Shown: in pieces, positions 1 through 64,000 of the stretch
How positions within the stretch are numbered: position 1 is the first letter of the stretch
Layout: every line of letters begins with the position of its first letter
NCBI GenBank assembly: GCA_030248295.1
Contig: JASANH010001575.1
Span: 1-64,000 of the forward strand
DNA: 64,000 nucleotides
Direction: 5' to 3'
Source of the DNA: Mesodorylaimus sp. YZB2_4
Taxonomy: Eukaryota > Nematoda > Enoplea > Dorylaimida > Dorylaimidae
Made by a program: the position numbers and the translations under genes
The notes under the pieces: model-generated
What the model saw: only the letters and a program-made list of their open reading frames with translations
Databases searched by the model: none
What the model was told of the DNA's origin: nothing

Positions 1-1000
1 AAACCGCTAGGCCACGAGCCTGGTGATGATAAAGACCACGTCGCCCTCACGGAACCTCAAGACGCCCACATGAGAGTGTGAGGGTAAACACTGTGGAGAG
101 CCACTACAACTTCATGTTCATGTTTTACCACATCGAAAACGCTGGTATGCCCTTCGAGGGTATAAACCAACACGTTTAGACACAAAACGATCCCACGTCC
201 TCATGATTTTTGTGAAGCGAGTTATCCTGGCAGCATTCTTTTTGCGTTTCGCCTCGATCCGCATTACTGGAGGGAGCTTTTGCACCACGGCAAAAACCCA
301 AGGTAGCCAACTAAGCTCTTCCGACCTAGTCCACGGCTGGAACATTACCCTGCCTGGTGAAACCTTAGCTGCGGACTCAGCTGATTCTAGTGCGTTTCTG
401 CTTGCTAGCCGTAAGATATTGCAAGCAATGACACACAGCATGGCCGCCTTTGTGGAAGGCCTAAGGCAAGGCATAGCTGACCACACAACGTTACTATGCA
501 ACAGAAGGCGGGATAAGTGAATTTCATCTAACAATAAGCGGTTTCAACGCTGTTTTTTGCCCCCTCCCTCGGCGCACACAGTAAGGATACGGATAGGGTA
601 TGGCTATATACTCTGAAACTGAAACTCTGGGAAGAAGAAGACAGGAGGTCTAGTAAGAAAGAGCAAGGAGGTCAATTTTAACCATCAGTGCTCTATTTGA
701 CCCTAGTATACTTCTTCGTGAAATCTTCGGCCTGTCCTAGGGCGAACCCACGCAGTCCACGACACCTCGAGCATGATTTATTCACCGACCACACAGGAGG
801 GCCGCTTAGACTCACAATCTGGAGAGCAGCTCCACGTAGCGGGTAGTTGTCTGCCTGTCACGCTGGGTGTGTAGAGGTATTGACTAACCTGGACTGGTTC
901 TTGATTTGCATTGATACTAACCTGCTGTTTTGTTCCTGTTTGTGTGTGTGCCTTTGGTGGCCCTCTCATGATCAGTCGGGAGTCGAGCCGCCCTAGTAAA
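1..1000. other. Non-coding stretch, no gene recognised
   Basis: Two overlapping open frames on opposite strands (about 120-530) resemble no protein I know and show no splice-site-bounded exon structure. A segment of roughly 130 bp near 255-385 recurs in diverged form near 19785-19930; both hold a run reading GGAGCTTTTGCACC followed by a shared CTTCCGACCTAG. This suggests an old dispersed repeat. Nothing else is supported. Confidence 0.5.
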
Positions 1001-1260
1001 AGGTTGCTTGCGTATCGCGTCCTGGGTCGCCCCTCTCTATCGCGTGGCAGGGCGGCCAGTTCACAGGTGCGCCTTTACAGGGGAGAGTTCGACTCCCGCG
1101 TGGGAGTCAAATATGTCTTCCAGCCCTCAAATGCGCTGTTTGATGCTCGGCTATGCATGAAGTATAACATGACGGAGGTTCTGGTGGTCCTGGACCCGAA
1201 TTACCTCGACCAGGAACTCAATACCAGTTACAGCCCGATGCCTGCAAACCAAACCAAGCA
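1000..1260 (+). repeat. tRNA-derived SINE-like repeat, copy 1
   Basis: This segment contains a Pol III B-box-like run (GAGTTCGACTCCCGC, about 1086-1100), followed by a tail matching the second copy at 2010-2310: TCAAATATGT, then a CAGCCCTC/TAGCCCTC block and a TGCGCTGT block. A weak A-box-like region precedes it. The shared order of blocks supports a dispersed tRNA-derived element rather than a functional tRNA, because no clean cloverleaf can be folded. Confidence 0.6.
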
Positions 1261-1734
1261 TTCGGCCTCGTGTCTGGTCCTAACCTGACCTAGGAGAGGG
1301 AGACCAGCAGCCTGAATTAGTGCACTGATAAGTGCAGTTTAGAAGCAACTTCGTCAATTGTATACGAATCAACGCTCTTCTGATTAAGTGTCGACTCGAC
1401 AACGGGGAAATAAAAATTAGTTCATGAAAACCTTTCTTTCCGTTCTTCTTAACTCCCGCAAATGATAATCGTGACCAGGCATCTCTCATGCTTGCATTTC
1501 TAATTTGTGAGTTTGTTTGTGGTGAAACGCGGATACTGTACTCATAAAATGGTCACCTGCGCTTGTAACACTTGCAAGTGCCTCAATGAAACTTGGCCCT
1601 GGAGGACATGGCGCCATGCGACAAGTCTCCTCCGCGACCGACGGACGGATGCTAGACAAGCTCAAGGGTGGTCCGCCCAGTGGCCCTGTGTGAGTCCGAA
1701 TGCTGGCTTGCATCGTCCATATATCAACAGATCC

Positions 1735-1975
1735 TCAACATGAATGCAGATGTCTGGTGGAGCTTGGGTATCACGAGTTGGGATCGCATCATGAACGAGG
1801 ACATTCGGGAGCGGCTCGGAGTAGCCCCATCAAAGAGAAAATGCTCCATTTGCGTCTGCGATGGTATGGACATATGGTCCGAAGTTTCGGGTAGCTAATA
1901 CAGCCATGCAGTTCGACCCTGTAGGCCACTGCCCCCACCCCAGGACCTGAAGATCGTCAATGCATCACTGGGACA
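1735..1975 (+). mobile_element. Decayed LINE (non-LTR retrotransposon) 3' end
   Basis: Conceptual translation gives the C-terminal signature of many LINE reverse transcriptases. One frame reads SWDRIMNEDIRERLGVAP (about 1777-1830); after a frameshift, a second frame gives LRLRWYGHMVR (about 1850-1885). These are the familiar 'R..IR..L...P...K...RLRW.GH..R' motifs. The following bases, with a CAGCCATGCAG block, recur near 2200-2260, where the frame also fits a LINE tail (AMQVDPAGP). Stops and frame changes show it is dead. It may have supplied the 3' end shared with the neighbouring SINE copies. Confidence 0.65.
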
Positions 1976-2004
1976 GTCCCACCTGGAGACACCTTTGCCG
2001 ATGG

Positions 2005-2320
2005 ACCGGGTCGTGGCCTAGTAGTGGGTAAAGGCGTCTTCCTCTTACGCTAAGTGGGTGCGCACTCACAGGGAAGGGTTCGACTCCCGCCTTGGTCAAA
2101 AGTTTTGTCAAATATGTGTTCCTTAGCCCTCGAGTGCGCTGTGGGGTGCTTGGCTGCGGATAAGGTACGACATGGCATGACATAGACACACGGTCCAAAG
2201 TGCCGGGTAGCAAACAATAAGACAGCCATGCAGGTCGATCCTGCAGGCCCCTTAAGGTCGACCAGAAACGGTCCATGGACAGAATCATCCCATTCGAACC
2301 ATTCCTGAAGAGTGGGAACA
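2005..2320 (+). repeat. tRNA-derived SINE-like repeat, copy 2, with LINE-like tail
   Basis: A good Pol III A box (TGGCCTAGTAGTGGG, about 2013-2027) lies some 60 nt before a good B box (GGGTTCGACTCCC, about 2086-2098), the spacing of a tRNA gene. The downstream part matches copy 1 (TCAAATATGTGTTCC, then the CCTCGAGTGCGCTGT block). It ends in sequence shared with the LINE fragment (CAGCCATGCAGGTCGATCC). This arrangement is typical of a tRNA-headed SINE carrying a LINE tail. Confidence 0.7.
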
Positions 2321-2329
2321 CGTCAGGAT

Positions 2330-5300
2330 GAAGTAGATCTGTAAACCTCCTTCCGTAGTGAATCCTGGTTTTCCCTGTCTTTTCATAGGAATAAAATTAC
2401 AAAAAACACTGCTTTGCTTGTATGTGGATAAAAGAGTCCAACAATACTTTTAAATTTTGATATTAATTTTGATATTAATTTTACTTATAGTTTTTATTCA
2501 GCCAGTCCCGACACATATTTTTGAGTGGCCTGCCATAACACAAATAGCAATACCCGTGCGTTTACACAGTGTAGGCGTATACGCCGACTCTGGAGCTATT
2601 CCGCATACCAAGGACATTTTTATTCCCAGTGGACTCGGCATCACACTCGGCACACACCTTCCTAACACAAGTGTGAGTAAGATGACTTTCAAAAAATTTG
2701 GCGGGAAACGCATTTTAAATAAACGGAAATGACGTAAAATTACATCATTTTCGCGTCACCATCTACAGTAGGTATGCACACTTTTGAAACATGCATTCTA
2801 TCCTTTTATTGGCACTTTGCTTGCGCTTTTACCAGCACTACCGTCCAGCTATATTTGCAGAGTAAGCTCGCTTTCACGCTACATTTACGTTTTTCTTGTA
2901 ATCGAGGCCATGCTAGCATATTTACACAAGCTCATCCGTGTCGGACATTGATTGTTGTATTCCCCCCAGCCAATATGGACGAGACAGCTGCCGTCCCTGA
3001 AATAGATCCGTTCATGGACGTTTTCCCAAACGTGTGAAATATCCTGCGCCGAGCATGGAGCTGAGACGAGTGGCACAAGAAGCTTGCGCTTTTTAACGAG
3101 ATCCTTCGACGACGTTCCGAACGTACGCCCCAGCTTTGTATCGGTTTGAACAGATCGCTTTACACGCTTGGCTTAACATGAGCAGTACGCCTTTTGTCAA
3201 TTCACAGGTGATGTACCTGGCCCGGGGGGGGGGGGGGGGGCGCGGAGCCAGATTTGAAAAGCGAAAAGCGGCTATGATCATTTTCTGCGGCTGTGTTCAA
3301 TATGAGTCAGGCACACTGGTTTTCAGCATGATTTTTCCAAAAACATTACAGTAACCAAACTCCGCAGGGTAGTTTGAATTTTTTCGCCAGGTGATCCCGG
3401 ATTTCACACGCTCGAAAAAGACCATAGCCATAATCTAGGCATTCATTCGTCGCCGTTGGTCACGTGCCGAGGGTGGGCGCCCCGCAGCGTCGTGCTCGAA
3501 TAGGCGTGAGGCATTACCGTAATCCATCTAATCCACGCCCAATGGAACCGATTCGCTCGGACTGCAATAACTGTTAGGCCAGGCAGGTGCTAGCATTTTC
3601 ATTTCCACATATGCGAGTGGCGTTGTATTGAAGACGCGTCTTGATTTCATGTCGCCTATTCAAAGAAAACGGGCCAACGATTGCATGGCTAGGGTACACA
3701 ACGAATGGCCCCGAATGGCCATTGCCTCGAATGACCGTCACTAAAAGCTCCTGACGCAATGCCAATGCGCGAATGGAAGGTGCGATTTTTCGCACCCTAA
3801 CCGCGTTTTTCTTTCCTGTTCTGTCGATCAGTCCTCTTTGCTTGTTCCAGCATGTACCCGGTTCGAACTGCGACCCCCTTGCTCGTGATTATGGCTGTAA
3901 TCGACAGTGTATCCATTTCCTACCTGACTCACTCGTGTCCAAACATTTGTCATTGTCAGCAACGTTCATTCTACTATTTTCTAGATAATTTTTAGCGAGG
4001 GTTCCAAAGATGAAGTTTATTTTCACGCTATTCTGCGTTTTATGCCTGAAAATATGCGTAAAGAGGAAATGTCAGGAAGTTTCTGGTGTTCTTCTTTTTT
4101 CGTCTTTTATCAAACTAATGTATAAAATGCGAGACGAGTTACTTCTCGGGCACTCGGGACTCGTCGCGCGAGGTGGGTGGGTATGGGCTTTATGAAAAGA
4201 TATGAAAGGATTATGTTCACGCTTTGTGGGTCCGAATGGGGGCACGTGTCTGCCTAAGATCACATCAATTCTAGAAGACCACCGACTCGACTAGATGACC
4301 ACTTTGTTTATCCTGACCCCTCTAACTTGCTATTAATTTCCGTCTACTCGTCTCCGGCACTCATCTTCTTACTTTAGCTTACTGGAGGTAGAATTTAGAT
4401 TTTGGCTCGGTTCAGCACTGTATGACGTGTTGGAATATTTGGTCGTATCCGTACGTCAAGCGCGTGATGCTTGTGTAGGATAGGATGATCGGGGCGCAGG
4501 ATGCTTGTACCTGCTTCCTCATCTTTACGGGCTTGTTGTCTAGAATTAAGCTTACATACTTCTCGTCGTGCCACTCCCAGTGGAAGAAGGACTCTGATGA
4601 TCGTATGTTTGTCGAACGACGATGGTGTCGGCTGATCGATTAGCGACAAGTCTTCCAAGTACACGAGTCCATGCCTTGCTCATGCTCAAACCATGTCGCG
4701 AGATGCCCAGCTTGTGTCTGGCTTCTTGCGATGGGGTGGCTTTCCGACAGCATTTTCTCCCAAAGAGGAATGGTATTTCTGAATGGGGTAAATTTGAGGA
4801 CAGTAGCTTTGAAAAGAGTGGATTCGGCAAGCCTCTTGCTCAAAAATGGATGAATTTTGAGAAAAATTTGTCAAAAAAGCTTTGACGCTATCCAGCAAGG
4901 AAGGGCGAATGCGATACAGAATGGATCATCTGATAAAAGTCATCGGAGAATTTTCCATTCTTGACATGATTTTCTAAAGCGAAATTTTCGTTTTGGAGTG
5001 CGAACATTTTAGAAATTGGAATTTTTTGTGCGAGAAATGCTGCAAGGCTTAGAAAAGGAAGAGCGACACTGGGAACCAGCGATTGAGGATGTCTTGGCTC
5101 ACTTTGTCCTCTCGAGACTCACTTATCAACGATGTCACGAGCTGGTGTGTAGCGGATGTGCCTAGTGCGAACAGAGTTCACCCAGCCGATACGGCCTGGA
5201 GGACGGAGAAGTATATCAGGCGTATAATCTGCGGGAATAATGTTCACGGAGACTAAATCCCTTAATCTTTCATCGGACTGTGAGAACGCGTTGTACACAA

Positions 5301-5535
5301 CCTATTCTCTTATTGAAAACGGTCGAAGCGTATCAAAAACGGGTTTGAATCAAGCGTTTATACACGAAATGTTTTTGGAAAGGTGATGAGTGCATTTTAT
5401 TAGTGCCTACCTAATATATGCACTGGACACTCGTCTTTGCTATCCGTTTCGAGTAACCGTTGACTCTATCCATTATACTCTACGCGCCACCCACCGAGCG
5501 ATATAGTGCTTTTTAAAACTTGTGCTACGTTTAGA
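2330..5535. other. Long intergenic stretch upstream of LHX2/9
   Basis: I see no convincing exon here. Open frames are short, lack recognisable domains and are not bounded by paired splice sites. A run of 17 consecutive G occurs at 3224-3240. The last few hundred bases before 5536 should include the promoter and 5' UTR of the LIM-homeobox gene, but I could not identify a TATA box or initiator with confidence. Confidence 0.4.
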
Positions 5536-8500
5536 ATGTATTTGCCGGTCGACGTAGTCCTGGACGAACCACCTGTGGCCGTGCTGGTCGAGGAGGATCG
5601 GAGTGTGAATAGTGGCAGCAACTCGCAACATTTACAACACCAACATCCGCCTCCAAATTACCAGCAACAACATCCGCACCAAGACCTACACCATCCACAC
5701 CCGTCCGGCGATCAATACACCATACAACACCAGCCGACATACTTTCTCCAATCCTTCCCTCAAGCTCAAAACCGACAGTTCTCCACACTGGCCTCCTTAC
5801 AATCGGCAGACCATATTTTCCAACACAATCCATGCGAATATGAACAAGAGAAGAAACAAGCGCACCAACTAGTGGCCCCGTGCGCCGATTGCCATCATCC
5901 GATCAAAGATCGGTTCTATCTTCTGGTCGCTGAACGATGCTGGCACGTCGATTGTCTTCGATGCTGCATTTGTAAAGCCAAATTGGAATCGCAACTGACC
6001 TGCTTTTCGAGAGAAGGACTCATTTATTGCAAAGATGACTATTATCAGTAAGTTATGGCCTTATCACCCTTATCAGTCAACCTTATCAGAGCTCTTAGAA
6101 TGGTGGTGCTCATGTTTGTGTGAGTCTCCGGCTTATCAGTGCTGATTCTCACTTTTGACACTCATGTACAGGACGAGCTGCGCAGTACGATTTTGGTTTC
6201 TTGAACCGCTCGACTGATGTATGCGTTCTGATATTTAGTCGGCTGCCTGAGGATAATGATGAAGCTGCTTCGCCAGTCGGTTCCATTTTAGCCTTATCAT
6301 TGATGCAAAGGCTTTCTCACGTGCCTGATAAGAGTATCCATCTCGCAGACTCTCGCTTATCCTTATTAGCTTATCACTCAAATACTGACGCAGGTTAGAT
6401 ATAAGCAAGAGTAGCTTACATATATGGCTTCTGTCGCCTAACACAGACACCTTGCCTTATCACCATTTGGTTTAGCCTGAAAGTCAAATGCTGACGGATG
6501 CTAGATATAAGCAAGAGTCGGAGAGACATATGGATTCTTGCTTATCACTGTAAGTGTAGCTTATCAGTCAAATACTGACATGTGTTGTAGGCGTTTCTGC
6601 AAACGTTGCGCTCGATGCAATCGCATACTTTCACCGAAGGAGCTTGTGATGCGAGCCAAAGAATTTATCTTCCATCTTCACTGTTTCAATTGCGTCGTGT
6701 GCGCCAGTGCACTGCAGCCCGGCGATTACTTCGCTTTGGCTCCGAGTGGCCTGCTTTATTGCCAGCACCACTACGAACCCTTGTTCTACGGCAGTGGCAC
6801 TGTCCCCGTCGTGCCTCCCATCGGCTCGCCAACTGGCTCCGACATTGATATTCCAGCTGCTAGAAATCTAGCTTTGGGCGGCGGTATGGCATCGTCGCCG
6901 AGTAAGAATTCGTGTGGCGACGGAATTGAAGGCGGCGGTTCTGCTGGAAGAGGCGGAGCCAAAGGACAAAAGGGCAGACCTAAAAAGAGGAAATCGCTAG
7001 CTGCTGATTTGGAATCTGCATGTTTAAGTAAGTCGGCCTGGAACTCTTGTGTAATCAGTGTTTTCCTGTTAGCCGTGCGGTTCACTATAGCGTATGGTTT
7101 CCAAGATTAGGACGATGTTGTTTGAGAGCGAATACATTATCTGGGTTCATTCAAAATGTCGCTGCTGTAGGGTTTCGCTGATCAGAGAACATGTCTGCAT
7201 GAGGAGAACACGGCTAACGTGAAAACACAGGTTACCCAAGACAAGTAGTATTGGCTATCGTGTCCGAAGCGCCCATAGACACTCACCATGCTCCCACGTC
7301 CCCCTTTGTTGCCTTTCTCGAACATGACTCCTACGTTTACTTTCTCGTTCAAATTTCTAATTTGGCTCATTCTTTGCAAAACATGGCCGTCAACACTTAC
7401 TGTAGGGCCATTGGATTTCCTCTTCTCTGTATGTGTGTACATGTATTTGGAAGAGAATCGTGCTATGCGAGGGGATTGAATTTAATGAGCATCTTTGGGG
7501 CGCTTATTAGGCCTTTCCCTGGCTGGTCTCCTTTTATAGACATCTTCATTTTTCATATTTCGCCCTCTGTGATTCCCTTTTCGTATCCTATTATGACACA
7601 AGAAACTTTCACAGCGGGCCTCGCCCAGGTTTTAATTGATTCCAATTATGGTCACCCTTAAGCGGTGACAGTAAGACAGTTGTGTCTAGCGAGGCCACTA
7701 GTCAAGTGGTGGCTGGCGGGAGATGCAATTATCACTACTTTTATTATTGCACGTGTGTGCATCGCTAATGAACGTTTTCTAGCGTCCCGCGGATTAGACT
7801 CTCTACCAAGCTGCCATTTCAAGACATATGGCATAGATCATAAAATAGCGCTTTCCCTGCACATGTGTCAATAAACAGGCGGCTCGTAAAATCTTGCGCG
7901 TATAATTGTCTTGATCGTAAAAATAGCACATTGCCTAATGACGAGGTGTCTGAATTCAGTGCGATGGGGCTGGTACTAAACTAGACTCAAGGAGGGACCG
8001 ATTCATGGACAGAGTGGGAATGCGTGGGGGGGGGCTGCTCATTTTTATACCGTTAAAGGCATGTCGAAATTGTGAAGAGTGCCCAAGTTGGGGCTGGTAT
8101 TAGACGAGACCGAAGGAGGGGACTGATTCATGGGCAGAATAGAGCGTATGTCAGAGTGTGGGGGAGGGCAGTCGTTGACCCATTGGTTAGAGGCATGTCG
8201 ACATTTGATGCAATGTTCTCACTTCAACTTCTTCTGTCGCCTGGGTGTCCAGTGTTGCTATCGCGGATGAAGCCAAATTTTGACCAAACAACTTGTTGCC
8301 CCTCGTGCCAGCCGGGGTTGTCACGTAGGCATTCATGTGACCATGTTTATAGGCTCCCAATCGGACATGTCGCTGGTCGGTCATCAATCGCATTTGCATC
8401 CGCCTTCTGCACGTGACCAACATCCGGCCATGATGACGGGTGTCGGGGGTGCCAACTTACTCATGACGTCAAGGACTCCGGTGTGCCAAGTGGGCAGTAG

Positions 8501-10290
8501 TGGTATGATCCAGTCGGGACGTTCATCTCCGTCCAGCGGGGCTGGCTCGTCGTCCGTACACAGCCAGCCGTCGCAACAGGCACGATCGAAACGAATGAGG
8601 ACCTCCTTCAAACATCATCAGCTAAGAACTATGAAAGCCTATTTTACATTGAACCATAATCCAGATGCCAAAGACTTGAAACAATTGGCGCAAAAAACTG
8701 GATTGACCAAGAGAGTTTTACAAGTTTGGGTAAGACTTTATATCTTTATCTGATAGTCATAAGACACCATTCTGTCCTTATCAATATGTACTGAAAGCGA
8801 GTACATATCCCTCGTCCGTCAGTGCGTACTGATAAGAGTGAACATCACCCTTTCGATGTGTACTGAGAAGACGTAGACGTCATCTCTTATCAGTTCGCAC
8901 TGATGATAAGGAGACACATCTTTGTTAGTGTGTACTGATACTTGATAAGCGTACACATCCTTGCCCGTGCACACTGATGAGCACGCACCTATCAATTCGA
9001 TGTGTACTGATAAGGCATGGACATCATCCTTATCGGTGCGCACTGGTAAGGCGCACACATTTTTGTTTGTGTGTACTGATGTGGATGTGTACATCATTGA
9101 GAAGCTTACACATCCTTACCAGTGCGAACTGATCGTCCGACAAACATCAATTCACTCTACGCTGATAAGCGTACACACATCGATTCGATGTGTGCTACTG
9201 ATAAGGCGTGGCGCATCATTCTTTATCACTGCGCACTGATAAAGCATACACAATGTCGTCAATTTGTACTCACGCGGATACGCTTATCATTGGTAAGCGT
9301 GATCATTGATACCAGTGCGCACTGATAAGCGTGCGCCGATCAATTAACTGTGCACTGATAAACATGCACACATCTATTCGCTCTACACTGATAAGGGGTA
9401 GAAGTCATCTCTTATCAGTGCGCGCCGATAAGGTGCACTAATTGTCGTCAGTGTTTACTGATGCGGATGTATGCATCATTGATAACCCTACACGTCCTTG
9501 CCAGTGCACACTGATAAGCCACACACATCAATTCACTCTACACTGGTAAGCGTGCACAATCGCTTCACTGTGCCTATAACAAGCGCCTTATCAGTGACCA
9601 CTGTTCCACCACTTGCCGCTGATAAGGAGACATCTTCAGCTGGACTGATAAGAACTTTAAAATCTTAAATCCTTGCCATCTCGATCAAACTGAAGTCAAG
9701 TTTGCTACTAAAAAGTGTTTGATTCGAAGTGATAACCACTGATAAGCTTATCACCACTTTCTTTTCAGTTTCAAAATGCTCGAGCCAAATATCGTCGTTC
9801 ATTGCAAGTCAAGCAGCAAATGCAAGACGGCCAGCATGCATCTAAATCGCCAGGCCCGACCAATACATCGCAAGGAGCAGGATCGCCGTCCGATGTGGGC
9901 GAGAACACAGCATTTGCCACAGATCAAGAAGACCACTCGATCGAAGCTGAGGGGCTGGTCAATGATTTAGTAGGTAGTCGTCGGCAGTCCACAGATTCGT
10001 CGAATGCTAGCAGTGATTACTCGCACCACAGTGGTGAACACGGTGAAAATTTTGGATCGTTATCGAAACAACGCGCTAAACGTGGCGCATCGCCCACTGG
10101 CTCGCGCTCATCAGTTGTAGCGTCCACTGCAGGTGGGACGGAGCGTAATTGTTTTCCAAATAACCTACAATCCCACGATGACATAAGGCAGTTACAAAAA
10201 TTTCGTGATCAGCAATCGATTAGCGAAGATGATTCGGCGTCGAGAAGTCTAGCTGATTATTTTCAACAGTGTCAGAGTGGATTGTTGTAG
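5536..10290 (+). CDS. LHX2/9 (ap): LIM-homeodomain transcription factor, LHX2/LHX9 (apterous) family
   Basis: Four exons: 5536-6047, 6591-7027, 8353-8729 and 9769-10290 (615 codons plus stop); all phases match. The protein has a His/Gln-rich N-terminus (Q/H runs at residues 30-75), LIM domain 1 from about residue 116 (CADCHHPIKDRFYLL), LIM domain 2 (CARCNRILSPKELVMRAKE) and a homeodomain at about 395-454. The homeodomain holds KRMRTSFKHHQLRTMKAYF, NHNPDAKDLKQLAQKTGL and, across the exon 3/4 junction, WFQNARAK. These are diagnostic for LHX2/LHX9/apterous, nuclear DNA-binding regulators of neuron and appendage fate. The start is the first ATG, at 5536, after which the frame is open into LIM1. 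The C-terminal 150 residues are Ser-rich and not conserved. At 615 residues it is longer than vertebrate LHX2/9 (about 400). Confidence 0.95.
6048..6590 (+). repeat. LHX2/9 intron 1 with CTTATCA-rich duplicated segments
   Basis: This GT-AG intron contains many TTATCA/TGATAA words. Two diverged copies of a segment are visible: one near 6365-6460 and one near 6490-6580. Both have TAGATATAAGCAAGAGT and a CAAATACTGAC or CAAATGCTGAC block. No coding sequence is present. Confidence 0.6.
7028..8352 (+). repeat. LHX2/9 intron 2 with a tandem duplication
   Basis: In this 1.3-kb intron, two adjacent diverged copies of a segment of about 120 bp lie at roughly 7968-8075 and 8088-8215. Shared blocks are TGGGGCTGGTA, a GGAGGGACCGATTCATGG or GGAGGGGACTGATTCATGG block, and GGCATGTCGA. 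Open frames within the intron look like chance frames. The acceptor at 8351-8352 restores an AGC Ser codon across the junction. Confidence 0.6.
8730..9768 (+). repeat. LHX2/9 intron 3: dense array of ACTGATAAG motifs
   Basis: Most of this intron (about 8760-9760) is a degenerate array in which ACTGATAAG or its complement recurs more than a dozen times, at irregular spacing of roughly 25-50 nt. The motif is usually followed by a variable GCGTACACATC-like stretch. The core TGATAA is also the extended binding site of GATA transcription factors, and CTGAT resembles a branch-point consensus. The array is non-coding and lies between the two halves of the homeodomain. Confidence 0.75.
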
Positions 10291-10479
10291 TGACCTGTAC
10301 TCCCCCTTCTCCCTTCTCGTAATGTGCATTTTATCTTTGTTAGAACAAAGTTCTAGTCGTCATCAGTAATGATAGGACTGATGATGTCGTGGTGTATGTT
10401 TATGTATGGCAATACCAAATACAATGTTATGCATATTGCTGTACATTGGCAGGTCCAAGCATTGTTACCCATTTTACTT

Positions 10480-10835
10480 CACCTTTGCCTCCACACAAGA
10501 TGATGTTGAGTTTCTTCATACTTCACTGGGTTTAAACACGTCAATATAATGCACCTACCACACTAATCAGTAGAGCGCAAAAAATTTAAGTTTCCCGCTT
10601 TAAAGAGGTACGTGCACGAAAAGCCTGCTAGCAGCGGGGCAATGCAGGCAGATCTAAACTTTTCCGTGAAGACCCATAGCATTTCACCTTTTCCTCTATA
10701 CAAGATGAAGTTGAGTTTCTTCACAATTCACTGGGTGTAAAAACGCAATTATAATTTACCGACTGCGCCAGCCATTTTAAATTTCCCGCCAGAAAAGGTG
10801 CGTGCAAAAATGTCTGCTAGAAGCGCGAATAAACT
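10480..10835 (+). repeat. Direct repeat pair of about 160 bp
   Basis: The segments near 10475-10635 and 10675-10825 are diverged direct copies. Both contain an ACAAGATGA-type block, GTTGAGTTTCTTCA, a TTCACTGGG block, a TTTCCCGC block, GGTACGTGCA or GGTGCGTGCA, and CTGCTAG. They lie between the LHX2/9 stop codon and the Mutator-like element. I see no coding potential. Confidence 0.65.
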
Positions 10836-10866
10836 TGCGATTTGGGATTGGAAAGGATTGAAAATT

Positions 10867-12014
10867 GGGAGGGGCTAATCGCAGGAACAGGAACAGGAAC
10901 GATCCTGCGCGCAGAAACGGGGTCTAAAAGCAGGAACAGGAACGGAATGGCAGCCCATTGATGCTCAGGTACAGTTTACTTTTACGCAGGCTGGCGCTAA
11001 TTACGAAAAATCTGATTGTTCTTGATTGAAACAGTAGGAGATGATTGATGGTCAGGTACAATAAGATTCGATACGAGCTGGCGGCAATTACGAAAACGTT
11101 GAGTTACTAGACCAAAAAAGACAAGATCGCAATCAAAAAGCGTATCATTTACTTCTGGGGCGTGAAACCTACAATCACAGCAGCTTTCCGCGACCCACAG
11201 AACTACAGCAATCATCATTACGATGGTCCATTGATAAAATACTCATCACTTTTGCTGTTTGGTCTCCAAGATAGGTTACCTTACGATTAGGCTGATATTT
11301 GGCTTATGTTTAGTCTGGTGTAAGGTTAGGTTTATGCTGATATGCTGGAATAAGGCTTAAGCTAGCCTTATTCCAGCTTTTTCCTAAGAACCAAACGGCA
11401 AAAACGCCTAATCCTCTACATAGGTCATATATTAAACTGATCTACCTGAGCTTAGGTAGCTGGCTCATACTGTGGGCCAGAAATGTGTAGGTAACTAATT
11501 GGAAGCTTATAGCGTACAGACGTAGAGATTTATACAGTATACATCAGGGTTTGAGGGTATTCATTCACTGGTACACTTCCAGTGCGTATGTGTAGACTGC
11601 CGGGTATTTCTAGTCATTCAGGATGACGATATCATGGCAGAATGCTTCATCGTCGATGCTGTTGTTCTTTGAGTTCAGAACTCTTTTTTCTTGTTGCAGT
11701 TTCAAAATTGGACTAAAACTTATTATGGCGGACCCGTCCGTTTACATATAGTACTTTAAAGTCCACGTCCCTTCCTCGATATCAGTCTCAATCATTTTGT
11801 TTCTAGCTTACATCAAAATACACAGCGAAATAACATTACAATCCACAGGATTCGATTTAAATACTTTTCATAATACGCGCCAATTCGAGTAAAAGCAGAC
11901 TGTACCTGAGCATCAATGGGCTGCTGCTCTCGTTCCTGTTTCTGCTTTTAGACCCCGTTCCTGCGCGCAGGATCGTTCCTGGTCCTGTTCCTGTTCCTGC
12001 GATTAGCCCCTCCC
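10867..12014. mobile_element. Mutator-like non-autonomous DNA transposon with 9-bp target duplication
   Basis: The ends are inverted copies of each other over about 125 bp, beginning GGGAGGGGCTAATCGCAGG at 10867 and ending in its complement at 12014. The arms hold AGGAAC repeats and a GATCCTGCGCGCAG block. The element is flanked on both sides by TTGAAAATT (10858-10866 and 12015-12023). Long terminal inverted repeats with a 9-bp duplication are the hallmark of the Mutator superfamily. No transposase frame is present, so it is non-autonomous. It ends 46 nt before the RRP4 start codon. Confidence 0.85.
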
Positions 12015-12059
12015 TTGAAAATTTTTAGGCAGGTTTTTCAGTTCACTCATTAATTAATC

Positions 12060-14143
12060 ATGGCGTTGGAAATCAATTTAGCTCATGAAATTCAAGCAAG
12101 TCATCAAAAATATAAGCATCGTGGCGATGCGGCGATACAAAAGCATTTAGCAACTCCAGGGACATGTGTTTTGAGCGGACGAACAAACTATATGAGGTAA
12201 AATATAATTTCTTTTCTTGGGAACCCCCTACATTATTTTATTTTCTTTATCAGAGGTCACGGTACTTTTGTGGAAGGTGAAGAATTCGTAGCATCAGTTG
12301 CGGGTGTTGTCGAGCGTGTTAATAAGCTTGTTTGCGTAAAACCATTAAAAACGCGATATAATGGCGAAGTCGGGGACGTCGTGATTGGACGGATATCAGA
12401 AGTGCAACAAAAACGATGGAAAGTAGAAATAAATGGTCGATTAGACGCCGTCTTACTGCTATCGTCAGTTAATTTACCCGGAGGAGAATTGGTAAGTTGT
12501 TTCCCCGAGTGCCACCAATGGGCGCTTCTAGGCGCAGTTTCGGCGGGATCGGAGTTTATGATCTCCTCCCTACTGGATTTTAAAAAATTTATGGTGGCTC
12601 TTAAGTTTCCGTAACGAGTCTTTATTGGGCTGATTATGAGGTAGAACCATGGGAGACGAGAATGGGTGATGCGAATAAAACGAGCCTTTTGTTTTCTTGA
12701 GGAATAGTATCTGATGCATTGATCCCAGCCGATGGTCCTGAGTTTTTGGTCAGCTTTAATCACATTCTCATCAGTTTAGAATCGAATTGGCATTCATTGT
12801 AAGCCATAGTGTCTATATTACCAATCTGAACCTGAATCCTTAACCAATCAATCTGAGCTATCTGATTTCTATGCTTCAGAGACGGAAACAACAAGAAGAC
12901 GAATTGATGATGCGCAATTACCTTCGTGAAGGCGATTTAATCAGTGCCGAAGTGCAAACGGTTTTTCAAGATGGCTCGTTGTCTTTGCACACGCGTAGTC
13001 TGAAGTATGGCAAGGTAAGTCAGTCGTGCTTGTGGTAGTGGTGCTCGTAATCCTCTCTTGTTACTGTGGCCTGTTTGAGTCCAAAGAGATCTGATCTCTG
13101 ATTCGATCTGATCTCTGATCTGATCTGATCTAATCTCTGATCTGATCTGGATCTCGATCTCGAACAAGTCCTGTCTGCATACTGCCGTCGAAAGTGAGGA
13201 AGGACTGTCATATTTCCAGCTTGGCCAAGGGATTATGGTCAAAGTATCCCCCTCGATTGTGAAACGTCGAAAAACGCATTTCCATAACCTGCCGTGTGGA
13301 GTCAGCGTCATTCTTGGTTGTAATGGGTATATTTGGATTACGCCCACTATAAACGAGGATGATAGCAATACGGGTGGTTTCGTACAGAATCTTGAGGTAA
13401 GAGCCAATTGCGGGGTTTCGGTGGGATAAGGGACCTGGGTATTGACTGGACAGTGGGGGCAGGTTGGGATTTGACCCTGTTTCATCCAACTGACAGCTGG
13501 TTAATTTTAAGTATGTCCACCGTATCAAGCCACCGGCTGGACTGGATGAGCTGTTCATTGTTCCTGCTGTCATTGTGTAAGGTTCTGCAGTAATTCTGAC
13601 CTCGGACCCTCCCCCCCCCCCAAGTCTAACTGTAGTGTGCACTGAAACAAGTCGGTTTTTTTAGACTATTGCTCGAATCGATCGAGAGAAAATGGTTCGT
13701 TTGAAGAATTGTATTGGTTTAGTGGCGTCGCAACGAATCTTGCTCTACGACACGACCATCATGCACGCATACGAGGCTTCGCTGGAACGCAGATACGAGG
13801 TGAGTGCCAATGTGGCACGTGCTCGTGAGTCGGCAGTGTGTCCGTCAATAGGCACAAGTGGCACGGCTACCAGTCTGGTTGATGTTTCACCTGTCTGAAA
13901 CTGATCGTGAGACCGCTGCTGTGACGATGAGTTTTGTGCGGCACTATCGCCGTCTTTCGACGGGAGCCTGGGTTGACTCGGGACGTACAGTAGGCGGTGG
14001 GTGCGTGTTACTCTACGCTGACTCTTGCATCCCGTCCTTGATCAGCGCTTCCATTTTAGGCGAAAGATCTGCTGAGGAATGAAGTGATGTTAGAAGTGGC
14101 GAAGGAAGTGAGATGTCGGATTGCCAGGGATGAAGGTCGATAG
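12060..14143 (+). CDS. EXOSC2: Exosome complex subunit RRP4 (EXOSC2)
   Basis: Six exons: 12060-12196, 12254-12491, 12880-13014, 13220-13396, 13665-13799 and 14060-14143 (301 codons plus stop; the human protein has 293). RRP4 is one of three S1/KH cap subunits of the RNA exosome, which degrades and trims RNA 3' to 5' in nucleus and cytoplasm. The sequence shows the family's conserved blocks: [55 protein letters not shown] (S1 domain, about residues 75-165), [42 protein letters not shown] (KH-type region) and LLYDT. The start is the first ATG after the Mutator-like element. All splice sites are GT-AG. Intron 3 contains a (GATCT)-type simple repeat, 13087-13160. Confidence 0.97.
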
Positions 14144-14204
14144 TGCTTGCTCGCTTTCAATTTGTTGTCCTTTGCTTGTCTATTAAACGAAAATGGGGTT
14201 GCAA

Positions 14205-14450
14205 TTTACCTACACTGGAGAAGGCACGGACAGCGCGAGGAGCAGATGGTATCAAGTACTCTTGGCAGACCTAGTCGTAGGAGCCAGAGACGTGAACCTG
14301 ACAGGTTTCTGCCTCCACTGCAGGCCAACCAAGGCGACTAAAAGCTGTATGCGGCGACCAATCGAGGCATCCGCGTACTGCTACATATATGTAGATAAGG
14401 CAACCAGATATACTACCTTCTCCAAAGGCCAAACACACCTACTGCAGGAC
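14205..14450 (+). repeat. Dispersed repeat family A, copy 1
   Basis: A segment of about 245 bp shares its block order with copies at 16732-16970 and 41026-41330: (C)ACTGGAGAAG or CATTGGAGAAG, a GCGCGAGGAGCAGAT or CGCGGGGAGCGGAT block, GTCGTAGG, AACC(T)GACAGGTTTCTGCC, GCGGCCAACGAAGG-type sequence, CGCGTACTGCT, AAGGCAACCAGATA and CCAAACACACCTAC. I found no reading frame. It is probably a SINE or MITE. It sits just after the RRP4 stop codon. Confidence 0.7.
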
Positions 14451-14694
14451 TAGGACGAGGACACCCTGGGCTGGACGCTGTCTTCCTTGGACGATAGTGG
14501 GTTTACTGTGAACACTGTCGATGCTGGTTTGGCGTCCGACTCTCAACTCGGAGCACATCGACGGTAGCGGGTGAGTCACCCACGGCTTGCAAGTGTGGAA
14601 GGCAGTCGATCCTGTGCACGAAGCCGGCAATCGGCAACATCACCCATGGACTGGGCTGGAAGTCTGGTTTGCTGCCCTGGCTTTTGGCGCACAG

Positions 14695-14825
14695 TAATGC
14701 CCTAGCTACAACTCCAGCGGACCCAGCAATGGCGATGAATCGGCCAGTTCTGAAAATGACAAGAATCGTGGGAAGGAAAATGAAAATGAAAAGCAGCGCC
14801 GCAAGAAAGGGAGTAGCAGTGTCTA
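14695..14825 (+). pseudogene. Displaced fragment of gene C exon 3
   Basis: The bases from about 14715 to 14815 match the antisense of 18475-18575 at roughly 85-90 percent by eye. The shared block includes CAGCAATGGCGATGAATCGG and TTCTGAAAATG. The parent is the Ser/Glu/Gly-rich linker exon of the membrane-protein gene C on the minus strand, so this copy is inverted relative to it. No splice sites or flanking exons came along. It is a partial, non-functional copy. Confidence 0.75.
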
Positions 14826-14999
14826 ACTCTCGTGCTATCTGTAGTAGCGCTTGCTCTTATTGTGACTAGGGAGTGTTCGACTCGCGGCCAGGTAAATCAT
14901 TTTGTGTCATGTGCCCTTTCATCCTTGAGTGTGACTGATATGATAAACCATGAGCATGAACATAAAGTTGGAAGAAGGGGAAAGATTTTGCAGTGTTTA

Positions 15000-16700
15000 T
15001 CGAGGCTCAGGCATGTAACGATAAGCAATATCACTACTCGCAGCGCTACAGCTTTGGCGTGTTTAGGTTGCTTGTGTGGAACAGCAGCAGTGCACAAAAC
15101 ACGAGCTTTGTGGCTTGGATGCTGACATCCCAATGCATACATACAGCATATGTGTGCGAGTGATTACACGCTGTGCGCAGCGCCTAACATGTTGGGACAC
15201 CTCCCCTTTTTCTTGCGGCCGAGTAGACCAGCCATCCCAAGCCCTGGTTCCACTCTGTGCATTGGCTGGTCTCAAAGTTTTGAGTCTGTCACAACAGACC
15301 TTTTTGATAATAATATGCTTACGGCCCTGAGCTTAAATAAACAATTGACGAATCAGTAGACAACAAAAAACATTGGGCGGGTGTGTGATGAGTCATTAGA
15401 AACCATATTATGTTCAAAGATGACTATTCTTCTCGTCCAAAGGCTCGAATTAACTATGGATTAGGCCAGCACTTTGGACGTAGCCCCAAGTGGGGCAATA
15501 TCTCCAGAATACAGACATGATCACTTGCCGATCAAAGAATGGGTTCACCTGATCAAGGCATTAGCCTTATTGCTAATGAATTCGGTTCCATCCTGCAATT
15601 TATGGACAGCCAGGCCCTCGCACCGCAAATCATGCTGAGGGGTACGAAAACTGCCATCATGATTTCCGAAAGCTGCAAGAGGCCACACGGGCAGAGATGT
15701 ACGCTGCTCCCAGCGAATACTGCCCTTGCTTATGGAAATCGATCAATATTTGCACCATGTCAAGTTCTTGTGAGGAGCGCGGCGGGTGCTTTCACACATG
15801 TGAATGCCATTATAGCATCCCGACTGTGAGATGTCCAGTTTATGTAAGGAAAACTGGGATTGTCAGAAGCACACAGCGTAGCCACGCACCCTCAAAGGAT
15901 CGATACTCTTATCGTAGACTGCCAAGCGATTCGGGCGTCAGCGAGCGATCTCGTCAGGCAGCTGAAGAGGTGACTTGATATTCTTGACATCATCGATACA
16001 TTGCACGACCGAGTGAGACGGGCGGCCTGGCGTGACAAAGCCGAAAAAAGCACACAAAAAGCAACCTTTCTTGCACTCACGTCTCAGGCCCGTCACCCCT
16101 GTGTAGCTGCAGTACACCACGAAAACACCAACAACCCAGCGCCAACCAATCAAGCACTGCATCATGTCTATGATCGCCTATTGAAACTTCTGCATGGTCT
16201 ATCCTTCGCGACACCCCATCGAAATCAGTGACGATTGCACGAAATATTCAACCCGCCTTGTGATAACATGATTTCCGCAAGTGCTTTACTGAACGAGTCA
16301 TGCAAACCGTGTCTTATACTCATACTCATATTTTACTCATCCCTCAAGCAAATACATGCAATCAAGGAGCGAGGGACACAGCAAAAATATACAGATTGAA
16401 AGCGTAATTTAGAAATGTCAGCATGAAAACGTGAAAAGCCTCCAAAAACAGTCTCAGCATTCCAGAAAACGGTCGGCGAATATATAAAGCTCCGCTTATA
16501 TGACTCACGATCAGTCAAGTGTCTCGCCCTCAATGTGGCATAGCACCCACCAGTCCAAGGTGTGACAAATCTATTAACAGTCGACATCTGGCACGCAATT
16601 TTCCATTGACAATTATTTCCGATGGCAAGCAAGGTGTCAGGCCATAATCACGAATTAGAATAGGTCCAGTCTGTCATGTTCGATTAGGAATGCAAAGGTG
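15000..16700. other. Intergenic stretch, nothing recognised
   Basis: Short open frames on both strands show no domain and no exon structure. I recognise no repeat shared with the rest of the window here. Confidence 0.4.
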
Positions 16701-16731
16701 ATATGTTCTGAATCGCGGGCTAGTGTTACAC

Positions 16732-16970
16732 ATTGGAGAAGATACCGCGGGGAGCGGATAGGCTCACAAACCCTCCAGGCAGGCCTCCTCGTCGAAAGGT
16801 GTCTGAGACATGAACCCGACGGGTATCTGCCTCGCCTGGAGGAGCGTATCGAGCGGCCAACGAAGGTCGCTGTAGGTGGCGGCCAGTCAAGGCAATCACA
16901 TTCTGCTCCATGTAGAGTATAAGGCAACCAGATACACAATCTTCTCCACAGCCAAACACACTGCCACACT
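16732..16970 (+). repeat. Dispersed repeat family A, copy 2
   Basis: It starts CATTGGAGAAGATACCGCGG and carries GAACCCGACGGGTATCTGCC, a CTCGCCTGGAGGAGCGTAT block, GCGGCCAACGAAGG, GGCGGCCAGTCAAGGCAA and ATAAGGCAACCAGATACAC, ending near CCAAACACAC. It is closer to the 41-kb copy than to the 14-kb copy. Confidence 0.75.
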
Positions 16971-17585
16971 AGGCCCCGTGCTTTGGCCCAGTTTGCATTA
17001 TGTCATTACATGTGCCACTGATTTAGACCTGTTTTCTTGGTGTTTGTATTTGTTCTGATAGATTAGTTCTTACCTGGCACGTAAATTAGGAAAGGTAGAA
17101 ATAGGCCTGTTCATGTATCAATCAGTTCATTCTACGTCTATCGATCGAGTAAGAACGTCGTCAACCAGCTCGTCATTATTCGCATAATCCGTTCCAGGTC
17201 AACCAATGGCACGGATTGCTGGTGCTTCAGTATCAACCATATCAACGTACATTGGGTAAGAATCATTGAGAGGGGTGTGTTTAGGTCTATAGGTCACAAC
17301 CCAGCTAACTTCCTTACAAAAGGATACACACAAACCACACGACACCCGGAGTACTTATCAACGGGAGCCATAGTTAAGAGCAAACACAGACCGACCTCAG
17401 CACTTGCGAGTGACGCTACGAAAAAAACAAGACCTACCTTACAGGCCAAATAAGCTATGCCACATCGTGACTAGAACTGACAAACAAGACGAAAAAGCGT
17501 TTGCACGAGATTTCAGTAAAAATGACCATGAAATACAAAATCATATCACTTCTTCTTGACTTGCACCTTCGAGTCCGCTTCAAGA

Positions 17586-19595
17586 TCACTTTTCCTCGAC
17601 CATCTCCGGAGTGCCCGGCTTGGGCGCCACCGACGCAGCATTGACCTCGGCCACACTCATTTCTTCTCCACTTTCTGGAACATTTTCGTTCGTAGGAGAT
17701 GAATCCCTCAAAATCGATGAGGTGACATTTTCGGCCCCAGTCTCGCCCTCTTCAAACTGCTCCAATACGTCTGCACGGTCTGAAACAGAAAGGGATAATG
17801 CGTGTAATGACCAGCTGGCACAGGCCACTTACTGCGCCTTTTGTAAAGGAAAACGCCAGCGACGACAACGAGTACAATAACAGCGATGATTAAATCGATA
17901 CCGCAAATCAAATAATGCCACCCTGGAACGTAAGAAAATATGATTCGCATACCCAATAAGGAAAGGTCAACTTACACAGAGTCTCGATCTGGTCTGGCTT
18001 CTTCGCACCTTCCGATTTGTCCGATTTTAGAGTTTCTTTCGGGTCAGAAGGCGATGATTCTAGAAAAAAGGGAGTACGGATCGGGAGCATGTTGAATTAA
18101 GGCGCAGACATATACTTTTTCGAGGTGATTTGCCCTTCTTGACATTCACCTTTTTGTCGCGCACCGGTACCTCGATTATTTCTGACTGGGACGGACCTTC
18201 GGAGAAGATATGACGTAGAGATCCACCGATCGTGTGCTCGCCATCCTTATCAGTGTAGAGAGTGTCGCCCTGAGAGACAGAGGCAGTTGTGTACACAGGA
18301 TCCGAACAAAAACGTGACTTACAGAACGAGAAGTTTTCTCGGTGTCTGGGTTCTTAAAGCTGGGATTGAGTATGAAATCAGACCCAGTGTCGCTGGAGCA
18401 TTTTATGCCATAACGCATCTTGTCGCAATTATTCTGAAGGTCAGACTTTTGCTGCTGCTTCGCGCGGCGTTGATTTTCATTTTGATTTTCTTTCGCACGA
18501 TTCTTGCCATTTTCAGAAGTGGCCGATTCATCGCCATTGCTGGCTCCGCTCTCTTCTCCCTTGCCGCTGGCACTTCCGCTTCCTTGTTCGGTTGCGTTAA
18601 AACTTCCGCTTTCTTGCCCGTTGGTGCTGGCACTTGCACCCCCATTGGCGTAGCCGCTGGCAGGTCCCTGATTATTACCTTCTACAAGTTTTTCTTCATA
18701 TCCTTGGTCCGTTGTTTTCGTTGCCTCGTGGGCCTTCTTACTCGACATTTCGGTCGTCGGGCTCTCTTCCTCCGTCTTGCCCGATTCCTCCTGCTTCTGG
18801 GACTCGTGACCGTTGCCTTCGTCCGATCCACTGATCTTCGAGTTCTCGTGACCTTTCTCCTTCTCCAACCCTTCGGTCTTCTCGGTCTCACTGCTTTCGC
18901 CCTCGTTCTTCTTCGAAGAGCTAACATCATTTCCGCACACTTGGAGCTCATTTTCAGTTGCGATAAGCTGTTTCTGGCACGTGTCTTCGGCGGGGACTCC
19001 GCATCTCGCGCCGTCTTTGTCGACCATGAACAGGAGACCGACGGGACAGTCAATGACTTTGGCCTCGAGTTGTTCAGCCAGATCACCTAGGAAAGTCGAG
19101 CAAAGACTGTCCCTTACATAGCAGTGCTCACTACAGGCTCCCTTGCACACCCTTCTAGGCACCCAAGATGTACATACCGAGACGGTACTGGAACACCATC
19201 ACGTCCGTGGACATGGTGCCGTTGTTGTCGAGCCAGTAATCGCCGAACGGAGTGTCTTTGGTGATCTTCAAACGCAGGTAGGCACCTTTCGCGGTACCGA
19301 TCTTCTCGCACGGACCCGACGCGGCGATGGACTTGTTGGGGAAAAGCAAATTGAGCGTGGCATTCAATTCGCAATCAGCTTGAACTTCGACGACGATGGT
19401 GCCGTTCGGGTGGGGCAAACTAGTTTCCACGTTGTTCTTGTCGTAGTACTTGGTGTTTTTAATTTCTGAAAAAAGACATGGGCATTTTTCCGAGGTGTCG
19501 AACAAATTTTACTCACTCGACAAACAATCCATCGTGGTCAATAAGATGGCGATCAATATCACCATCGTGAATGAATACTTTGTCGACTCGATCAT
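17586..19595 (-). CDS. Gene C: single-pass membrane protein sharing the family N-terminal domain, no phosphatase-like domain
   Basis: Seven exons, read from high to low coordinate: 19595-19517, 19465-19178, 19086-18323, 18269-18116, 18059-17976, 17922-17833 and 17779-17586 (550 codons plus stop; all phases fit). Exon 1 encodes a signal peptide (MIESTKYSFTMVILIAILLT). Exon 2 is the N-terminal domain shared with A, B and D: an IK..KYYD start and a closing YR motif. Exon 3 has a Cys-rich segment (DCPVGLLFMV, DGARC) like exon 3 of A/B, then a long linker rich in Glu, Ser, Gly, Lys and Asn. Exon 6 gives a transmembrane helix (DLIIAVIVLVVVAGVFLYKR). The cytoplasmic tail is about 65 acidic residues and ends EMVEEK. 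It is probably a cell-surface protein; the ligand is unknown. Introns are 51-91 nt. Compared with A/B, the Ig-like and phosphatase-like parts are missing. Confidence 0.85.
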
Positions 19596-19599
19596 CTTC

Positions 19600-20110
19600 A
19601 GAAGAAAAAATTTTAAGAAATTCGATACGGAATGAAAAACGCGAGAATGAGCGAGAGAATATGCTTTCCGCCGCACAGACGAAATTCACTGGCCCACTTC
19701 TCGCCTGACTCGGTATTGTAAAGTGCGCACGCTGCCGATGAATCACCTTGTAATACGACGGGGTCCCTGTTACTGAGGGCGGTGACAGGTGGAGCTTTTG
19801 CACCAGGCCAAGAACCCGTGGCAGCTGACCAAGTCTTCCGACCTAGGCCACTGCTAGAACAACACCCTGAACTCTGGGATGCCACGCTGGATGACGCTCA
19901 CAGCTGCGTCACAGGTCGCAGTCCGCCGGGTTCCGCATTCAGCCCACACCTGACCTGACTGATTGCCTTCACTCAAATTATCAGGCCGCAAGCTGGTGTG
20001 TTGTTTGTACTTTTCCTTTTGCTACCTCCTACGAGTGCTTCAGGCATGTATGACAGTGATGACGATGGGTAAGTGATAATGTCAGAGACCAAAACTGCCG
20101 ATGAGCTTTA
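19600..20110. other. Intergenic, contains a short dispersed repeat
   Basis: The stretch upstream of gene C should hold its promoter and 5' UTR, but no element is recognisable. A diverged copy of the repeat near 255-385 occupies about 19785-19930 (GGAGCTTTTGCACC, then a CTTCCGACCTAGGCCAC-like block). Confidence 0.4.
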
Positions 20111-20119
20111 CGGCAGCAA

Positions 20120-20470
20120 GTGGCACAAGTGGCACATCAATCAGTCGGGTTGATGTGTAAGCAGTCGTAGACCACGAATGGTCTGGGTGCATAAGCTCCC
20201 CTCGGCACCACCTACGCGCCCCCAGGCTATCTTTTGTCTGACGGGGTCAGGGAGGCGATAACCAGGCAGGACGTAGGTGGTGGGTTTGTGTTACAATAAG
20301 CAGACTCTTAAGTTGCTTCCTCGATCAGCATCCCCATTTTAGGCGAAAGATCGGCTGAAGAACGAAAATACGTTCGAAGAGGGCGAAGGGAGCGAGAAGT
20401 CGGATCGTCAGGGATAAAGGCCGATAGTGCTTTCTCGCTCTCGGTTACTTCTCCGATGTTGTCCCGCGTG
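20120..20470 (+). pseudogene. Truncated copy of the last intron, last exon and 3' flank of RRP4
   Basis: The bases 20265-20440 match 13985-14160. The shared order is TAGG(C/T)GGTGGGT, GACTCTT, a CCTCGATCAGC or CCTTGATCAGC block, CCATTTTAGGCGAAAGATC, then the exon with GTCGGAT, CAGGGAT and AAGG(T/C)CGATAGTGCTT, continuing into TCTCGCTCTC. Indels and substitutions break the frame (GAAGAACGAAAATACG replaces GAGGAATGAAGTGATG). Similarity fades upstream near 20120. The copy keeps intron sequence, so it arose by DNA duplication rather than retroposition. Confidence 0.85.
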
Positions 20471-20479
20471 AAATAAAAA

Positions 20480-21900
20480 CGGCGTTTCCAACCTTACTTT
20501 TACCTGCTCACAAAACGGAGATGCCTGCAAGCAGTGTTGCCAACTTCGCCGGTCGGATACATTTGCCGGTTGGCTTTCGCATCGCCGGTTTTGTCGCCGG
20601 TTCCTGAGTGACCCTATCTCAATCGCGCAAGCTTTGTCATAGGCTGTGATGTTCACGAACTGTCTTCTCACTGCACAGTGTACTGTCCCTTTTTCGTACC
20701 AGCTGTCTCGCACGAGGTTCGCAGATCAGCAGGATTGCCCCTGCGTAGCAGCTCTTTGGATCGAGTTTCGCTGCCGCGTCTTTTCTGTCTATGATAGCTA
20801 TACCTCCCCTGCTCTTTTCTTTACCGTTTCAACATTTTGTGTCCAAATATTTCGTAAGAGGCATTTCCGATTCTTGCAATGCAACCCCTGTCAAAAAAGC
20901 GGGAATCTACAGTAATAGTTATAATATCAATTCATATTGCAAATTTTGGCTCGGTAAAACTGAATTCAGAGATGGTCTACGGGAGGCAAAGAATTTGCTG
21001 ACGATGTTGCATTGCTATGTAGAATCTAATGGAGACGTACAGTATTTGCTGGCGATTGCGGTTTTCATTGAAGGCATTTCGTCTATTCTCTCATAATTTG
21101 CAAAAAGATTAATTTCCGCTCAGCAGTTTCTTTTGGTTGATTCCGATCTGTCAAAAGAAATGCCAGGTGCCGCTTTCGACAAGGTATGTGCGATCTCAAG
21201 AGGGCTTAGGAGCTAGTCTCAGATAAACCCGGAATTTCCGAAAACAAGTCAATGTTACTTGTCAAACCGACACTGCCTGCAGGCGACCGATCAGGTCACG
21301 CGAGTTGGACGAAAGAGAACGTCGTGCAGGAAGTTCAGTCGCTTTCCCAATGTGAAAGAAAAGAGTGATGATGATGTACAGTTTACTCAAAAGCTGAAAC
21401 CTTTGGGTTGGAAGGCTGATGTGCCGACAAGCAAGGATCGTTTTCTCATTCCGTACCTGCTTACCACCAGTATTGGGACTATATATACTTGCAAGTTTCA
21501 TTAGCTGATAAAATGGCTATGCATGTTTCATCTTTGCAATTTTTCTTTTCTTTTCCTTCAGTTCGGCATGAATAACATTTCATCGTCTCAACAGGTTTAT
21601 CTGTTATCTGGGGTGGCGTCGTGGGCGGTGGCAGATCTTAAAAATAACGTTAAACATAACATACTACATTCCTGTGTCTAAGATTTCGACTACCCCTAAG
21701 AGACGGGGATTGCCAACCTAAACTATGCCCTATACATCTATCTTTACGCATGACCCCATCGTCTACACTTCAGCTTCACATTTGATATCCAAATATGCAA
21801 GAAACTGCACCTAACTCCGGGAATTTTCAAGAAAATCTTCTAAGCTCTTCCAAGATAGATCATGGAAGCGGGCATTTATTTTCGGAGAAAGCTTAAAAAA
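20480..21900. other. Intergenic, nothing recognised
   Basis: I see no coding exon or repeat that I can tie to anything else in the window between the RRP4 fragment and the kelch-exon fragment. Confidence 0.4.
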
Positions 21901-21919
21901 TTGCAATGGCGGCAAGAGC

Positions 21920-22045
21920 AATGCAATTGCATTGGCGGCACGCCATTGCGCAATGGCGAATTCATCCAACAGGTTTGGAAAGTGAAGCCGTCGACGCCGT
22001 TATCCATGATTGAGATGTCGCGTTGCGCGCTGGGAGCATCTCCTC
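21920..22045 (+). pseudogene. Fragment of an IVNS1ABP kelch exon
   Basis: The plus-strand frame reads NGEFIQQVWKVKPSTPLS and then MIEMSRCALGA. It matches the exon at 61484-61687 of the minus-strand gene (DGEFIQQVGQVDAPTPLA, then MEMPRCSVGA). At the DNA level both contain AATGGCGAATTCATCCAACAGG-like sequence. The orientation is what an inverted duplication of the 53-64 kb region would give. The fragment abuts the outer end of duplication arm A at about 22040 and has no other kelch exons beside it. Confidence 0.85.
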
Positions 22046-22729
22046 ACGAGGAGCCATTTCTAACATGCACTGCCCTTCGAGCTGACCATCGTAATCCTAA
22101 CCCGACCAGCCACGTTTTTCGCTGAAGGTCTGTTCAGACTCAGGACCGTCGTTCCAATGGGCGAGTGTGGTCAGGGACGAGATTGCATCACAGAAGGATG
22201 GTTCATGGCATCCAAGGCTGCTGCGATGATGGCAAAGATGAATCGACTGTCTGCTGGGTTCGTCGTCTGCCTCGCCAGGTGCACAGTTATCGAAAAGCGT
22301 GCTACTGAGTCGCAGACCACCTGGTTCATCTGCATGTCTTCCTTGCTCTTGTAGCGAGCGTGCATACCTTACCTGCGCCCATCAGTTAGAAGTTCGTTCC
22401 TGTGGCTAAGGCCGTCGACTGGCTTGTCCTACGATTGGCGAAGGATTTCACTCCTCGATTTACACTTAACGGCATGAGTAGCATCTGCGATGAGGAGACC
22501 TCAGTCCCGTGCTGACACAATGTCCCACCCAGAATCTGAAGTGACTGCCCGTCGCACATCAAAGTGGCCCAGTTCCAGAAGGGGTCACTCTGGCATGCGC
22601 TTTTGCCCTTGGCGTGCCACAGTCTCCTTAATGCTCATCCCTCGCCAACGCGCCCTTCCTCAGTCTTCGCATGAGTCCAACACAGCACCCGCTCGCGCGA
22701 GGTCAGGACACATGCTGGTGATCCACATT

Positions 22730-22735
22730 TTTATT
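22730..22735 (-). promoter_or_regulatory. Polyadenylation signal of gene A
   Basis: AATAAA on the minus strand, 102 nt past the stop codon of gene A. The same motif stands at the equivalent place after gene B. Confidence 0.65.
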
Positions 22736-22837
22736 TGCTAACATGTCCGAGCAGAGATGGCCATCAGAACATGCAGCCATGGTTAGTCATCGAGCGAGTC
22801 TGCACACACCTGATCGACTGATCACCCGCCATCACCA

Positions 22838-25800
22838 TCACCTCGTCGTCTCGTCTTCTAAGTTCCCGTCTCGGCTTCGCCCACGACTGGCCCTCGGCGA
22901 CTGGCCACGTTCTTTCGGCACACGCGGGGGTTTGGTGAACAGCGAGAATTTCTTCACGCTCGACTTCACGCTCGACTTGACGCTCGACATCAGGTCCGAC
23001 TGCTCGCACGGCCACAACTTCGGCCCTCCGCCAGTCTGACGCACCACTCCGCCACCAGCTGGTCCTGGAAAGGAGACCGCGGGTCAGGGACAAGTCGAAG
23101 GGACATCGGACCAACTTACCTCCCCTCGAGCACGCGTCGAACAGCTCGCGCAGAGTCCCGAGCATCAGCCACTTCATGTTGAAGACCTTGATTTCGCCCA
23201 TCTTTTTCACCGAGAAGGCTCCCACGCGCGATTTGCCGACCTTGCGCATCATGTCGTTCAGATTCATTGCCGACCACTTGTTGTGCAGGCAGGCCTGGTA
23301 GTTGAGGATGGTCACGGCGTCCGTCGGAGCGTAGACCAGCCCGTCTCGGCACAGCAGGGCCACATTCGGGCGTTGGCGATCGGCTTGATTGGCCATGCAG
23401 TAGACGGCGTGGTCGATCTTCTTGGCGTTCTTCAGGACGTCAGTCTCCCTCGAAGGATCGGGCAGGTGCTTCATGTACAGGATGTCGACCTGGGAAGAAA
23501 CAGTCAATCCTGGGATTCTGACTTGAAAAACTCACAAATACCTCGGTTCCGCCCTGAGGGAACTCCGTGCTGAAGTCTATGGCCAGCTTGGCGATCGTGA
23601 ACCCGGATTCATTGATGCACTGCACCCATTGGCACCACACGTTGTCCTTCTTGCCGCGAATCTCGGAGGGAGGCGGATTCCCACTCTTGGGCAGCAGCAG
23701 ATGGCCACTTGGCAGAGCTCCGTTGATCACGAACGTGCCGACCTGCAAGCAATTCATGTGTTTGGTGAAGGAGCTGAAACAACATAACTTACATGATTCT
23801 TCTCGACGAAGGTGTGCAGGAAGTCGAGGATGGTTTCAGCATCGCCCTTCGGAATCGAGCCCACGAAGATCGTGCTGCCTTCGTAGTAGCCTTGCACTTC
23901 GTTGGCATTCAACCCGCCGACTTGAGTTGACATTCGCACCTTCATCACACGCCCCGAAGCCGTTTTCATCTTCACCACATCGCCGTCCTTCACGTCCACT
24001 TCGACGCCGGAGCCGATGATCTTGCGCTTCTCTTCCCGATCTTTCACCTTCTTACAACGGCCGAGCTCGTTGGTCACTTGGGCTACTGTGCAGGAGCTGC
24101 CGGGTCGATAGCACTCGTTTGCATCGTGATCGTCCTTCTGCTGCACAGCGCCGTGCGGGAACAGGAACGATGGTTGGGCCACAGGTTGGACGTAGATGAC
24201 TCGCGGACGGTCCACTTGCACACTCTTCTTGCTCGGCAGAGCCTTTTCCGGGTCTCGTTTGGCTGAAAACATTTCTTTAATTGCCAGGTTTGGCAGAAAA
24301 AGTCAGTCGCTTACCAGTCTGACGACGACGCTGCTTGACCTTGTAGATGATCACGGCGACGAGGATGGCCCCGACAACGACGATGATGATGCCGACGCCG
24401 AGGTAGATGTACTTGGTCATGTTGTCGTCGGTCGTGGTGACCATGTCCGGAATCGACGTCCCGATGCCATCTGCAAAAAAGCGTATGCAGTCTCAGCCTG
24501 GACAGCCGCTTTCCATCCTTACCCCAAGCGCCCTCCCGATCGAAGATGCCTTTGTACCCGCTCCTGATGTTGTTGCTGGGGCCGTCGCCGTTGTACTTCG
24601 TCCAACAGTCGCCGTAGAACCGTCCCGGCTCATTGGGCTTGAATGTCCGGCCCTGAAAAGGATGGGGTTACTACTCTAGTTATGGGGGCAGTACCCCTGG
24701 GCATCCTACCATGATCTTCTTGCCACTCGGGGTCGTGGTCTCGCAGATGAGGTCGCTGAACTCGTCAGGGGGATCCGACGTCGGCTTCCATTCCATCAGT
24801 TCCGCAGTCTTGCCGTCAGTGCTCGTGGTCGGCTCGGCCTTCAGCTCGCCGCCTCCTGAAGAAGCAAAGAGGATTAGTGCTGGCGGTCCGAATTCGGGGG
24901 GCACGACTTACCAGTCTGGACGAATTGAGCGTGCGTGGTGGTTGTTTCTTCGCCTTTCTTCAGCTTGCACTTGAGGATTCCGACGTTTGGCTTCTTGAAA
25001 AAGTCTTCTGGGAATGGTACTTTTTTGCCACGTTCGCATTGCCCCGCACTGATTTTGGCCGGCACTTCTTTGCCGTCGACGATCCATTCACATTCCAGCT
25101 CGGCGCCGTCGCCGGAGCTACCTTGCGGGCACTCGATCTCGGGCTGCTGATTGCTGTCGGTCACTTCGATGACGTCGTTCACCCTGACCGGTTTCCCATC
25201 GTACGAGATGTGTGGAGTTTTCCCTACAACACGAAATCCGTTTTGACACAAAATGGTTAGAAAAATTCTGACTCGCCTTTCCCAGAGCAAGATCCTGTTT
25301 CCTCGGCCCAGGCATTGTCGTAGTCGTTGTTCGCATTCGAGTGGCACAAGGACTTATCTCCTTTTGTCGCTCCGCCACAGATTTCCGTTCCCGAGGCCAT
25401 GCCGTGTTGGTTTTCGCAGGTCTTGACGTCGATCTCGCACGTCACTCCGTTCTTGGTCACGTAGCAGTACTTGCCTTCGGCGCACCCGGCGGTCTCGTTC
25501 TTGCCGCCTGAAAAAAATTTCATGATGGCCCCTCAGCAAAATTGGAGGAAATCACTCATGATCGTTCCCAGAACAGTCGGCCTAACATGATTTGCGCCCT
25601 GGCAGAGCAGACCCGTCGGCCCCGTCCTTGAAAGAATCTAGTTTTCCCACTACTCCACACCCTGCTAGCCGATGGACCACTACTTCTCAGGTCGACCGTC
25701 TCCCAGGCCCAGCCTCTGTGAGTCCCATCCCAGACAAAGCACTCTACTTACAGGTCCGGTACTCGTACTTGAATGGTTTCGACACTTGGCCGTTGTACTT

Positions 25801-26197
25801 GACGTAGTACTTGTTGAACTCGGTGTCGCTCGTCATTGCCAGATTGAACGTGGCCCGACCATCCGAGTCGCACTTTTCCGTTTGGACGACTTTGCCGTTT
25901 TCATCGACCAGATCCATGGACGTGGTGCACTTGGCCCCATCGAGCTTCGCGACGATTTTGGCGACGCCACCTTCTTCGGTCAGGCTGTTCTTGATGCCGT
26001 GCCGGTTGTAGAACGTGACAGACTTGATCTCTGAAAGAAAAGATGTCGGCTTTAAAAGGTGTTCGGGTGGAAGTCTCGCATCGAATCGCAAAATTTCTTC
26101 GATTTTTCGCGGAAAATCGAGGCCCAACTCGCGAAAACTGCGGAGACCCTCCCGGAGATTTAATTTTGGAAGAAATTTTCTTACCGGGCTTTGCCAT
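22838..26197 (-). CDS. Gene A: receptor-like protein with a degenerate (pseudo) tyrosine phosphatase domain
   Basis: Eleven exons, high to low: 26197-26185, 26030-25752, 25507-25277, 25223-24912, 24855-24710, 24652-24523, 24470-24315, 24262-23793, 23742-23536, 23489-23120 and 23064-22838 (846 codons plus stop). Extracellular part: the family N-terminal domain (residues 5-97), a Cys-rich module (GCAEGKYCYVTKNGVTC), an Ig-like domain (LECEWIVDG ... LKCKLKKGE) and a membrane-proximal part. The transmembrane helix is near residues 391-413 and is followed by KVKQRRR. The intracellular part aligns with tyrosine phosphatases (LNANEVQGYYEGSTIFVG, DFLHTFVEKNH, then LPDP for the WPD loop). The signature loop reads LLCRDGLVYAP: Cys kept, catalytic Arg replaced by Tyr, so no phosphatase activity is expected. 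Intron 3 has a GC donor. The model starts MAKP with no signal peptide. The role is unknown, perhaps substrate binding or signalling scaffold. Confidence 0.85.
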
Positions 26198-26199
26198 CG

Positions 26200-27490
26200 C
26201 CACGATCAGATGCTTGTTTGACTTTTCTTTCGGTTCGACTTGGTTTTGCTTCGATTCGCACGATGCTTGCGCGGTTTTCGCTTCAACGCGACGAGAGATT
26301 TCCGGTATCGACCGCTCAGGACGAATTCACAGAACAGAATGAGCGAGCAGGCAGAAACTATCCACTCTGCACCTCCGACTTTACGTTGCGCGACTTTACA
26401 CTGCGGGGGCACTGCATAGTGTAAATTTCAAAGATCACAGGCTTAACGAGTTTGAATTTGGATTGATGTGTATTCGCTCCAATTTTTTTGTTCGTCCACG
26501 ATTTTTGATTCCTTGCGAGAAATATCGCAGCAATCGATTGCATAGCGACAGTCCAAAAAAGGAAATGAGTTGAGGGCCTCTCGAGGTCGAAAAATACGTT
26601 GCCCCAATCCATTTCACACTTTCTTTCAGTTGCCTACGACAGCCAAAACTCCAAAGTTTTGGCGTCAAGACAGGGAAACCCTGCCAATGACTCATCTTCA
26701 TGAATTTTCGTGCAGCATTTAGCGAATGCCGAGGCCAAACAAGCAAAACACCCGAGCGCGGGTCTTGCCCTAATTGGGGCCAGGAGAAATCCCTTGTGAC
26801 CGGCATGACCGCGCCGTGCCCGTACTGGCACGCTGGTGGCTGATAGGCTAGTCGCAGCGAGGGAGCGTCGAAGTTCGTCCGTGGGGACTGACTGAGCTGC
26901 CATCAATGCAAGTCCTGATGGCAGTGTGAGCTGCACTCGGTGTGCGGCTGGGGCTAGTCTCTGCAGGTTCGAATACACTGCGCAGTCCCGATAGCTGGTC
27001 ACTAGTCATGTACACAGTTCAATATGCCGACTCGAGGACACCTCGACGATTCAAATAGGAGAGGCCGCTGAGGGTCAGAGGAGCCTGTTTGGCCGCACTA
27101 GTCGATGTTTACGGGCAGAATGAAGGACTTACGAGAACCTACCTCAGAGAGGGTGGGCGGGCATGTCTAGAAGTGGTCAGGTGACAAGTAGTTTTGGCCG
27201 AATCTGGCCCCGTGTCAGAGAGGGTTGTACACGAGGAAGTTCATCGGCTATGCGTCGAGGATAGGAGGACCACGTGCACGGAGAGGTTGCACTCCTCCCA
27301 CCGCCGAATCGAGCGTGACCCAGCGCGTCCTTGAACCAAACTAACGCAGTTCGGGTCACAGAAAACGAAAGCACTGCCTCAATTTCTGAGCGATCCCAGG
27401 GACTGGCCACAACAGATCACATCAGACGGACTCCTGGAACAAAGGAAGACCTTCGTTCTGAAGAATGAATCAGATTCGAGCAGAGAGGCT
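26200..27490. other. Upstream region of gene A within the duplication
   Basis: This stretch is duplicated upstream of gene B (54260-55550). The part nearest gene A also resembles the upstream part of pseudogene D, which suggests a conserved 5' UTR or promoter. A short frame with a hydrophobic run (SACSLILFCEFVLSG, about 26320-26365 on the minus strand) is present but does not join gene A by a good splice site. Confidence 0.4.
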
Positions 27491-27494
27491 GGCT

Positions 27495-28439
27495 TAGCGT
27501 ATACAGCGTTAACGACAACGATATCATGCCGTTAACGACATCTTTTCAAGGTCATTAACGAAACGATAACGATAAGGATATTTTTTCAAATAACGGTAGC
27601 GATAACGATATTTGTCCAAAAAACCATATGATATCGTTAATTATCCCTCTGCGTTCTGTACTGTATTTCCACTAGAAGCACCTCCACGCGAGGCCATTCT
27701 GGACTGGACACTGACTTCCTCGGACGATGGCGGGTGGGCGTTGAACCGATGTTCGACAGCTGCGACTGTCTACTCGTTTTGCTTCCGTCTCTCCACTCGG
27801 AGCACCTCTGGGCTACCGGATGGACCGCCCACGGCCTAGCGTGCAAGGTCAGCGTGAGTTTATTGTTCGCAAGCCGATATCCATCATTGGGGATCGAACC
27901 TGGGACGAGCCTAGCCTCTTGCTGCCAAGAATATGAAAAGACGGATGCCGAACCACCCACACGGCCGCGTTGTTGCTAGATAAATGGTGGACAATGATGC
28001 TAGGTGATAGGCCATTAGGGCAAATAGCCATAGCCAGCAAGCCAGATTCTATAAATGGGGGTCCTGGCCGCGATGTGGTCTACGAAACAGGACATAGTTT
28101 GGGCGGCTGCAATCTGAACAGGGGAGCATTATCTGGACAAGGCGGGGGCTGACCAAGTGGCACCAACGAAGGTGGTTCCCCCCAAATGGGGACAGTTGAC
28201 ACTGACAGACCTCCTTGGAGGCGGCCAGTCCACTGTTTCTCTCCAGTGCTTATTGTCAGAGTCCAGAGGAACTCGACAGTACTCCCGCCAGTCTCCCAGC
28301 TCACTAAGCGGCAACATTGCGTCTTTTTCGCGAAAAAATAACGCTATTTAACGAGTTAACGATTGACGATGAGGATATTTTTTGGGATATCGTTAACGAA
28401 CGATAACGACATCGTTTTCCTGTAACGATATATACGTTA
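27495..28439. mobile_element. hAT-like non-autonomous DNA transposon with nested SINE, arm A copy
   Basis: The left end is TAGCGTATACAGCGTTAACG; the right end reads TAACGTATATATCGTTACAG on the minus strand. The element is flanked by GGCTGGCT on both sides (27487-27494 and 28440-28447). An 8-bp target duplication and termini fitting YARNG are typical of hAT elements. The subterminal DNA is packed with GTTAACGATATC-like words. The middle carries a tRNA-like sequence on the minus strand with B box GGTTCGATCC (complement of 27891-27900), probably a nested SINE. No transposase frame. Confidence 0.8.
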
Positions 28440-28639
28440 GGCTGGCTTGACATGACTTGCCGAGCCCCTTTTCGAGGACACTCCCACCTGCGCCCCACCA
28501 GTGCGACTCTGTCAGCGCGTCGAACCCTGGGCACATCAAACAACGCGCATGAAACTCGATGCGTATACCTCAGGAATAAATGCTCATGCGCAGTGGGCGC
28601 AAACACTGCTCGGTGCTCCCCCTTCTCTTCTCAAAAAGC

Positions 28640-30860
28640 TCACATACCACAACAGTTTGCTGTAGGTCATAGCACAGGACTGTGCGTGCGAGTGGTGAGG
28701 GCGATGTGAACATGCTGGCGAGTAGCCCTGAAAGTGAGAGGGAGTGAAGTCGGGGCCGCGGAGAGGAGGACTACGGATGTGACCCGGACCAGAGCTGGGA
28801 CTGCGGAGACAGTCGGCGAAACCCGAAACTGAAGCAAAACAGACGAATGGGATAACCAAGGGGATCACTTCATTTGGACGATGCAGTGGACCTCGAAATG
28901 GTGGTTCCATAGTCGAGCATACCTGGTGGCGGGCCAGAGTTGCGGCCTTCTCGACGCAGATCCATGATGCGATGGTACTCGGCGACTGGCACACCCCTCA
29001 GGTTCAGGTCGGACCCAAAACCGAAGCGATTCGGACTCGGATGCCAGCCGCAGTGTGGGTACCAGCCGGGGCACAACGCAGGGGCTTGAACGAGGCACGA
29101 GAAGGCATGGGAATCGGCAAGGGCAGAGAGACCCAAGATGGAACGGATGAAGGGCGACAGGCGGCCAAAACAGGCGGTGAACCACGCACGATTAGACCAC
29201 TGCACAGATCGAGTGGGGCACGGGCACGGAGATATGCCGCAGCCTCGTCGGACATGCACCAAAAGGCGAATGTCGTAAATGGACGAAATAGTAGACGTCC
29301 CGATCGAGATCGAATGGAATATTTTCGATAATCATGCATCACCGACCGTGGTCAAAGACAGAAGACATGAGGACTTAGCAAAGAGGCTCAGGAGGAGGTC
29401 GGATGATCGATATGGTACAAATTGGGGACCACGTGATCGAATATGCTGGCATTAACAGCTGGGACGATTTTATAGCAGTGGGAACCAGGATAGGGGTCAG
29501 GTAGACGAGCATGAAATCCAGGAATGGCTGCTAAACATTCCGGCAAGGAAACAGGACGATGATAGTTAACAAGCACCGTCGGGCGCTGAAATTGTGGAAA
29601 AGAACTCGAACGAGTCTGCGGAGAGGGCTAAGGGGTGACAACTTCCAGGATGACATCGTCGTAGGGGGCAATATCCAGGGACAAGTTGAACGATTGACTT
29701 GATTGTTGACCCCGCTTCTGCTGTTGACTAGAGGTCTTCGAAGAGGAACAGCCACGATGACGAGAGCGCGAGCGACTCGAACGACACGCACAGTAGGTAG
29801 TGGACTGAGAAGGCAGTCAAACCCGACACACTGGCACTGGCACCAGGGTTAGGCGAAGAATGGCCGCGTGTGTCAGTAGTGTGATAGGTGCCTCGGCTGC
29901 GTGGCTTGATTCGAACCTCACACCACAGCGCAGCTGGTTCAGTGTCCTAGCACGACAACCTAACTGTTTCAGTAGGCCTGCATGGGGTGGAAAAGGCGGA
30001 GAAAGTCTCGGAACCCTGAAAGACCTTCTTCCATGGCTTCGGGGGCCATGGACACAGAAGCAGACGCGGTAGGCATTTGTTCTGAACCAGTTTCGTCGGA
30101 ATCAGAGACATGGTCAGCAGTCGAGTCGCGAAGCGATGTCAATAAATCATGAGTGAACGAATGAGCGCCCAGGCCTGACACTAAGAGCCTAAACCCTACC
30201 TGGCCTGGAAACCTAGCCTGACATAGATGGATTTTGGGCCAGATTAGGTTAAATCGTGAATGAGTTGGGTTTCGGCTGGGCTGGGCCCAATTTCCGGCGG
30301 GTTTGGCCAGAGCGGGCTGGGTTGGGTCTATTTTTTCAGGCCCATGTCAGGCCTGGTGAGCGACAATGTATGCCAGATCAGGCAAATGGACGTGAGGATC
30401 AGTGATGGGTAATGTCGATTGAGCGAACTCCGTTCGAATCTTACTGGCAGGGACAAGATGTCGAGACACACAGAAGGCCAGATAGTCACAGCAAAGCAGA
30501 TTCGCGAGCAAGGTGACTCCGAAATACTTGGGACTTGCACGAGGAAAACACACATCGCTGAACAGTTTCAAGCAGATGAGACCAAAGCGCGTCCATTCGG
30601 GTATAATACGCTCGTTGATGTTCATCGGGCGGGTAGTCCGTAGTCTGCAGCATAAAATGCTTACCGTCCTAGATGGGCGGAGAGGCCACGTAACAACACA
30701 AAATCGATCGAGCATGGTGGTAAGCCATGTGCACTAAGCCAGCACAACGGGCTTCAGGATCAGGATTAAATTCAGCAATCATGACTAGAAAAATGCTGTT
30801 ATGATGAGCAAAAGTTGATACTCGATACTTGATAAGTTGATACAAAAGTTGTAATTCCAT
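28640..30860. other. Repeat-rich spacer, no gene recognised
   Basis: Open frames in several overlapping registers between 28860 and 29340 are GC-driven and show no domain. Around 30350-30720 the minus strand may hold decayed downstream parts of the MULE transposase described next, but similarity is too weak to claim. Confidence 0.35.
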
Positions 30861-30862
30861 GG

Positions 30863-32905
30863 TCATACGAGCAATGTCAGACAGAGGACAATGGGCATCA
30901 TAGCTTCTGCAAACTCAGCTTGAATGGCTTGGTGAACAGCGATTTCGTAATCGACACTGATCGCCTCAGGGTTAAATAAGGGCCACGCCGCTTTGATCGA
31001 CTGTGACATCTTGACGAATGTCTCAGTCGTCTTGTTTGGCGAGAGACAGAAGAGAGTGGGGAACACAAAGCCTTGACGGAAAGCAAGAAGCACAAATATC
31101 TGCGAAAAAAGTGATTGTGTTGGCAGAAACGTATACTCCACGTTTCGTTATGTTCTCAACCAAAAATGAGCACCCGTTCAGGTTCATGGGTCAGAATCAG
31201 CTATAAGGAAGCGTGACACGTCAAAAGATCGCGGGAAAAAGGTCGCAACAAAAAGATCGCAAAGGCAAGAAGGTCGCACGACAAAAGGTCGCAACAAAAA
31301 GATCGCGCATATATAAATTTTTAAGCAAATTAGAGCACTGCTTTAACAAAAATTTATTATCACTCTCATACTAGTAACATGTCGAAAATGGCCAGAAATA
31401 TCATTTTACATTTTACACATACTGTCGTGAAACGTGGAACGTAATACGAGTAGGTTGCATTAAAAACATATTTTAGAGGTTTTAGGTCTTGTTTGGCAAG
31501 AGAGCGAAGACTGATGGAATGACATTGTTCTAATGGACGCCATGAATGGTATACAACTGTTCGAAAAGCGGTGGTGCTGTCTTGAAAGTACCATCTGCGT
31601 ACCAATGAGGGATGTGCGATAGCAATTGCAAATTCCTCTCCCTAAAAAAAAATCAAAATTCGATTTGGACCTTCGCCGCTATCACGCAATAAAAACTGTT
31701 GGCCACCTTCGGTTTGTTGAAATTCGGGAGGAATGATCAAATCTTCTAGCGATCGAGGATTTGGAAGCACACCGCCGAGTACTCCCCGTCGTGTTCTCTG
31801 CACTGTACGTTTCATGCACTGAACTGGCGGAAGTTAGCCTTGCACAGCAGCTGACAGCCCAGCTGTCAATGCAGCAATAATTTGATGGGTCGATTCCTGG
31901 GCTCCTGAGGCTCGATCTTTGATGTTGTTCACGACGTTTTTCACAGCTATCTTAGCTGGATCGTGGGCATGATTATGCTCGCCTGGCTCCTTCGAAGCCT
32001 GTCCGTTCTCAGTTTGCATTCGGGATCGGCAGTTTCCCCTGTTTTTTGAAATTCACGCATTTCAAATCGATTTTGTTTCCGCTTTCCCGCTCCTTTCCGA
32101 ATAAGTGTCCGCGATAACAAAGATGATCTCTTCCTTTCTGACTTTTTGCGAATTCCAAAGGCATCTTGCAGCAAAAAGCAAACTAACTCTAAGAAACAGC
32201 TGAAATGGCTAAAACCTTAATCGACAGCTAAATTTATAGGTGGACATAAATGCGCGTCATCACCTTCATTTTTTCATGGTTTTGTTTTTTGCGACTTTTT
32301 ATACCATGCGACCCTTTTGTCCTTGCGATCTTTTTGTTGCGACTTTTGTCGTGCGACCTTTTTACTGCGATCTTTTGACATGGAATCGGAGGGAAGTTCT
32401 CGAAAGCACCTGGTCTATACTCGTAACGGCAATACCCTTTTGGAATCACGATCGCGTGACGGTTCTCTGGCATCGCTGGTGCATCTTGCCCTTCCCAATT
32501 TCGGCTGCACGTTTTGCGCATAGCACTGGCTGTTGGTAGACCCATGACTGCGATCGGAGCATTTTGAATCACCTCTGACCGACTTTGCGAGGGATTCTCC
32601 ATGGTCGACGTATGTAAACACCTCGACTGGGCCGGCGTTTCCAGAGCTCGAACACGTGTGAACTGTGCGCAACGAGTGAATTGCCTTCAGCCGTTTTCCA
32701 CACACGGCCATTGCAGCCGGCATACTTCTGATCACATAGCCAGAATGTGAAGAGACCATTCTTGCTCTGCTTGTCCTTCACATATGCGTTGCCATCGCGG
32801 CTTAGCTTTTCCTTGTTTTGCTGGGAAGTAATTGCAGGATGCATTTCCTTAGTCCGCTCACTGACAAAACTCTTGACAATACGACAACGAGACTGATGAA
32901 ACACT
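30863..32905 (-). mobile_element. FLYWCH/MULE transposase remnant interrupted by a second element
   Basis: The minus strand first gives a FLYWCH-type zinc finger (about 32870-32620: DGNAYVKDKQSKNGLFTFW, then CDQKYAGCNGRVW). A linker typical of the same transposases follows (about 32600-32385: EVIQNAPIAVMGLPTAS, AIVIPKGY). After the inserted element the MULE transposase core resumes (about 31120-30870: GFVFPTLFCLSPNKT, IKAAWPLFNPEAISVDYE). Frames shift between blocks and the C-terminus is lost, so it is inactive. Confidence 0.75.
31220..32379 (-). mobile_element. Nested MULE-like element with GTCAAAAGATCGC ends
   Basis: Both ends are GTCAAAAGATCGC in inverted orientation (31220-31232 and 32367-32379). 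Each is followed inward by alternating AAAAGGTCGCA and AAAAAGATCGCA repeats over about 90 bp. The inside encodes, on the minus strand, another MULE transposase fragment (about 32000-31640: EHNHAHDP, QESTHQIIAALTAGLSAAVQG-like, then DLIIPPEFQQTEGGQQFLL). It lies between two collinear parts of the outer transposase, so it inserted into it. I found no clear target duplication. Confidence 0.7.
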
Positions 32906-33254
32906 GGTCGTCAATTCATCCGTCGCCAGTTCGTCCGTCAGTAAGTAGGCTGATCGCCTGGTCGTCCCTCGCCAGGCTGGCCAATCGTCAGGTGGGCGTC
33001 GCCAGGTCAGCGTCGCCAGGATGACCACAGCCAGTTGGCCTGGCCCCCATTACGGTCACTGTACACATGGTATGATTCACCACGGAGCGAATCAAACCCT
33101 TCCCCTAACCTGGCGTCAGAGGTAGACCCCTAAGCCACACCAGGCATGAGCCCGCAGTAGATATATCAAGATCTGCCCTGGATCCACACGGAGCTCGTAC
33201 TTTCACGTGCCTCCCGCAATGACATGAGTCGGCCACGATTCTCTCTTGTATACA

Positions 33255-33445
33255 AGCGCTAGCAGTGTAACCAGCGCACCCAGGCGGCGGGAGATGATCG
33301 AGACTGAAGTCTCCAGGCAGAAAACTCCGACTGGAGGAAGGCAAGTCTCCTGACTAAACCTGCCCTGGAAACATCAACCAAAGAGGTTGACGTCCCAGGC
33401 AGGGGAGCGTATCGATTACTCCCAACCGCCAGGGATGCTGATTAC
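33255..33445 (+). repeat. Dispersed repeat family B, copy 1
   Basis: The match with 48868-49045 is collinear: AGTGTAACCAGCGCACCCAG, GCGGCGGGAGAT, GAAGTCTC, AAAACTCCG, GGCAAGTCTC, AAACATCAACC, GAGGTTGACGTCCCAG, GGGGAGCGTATCGATTACTC, CCGCCAGG. The core forms a short palindrome (catcaacc ... ggttgacg). Confidence 0.8.
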
Positions 33446-33913
33446 AGCAGCAACTAGCGACTCACCGATTCCCACTGGTTTCCATGCAGATACACCGCGG
33501 ATTGACATAGTTGGACCACGGAGTATGTTCAGCGTGAAAGAAGAGGATGCAACGATCGCGCGATGCTTGATTCTATGTGATTAATACCCACCTTTTGAAC
33601 AAGAATGGCTGGCTTTTAAAATTTACCCGGTCGAAGACACATTGTCAGCACACGCACAGTCAGTACGAGATTTCGATTATAGTCAGCATCGTCAATCACG
33701 CCATCATCCATCACAAATCCATTCAGCGCTTCCCCCAGAATCCCCAACGGCTGCCCATCCTCGGCTGATTTCCGATCGCCGCCAAGCGTTGAAGCAGGCC
33801 CTCCATGCAGCTGACTGCGCAGGTTTCGAACACGCCCTCCTTGGCGTCGCCCATTCCGCCGCCAGGTGTGCTTGCAATGGGGACGAGGGTCAAGACGGAG
33901 GGGAGGCACTTGT

Positions 33914-34114
33914 AATAGGCATGTACTATGCCCTCTGGCCTATTCGTGCACTGGTTCAGGGAACCGGTCCGTCTCTCCTAACCACCCTAGTCTCCCGACC
34001 AATCATTCGACCTTGAACTCGCTCTCGCTCTTGTGCTGGCCCTGACTTAGGAGAGGCGGACCAGTTCCCTGAACCTGTGCACCAATAGGCCAGAGGGCAT
34101 AGTACATGCCTATT
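33914..34114. repeat. Foldback inverted repeat with 68-bp arms
   Basis: The bases 33914-33981 are complementary to 34047-34114 with only a few mismatches, leaving a spacer of about 65 nt. The arm starts AATAGGCATGTACTATGCCC. The outermost CATGCCTATT is repeated once more beyond the right arm (about 34115-34125). It lies just downstream of the last recognisable exon of pseudogene D and looks like a foldback-type MITE. Confidence 0.8.
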
Positions 34115-36556
34115 CCATGCCTATTACACACTCAAACTAAAAACATACCTCCGGTCGCGAGGGCCTCGCACAGATCGCGGAGAGTCAGGGTGGCCAAGTG
34201 GATCATGCGGAATACCATCTTCGCGCCCAGCTAAGTCTTCGAGAAGGCCCCCATGCGCGCCCTGTTCACTGTCTTCGTCACGTCTTTCAGATTGATGGCC
34301 TCCCAGTTGGTCTTCATGCCGGCCTCGTAGTTGATGATGGCCAGGGCGTCCGTCGGAGCGTACACCAGTCCGTCCGGGCACACCAGAACCGTATTTGGCA
34401 AGCTGCTTTCGGTCTGCTTGCACATGTAGTAGACGGCCTGTTCGATCTTGGAAGCGTTCTTCCTCACATCATTCGCGTTCTTCGGGTCGGGCAAGATCGG
34501 CAAGTGGATCACGCGGATCTGGACCTGCAAAGGAGCCGTCGATCCTCTGAATGGCAGAGAACCACGAAATGACTCACCGAATCGGTCGCAGTGGCGCCGT
34601 CACCCGGGTCGCGCACAGTCAGCGTGCCAGCCGGAACCCCGTCCTTTTCGTCGAGCAACAACCACTTCAGGGTCAGATGGTCTTCGGGTGTGCCCACTGT
34701 GATTGGTCCCGAGTTTTCATCCTTCGGAATCAGCGGATGGTTCTTCGGCAGCGCGCCAGTGATCACGATCACGCCGACCTGAAACCAAAAAATAAGCCTG
34801 ACTAAATATCTCGGTATACAAGAGACCTCACCTGCTTGTCCAGGAGCTCCTTGAGCCACTTCAACAAATCGGCGACGGATGGAATCGAGCCCATGAACAG
34901 CTGACTGGCCTTGTAGAAGCTGAACATTTGGTTCATGTCCAACCCGCCGACTTGAGTTGATTTTCGGACTTGGACGGGCTGCTTCCCGGCCATCTTCACT
35001 TCGACCACATCGCCCTTCTCCACGATCTCTTCGTTGACGCCCTTAATCAGAGCCTCCATCTCGGACTCAGTTTTCGCAGCCCAGCAATCTTGGAGTAGTT
35101 TCAATAATTTGTCCAGCGTGTAGTTGTCGATGGCCCCGAAGTAGTGGTTAGGAGCCATGCTCACTTTGTCGTCGCTTCGCTTTCCAGCCATCGGATCGAG
35201 GAACCTTTCTTTCGCGGGTGACGGCTTCGGTTTGACGCTGCTGTTGCCCTGCGATTCGATCGCCCGCGTCGCAATCTTTCCCTTTGGCACGATCTTCGGC
35301 GTCCAACTGGCTGTCTTAACCCCCGCTTTGTCCGATTCACATTTCGCTGAAAAAACTCTTTGAAATTTTCAATTGATTTAATTTAAAGCATATGCTTACA
35401 CACACCGCACTGGCCACTACGCCGACTACGACGTCGACTGCCACGCCGACGACGGCACTCTCTCCAAATGACCACGATGCCAACAATGAGGATAAACAAG
35501 AGAAGACAGCTGGTGCCGCCAGCCCACATGCCTATTTCCTCTTCCGTCATTTGTCGGGGTCCCGGTTTGCGGGTCGACCCTGGCAACCCGGCGCCTGAAA
35601 TCAAGGTATCTGTACTCTGAGTCTGCGTGATCGATCGCAAGTCTTACCGCCCTTCGACATGTGCCTGCCAAAGTAGGGGATCTCGATGTCCCTCCTCCGA
35701 CCACTGCCTTCGTACGTGCACACGCACTGGCCATCGTACACTGGCCACTGCCTTCGTACGTGCACACGCACTGGCCATGGCCATTGTACTGTCCTGGTTC
35801 CTCGGGTTTGATTCTTTCCCCCCTGAAAAAGACTTTGTGCAAGGCGATGCCAGTCCCCCTGGGGCCTCCTCCTCCTACCGTCAGCTTCTTTCCGCTCGGG
35901 GTCGTCGTTTCGCATTTACAATCACGGATTTCAGGAGGGGGCTTCGGGATCTTCTCCCACTTGACCTGATTCTCAGTCTTGCCGTCCGTGCTCGGGGTCA
36001 CCTTGGGCTCCAGCTTGCCGCCTCCTGAAGAAGCAGAGGATTAGTGGTGGTTTCCAGAGTTCAGGCAACACTTACCAGTATGGACGAAATGAGCGAGCGT
36101 GCGGGCCTTTTTGCTGCCTTTGGTGAATTTGCACTCGACTGTGCCGACGCAGGGTTGTTCGAATAACTGTTTCGGGAGAGGTACTTTTTTGGCACCTTCG
36201 CATTTTCCCGCACTGATCTCCGCCGACACTTCTTTGTTGTTGACGAGCCATTTACAGCTCAGGTGGGCGTCGTCGCCGGGGCCACCTTGCGGACAATTGG
36301 CCACGGGATGCTGAGTGCTGTTGGTGACCTTGACTGCCTCGTTGAACCTGACCAATTCTCCATCGTACGTCATGTGTGGAGTTTCCCCTGAAACACAAAT
36401 CTGTTTGCTCGAAGATGGCCAATAAAGTTCTGACATACCTGTCTGAGAGCAGGCTCCCGTTTCCTCGGCCAAGGCTTTGTCGTGGTTGTTGGTCGCGATC
36501 GATTCGCACTGGGAATCAGCTTTCGTACCTTCCCCGCAAATGGAGGTTGCCTTGCC

Positions 36557-37512
36557 GGGTGTAGGCCAGTTGAGCCGTTCCTGATTGCGCCGTTTCTAGT
36601 AGCGCTGACCTATTTGCGCTGTTTTGGTTTGCGCCATGTCCTAATTTCGCCGACCCCGAATTGCGCTTCTTTCTGTTGCGCCGCTTTTTGATTGAGCCGG
36701 GTCATAGAGTGGTATAGCAGTTTGTGGTAGTTGCCTGTGTTTACTCGCACATCATCTAACCTTGTAATAATCCTGATGAAAGTAAAGCTTTCGGCCGGTT
36801 ATGATCAGGTCTCTACTAGACGCGATGCTAAAAAAGCTGCATTTCTGCAACGGAATTTTTGATAGGTTCTTGAGCAAGCCATCAAAATTTGAGCTAATAA
36901 TTCGTGATCAGTGCTCATACCCACAGTATGAGCACTGATCACGAATCTTTGCGGCCCAGAGCCAGCATTGACCGATCCGGCCGGAGCGATCCGAGGGGTT
37001 GATCGGTTCCCGATCCGAGATGACCGCTGGATCGGCCGGATAGGCAACTGAAATTTTACGCTCTGTATCTGCCGAAGAATGATAAGGTGTGGCATACTAT
37101 GATGAGAAAATCCCGTTTTTCTCTCAAAATAGCATTCAGTCCCACTTAAGGCTCTGCTGCTTTCTCCTCCCTGCGTCGTTTAGAGTGGACTGACAGAGTG
37201 ACAGCGAGGAAACAGCAGGTTGGTGAGGACGCAGTGCCAAGTACTGGTGCGTCATCCCCATCAATCTAAATTCTTTTGGAGCGGATTGGCCGAATCGGAT
37301 CGGAATCCAGACCTAGGGTTGGATCGTTCGATGCCGGGCCCAGAGAGGTTTCAATCCAACCTGAGAAATTAGCGCAATTAGTGACAAGCGCAACTCAAAG
37401 CGGTGCAATTATGAATTGGCGCAACACAAAACGGCGCAATCAGGAAACGGCGCTAGTGAAACGGCGCAATCCGAACGGCGCAACTCGTAAGCGCCGCAAC
37501 TGGGTATTTCCC
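36557..37512. mobile_element. DNA transposon (MITE) inserted in exon 3 of pseudogene D
   Basis: It is flanked by GCCTTGCC on both sides (36549-36556 and 37513-37520), an 8-bp target duplication. The ends are imperfect inverted repeats: GGGTGTAGGCCAGTTGAGCC on the left and GGGAAATACCCAGTTGCGG on the complement of the right. Both are followed by repeated TTGCGCCGTTT words. No transposase frame. Inside lies a perfect 21-bp hairpin, 36900-36946. The superfamily is not certain; an 8-bp duplication fits hAT or similar. Confidence 0.8.
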
Positions 37513-37835
37513 GCCTTGCCGTGCTGGTTGGCGCATGAGTCGGCGTCGATTTTGCACGCTGGACCGTCCTTGGTCACAAAACATTGCGTGCCGTCTGGGC
37601 AACCAGCGGACTCGCCCTCACCGCCTGAAAATTTTCGATAAAGGGATTGACTACAAAATTGAAGATTCGAAGGAATGCAAGCGAGTCCCACCCTTGGGAT
37701 CAATGACTCTTTGACTAAGGCCCTGAGAAGCGAGCTCCCAGTCCGTGTTTACTTCGGAAAGAGGATTGGGGACTCGCTCGTTCGGACATCATGTCTGCTC
37801 CCCCTTTTTAGGCTCAACCTTTGTGAGTCCCATGC

Positions 37836-38195
37836 CAGGGTCGACCATACCAGAGGGTGGTTCAGTGTGGGTACGGCGCTGACAGTACGCCGATACAGCC
37901 GTTCCGACTTTTGTATGATTTGTGTGATAATTTGGCGTTAAAGTACACTTTTTGCTTCATAGGGGTCATATTGAAATTCACAGTCAGAAAGTCGACGGTC
38001 TGTACCGAAAAAATTTTTTCGGTATGGAACGTATTACTTATTGCACTTTCGTTACGGAATTTTTTCGATAAAGTTTTTTATAAATTCGAGAAAGATATAA
38101 AATTTTTAAATCTGCCAGGATGGAAATTTGTTTCGAACGTGCCCGGTCCGTACCGCCTCAGGTACGGGCAAACAGTCGGTTCGGTCGACCCTGGG
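37836..38195. mobile_element. 360-bp MITE in intron 2 of pseudogene D
   Basis: The ends CAGGGTCGACC (left) and GGTCGACCCTGGG (right) are inverted. The flanks TCCCATGC (37828-37835) and CCCCATCC (38196-38203) are diverged copies of TCCCATCC, which stands once at the same place in intron 2 of gene A (about 25726-25733) and of gene B. Genes A and B therefore show the empty site. Confidence 0.75.
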
Positions 38196-38699
38196 CCCCA
38201 TCCCAGACAAAGCAGTGTACTTACACGTTCGATACCCATATTTGAATGGCTCGGCGGATCGTTGGCCTTTGAACTCGGCGAAGTAATTGCCAAACTTGGT
38301 GTCCTTTGTCATCGGCACTTTGAACTTGACCTGTCCATTCTAATCGCATTTTCCCGTTTGAAACACATTCCCATTTTCATCGACAAAATTCATGGACTCG
38401 ATGCACTTGGCCTGATCGAGCCTCGCCTTGATTTCCACGTGGCCACCGCTTTCGGCTGGACTGATCTCGATGCCATGCTGGTTGAAGAATTTTACCCCGA
38501 TTCGATCACTAAAACGAAAGCAACCGTTCCGGAAGTGCGCCTGGATGGAAAATCTTTAGTAAAATCGCGAAATCTGCTCGATCTTCCGGGAAAATCGAGG
38601 CTGAGCTTGCAAAAACTCGGTGGCCCTTTTCCTACAGTACATTTCGAAAGAAGTTCTCTTACCTGGCGCCGCCATCGCCCAATCAGACACTTTTCGACT

Positions 38700-39240
38700 T
38701 TCCTTTTGGTTTGACGTGGACTTGCTTAGATTCGCACGACGTTTGCAGTTTTCGCTTCGATGCGATGAGAGATTCCTGCAGTCCACCACGCAGGACCAAC
38801 TCACGATCAGAGAATGGAATAAGCATGCTTCCCACTCTGCCCCTCCTACTTTACGTCATCCCACTTTACACTCCACTGGTCCTCACCCGAGTCAGAACAG
38901 GCTGCAATCGCATTCACACTATTCACACAGGCACCCAACAGCGAATGATAAACACGAGTAGCCCAGGCATGTCCGAATAAGGACTGACTCTAAGTAAAGG
39001 CACAAAAACTTTTAAAAATTTAAGATATGCACCGAGCTAACATGAACTGATCACAGAGGAATCCTGGAGCACTCTGATTATGCAATACTTTTGTGCACAG
39101 CTCAACGTCCGTTAGCTCAATCGCACAACACACCAAAAAAGATTCACAACCGGATCAAAAAGTGACAAAAATAAACTCTGTAAGTGATTGACCATCAATT
39201 CCTGCCATCGTGCCTGCACAACCTGGCCACAGCCTCAATC
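38700..39240. other. Spacer between pseudogene D and TRPM
   Basis: The first part resembles the 5' flank of genes A/B, in keeping with D's origin. The remainder is unremarkable, and no TRPM polyadenylation signal was recognised. Confidence 0.4.
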
Positions 39241-39248
39241 TACTTTCC

Positions 39249-42200
39249 TCAGGACAAGTGCTCTAAAATATCCTGGCTTTGTTCCTGGTCACATTCCTCA
39301 TGGTCAAGTAACAGGTCCTCCATGGCCCCGGCCTCCATGTCCTCGTCGATCATAGGCAGGTCCTCGTCATCGCCATCTGATATCGACTCCCGCATAGATC
39401 GACCATCCACCGCACCAGAGGGCGCTCGAGCGCGTCGAAACTTTGCCGTCAACTGCGACATTCTGGGCACGAAGGGGCCCTTTTTCTGATAACTGCCACG
39501 TTGCGCCGCCGCCACTTCTGCCTTTAAGGTTTTCAAAAGCGCATAGATTCGATAAATCCTGAAAAAGCAGTGCTCGTTACAAAGTATTAATCCAGTCCAT
39601 CCCCAGTTTCGAGTCCCTGGTCCACCACTCACAAGTCCTCCAATCCCCAGTCCCTCAGCTTCGAGTCCCCCAGCCCCACTTCCCCAGTCCCCACTCACGT
39701 CAGTTCCCGAAAGGTGACCTGAGCTGTGGACCTCAAAAACCGCTTCTCAAAAATTTCAAGCGGGATCAAACATGAGTAAACAAATTAGCAAGCCATCCAA
39801 GCCTGAGCCCAACCTTAATTACAGGGGCTCAAGTCGACGTGGCACAAGCTGACGACAGCGGACGCTTGGCGCAGAGACCTTGTGCCCTCATTCCTCACAT
39901 ACTGTAAGGCCTTCCTTGCTGCTGGATAAAATGACCCCTACAAGCCCGACCCCACACACCTTACCTGTCGTGCATTTGGGGCAGCAGCTTTTCCGTTTGC
40001 TTCTTGTCATCGTGCTGCTTCTGCTCCACCAAATCCGACCGTATTGTCTTTTCGAACACATTCAGAAATCGATAATTCTTCATGCTCAATACGCGACCCC
40101 AAACCAGGTCCGCTGAGACTGAAACGAAAATCGATCGATAGAAGAGGTGGAAGTGCCCTTGGGCAGACCCCAAAGACTCACCCTTGCCCCCGAACACCTT
40201 TGATCGTCGACAATGGTGGAGCAGCAAGTAGACATGTTCGACGACGATGAACGGCGGGGGCAGTGTCGGCTTCTCATTGAACTCCTTGACCACAAAGTAC
40301 ATCAGGTATTTCCACAAGTGCTCGCTGTTCCGTTGCACCTCCTCGAACACGTTCCTGCAAATAGGGCCTTCCTATTTCCACCAGCACAACCCTGTGTGCA
40401 CTTACGTGAAAGTGGCGATGAGCATATTGACCAATAAAATATTGCCGAAGAAACAATAGGCCGCCAGCAAAATTGGCGGTGGAAGACTCCTCGAATCACA
40501 CTCGCTCAAGTCCGTCGCGTTGGCTGGTTGTGCTGGACAAACTGGGGATGTGGCTGAAATTAGAAACCTCGTCTCGTCCTCCAAACTGAAACTCAAATGA
40601 AATGAACAAACCTCGATCCAATTCCGATTGGACTTCACCAAACAGGACCCACACACCGTGATAAAGCAAATTCCAAAACACGCCTGTGTAAAATTCGCGG
40701 TAGGGGAAGAGTAGGGCGTGCGAGACGACCGTGTACGAAAGGAGTATTATGATCAGCACCAACAGGAACATGGCCAAATCGAACGCCTGAAACGAAAATG
40801 ATCAAAGCTGAGCACTCATTCGCTCCAGCTCAGCACCAGTGTTGAGCGCCTAGATCAGAAAGCCACGCCGTCGTCAGGTCTGATTGAAGACTACACCAGA
40901 AGCCACGCCATCCTAAGCTCTGACTCGACAGCACACCAGCAACCACGCCCTCCACAGCTCTAATTAGACAGCACATCATAAGCCACGCCCACCTCAGCTC
41001 TGATTGTGTAATAGGCGGAATAGCTCTACATTGGAGAAGATACCGCGGGGAGCGGATGGACTCAAAAACCCTGCAGGCAGGTCACCTAGTCGTAGGTGCC
41101 CGATACATCAACCCGACGGGTTTCATCCTCGCCTGGAGGAGCGTATTGAGCGGCCAACGAAGGCAACTGATACGCTGTATGCGGCGGCCAGTCAAGGCAA
41201 CCGCGTACTGCTCCGTGAATAAGGCGGCCAGTTAAGGCAACCGCATACTGCTCCGTGAATAAGGCGGCCAGTTAAGGCAACCAAATGCACTACCTTCTCC
41301 CCACAGGCCAAACACGCCTACTACAATTGGACACTACGCCTCTAGCCACGCCCTCCTCAGCTCTGACTCGACAGCACACCAGCAACCACGCCCTCCTCAG
41401 CTCTCATTGGACAGCACATCATAAGCCACGCCCTCCTCGGCTATGATTGGGCTTAAGCCTCAAGCCACGCCCTCCTTAGCTATGATTGGACACTACACGC
41501 CTAAAGCCGCGCCCTCATACCATTCTCTTCAACATGACCACTTTCGGGCCCAAATAACTGTTCACGAAGTAGATTTTGAACAAGCGAAAAAGGCACGTAA
41601 TGTAATTTGTAGCTAGAAGAATTTTCGCTTGCTTGAATGTGCTATGATGCAACCGGAGTATGAAAGCCAAAAAATAAATGAAGAGCATGAGGAAATCCAG
41701 TCGATTCCAAGCCGCCATCGAACTGTGGATCCACCAGTCCTCGGCCTTGTCTCTGAATGTTTCGTGCGCGGTCGAGATTACCTGCAAAGTGACAAGTCGG
41801 TGCCACTGCTAAGCAAGCGCACAGTTCTCGATCCGGCCAGTTGGACAAGACCCAACTATCAGGCCCGCATAGAAAACACCAGAACTGCCAAGTGGAACTA
41901 TGCGTAGGTGTGGTGTCCCCTGCCCCCATCCAAGGGGTCTCACAGTAAACCACATTCATCACTGCTCCTCAGGGGTGTCAGCATCCAATCTAGGCCTTGT
42001 CCACACACCAATCGGATCTGCTCGCACAGCAAAGTCAACGTCCACAAATGCAGGAGTATTTCGGACGTGCTCGGGTGCAGGCGAAACGAGAACAGGATAA
42101 CGTAGGCGTATAGCATCAAGTAGAAGATGTAGGCTAGCTGAAAAGGATAGACCTCCGTCAGCACCTGCTCCACCCCACCCCCTGACCACTCACCGTGTGA

Positions 42201-45200
42201 CACGCGAACTTGACGCTGGGCGAACTGTAGAACGTAACGTACTTCCTATACGCCCCCAGGCCTGCATTGAACGGCGCCATGAATGGCGAGGCGTCATGAC
42301 TGCCAGCGAACCAGAATCGTCGTCCACGGCTGGTCCTCTTATGACCCCCGTTCGCTTCGCTCGTCACCGCCCCGTCCACAATTTCGGGCACCAGACTCAG
42401 GTTGGTCGTTCGCGGCGTCGACGGCACAGCTTTGGCGATGGACACGATCGAACCTCGCAGATCACGCGGCGATGATCGATATCCATCCTCGTCTTCGAAA
42501 CGTACCAGAAACAAGACTGGCAGCACTGTGAATGTGGAAAAAGCGATCGTCCACCCGTTCGCCTCGAACCCTCGCGTCCACGTCTTCCAGATGGCGAACT
42601 GACACGGCTCAGACGAGAGAAAGACCTGAAATGCAACAGGTGCCTTGGCCAGAATCCATAGACAGACCTCATAAAATGCTCGGCCCACCCATCGCCTGAG
42701 TTCTACTACCCTCGGGCGGGACTCGAACCCACTCGTACAAGTCGACATGTGACAACATTGTGTAGTCCAAATAGTACCCTCAATAGCGAGGGTTCGATTC
42801 CCGCTCACACCCAATGTTTCCCCACGCCTAGCTCGCGTTTTACCTGATCCTTCGCCATAGCGGCCAATTCCATGCAAGTAAAATTCCCCCACTTTTTCCA
42901 TCGTCGATGTAAAAGTAACATGGTTTGTTCCCTGCTCGCCTCGTACGCCTTCACAGCCAAACTAATCGATGAAGTTTCCAATTTGCTATAAAAGGGAGTC
43001 GTTATTCGATGACAAAATCTGAAATTTTTTAGAACTCACTCTTTCAAAGACAATTGTTGATCGCGCAATGTTCCCGTCAGACCACGAGCGTGGGTGGCCA
43101 AAAATTCGCAGATCAAAGTGCCGACCAAGCAAGTAGCCAATGGTTGCTCGCACTGCTCCCAAAAACGGATTGCCAACACATCGCTGAAAGTAGAATGAAT
43201 TGAGGCATCTGAAACCTAGCCCCTCGGGGGGAGGGGGGGGGGCGTGTGATGCCGAGTCGGGCCTTCAAACGCGCAATGAAAGGGATTTCGGGCAAGCCTT
43301 CCCCTGCCAAACTTCCCTCCTGACTGTCATAAGGTTATTGCACCTGGGCATCACTGCGCGCGGCAAATTCAAATATTTCACTATCAACGCCATATCCCCC
43401 GACGTGCACACGCCTATCCTACTTTGCAGCCTCGGCGCCTGGTAGGCCAAGGCGGGTGGGAGAGAGTATCGATCTCCCCTGGCTGGGACATCAACCCGTC
43501 GAGTTGATGTTTCGACCGCAAGAATTGCCGTGCTTCACTCTGACTTCGGACGGCCACACTCCCTCCTTCGCCTGCCAGGCTAGGTCACAACTTCCCGCCC
43601 ACCTGGCCTCACTTGTTCAACAACACGGCCCAAACAAACAGCTCGTCGAACGGATCTTCGAAAGTCTTTGCCATCGTTTCGTCGTCTTCTTTCCCATAAA
43701 ACGGGTGATCGAATCCTCGCGCCGCCTCCTTGATAACCTTGCACAGATCCGATAACGACAACGGGTGCTGCTTGACACGTCCATAATCCAAATGGAGCAG
43801 ACGATGCAGCAAAGTCTGAGGTTGCACCTAAACAAACAAACACAGTATTTACTTTGAGAACACATATCTAAAACTATATTTTACCAATCGTGCAAATTTC
43901 CATTATGTGTTGTCTCTTTTTATTGACTGCACTCTTTTACCTATTCCACACACCCTACTTTATCATGTTCCTGTCAACAAACGCTTTAATACCACATTCT
44001 TGCAGCAAATGCGTAAAATATGGTTTCAGATAGGAGTTACCCCTGGGCACTTCCGATTGGTCAGTTCGCCTTAGGGTACACCCACGCTCACTTCCTCCTA
44101 CTCACCGTGGATTGATACAAATTGGTCAAATCTCGCACAGTCAACGAATTCTTCACATCCAATCCGTATTCGATAAAAAGTCGCACAAATTCCGGTTTAT
44201 TAGTGTACAAAGCTTCCATGAAAAACGGCCACAAATCTAACGATGTATCGGACGGAAGAGAATCGCCAAAAATTTTCGCCTTAGCCACGTCAATTCGATT
44301 CCATTTCAAGGCTAAACTCAACTGACTGCTTCGTTCAGTTTGTTGGGTCCGATCCATCAGACTGGCCAGGATGGCTGTGTCCAAGGCCGAACCACGTTTT
44401 GCATTGAAAATTGTCACCTGAAGATCGAAAAAAATGCCATCAGATTTTATGCCAACTTCCTACACTAAAGCTGGGCGATAAGAACTTTGACAAAAGTAAA
44501 CCTATCTGTAACCATATTTTACCCAAGTAGCACCTATAGCAGTTTTGGTTCGCAGAAAGGCAATTTTCATTCAAGGTAATACATGATTGGACCTAGTTTA
44601 TATGTATATACCACAGAAAATTGAAAGCGCACACTCCTTAATGCGTGAGTAAAATATGGTTTCAGTCAGACGATCATCATTCAGAGGATCCCCTTTCTGA
44701 AACCACATTTATCCAAGTAGCACTAGAGGTACTTTTGGTTCGCTAGGCAATTTTCAAGATATCACATCAATGGATCTACGTAGTTTCGATGTGGATACCA
44801 CAAGAATTAGAAGCGCACACTCCTTAACGCGCGAGTAAAATATGGTTTCAGATTCCTCAACTGTAAATCTGTTTGTCCGATTAAGAAAATTACGGCTCTC
44901 CTATTCATGCTTCGTCCGACAGCCCCCGCCAGGTTGATGTTTCTGCCATAATCTAGGTGGGGAGACTTGCACAAAAGGTCCAATGGTCAGTCCCCCCAGA
45001 AAGGTCAGCACGTGCCATTTTTCGTTTCTCACAGATGACCATAATGTCCTCGACGCATCGATCGTATCGCTCATCGGCATCGATTGGCAAGTGATCAGCG
45101 TACAAACTCGTGATCACACGTTCACGCAGCGAATACTTGAATGCGGCCAGCTTCGACGCACGTTCCGTCTCGTCCTTTGTCTTGCTAAAATTACAAGACA

Positions 45201-48200
45201 ATCGATAAGACCTCGCTCCAACACACTGAGACTTGTTTGCTCATTACGACACATGTGTGGTGTGACGAAGTTGTGAGTCGTCCTTTGTTTGACGAGTTTG
45301 AATGTGGCCCGAATTTGCTGTCTGTGTCTCAGGTTTGTCTGCTTGCGAGCACGAAAGTGTGGCGTGGTAGCCAGAGCTGCAGAGTTGAGGAGAGGCCGCT
45401 CTCTTTGAATCTCTCGTTTGGCTGCGAGGTCGGGTGTTTGTGCCTGTCGTCAGCAGTGTAAGTAAAGCTGGGCGTCTCGTGTTGTGTGGTAGGTTGGCTC
45501 CAGGATCGCTAAGAATCTGGCCTAGTTGCAGTTCTCATACCCTAGCTGGGAGATAGGAGCCTGGTATACCAGCTAGCATAAGGCAGCATCGTCACCGTGG
45601 GCATCGGAGGGGGCAGCAAGACACAGGGGAGGCTTCACTTAGTCAACAATCGGATGCATGTTGTCAAGCGGCTTCCTATATGCCGTCCTACAGTAAGGGT
45701 GCCTGAACCTTCCCCTCACCATAGTAAGATATACTTGCCATAATCTGCCGTAGAGTCGACACACTTGAGCCAGCAGATCCGCGGCGCGCCCCGTCCCTTC
45801 GCACACCAAAACTGGCACGCCCTCGGACACGCTTCTGGCAACAATCTCAAGTGCATTCGCCGCGCCATCGATCAGGATTTGAACGACTGGAATGCCCAGG
45901 CCGCCGTCTATAACGAAAGTTAAGTGCAGCTTAAGAAAAACCTGTCCATAATGAGCCCAGCTTTATCATGGGGACACGTGAAACCGGCCCCAGCAGCAGG
46001 AGCACACCTGCTCCTGCTGCTGGGGTTTCACAACTGTGATTGCAAAAATGACCCCTGGTTCAATTTTTTTGTATACTAACACTCCGCCTGTGGTGTATAG
46101 TGTGTTATACTATCTTTCCTAGACAGACCCATTCCCACATGAACGCCACAAGTCAGACCCCACCACCAAACCCCTTCACTTACCGTCCACGGGCAAGGCG
46201 ATTTGCCGTTCAAGTTTCGCTCTGAATTCGGCCACTCCTCGTTCCCGATTCCTCAATCCATCATCGACCAACAAGAAATGCGTGTGATAAGGATTCAGGG
46301 GTAACCGCTTCTTGAACCTGAATTGCATACTGGCCGCCAGCACAGGGTATCTCGCGTTGTTTGTTCTCTGAAATCCAAACACTGTGCCTCCGCCATCTCT
46401 CGACAGCATGCATTTGCTCAGGCGACGACCCCCTCCCCCTGACATAGCTAGTCTTACTCGTACAGCAGGCTGGAACAGTCCCGCGAGGTTGAAACATCAA
46501 CTCAACGGGTTTCTGTCCGACCTGTTAAAGGTGCGTAGCGTGCGGGCCACTCGCAATGCAGTATAACCCCAGGTCACTGTGATAAAGTGATGACTAACAC
46601 ACTAGGTAGACATCATTGATCGGGCACAGGCGTTGTCCCAAACCTGTTGAGGGGGGTGTTTCATCGTTACATGGGGAGTTGCACACATCTGGCAGATTTT
46701 TGGGCCGAATCAACCTGCTTTATCCAACGATTGGATTGCAGTAAGGTTCAACTCAAGGATACAACAGTCACTCACCTCGGCATCGGCATTCACTAATCGC
46801 TGGCCACCATAGACGGCTCCCCACGGTGCGATCCCGATACAGCAAATCTTATTCTTAAATTTGCCTTCTTCATCTCGCCAAACGAAACTTTGTGCTTCAC
46901 GCATCGAATCACCAACAGCATGCGCGACACCCACGTCCAGACCAGACGTAAGAAGCCAACCATTCGTCGTCGCCACGGCCTAGAATACATACAAACGATA
47001 AGCTACAGTAGCAAACCCTGTCTGAAACCATATTTTACACTACACTACACTACACTACACGCATCCAGGTTGCACTTCTGACTGGATTTGTCTCCCAGAT
47101 GCGGCTCTCACGCCCTCGCGCCAAAGGTGACGGGCTGATCAGGCTGAGATTGGCTAACCGTGGCCATCATGGCTTCTACCCCTTGTTTTCTGGCCACATG
47201 GCCTCGTCCCCCTGTTTCGACCGGCGATCATGACCCCCTTCCTCACAGGTCCAGTCAGGCCCTGAACTCTGGTAAGGGAATGGCGTGGTGTGAAAACCAC
47301 TTTCAGTTTCACTTTGGCAAAGGGGCGAGTTTCGATAGAAATCTCTACTGAACGATGACACACGCACACACACACACACTCCGCACACCCCAATCGCCAT
47401 GCACAGCCCGCACTCACCCTCATCAACTCTCGATTGAACAGCTTCTTTTGCACATTATCGGCCAACTTGAACATTCGCCCACCGCCCACCACCGAAATGA
47501 TCAGCTGAGGTCTCTCGATGCCATCGTTCTCCTCCAAAACAGGCCAATATCGAGTCAATAATTCCAATGTCAATTCGGGCTTCGAATCATCGCTCAGTCG
47601 AACATACTGCAATCGAGGACATGCATCACTCAGCCATGTACAGACACTGCATGAATCACCCTCGTGCTCTGGGAGGACGCATAGTCGAACGAAGTGAATC
47701 GTACACGTCCGTAAGCGTTGGTCGGGAATTTGTGGATGCACTTGTCCGAGTCCCACTGCGACGATCCGACTGGCAGTTTGTCCTAGAATGACCCATCCAT
47801 TGTGTAAGCAGTCTCCCTGATCGGACTTCCTCTGTTTCAGCCTGGTTGCAGCGGCAGGCAGTGCCGGGCACGCCAACCAGTCAAGTTGATGTTTCACTTG
47901 TTTTGACTGCTCTCCTGATTATTACACGGAGTGACCTTCCACCCGCGCTTTCCTGCCTATCAACGGTCAATCTCACAGGTCAGGGAGACACTACGATGAG
48001 GGATCATCCCGACCGATCCTTCCAGTTTCCCTGTCCATAGTTTGTCCAGGCCTAGATGACTAGCCTGTGATGCCTCGCCCCACACACAGTATCGCTGGCA
48101 CACAAGGCGTTGTGACGACCCTGTAAGGGTTCATCCCACGCACACGCATGGCACTGTGACGTCTCGCGCAATGAACCATCCCGTCATCCATCACCCCTCC

Positions 48201-49340
48201 TGGCGATTGAACTGGTTCTCTACCTGGGTGATCGTAGTGCAACCCCCATCCCTTGATGAGGGTTCCTTCTCCCTTCGGTGCAGACCGCCCGGCGACACGT
48301 GTGTCTCGTGCACGGAGTGTCCTTCCATAGGCCTCTTTGATGAGAGCAGAGCGAGCCCAGATATAACTGGTTCGATCTGGTTATGTTCCGCGCCCGGATC
48401 GGTCCTCTGACCGGCCCGCCTAGACTGCTCGTCAGTCATCATCTACTCGTCGATCGGTGCGGTTGGGTCCATTCCCCCAGCTGCCCTTCTCCTATAAGTG
48501 CTCTTCACTTGGTTGGTTGTACCAGCGTAGAGGTGTCCGCCTGTCGGCCTAATAAAGGTGTATCTCTATTAGTGTCCGTTTCAGTAGGGACCGCGCAGGG
48601 TAGATTCGAACCTTAGTACGCGTGTAGGTATTCCGATCCATACACGGGGAGGGTATAGCGGTAATAGCGGAGTAGGTTTCGCCCGCTGGCCCCTGGCGCC
48701 TCAGTGGAGGCAACCCAGACCGAAGTCTGGTAGGGAGTACACCTGCAGGGAACCCCGGGCCACAGCAAGCGCAGGCGCGCCAGTCCGGCATTCACCACAA
48801 CCACCCGGGCTAGCACACTAGTCCATAAGGGGCTTACATCCGAAGAAGGCCCTTTGGTTCGTGACGCCAGTGTAACCAGCGCACCCAGGCGGCGGGAGAT
48901 AGTCGAGACCGAAGTCTCTAAGCAAAAAACTCCGCCTGGAGGTAGGCAAGTCTCGCGACTATACCTGCTCTAGAAACATCAACCGAAGAGGTTGACGTCC
49001 CAGCCAGGGGAGCGTATCGATTACTCCCGACCGCCAGGCGTGCTGGTCACGGTAGGTCTGCCTCACACCTGCATCAACACAACACACCTTGTTGGCATGC
49101 TCATCGGCAGATGCTCCGCAGTGGCAAGACACGACGTCGGGCGTCCGCGAATGGGACCTGAAACAACAATTGCTCACTGCACCAACCACCAAAACAACTG
49201 AACAACACTCACGCTGGCACCATCTCCACTTTCGGCACAAACATTCTGCATTCTTTGGCCGAGAAATTATCGCGGATAAACTTGGCCGTTTCCCGTTCAG
49301 AATTCACTTCAATGGTCAGCGTGATCTTGTGGTAATCCAT
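39249..49340 (-). CDS. TRPM: TRPM-family cation channel without a kinase domain
   Basis: Twenty exons, high to low: 49340-49213, 49157-49088, 47755-47660, 47606-47418, 46979-46776, 46367-46184, 45907-45735, 45180-45016, 44417-44106, 43827-43613, 43183-43040, 42985-42844, 42625-42194, 42137-42009, 41781-41521, 40786-40612, 40553-40406, 40354-40182, 40118-39965 and 39558-39249 (1267 codons plus stop; phases consistent). TRPM homology region: ECRMFVP, CHCG, PTNAYGRVRF, YVRLSDD, LLISVVGG-like, TSGLDVGVAHAVGD, CCIGIAPWG, THFLLVDDG, VPVLVCEGTGRAADLL. Membrane part: S1 to S4 in exons 13-15, S5 in 16, pore LFGEV, S6 LLVNMLIATF, then TRP region NVFEEVQRNSEHLWKY and PPPFIVVEH. The C-terminus is an acidic tail. 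Exon 8 is weakest: it needs a GC donor after ATG and an AAG acceptor. An alternative ATG lies upstream at 49394. Confidence 0.9.
40787..41520. repeat. TRPM intron 15: minisatellite interrupted by repeat family A
   Basis: Units of roughly 45-55 bp built on AGCCACGCCCTCCTCAGCTC and TGATTGGACAGCACACC lie at about 40850-41010 and continue at 41335-41515. Between them sits repeat family A copy 3 (41026-41330), which starts CATTGGAGAAGATACCGCGG. Within that copy a unit of about 44 bp (GGCGGCCAGTTAAGGCAACC ... CCGTGAATAA) is repeated in tandem, 41187-41285. Confidence 0.75.
42660..42835. repeat. tRNA-like repeat in TRPM intron 12
   Basis: Two Pol III B-box-like runs occur here: GGGTTCGAGTCCCGC on the minus strand (about 42714-42728) and GGGTTCGATTCCCGC on the plus strand (about 42789-42803). 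No full tRNA fold is apparent, so these are more likely SINE remains. Confidence 0.5.
43425..43600 (+). repeat. Dispersed repeat family B, diverged member, in TRPM intron 10
   Basis: It contains GAGAGAGTATCGATCTCCCC, CATCAACCCGTCGAGTTGATG (a hairpin core) and CCGCAAGAATTGCCG. The layout follows family B but is inverted in part and diverged. Confidence 0.5.
44506..44665. mobile_element. MITE with CTGAAACCATATTTTAC ends, copy 1 (TRPM intron 8)
   Basis: It starts CTGTAACCATATTTTAC and ends GTAAAATATGGTTTCAG, an inverted pair. The inside shares AAGTAGCAC, TTTTGGTTCGC, GGCAATTTTC and GCGCACACTCCTTAA with the adjacent second copy. Confidence 0.8.
44697..44851. mobile_element. MITE with CTGAAACCATATTTTAC ends, copy 2 (TRPM intron 8)
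   Basis: It starts CTGAAACCACATTTATCC and ends GTAAAATATGGTTTCAG. It is collinear with copy 1 at about 75-80 percent by eye. Solo end-like pieces stand near 44010-44027 (GTAAAATATGGTTTCAG) and 47020-47036 (CTGAAACCATATTTTAC). Confidence 0.8.
45988..46025. repeat. Perfect hairpin in TRPM intron 6
   Basis: Arms CCCCAGCAGCAGGAGCA (45988-46004) and its complement (46009-46025) enclose the loop CACC. Outside a small bulge the pairing can extend through GTGAAA/TTTCAC. It is non-coding. Confidence 0.9.
47028..47062. repeat. ACACT microsatellite in TRPM intron 4
   Basis: About five tandem ACTAC/ACACT units follow a solo MITE end. A short (CA)n run is also present nearby, at about 47358-47380. Confidence 0.8.
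48868..49045 (+). repeat. Dispersed repeat family B, copy 2, in TRPM intron 2
   Basis: It is the best match of 33255-33445: AGTGTAACCAGCGCACCCAG, GCGGCGGGAGAT, AAAAACTCCGCC, GGCAAGTCTCGCGAC, AAACATCAACCGAAGAGGTT, CAGGGGAGCGTATCGATTAC. The rest of this 1.3-kb intron shows no exon. Confidence 0.8.
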
Positions 49341-49498
49341 TCCTGAAAACATGTCCTCACACTCGAGCACACAACAGACCCCACACTGGCCCATCCGATC
49401 AGGTCACAGGACAGGGTATACGACCAGAGATCACGACCACGAGCGACAATCAGACATGGTTTATTCAATGGTATGTATAGCAAGCACAAAATCGATTC

Positions 49499-51836
49499 CT
49501 AACTCTCATCATGCAAGTCACTAATATGGTCCCCCTTCGCTGGTGCAGTCGAATTGTAATGCTCTCCTAGACGATACGCGTGTCGATGGTAGCTGCAATA
49601 AGAAGTGAGTCACACGCAAGAAACCTGCGTAACCAAAAGACGCAAAGCTGACAGCGAGTGAGTGATCAGGTGAACGATCACATCAGCAATCGATCGATCG
49701 ATAAGTAACATGACCATCGTCAAATCAGCGCAAATGATCAAATACCATCACATCTTAATCGTTATCTTATCAGGGTATCGATCAGTTAATCATTTATGAC
49801 AAAAGTTGGTCATGCTGGTCGTTTTACGACCAGATAATCAGTTGCTGATCAGCTAATTATCGACTGGACTGCATGATCAGGTGATCATTTGCTAATCAGA
49901 TGATCTGCTGACACCATGATTATCGATTACCCACTGATTAACTATCACCAACACGCTTTCACTAATCGATCGATCGATAACAGCACTGAATTTATTTCCC
50001 ACCCACCAAATCAATTATCAAATCGATTGATTGATATTCGTCCAATCAACGCCTGATCTGATCCAAATCAATACTGTGATCAGGGCCTCCTCAGACACCA
50101 TTTGTGTTGCCCGCTTACTTACGTTATTGTCAATGGTTTCTCATTTCCCACAAATTGTTCGCCGATCAAAATGGGTGCAGCATCGGCTTGAAGAACTTCG
50201 ATCGGACGTTTCAAATAAGTCGATATCGCCACCAACTGCAAAAGTTCGTCCAAAATTTTTGAACTTCCCGCTCAAACCACTCCTGACTACTTACCTCAGG
50301 ATGTCCGCCCCAAACACCAGGCCTTTGCAACTTGGCGCAATACTCATCGAATTCTGCCTCCGATAGCATATCGCCGTTGTTATTGGTCAAAAATGGCAAA
50401 TATTCGTCGCGATTGCTTTTCATTACCGACGCTGCATGCTGTCGTAAATCGGTGGCTTGGGCCTGGAAGAAGCATAAACCACTATGATTTTGAACATCAC
50501 ATCGGAAAGAGGAGGGGGAGAGTCTTCAAACCACCAACCCCTCAGGGGGATTCTGGCAAATTAGGCACACCAATTTTAAACTGCTGATCCGCCGAGCCCT
50601 CAGGGAGAGCCTGATCACAGACTCGATTTAGATCTCATCAGGTTTGATTATCGATCGATCGATGAGTACCTGATTGACCGATAATTGATCTAATCTGATC
50701 GGAAATTATTGTATTTTTCTCCCAGCGGGATCGGCGAGAGGCCCCAGACCCTGTACCGCTCTGGACTGGCAGCCCGACTCACCGTCAATCCGAGCAAGGA
50801 CAGCTGATGAGCCAATGCATTGTACAAGCAATCACCATCGGCCGGCACGTCATGAAACGATAATCCCTTCGAGGCCAGCACGCTCTTGAACAATTGCTGC
50901 TCCTTGTATCTCACACTTTGTTTGACGTCTTCCATCGATTCCGCAATCATTTTCTCATTTTCTTTCGCCTTAACTTCTTTTTTCTCCTAACAAAACGTCA
51001 AAAAATTTTTTCCTATGTTACAATTAAATCTTTCCTTACCCGTCTTTTTTGAGCTTTACTAATTTTTTTTGTTTTCTTATTCGAATCGGAATCCATATCG
51101 ATCGATTCATTCTCGCCTTCCGGTTCGTCATCATTTGATTTATTATGATTCTAAAGAAGAAAAAAGTGAAAAAAAGATCTTTGCAAAAAGTTTTTCTACT
51201 TTTTTTTCATTCGTCGATTTAGTTTCGGTAATTCTCAATTTCCGTTGATTATATTCCGCCAATTCGGCCGCATGTTTCGCAGCTAATTCTGTTTCAAGAC
51301 GAGAAATTTCATTTGCGATTTCTTTCTTTTTCGAACGATCATTCTTGGAAATGCTATGTTTCAGGCTGGTAATCGTGGCTAAAAAGAAACTTTTTCTAAA
51401 TAACGATTTGGTTAAAAAATTTAAGCGATCAATATTCAATCAAAAAAAGCAAAGATTCAAAGAAAGATTTAGATTCAAAAATTGAAACTGAATAGTTACG
51501 GTAGGCTATGTAGATCAAAACTGGAATCTATCGGAAAATTTAAAATTAAATTGACAAAACCGGCTATAAACTAATAAATTTCACAATATTTCAGATAAAA
51601 ACAACAATGCTGTCAGGAATACACGAAAAACAATCTCTCTAATATTCAGAAAAAAATTCAAGTTTCTAAACTAAAAGTCTTTCCGATTTTCATAGGCAAA
51701 ATTTGGCTAAAAATCAAAAAGCTATACCTTGTAACTCTTTCTTCTCTTTCCTATGCCTGTGTAATAGATCTTCTTCGGAAACGTCATCACCATCTTCACA
51801 CGACCGACCGACTCCATGCTCGCCTTGAAATGACAT
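49499..51836 (-). CDS. OTUD6B: OTU-domain deubiquitinase, OTUD6 family
   Basis: Seven exons, high to low: 51836-51728, 51378-51200, 51150-51040, 50986-50783, 50462-50295, 50235-50123 and 49592-49499 (325 codons plus stop). It is a cytosolic cysteine protease that removes ubiquitin; vertebrate OTUD6B is linked to translation and proteasome function. The N-terminus has LLHRHRKEKKELQ and a charged coiled coil, then KISKAQKRR, as in OTUD6B. The OTU domain starts near residue 185: VPADGDCLYNALAHQL holds the catalytic Asp-x-Asp-Cys. Further blocks are EYLPFLTNNNGDM, WGGHPELVAIS, LKRPIEVLQAD and the catalytic-His block YHRHAYRLGEHYNST. The start is the ATG giving MSFQGEHG, the first in frame. TRPM begins only 159 nt downstream on the same strand. 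OTUD6A and OTUD6B cannot be told apart beyond doubt. Confidence 0.95.
49600..50110. repeat. OTUD6 intron 6 rich in TGATCA and ATCGAT words
   Basis: This 530-nt intron is unusually dense in short palindromes built on GATC and ATCGAT (for example ATCGATCGATCGATAA at about 49687 and 49966). No unit of fixed length repeats. No coding sequence. Confidence 0.6.
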
Positions 51837-51839
51837 TTT

Positions 51840-53110
51840 TCATTCGGCAAAGTTTCTCTTCTAAAAATGGAAGAATGCATCGAGGCTTGTCACAAAAAGA
51901 TGTCATGCATTGGCTGCTCCGACATCAAAACTTTGTTGGAATAGTGTGAAAAACTAGATTGTTTGCCTTTCATCGTTGAACAATTCTCGCCAGTTTACTA
52001 TAGCCGAGCAATGGACCAATGGACGGGTGACGGTTTTGGAGCCAATAGCAGACAACGCGAAACTAGTTTGCAGTACGGATAATCCTTGAAGCGGAAAATT
52101 TGAATTGGACGATAAGAATAAAACATAAAAAAACAGGTCGTGCCTTCGATAAATTACAAGGTTGAATCGCGTATGTTCTCGAGACCAGTCTCTGGTGTAC
52201 TGATGTTTAACAATTGGCCAGTCACGTGATCTTGGCGGTCGTAGAGTGCATAAATCGATGGTGTATGTTGGCTTGCAATGTGTCGATTGTCCTTCTTTTC
52301 GCGGGATAGGTGGTTTGTTAGTTGACCCTATCTTGCCATAGATTAAGGTCCATCCGGGATGCATGATGGGCAACAGCGCCCAGCCGTGTCCCGGATTTTA
52401 GAGTCCCACCCCATTGGGCCTCTCTTCGTTTATCGATCGCACAGGGATGAAAGGTGAGTCCCCCAACGCCAGACTGTGAGGCGTGAAGACAGAACGTGAC
52501 GTCTAGGGCGGACCCCAATGAAACTGGTTTCAGCTCTGCCAAGCACACTTTGACATACGCCTTTCATCGCTACCACTGAGGCGACCAGATAGCACACTCA
52601 CAAATGCCCGCTGTGGCGGGTGTTTTGATACCCCTCCCGTCTTGGAATCCTCATTACGAAATCACCAAGAGGGATCGTCATCAAGAGCTGCGGGCTACAT
52701 CGCTGACTTTGACTTTTTCTGCTCCATCGACAGTGAAACTGCTGGTCGCCACCGTGGGCATCTGGAGACAGGATACATTTGACCAGTGGCCTGGCCAGTG
52801 TATCATTGCACAGTGCAGTTGCAGGCACCCAGGGAGGCGCAGCATACTCGTACGCGCCTGAGGTGCTTGCTTGGGAACGGGGTCTTGGTGAAATCCTTGG
52901 CTGGCCCTTGGCCAAACTAGGGCTGACCAGAGGATGGCTCAAGCCACAAGAACAATTCCACGCAGTCGCAGACACCTCGTGTTATAGTTTACAGTACTGT
53001 CACCACACCTCGATGGCCGCGTAGAGTCACAATTCGGAGAGAGACATTCTCAAACCTGCGAATCAAGTGTGCGTGGGGCCAATTTTCTGTTGGGGCCAAT
53101 TTGCCGCCTT
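51840..53110. other. Intergenic between OTUD6 and duplication arm B
   Basis: No exon or shared repeat recognised. The first part should hold the OTUD6 promoter. Confidence 0.4.
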
Positions 53111-53307
53111 ACTTTTGAGAAGAGAAGGGGGAGCACCGAGCAGTGTTTGCGCCCACTGCGCATGAGCATTTATTCCTGAGGTACGCATCGAGTTTCATGC
53201 GCGTTGTTTGATGTGCCCAGGGTTCGACGCGCTGACAGAGTCGCACTGGCGGGGCGCAGGTGGGAGTGTCCTCGAAAAGGGGCTCTGCAAGTCATGTCAA
53301 GCCAGCC

Positions 53308-54255
53308 TAACGTATATATCGTTACAGGGAAACGATATCCTTATCATTCGTTAACGATATCCCGAAAAATATCCTCATCGTCAATCGTTAACTCGTTAAA
53401 TAGCGTTATTTTTTCGCGAAAAAGACGCAATGTTGCCGCTTAGTGAGCTGGGAGACTGGCGGGAGTACTGTCGAGTTCCTCTGGACTCTGACAATAAGCA
53501 CTGGAGAGAAACAGTCGACTGGCCGCCTCCAAGGAGGTCTGTCAGTCAACTGTCCCCATTTGGGGGGAACCACCCTCGTTGGTGCCACTTGGTCAGCCCC
53601 CGCCTTGTCCAGATGATGCTCCCCTGTCCAGATTGCAGCCGCCCAAACTATGTCCTGCTTCGTAGACCACATCGCGGCCAGGACCCCCATTTAAAGAATC
53701 TGGCTTGCTGGCTATGGCTATTTGCCCTAATGGCCTATCACCTAGCATCATTGTCCACCATTTATCTACAGTAGCAACAACGCGGCCGTGTAGGCGGTTC
53801 GGCATCCGTCTTTCCATATTCTTGGCAGCGGGAGGCTGGGCTCGTCCCAGGTTCGATCCCCAATGATGGATATCGGCTTGCGAACAATAAACTCACGCTG
53901 ACCTTGCACGCTAGGCCGTGGGCGGTCCATCCGGTAGCCCAGAGGTGCTCCGAGTGGAGAGACGGAAGCAAAACGAGTAGAAAGTCGCAGCTGTCGAACA
54001 TCGGTTCAACGCCCATTCGCCATCGTCCGAGGAAGTCAGTGTCCAGTCCAGAATGGCCTCGCGTGGAGGTGCTTCTAGTGGAAATACAGTACAGAACGCA
54101 GAGGGATAATTAACGATATCATATCGTTTTTTGGACGAATATCGTTATCGCTACCGTTATTTGAAAAAATATCGTTATCGTTATCGTTTCGTTAACGACC
54201 TTGAAAAGATGTCGTTAACGGCATGATATCGTTGTCGTTAACGCTATATACGCTA
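53308..54255. mobile_element. hAT-like non-autonomous DNA transposon with nested SINE, arm B copy
   Basis: The target duplication AGCCAGCC (53300-53307 and 54256-54263) and ends TAACGTATA and TATACGCTA mirror the arm A copy. The nested tRNA-like part lies on the plus strand: A-box-like TGTAGGCGGTTCGG at about 53789 and B box GGTTCGATCC at 53850-53859. Confidence 0.8.
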
Positions 54256-54263
54256 AGCCAGCC

Positions 54264-55550
54264 TCTCTGCTCGAATCTGATTCATTCTTCAGAACGAAGC
54301 TCTTCCTTTGTTCCAGGAGTCCGTCTGATGTGATCTGTTGTGGCCAGTCCCTAGGATCGCTCAGAAATTGAGGCAGTGCTTTCGTTTTCTGTGACCCGAA
54401 CTGCGTTAGTCTGGTTCAAGCACTCGTTGGGTCACGCTCGATTCGGCGGTGGGAGGAGTGCAACCTCTCCGTGCACGTGGTCCTCCTATCCTCGACGCAT
54501 AGCCGATGAACTTCCTCGTGTACAACCCTCTCTGGAACGGGGCCAGATTCGGCCAAAACTACTTGTCACCTGACCACTTCTAGGCATGCCCGCCCACCCT
54601 CTCTGAGGTAGGTTCTGGTAAGTCCTTCATTCTGCCCGTAAACATCGACTAGTGCGGCCAAACAGGCTCCTCTGACCCTCAGCGGCCTCTCCTATTTGAA
54701 TCGTCGAGGTGTCCTCGAGTCGGCATATTGAACTGTGTACATGACTAGTGACCAGCTATCGGGACTGCGCAGTGTATTCGAACCTGCAGAGACCAGCCCC
54801 AGCCGCACACCGAGTGCAGCTCACACTGCCATCAGGACTCGCATTGATGGCAGCTCAGTCAGTCCCCACGGACGAACTTCGACGCTCCCTCGCTGCGACT
54901 AGCCTATCAGCCACCAGCGTGCCAGTACGGGCACGGCGCGGTCATGCCGGTCACAAGGGATTTCTCCTGGCCCCTACTGGGCAAGACTCGCGCTCGGGTG
55001 TTTTGCTTTTTTGGCCTCTGCATTCGCTAAATGTTGCACGAAAATTCATGAAGATGAGTCATTGGCAGGGTTTCCCTGTCTTGACGCCGAAACGTTGGAG
55101 TTTTGGCTGTCGTGGGCAACTGAAAGAAAGTGTGAAATGGACTGGGGCAACGTATTTTTCGACCTCGAGACGCCCTCAACTCGTTTCCTTTTTTGGACTG
55201 TCGCTATGCAATCGATTGCTGCGATATTTCTCGCAAGGAATCAAAAATCGTGGGCGAACAAAAAAATTGGAGCGAATACACGTCAATCCAAATTCAAACT
55301 CGATAAGCCTGTGATCTTTAAAATTTACACTATGCAGTGCCCCCGCAGTGTAAAGTGGGGCAACGTAAAGTCGAAGGTGCAGAGTGGACAGTTTCTGCCT
55401 GCTCGCTCATTCTGTTCTGTGAATTCGTCCTGAGCGGTCGATACCGGAAATCTCTCGTCGCGTTGAAGCGAAAACTGCGCAAGCATCGTGCGAATCGAAG
55501 CAAAACCAAGTCGAACTGAAAGAAAAGTCAAACAAGCATCTGATCGTGGC
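54264..55550. other. Upstream region of gene B within the duplication
   Basis: Counterpart of 26200-27490. No separate gene was recognised; the portion next to the start codon is probably 5' UTR or promoter, since it is also conserved upstream of pseudogene D. Confidence 0.4.
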
Positions 55551-55551
55551 G

Positions 55552-58500
55552 ATGGCAAAGCCCGGTAAGAAAATTTCATTTAACATTAACTCCCGGAAAG
55601 GGTTTTCGCAGTTTTCGCAAGTTGGGCCTCGATTTTCCACGGAAAATCGAACAAATTTTGCGATTCGATGCGAGACTTCCACCCGAACACCTTTTAAAGC
55701 CGACATCTTTTCTTTCAGAGATCAAGTCTGTCACGTTCTACAACCGGCACGGCATCAAGAACAGCCTGACCGAAGAAGGTGGCGTCGCCAAAATCGTCGC
55801 GAAGCTCGATGGGGCCAAGTGCACCACGTCCATGGATCTGGTCGATGAAAACGGCAAAGTCGTCCAAACGGAAAAGTGCGACTCGGATGGTCGGGCCACG
55901 TTCAATCTGGCAATGACGAGCGACACCGAGTTCAACAAGTACTACGTCAAGTACAACGGCCAAGTGTCGAAACCATTCAAGTACGAGTACCGGACCTGTA
56001 AGTAGAGTGCTTTGTCTGGGATGGGACTCACAGAGGCTGGGCCTGGGAGACCGTCGACCTGAGAGGTAGTGGTCCATCGGCTAGCAGGGTGTGGAGTAGT
56101 GGGAAAACTAGATTCTTTCAAGGACGGGGCCGACGGGTCTGCTCTGCCAGGGCGCAAATCATGTTAGGCCGACTGTCCTGGGAACGATCATGAGTGATTT
56201 CCTCCAATTTTGCTGAGGGGCCATCATGAAATTTTTTTCAGGCGGCAAGAACGAGACCGCCGGGTGCGCCGAAGGCAAGTACTGCTACGTGACCAAGAAC
56301 GGGGTGACGTGCGAGATCGACGTCAAGACCTGCGACAACCAACACGGCATGGCCCCGAAGACGAAAATCTGCGGTGGAACGTCGGAATCCGACTCCGTGT
56401 GCCACTCGAACGCGAAAGACGACTACGGCAACGCCTGGGCCGAGCAAACGGGATCCTGCTCTGGAAAAGGTGAGTCAGAGTTGTATTCACCACCTTTGTT
56501 TAAAAACGGATTTTGTGTTTCAGGAAAGACTCCCCACATCTCGTACGATGGGAAACCGGTCAGGGTGAACGACGTCATCGAAGTGACCGACAGCAATCAG
56601 CAGCCCGAGATCGAGTGCCCGCAAGGTAGCTCCGGCGACGACGCCGAGCTGGAATGTGAATGGATCGTCGACGGCAAAGAAGTGCCGGCCAAAATCAGTG
56701 CGGAGAAATGCAACAAAGGCCTGAAAGCACCATTCCCAGAAGACTTTTTCAAGAAGCCAAACGTCGGAATCCTCAAGTGCAAGCTGAAGAAAGGCGAAGA
56801 AACAACCACCACGCACGCTCAATTCGTCCAGACTGGTAAGTCGTGCCCCCCGAATTCGGACAGCCAGCACTAATCCCCTTTGCTTCTTCAGGAGGCGGCG
56901 AGCTGAAGGCCGAGGCGACCGCGAGCACTGACGGCAAGACTGCGGAACTGATGGAATGGAAGCCGACGTCGGATCCCCCTGACGAGTTCAGCGACCTCAT
57001 CTGCGAGACCACGACCCCGAGTGGCAAGAAGATCATGGTAAGTTGCCCAGGGGTACTGTCCCCATAACTAGAGTAGTAACCCCATCCTTTTCAGGGCCGG
57101 ACATTCAAGCCCAATGAGCCGGGACGGTTCCACGGCGACTGTTGGACGAAGTACAACGGCGACGGCCCCAACAACAACATCAGGAGCGGGTACAAAGGCA
57201 TCTTCGATCGGGAGGGCGCTTGGGGTAAGGATGGAAAGCGGCTGTCCAGGCTGAGACTGCATTCGCTTTTTTGCAGATGGCATCGGGACGTCGATTCCGG
57301 ACATGGTCACCACGACCGACGACAACATGACCAAGTACATCTACCTCGGCGTCGGCATTATCATCGTCGTTGTCGGGGCCATCCTCGTCGCCGTGATCAT
57401 CTACAAGGTCAAGCAGCGTCGTCGTCAGACTGGTAAGCGACTGACTTTTTCTGCCAAACCTGGCAATTAAAGAAATGTTTTCAGCCAAACGAGACCCGGA
57501 AAAGGCTCTGCCGAGCAAGAAGAGTGTGCAAGTGGACCGCCCGCGAGTCATCTACGTCCAACCTGTCGCCCAACCATCGGTCCCGTTCCCGCACGGCGCT
57601 GTGCAGCAGAAGGAAGATCACAATTCGAACGAGTTCCATCGACCCGGCAGCTCCTGCACAGTAGCCCAAGTGACCAACGAGCTCGGCCGTTGCAAGAAGG
57701 TGAAAGATCGGGAAGAGATGCGCAAGATCATCGGCTCCGGCGTCGAAGTGGACGTGAAGGACGGCGATGTGGTGAAGATGAAAACGGCTTCGGGGCGTGT
57801 GATGAAGGTGCGAATGTCAACTCAAGTCGGCGGGTTGAATGCCAACGAAGTGCAAGGCTACTACGAAGGCAGCACGATCTTCGTGGGCTCGATTCCGAAG
57901 GGCGATGCTGAAACCATCCTCGACTTCCTGCACACCCTCGTCGAGAAGAATCATGTAAGTTATGTTGTTTCAGCTCCTTCACCAAACACATGAATTGCTT
58001 GCAGGTCGGCACGTTCGTGATCAACGGAGCTCTGCCAAGTGGCCATCTGCTGCTGCCCAAGAGTGGGAATCCGCCTCCCTTCGAGATTCGCGGCAAGAAG
58101 GACAACGTGTGGTGCCAATGGGTGCAGTGCATCAATGAATCCGGGTTCACGATCGCCAAGCTGGCCATGGACTTCAGCACGGAGTTCCCTCAGGGCGGAA
58201 CCGAGGTATTTGTGAGTTTTTCAAGTCAGAATCCCAGGATTGACTGTTTCTTTCCAGGTCGACATTCTGTACATGAAGCACCTGCCCGATCCTTCGAGGG
58301 AGACTGACGTCCTGAAGAACGCCAAGAAGATCGACCACGCCGTCTACTGCATGGCCAATCAAGCCGATCGCCAACGCCCGAATGTGGCCCTGCTGTGCCG
58401 AGACGGGCTGGTCTACGCTCCGACGGACGCCGTGACCATCCTCAACTACCAGGCCTGCCTGCACAACAAGTGGTCGGCAATGAATCTGAACGACATGATG

Positions 58501-58888
58501 GACAAGGTCGGCAAATCGCGCGTGGGAGCCTTCTCGGTGAAAAAGATGGGCGAAATCAAGGTCTTCAACATGAAGTGGCTGATGCTCGGGACTCTGCGCG
58601 AGCTGTTCGACGCGTGCTCGAGGGGAGGTAAGTTGGTCCGATGCCCCTTTGACTGGTCCCTGACCCGCGGTCTCCTTACCAGGACCAGCTGGTGGCGGAG
58701 TGGTGCGTCAGACTGGCGGAGGGCCGAAGTTGTGGCCGTGCGAGCAGTCGGACCTGATGTCGAGCGTCAAGTCGAGCGTGAAGTCGAGCGTGAAGAAATT
58801 CTCGCTGTTCACCAAACCCCCGCGTGTGCCGAAAGAACGTGGCCAGTCGCCGAGGGCCAGTCGTGGGCGAAGCCGAGACGGGAACTGA
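55552..58888 (+). CDS. Gene B: receptor-like protein with a degenerate (pseudo) tyrosine phosphatase domain
   Basis: Eleven exons: 55552-55564, 55719-55997, 56242-56469, 56524-56835, 56892-57037, 57095-57224, 57277-57432, 57485-57954, 58005-58211, 58258-58627 and 58683-58888 (838 codons plus stop). Same design as gene A: N-terminal domain identical over exon 2, Cys-rich module, Ig-like domain (residues 174-277), transmembrane helix 390-412 and a phosphatase-like region of about 500-770. LPD (656-658) stands where WPD should be. In the signature loop Cys694 is followed six residues on by Tyr700 instead of Arg. The basic tail (SSVKSSVKSSVKKFSLF) has a three-fold SSVK repeat. Differences from A: a normal GT donor in intron 3, an exon 3 three nt shorter, clustered replacements in exons 3-4, and an earlier stop (TGA where A has TTA). 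No signal peptide in this model. Confidence 0.87.
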
Positions 58889-59008
58889 GAAGACGAGACG
58901 ACGAGGTGGTGATGGCGGGTGATCAGGTGATCAGGTGTGTGCAGACTCGCTCGATGACTAACCATGGCTGCATGTTCTGATGGCCATCTCTGCTCGAACA
59001 TGTTAGCA

Positions 59009-59014
59009 AATAAA
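59009..59014 (+). promoter_or_regulatory. Polyadenylation signal of gene B
   Basis: AATAAA 120 nt past the stop codon, in the same context (TTAGCAAATAAAAATGTG) as after gene A. Confidence 0.65.
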
Positions 59015-59699
59015 AATGTGAAACACCAGCATGTGTCCTGACCTCGCGCGAGCGGGTGCTGTGTTGGACTCATGCGGAGACTGAGGATGGAAGGGCGCGT
59101 TGGCGAGGGATGAGCATTAAGGAGACTGTGGCACGCCAAGGGCAAAAGCGCATGCCAGAGTGACCCCTTCTGGAACTGGGCCACTTTGATGTGCGACGGG
59201 CAGTCACTTCAGATTCTGGGTGGGACATTGTGTCAGCACGGGACTGAGGTCTCCTCATCGCAGATGCTACTCATGCCGTTCAGTGTAAATCGAGGAGTGA
59301 AATCCTTCGCCAATCGTAGGACAAGCCAGTCGACGGCCTTAGCCACAGGAACGAACTTCTAACTGATGGGCGCAGGTAAGGTATGCACGCTCGCTACAAG
59401 AGCAAGGAAGACATGCAGATGAACCACGTGGTCTGCGACTCATGAGCACGCTCTTCGATAACTGTGCACCTGCCGAGGCAGACGACGACCCCAGCAGACA
59501 GTCGATCCATCTTTGCCATCATCGCAGCAGCCTTGGATGCCATGAGCTATTCTGCTGTGATGCAATCTCGTCCATGACCACACGAGGGTCTGGTGGCTGG
59601 ACACACCTTCAGCAAACAACGTGGCTGGTCGGATTAGGATTACGATGGTCAGTGCATGTCAGAAATCTGTCCTCGTTTGGAGATGCTCCCGGTGGCCAC

Positions 59700-60140
59700 C
59701 ACTTTCGGACACCCAACACACGTGAAGCAATCGAATGCACATGACACAAAAATGAAACACAGCAAGCCAAGGTGCAGTGAGCATATCACAAAGGAATTGT
59801 ACCGGCCAGTCTAATAATACAATAACCTTATCCCGAGAAAAAAATTCCATCATTTCAGAACTAGATTCAATAGACTATCTGGCTTCACTCCACAAAGGAT
59901 ATAACAAGCAGCCAAAGAAGCTCAGCAATTATCGAAATGCCCTCACTGCCCAGGTCCGCCCTATGAACTGCCATTTTCATGCGTGCCATTCGTGGCTGTG
60001 GTCTCTTTGAGCATTGTCGTCTTCCATTCGTGGGCGTCTGAAAAAGGGGGCACTCACACAAGCTATTCACTATCATTCCATCTATTTTCCTGTTAGCCTG
60101 CTGCACGCACTTTTTCTGCAAACATCGACCCCAAAAATCT
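59700..60140. other. Spacer between duplication arm B and the IVNS1ABP homologue
   Basis: No gene recognised. In arm A the matching position is joined directly to a kelch-exon fragment, so this spacer and the 3' part of the kelch gene are missing there. Confidence 0.45.
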
Positions 60141-60142
60141 GT

Positions 60143-63100
60143 TTATAGAATTCGAAACTTTGATGGCATCACAACTTTTATCGTTGCAGTTTCACCTGTC
60201 AGGCACGGCCAACAGGAAAACACAAATAGACCTTTCCCTACCTTCATCCAAATATTCTATCGAGTTCAAGAATTTTCCATTAAATCCTCCCACAGCGTAG
60301 AGTCGATCTCCCTTCTCCATCGTCACCACCACCGCCCTCACGTTGTCTCGAGGTGTGGTCAACGGCGGGCCCGGACGCCAACTGGCCTGCGGGTCCGCCA
60401 AGTCCAGCACTTCTACACTGCACAAGGCCTGCGTTCCGTCACACCCGCCCACAACGTACAGCTGATCTAAAAAAGCCCAGATTGTTCCATCTCGCAAAAA
60501 ACTACAACAAAAGCATGTCGTACCTTTCAGGACTGTCGCACTGCACCCTCGTCTGGCCACGCCCAATGGCGGCAACAATCGCCACGTATTCGTTTCGGGA
60601 TCGTAGCACTCGACCGTATTCGTGCAGCTCCAACTATCGAGACCACCCGCAGCAACGATCTCGTTGGCCAGAGCGCAGCACCCAGCTTGGTAACGGGCTA
60701 CAACGATGAGACACCAGTCAGGCAGGACCACGTCTCGTCCAATCACCATCCAGCATCGACCTGCTCTGATGAACTTTCTTTCGTCGATTAAGGACACCCC
60801 AGTCAGGAGGGAGGCGTTGCAAGATATTTTAGCGGGAATTCAAAATTCTGATCAGGATCGGTCGATGTTGGAACCCTCCCGCATCTTACCATGCTGCATT
60901 GGTGCGATCGATGTCCAAACATCCGCCACGCAATCGTACCGTTCGCACAACTTCAACGGACGCTGCCATTGAACTCCCCCCACAGCGTACACGTAGCCGT
61001 CTGACGAGGCGGCCACGCCTGAAACCTCACCCCGTCATGACGCATCACACCGCACCCCATCTCATACCGTGATTCGAACGGGCATTGACCATCGGGGCGA
61101 TCTTCTTCCAATCTTGAACTTCCGGGTCGAAACATTCAGCCGTGTTCAAATCGCGCGACCCATCCGATCCGCCGACAGCATAGACCTAAAACCACACTAA
61201 TGACCACCACTCGTCAAAACCCAACCTCACTGCCCACCTTATCATTGACCACAGCAGCAGCGAAACGTCCTCTTTCCTTGCTCATCAACGGCAATCTGGT
61301 CCACGAATTCGACGATGGGTCATACTGTTCAACACTGTTTAAACATTCGCCTCGATCGTACCCGCCTGAAAAAGACAGACTGCAATTCAAGCACTCGGAC
61401 TTCGATTCATGGCGATGCCAGGAAATGGTCTTGGGATCCCGCGAGTTCCCTCCAGTACGGCCATGCTCCCCAATCTCACTTACCGCAGACTAACAACTTG
61501 CCACGCAAGCAAACGGCACCCACCGAACAACGCGGCATCTCCATCGTGGCCAATGGCGTCGGCGCATCCACCTGTCCGACCTGTTGGATGAATTCGCCAT
61601 CGCTTAACACCACACCGCCATCCATAACGTGAATACTCAAGGCGGCCAGCTGACGGCGAATCACAGCCAACGCTGTACAATAGCTTTCTAAAAAAGCAAA
61701 CTCCATGAACTTTCCTTATCTTCCGTCACTATCACGGAATTCCCTTTCACCGCCCTTATAGCTTCACCCATGACGTCCTTATACACACCTCTATCAATTA
61801 TGAGCCCTTATCAATCTCTCTTATTAAACGCCACATCATTATCAGCACCTTATTAGCCCCATAGGCATTTTACGATCACTTACCAATCCCGTATCAACCA
61901 ACACCACTCCTTATCAGCAGCTTCTATCACCAACAGTCCGTATTAACACCCATAACCCATCAGTCCTTATCTACACCCTCTATCACCAACAGTCCTTATC
62001 AGCAGTCCCATAACCCATCAGTCCTTATCAGCAGTCCCATAACCCATCAGTTCTTATCAACATCCCCTATCACCATCAGTCCTTCTCAGCAGTTCCATAA
62101 CCCATCAGTCCTTATCAGCAGTTCGATAACCCATCAGTCCTTATCAGCAGTTCCATAACCCATCAGTCCTTATCAGCAGTTCCATAACCCATCAGTCCTT
62201 ATCAACATCCCCTATCACCATCAGTCCTTATCAGCAGTTCCATAACCCATCAGTCCTTATCAACATCCCCTATCACCAACAGTCCTTCTCAGCAGTTCCA
62301 TAACCCATCAGTCCTTATCAGCAGTTCCATAACCCATCAGTCCTTATCAACATCCCCTATCACCAACAGTCCTTATCAGCAGCCCCATAACACACCCACC
62401 CTCATTATCTTTCTCCCATGACTCAGCAACCCTTATCTGCAGTCTAATCACCTACACTTCCTTATCATAGACTTGTCTTACCAGAAGTGCGCAATATGGC
62501 AATGACCTTCCACTCGACCTCCTCACTCTCCGAACCAACCGAATTCATACTCTCAGTCGACGACACGCGACCAATCGTTTGAGCTTTTGGTCCAGGACTA
62601 GCCAACACCGGAACGTTCGTTTTACCTGAACCAATCAATACCCAACCTCAAAACATATTAAAATACCAGAAAACCAAATTGTTCTTACTCCTCGTCTTCG
62701 ACACTGTCGCCAATTGAACACTGCTTCGTCGACTCGATTTCCTATAATCTTGAATCAAGTCGCTCGACGCAGCCGCCGTACCATCGTCCAAATCACGACA
62801 ATCCTGCAGCGTCATATCAGCGTCCAAGTACAACATGTGCGTCTGAAAATATGCAATCTTCAACCACATGTTCTCCATCCCAATCATCCCTGGGACACCC
62901 CGGCTAGTCAGCACAGTCAGGCGCCCACACCAGATGAACAGCACCCACTCCCAATTAGTGTTTCAGGTGGCTTAATTCGGTCAGACCTTCACATCACAGC
63001 GCATTGTTTGGTGTACAAATACAAGACCCAGATGTTACATTGGGACAAAAAATAGGAATCTCCACGAATCCGAGCCAGCTCACCTTTTCAGTCAGCATTT

Positions 63101-63946
63101 CCATTCTGAACACGGCATGCTCTGGTAAATCCTTTACAAGCTGCTGCAACCAGTCCAGCACTTTCTCGCCCAATCGACGTTCCTCCCTGACCAAACTGGT
63201 CACGTCCGATCGAGAATTACTGACTGATATGACCACCTCGATCTGAAAATACAAACATGCATCTTTTCTTATCACATTCTGTGCAGACACATAATTCACC
63301 AAGATTTTCCACCACCTAGTCCTGGTGCTGTCTGCATTGGCGAAGTGTAGTGTGAGATGGGCCACCTATTGGAGGGGAGCTCTCAGCCACCGTGCCCCAG
63401 TCAGGCGCCAGGAATGCTTTCCTCCTTTCGACAGAAGAAGCCACGACCTCGTCGATCTTCCCGAAAGGAAGACCTCCCCTCCAATAAAAGGGGGCCATCT
63501 CACACCAGGAATGGCTAGTCATGCCGGTGCTAAACTAGGCCCCAGACAGCGGAACATTGGCGCACCCAGTGATTTGATGTAGACTTACACCTTCATGGAT
63601 GGCCCGACACAAGGTACGTGACGTAACGTGGCTTGGCATGCGCAGGAGGGATACCTCCGACTGGAGCAAGGCAAGTCTTGCAGCTGAAAGATCAACCCGA
63701 CGGGCTGATGTTTCCCAGCCGCAGGAACTCGCCTTCGCCTTCCAGGCGCCGTTGTTGGAGCAGCAGCGTTGTCATTGGCCCCTTTCCTTTTCAATACACC
63801 AAAATCCATTCTCCTCACCTGTACTGACGGCAAAGTCAAAAACTCTTTGCTATTTTGAAAAATCTCCGCAAAATTGTCTTGGATATAAGCGTCCACTTTG
63901 ATGGCCAACATTGAATCGTTCGCACGATTTGCGCATCGACGAAAAC
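60143..63946 (-). CDS. IVNS1ABP: BTB-BACK-kelch protein, IVNS1ABP (NS1-BP) homologue, 5' end outside the window
   Basis: Eleven exons are visible, high to low: 63946-63819, 63242-63084, 62872-62689, 62625-62482, 61687-61484, 61365-61238, 61185-61068, 61018-60890, 60697-60524, 60466-60242 and 60195-60143. The family acts as a cullin-3 adaptor and as an actin- and RNA-processing-associated factor. Visible parts are the BACK region (NSKEFLTLPSVQ), a linker ending EVEWKVIAILRTS, and six kelch repeats: CGGYDRGECLNSVEQYDP, VYAVGGSDGSRDLNTAECFD, YVYAVGGVQWQRPLKLCERY, AAGGLDSWSCTNTVECYDPE, LYVVGGCDGTQALCSVEVLD and LYAVGGFNGKFLNSIEYLDE. SWSCTNTVE and GVARRG match IVNS1ABP specifically. The BTB domain must lie beyond 64000. 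The start of exon 62872-62689 and the tiny last exon (ends KVVMPSKFRIL) are the least certain. Confidence 0.88.
61700..62470. repeat. IVNS1ABP intron with tandem array containing CTTATCAGCAG
   Basis: From about 61780 to 62460 the plus strand repeats units such as CCATCAGTCCTTATCAGCAG followed by TTCCATAAC, with a period of about 28 nt and variant units (CCTTATCAACATCCCCTATCACCA). On the coding (minus) strand the motif reads CTGATAAGGACTGATGGG, the same CTGATAAG core as in the LHX2/9 introns. Confidence 0.85.
63625..63750 (+). repeat. Dispersed repeat family B, diverged member
   Basis: In the intron before the 63242 exon: ACCTCCGACTGGAGCAAGGC, AAGTCTTGCAGC, GATCAACCCGACGGGCTGATG (hairpin core) and TTTCCCAGCCGCAGGAACTC. 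It follows the order of family B with a different 5' part. Confidence 0.55.
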
Positions 63947-64000
63947 CTAAAACAACAAAAAAATAGAAATTCCTCGCGCATTCTCGCACTAAACAACAAC

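Follow-up and report, generated by a model that had tools for sequence, protein, structure and literature searches.

The window, that is the whole 64-kb stretch analysed here, covers the opening 64 kb of contig C160 in a 145-Mb genome of 1067 contigs, and it holds gene A (22838..26197, minus strand), pseudogene D (34087..38675 with approximate ends, minus strand) and gene B (55552..58888, plus strand). Gene B has 11 coding exons (55552-55564, 55719-55997, 56242-56469, 56524-56835, 56892-57037, 57095-57224, 57277-57432, 57485-57954, 58005-58211, 58258-58627 and 58683-58888), GT-AG borders at all its introns and an open frame encoding 838 aa. TTTCAG-type splice acceptors, which gene B uses, are typical of nematodes, as are the cuticle collagen, TTR-52 and DB Pfam families; the genome has 133 matches to the profile of the nematode cuticle collagen N-terminus, 27 to the TTR-52 profile and 19 to the DB module, which identifies it as that of a nematode. 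The SL1 pattern was not found with up to two mismatches allowed, and Rfam and tRNA scans of the 64-kb window returned nothing.

Exon 1 of B encodes MAKP and a split codon, without a signal peptide. Exon 2 is predicted to form an Ig-like or macroglobulin-like beta-sandwich (pLDDT 85.7), whose fold matches in Foldseek were weak (E at least 0.08), with macroglobulin and LAIR1 domains on top; at most it may be called Ig-like. The exon 2 profile gave 14 PDB matches up to E 10, and the best of them, a bacterial adhesin (8.8e-5 over 34 columns), was set aside as generic beta-sandwich similarity. Exon 3 encodes a module with 8 conserved Cys, the second half of which is strongly unlike that of A, and exon 4 a second conserved-Cys module, labelled Ig-like by eye only. 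Between B and three relatives 12 ectodomain Cys columns are invariant, 8 of them in exon 3. By hydropathy the protein has a single hydrophobic segment (residues 393-411, mean KD 3.27), encoded by exon 7 as the transmembrane (TM) segment and followed by the basic stretch KVKQRRR. Exons 8-10 (57485..58627) encode a domain like that of protein tyrosine phosphatases (PTPs), without the phosphotyrosine (pTyr) loop, with LPD for WPD and with C-R-D-G-L-V-Y for C-x5-R, so that the P-loop (58396..58425) reads CRDGLVYAPT with Tyr at the Arg position. The motifs quoted in the preliminary description are in frame: LNANEVQG at 57835 (+) and 23912 (-), the signature loop CRDGLVY at 58396 (+) and 23351 (-), its counterpart CPDGLVY at 34380 (-), and the DFLHT and VEKN blocks in both A and B.

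Gene A is an inverted near-copy of B. Its 11 exons (26197-26185, 26030-25752, 25507-25277, 25223-24912, 24855-24710, 24652-24523, 24470-24315, 24262-23793, 23742-23536, 23489-23120 and 23064-22838) contain no stops before the terminal one at 22838, and the open frame requires a GC donor in a GC-AG intron 3. The two genes lie on the arms of an inverted duplication (22165..28636, minus strand, carrying A; 53113..59583, plus strand, carrying B), each 6.5 kb long, with a 24.5-kb spacer and eight matched blocks that are 93-100% complementary, mostly 97-98%. The same change had been reported in three paralogues; it is indeed present in A, B and D, but because a single duplication gave rise to both A and B these amount to only two lineages. 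Pseudogene D represents the second clade lineage, with VCPDGLVYAP. It has in-frame TAG codons at 38342-38340 and 34233-34231, and its exon 3 contains an insert of foreign DNA with inverted-repeat ends of the GCGCAA type (36578..37446, outer ends approximate).

The intracellular domain is identified through profiles of the family and through a structure model, since B alone matches no PTP. The search with the PTP profile PF00102 that had been proposed gave no match at E 10 for B alone or for any of 10 clade exons, whereas the profile of the relatives matched with E=1.3e-20. As 10 column shuffles of the alignment gave 0.16-0.97 and two reversals 0.27 and 0.53, this match is not due to chance. 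As a single sequence B gave nothing useful against Pfam, PDB or a protein database, its intracellular part matched no PTP in the PDB (one match, to a beta-lactamase-like protein, E 0.11), and a clade-only profile matched no PDB chain. For a half-domain model of B exon 10, the matches listed in each structure search (50) were all PTP-superfamily phosphatases, with Foldseek E-values all at or above 0.089. Profiles and model together indicate that the intracellular domain of the clade is PTP-derived, as first described.

The family, described earlier as local, is not a small local one. With the exons of B as queries the genome yielded 51 matches to the ectodomain and 29 to the C-terminal part, which, chained at 3.5 kb, form 42 clusters on 21 contigs, a rough locus count in that a cluster may hold several genes and a long-intron gene could be split; moreover, relatives elsewhere retain catalytic residues. 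The PF00102 search of the genome, in which 150 of 231 candidates were scored, gave at least 159 matches. Several of the weak ones, on C22 (twice), C112 and C859, are separated from exons of a B-type ectodomain by about 2 kb. The C22 gene, used for comparison with B, has 12 exons, all GT-AG, and encodes a signal peptide, a TM segment and a PTP domain (3.5e-22 against PF00102); in both B and C22 a single TM segment, by hydropathy only, lies between the N-terminal modules and the PTP domain. Nine more loci (L043-L049, L059, L060) align, with C22 as the guide, over most of their own length, with a stop or frameshift in the models of L043, L047, L059 and L060. The C22 sequence and a 4-row alignment found nothing useful in the protein database, with about 8,000 candidates scored for each; this is weak evidence of absence.

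We aligned 14 clade rows jointly with 14 catalytic-like rows, the latter taken from the ectodomain search (L042, L044, L046, L048, L049), the B exon-10 search (L037) and PF00102 matches (L053-L056, L058-L061). Left out were C160_161k (P-loop region shifted), L010 and L013 (deletion), L019 (decayed, Cys lost), L025 (a near-copy of L026) and the partial L029 and L032. All 14 catalytic-like rows match PF00102 at E<=1, eight of them by construction, and a B-type ectodomain is also present at L059 and L060 and weakly at L053; none was seen at L054-L056. HC-x5-RS and the W and D of the WPD loop are found in 14 of 14 catalytic-like rows (WPD itself in 10), and the RY of the pTyr loop in 11 of the 12 that cover that stretch, two rows not covering it. 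The eight rows chosen by their PF00102 match are no independent sample of these residues, and the other six are the fairer one; they too keep the catalytic residues, with the exception of WSD in L037. Judging from these residues the catalytic-like paralogues are likely active, and we infer this rather than observe it, since most of them show no clear canonical Q-loop Gln.

The clade rows are altered at the same sites. Arg is absent from the P-loop in all 14 and replaced by Tyr in 13 (by Cys in the decayed L021), which confirms the reported substitution in A, B and D; the nucleophile Cys is kept in 13 of 14. The RY of the KNRY-like pTyr-recognition loop occurs in 0 of 14, and LPD stands in eight rows, including A and B, and is lost in the other six, the WPD-loop Asp being absent from L023- and L028-type rows. 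Having lost essential catalytic residues from a PTP-derived domain, the clade proteins are probably pseudophosphatases. In a tree of the intracellular domain (28 rows) the clade has support of 100/100, and in an exon 10 tree built without the P-loop columns (31 rows) it has 99/98 and is present in all 200 bootstrap trees, both trees carrying long-branch warnings. The exon 10 tree used three PTPs, L038, L040 and L041, as outgroup, leaving out L039 (motif not in one frame); the outgroup branch has only 78/72 and the four catalytic-like groups branch in unresolved order. One ancestral loss fits both trees, in keeping with the suggestion that the domain was already inactive in the common ancestor, and the simplest reading is that one Arg to Tyr change, together with Ala to Asp, would have occurred before the A/B-, D-, L023- and L028-type lineages diverged.

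The clade also differs at the N-terminus. Of 14 clade loci examined at the first-exon site, 10 (B, A, D, C205_123k, C160_85k, C160_161k, L002, L034, L033+L035 and L036) begin with a four-residue MA[KTA][PS] exon, while the MA.P ATG is lost in four broken or truncated copies (C563, C205_11k, L010, L013), and none of the 14 shows a signal peptide at that site. C22 carries its signal-peptide exon at the position of the MA.P exon, and the introns that follow these exons are almost equally long (154 and 155 nt). The first-exon donor of C160_161k reads GTTAG. Among phase-1 candidate exons within 5 kb upstream of B none was hydrophobic. Absence judged by upstream scanning is weak, because a scan of 12 catalytic-like loci found signal-peptide exons in six and no convincing one in the other six; the conserved MA.P exon is the stronger evidence for a missing signal peptide. 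Several upstream candidates were rejected as signal peptides, namely three hydrophobic ones within the same distance of A, none of them common to B, an arginine-rich high-scoring frame of C160_161k, and a high-scoring frame about 2.1 kb upstream of D, which is located at a TRPM gene. Given these first-exon sites the term receptor-like is uncertain. Since the clade retains the TM segment and the ectodomain cysteines, both a signal-anchor (N-out) and a cytosolic N-terminus are possible, and the long Cys-rich N-terminus, lacking a signal peptide, might not be exposed outside the cell at all.

Our explanation, which we regard as moderately probable, is that A, B and D belong to one clade of receptor-like PTP relatives which have a single TM segment, are probably dead and would serve as non-catalytic scaffolds or decoys. 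The ancestor was likely a secreted-type receptor PTP with a signal peptide, an Ig-like module, an 8-Cys module, a second Cys module, a TM segment and a PTP domain, a type that would survive in the likely active paralogues. In one lineage the P-loop Arg would have become Tyr, the P-loop Asp would have been gained and the pTyr loop lost, and in the same lineage the short MA.P exon would have become the start. This Arg-less clade would then have expanded by duplication and by exchange between copies. We infer that its products sit in the membrane and have a non-catalytic role. By analogy with human PTPRU, which is reported to do so, they would most likely be scaffolds or decoys beside active paralogues, with which they would have partners in common, and not phosphotyrosine traps.

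The main rival to this scaffold or decoy reading is decay, namely that the clade is mostly non-functional, a set of birth-and-death relics in which A and B are young duplicates of a dying lineage. We consider this unlikely, though it has the most to be said for it among the rivals. Point estimates of exon 10 omega are 0.38-0.88 among clade pairs (defined in 12 of 14) and 0.10-0.42 among 7 catalytic-like pairs, the broken copies C563, C160_161k, L019, L020 and L021 being left out; omega thus looks relaxed in the clade, some of which may just be in decay. Stops, frameshifts or deletions occur in C563, C160_161k, L010, L013, L019, L020, L021 and D, and the losses of signal peptide and catalytic residues would also suit a dying lineage. 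Against it, of the 14 clade members compared 13 keep an open exon 10 (D has stops) despite lineage dS of up to 1.1, and 16 columns are invariant among 10 clade rows, including V18, N21, A22 and K24 of helix 3 and D49 and Y53 of the loop; A and B, moreover, retain their splice sites and a frame free of stops for about 840 codons. The proposal that the domain was kept for another job is supported only moderately, given the relaxed omega and the decaying copies.

Exon 3 is a patchwork. A and B differ at 65 of 2514 coding sites, and 25 of these differences fall within 114 sites of the second half of exon 3 (P ~3e-17), where dS is 0.66 and dN 0.18; as dS is high as well as dN, transfer of a block explains this better than selection on single sites. 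The block of A resembles L002 (92%), and that of B has 81-85% identity to the compared copies of its own lineage. In C160_161k the first half of exon 3 is 96% like that of its sister C160_85k and the second half 77%, the latter having 82-83% identity to the A/B-lineage copies C563, C205_11k, L002, L010 and L013 and 77-78% to B and A, with the halves divided at an arbitrary column. A rather improbable extension of the scaffold or decoy reading is a system resembling paired receptors, in which active receptors are accompanied by Arg-less, signal-peptide-less decoys with a common Cys-rich ectodomain and gene conversion in exon 3. If so, reshuffling of exon 3 would diversify ligand or partner specificity, and the dead copies would titrate signalling. 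Two possible examples of such conversion are the block of B relative to A and the A/B-lineage-like block in the D-lineage member of C160. It is very unlikely that the assembly created the A and B pair from a single locus, assembled twice in inverted form, as two inverted 6.5-kb arms with most blocks at 97-98% might suggest, because clustered differences and an A block closer to other paralogues than the block of B is are hardly expected of an assembly echo.

Trapping of phosphotyrosine, suggested earlier as a job for the domain, would mean that phosphorylated partners are bound without hydrolysis, and we give it little credence. The P-loop Cys and Gly are retained, but Tyr has taken the place of the phosphate-holding Arg, the loop contains an Asp, and all 14 clade rows lack the pTyr-recognition loop, so neither hydrolysis nor binding of phosphotyrosine would be expected at such a site. 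Least credible of all is an unusual active Cys-based enzyme using residues other than Arg, for which the Cys in 13 of 14 rows and the LPD Asp in 8 of 14 might speak, but in which Arg and the pTyr loop were lost together and even the WPD-loop Asp is missing in L023- and L028-type members.

Receptor pseudophosphatases are already a known kind. A dead PTP-superfamily domain is used as a binding module in proteins of the STYX type, in which Cys is replaced and Arg kept; the clade reverses this pattern, keeping Cys and replacing Arg. PTPRU carries tandem domains and begins with a signal peptide, whereas one PTP domain is present in the clade, and in IA-2 the P-loop alanine position is Asp and the Arg is retained. 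For the C. elegans proteins EGG-3, EGG-4 and EGG-5, which we liken to the clade by description and not by sequence, we know of no Cys-rich ectodomain or TM segment. PTPRU (human R2B) is a receptor-type protein with a dead PTP domain among active paralogues, in which, as in the clade, the pTyr loop, WPD and P-loop are altered together and the Cys is kept (PMC7320164). The residue numbers given there (C1085, R1091; PMC7320164) indicate that its P-loop Arg is kept, unlike the Tyr of the clade, and with its pTyr pocket lost PTPRU competes for substrates with its active paralogues (PMC7320164; PMC7959691). PTPRN and PTPRN2 (IA-2 and IA-2beta), classed as pseudophosphatases, likewise are receptor-type with an altered P-loop alanine (PMC2638020). 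EGG-3, EGG-4 and EGG-5 are nematode PTP-like proteins in which key catalytic residues are missing, and the near-identical pair EGG-4/5 sequesters the kinase MBK-2 at the cortex (PMC5603424). Among human classical PTPs, 6 of 37 are counted as pseudophosphatases (PMC7959691).

The open-licence literature searched held no description of a nematode clade with Arg to Tyr, such an ectodomain and no signal peptide. The first description knew of no described family with this ectodomain, and the Pfam, protein-database and literature searches made here gave none either. Here one lineage has apparently lost an essential P-loop residue once and, it seems, the secretion signal too; Arg to Tyr, pTyr-loop loss and the missing signal peptide coincide across the whole branch, beside relatives with the same ectodomain and their catalytic residues in place. 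One genome thereby offers a natural series of copies of one receptor enzyme, some probably working and others probably dead, in which one can ask which parts of a dead phosphatase stay selected after catalysis is lost. As such domains can escape Pfam, as all 10 clade exons searched did, nematode pseudophosphatases may be undercounted.

Divergence between genes A and B, the near-copies carried on the two arms of one inverted duplication, is concentrated in the second half of exon 3 (25277-25507 on the minus strand in A; 56242-56469 on the plus strand in B), where the two differ far more strongly (dS 0.66) than over the remaining sequence. This local divergence appears to be the mark of a transferred block. 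In the copy at 161 kb of the same contig, which belongs to the lineage of pseudogene D, the exon 3 block is nearer to the A/B-lineage copies. The gene A intron at 25276-25224 (minus strand) has non-canonical GC-AG ends, and the same intron in B is GT-AG. Exon 3 of D contains an insert of about 0.9 kb (36578-37446) with inverted-repeat ends of GCGCAA type, which is probably a small DNA transposon.

A PF00102 profile search of the whole genome gave at least 159 exon-level matches. In the joint alignment the canonical Q-loop Gln is not evident in most of the catalytic-like relatives (L042-L060), so that phosphatase activity across this receptor family as a whole may be unusual or slow. Two other PTP genes of this genome, L040 and L041, have an odd P-loop, HCGSGTTRSG.

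The SL1 pattern was not found in the whole genome with up to 2 mismatches allowed, in contrast to the cuticle collagens, which are abundant by Pfam profile matches.

The duplication arms enclose in their spacer a TRPM channel gene (44091-47918, minus strand). A TRPM2-like exon of this gene lies at 44091-44459, and SLOG-in-TRPM (LSDAT) is matched twice, at 45639-45962 and at 47157-47918. The window also contains a Kelch-repeat gene (60195-61489, minus strand) and four copies of a 124-nt repeat (40843-41449), arranged as two pairs with a 40-nt offset.
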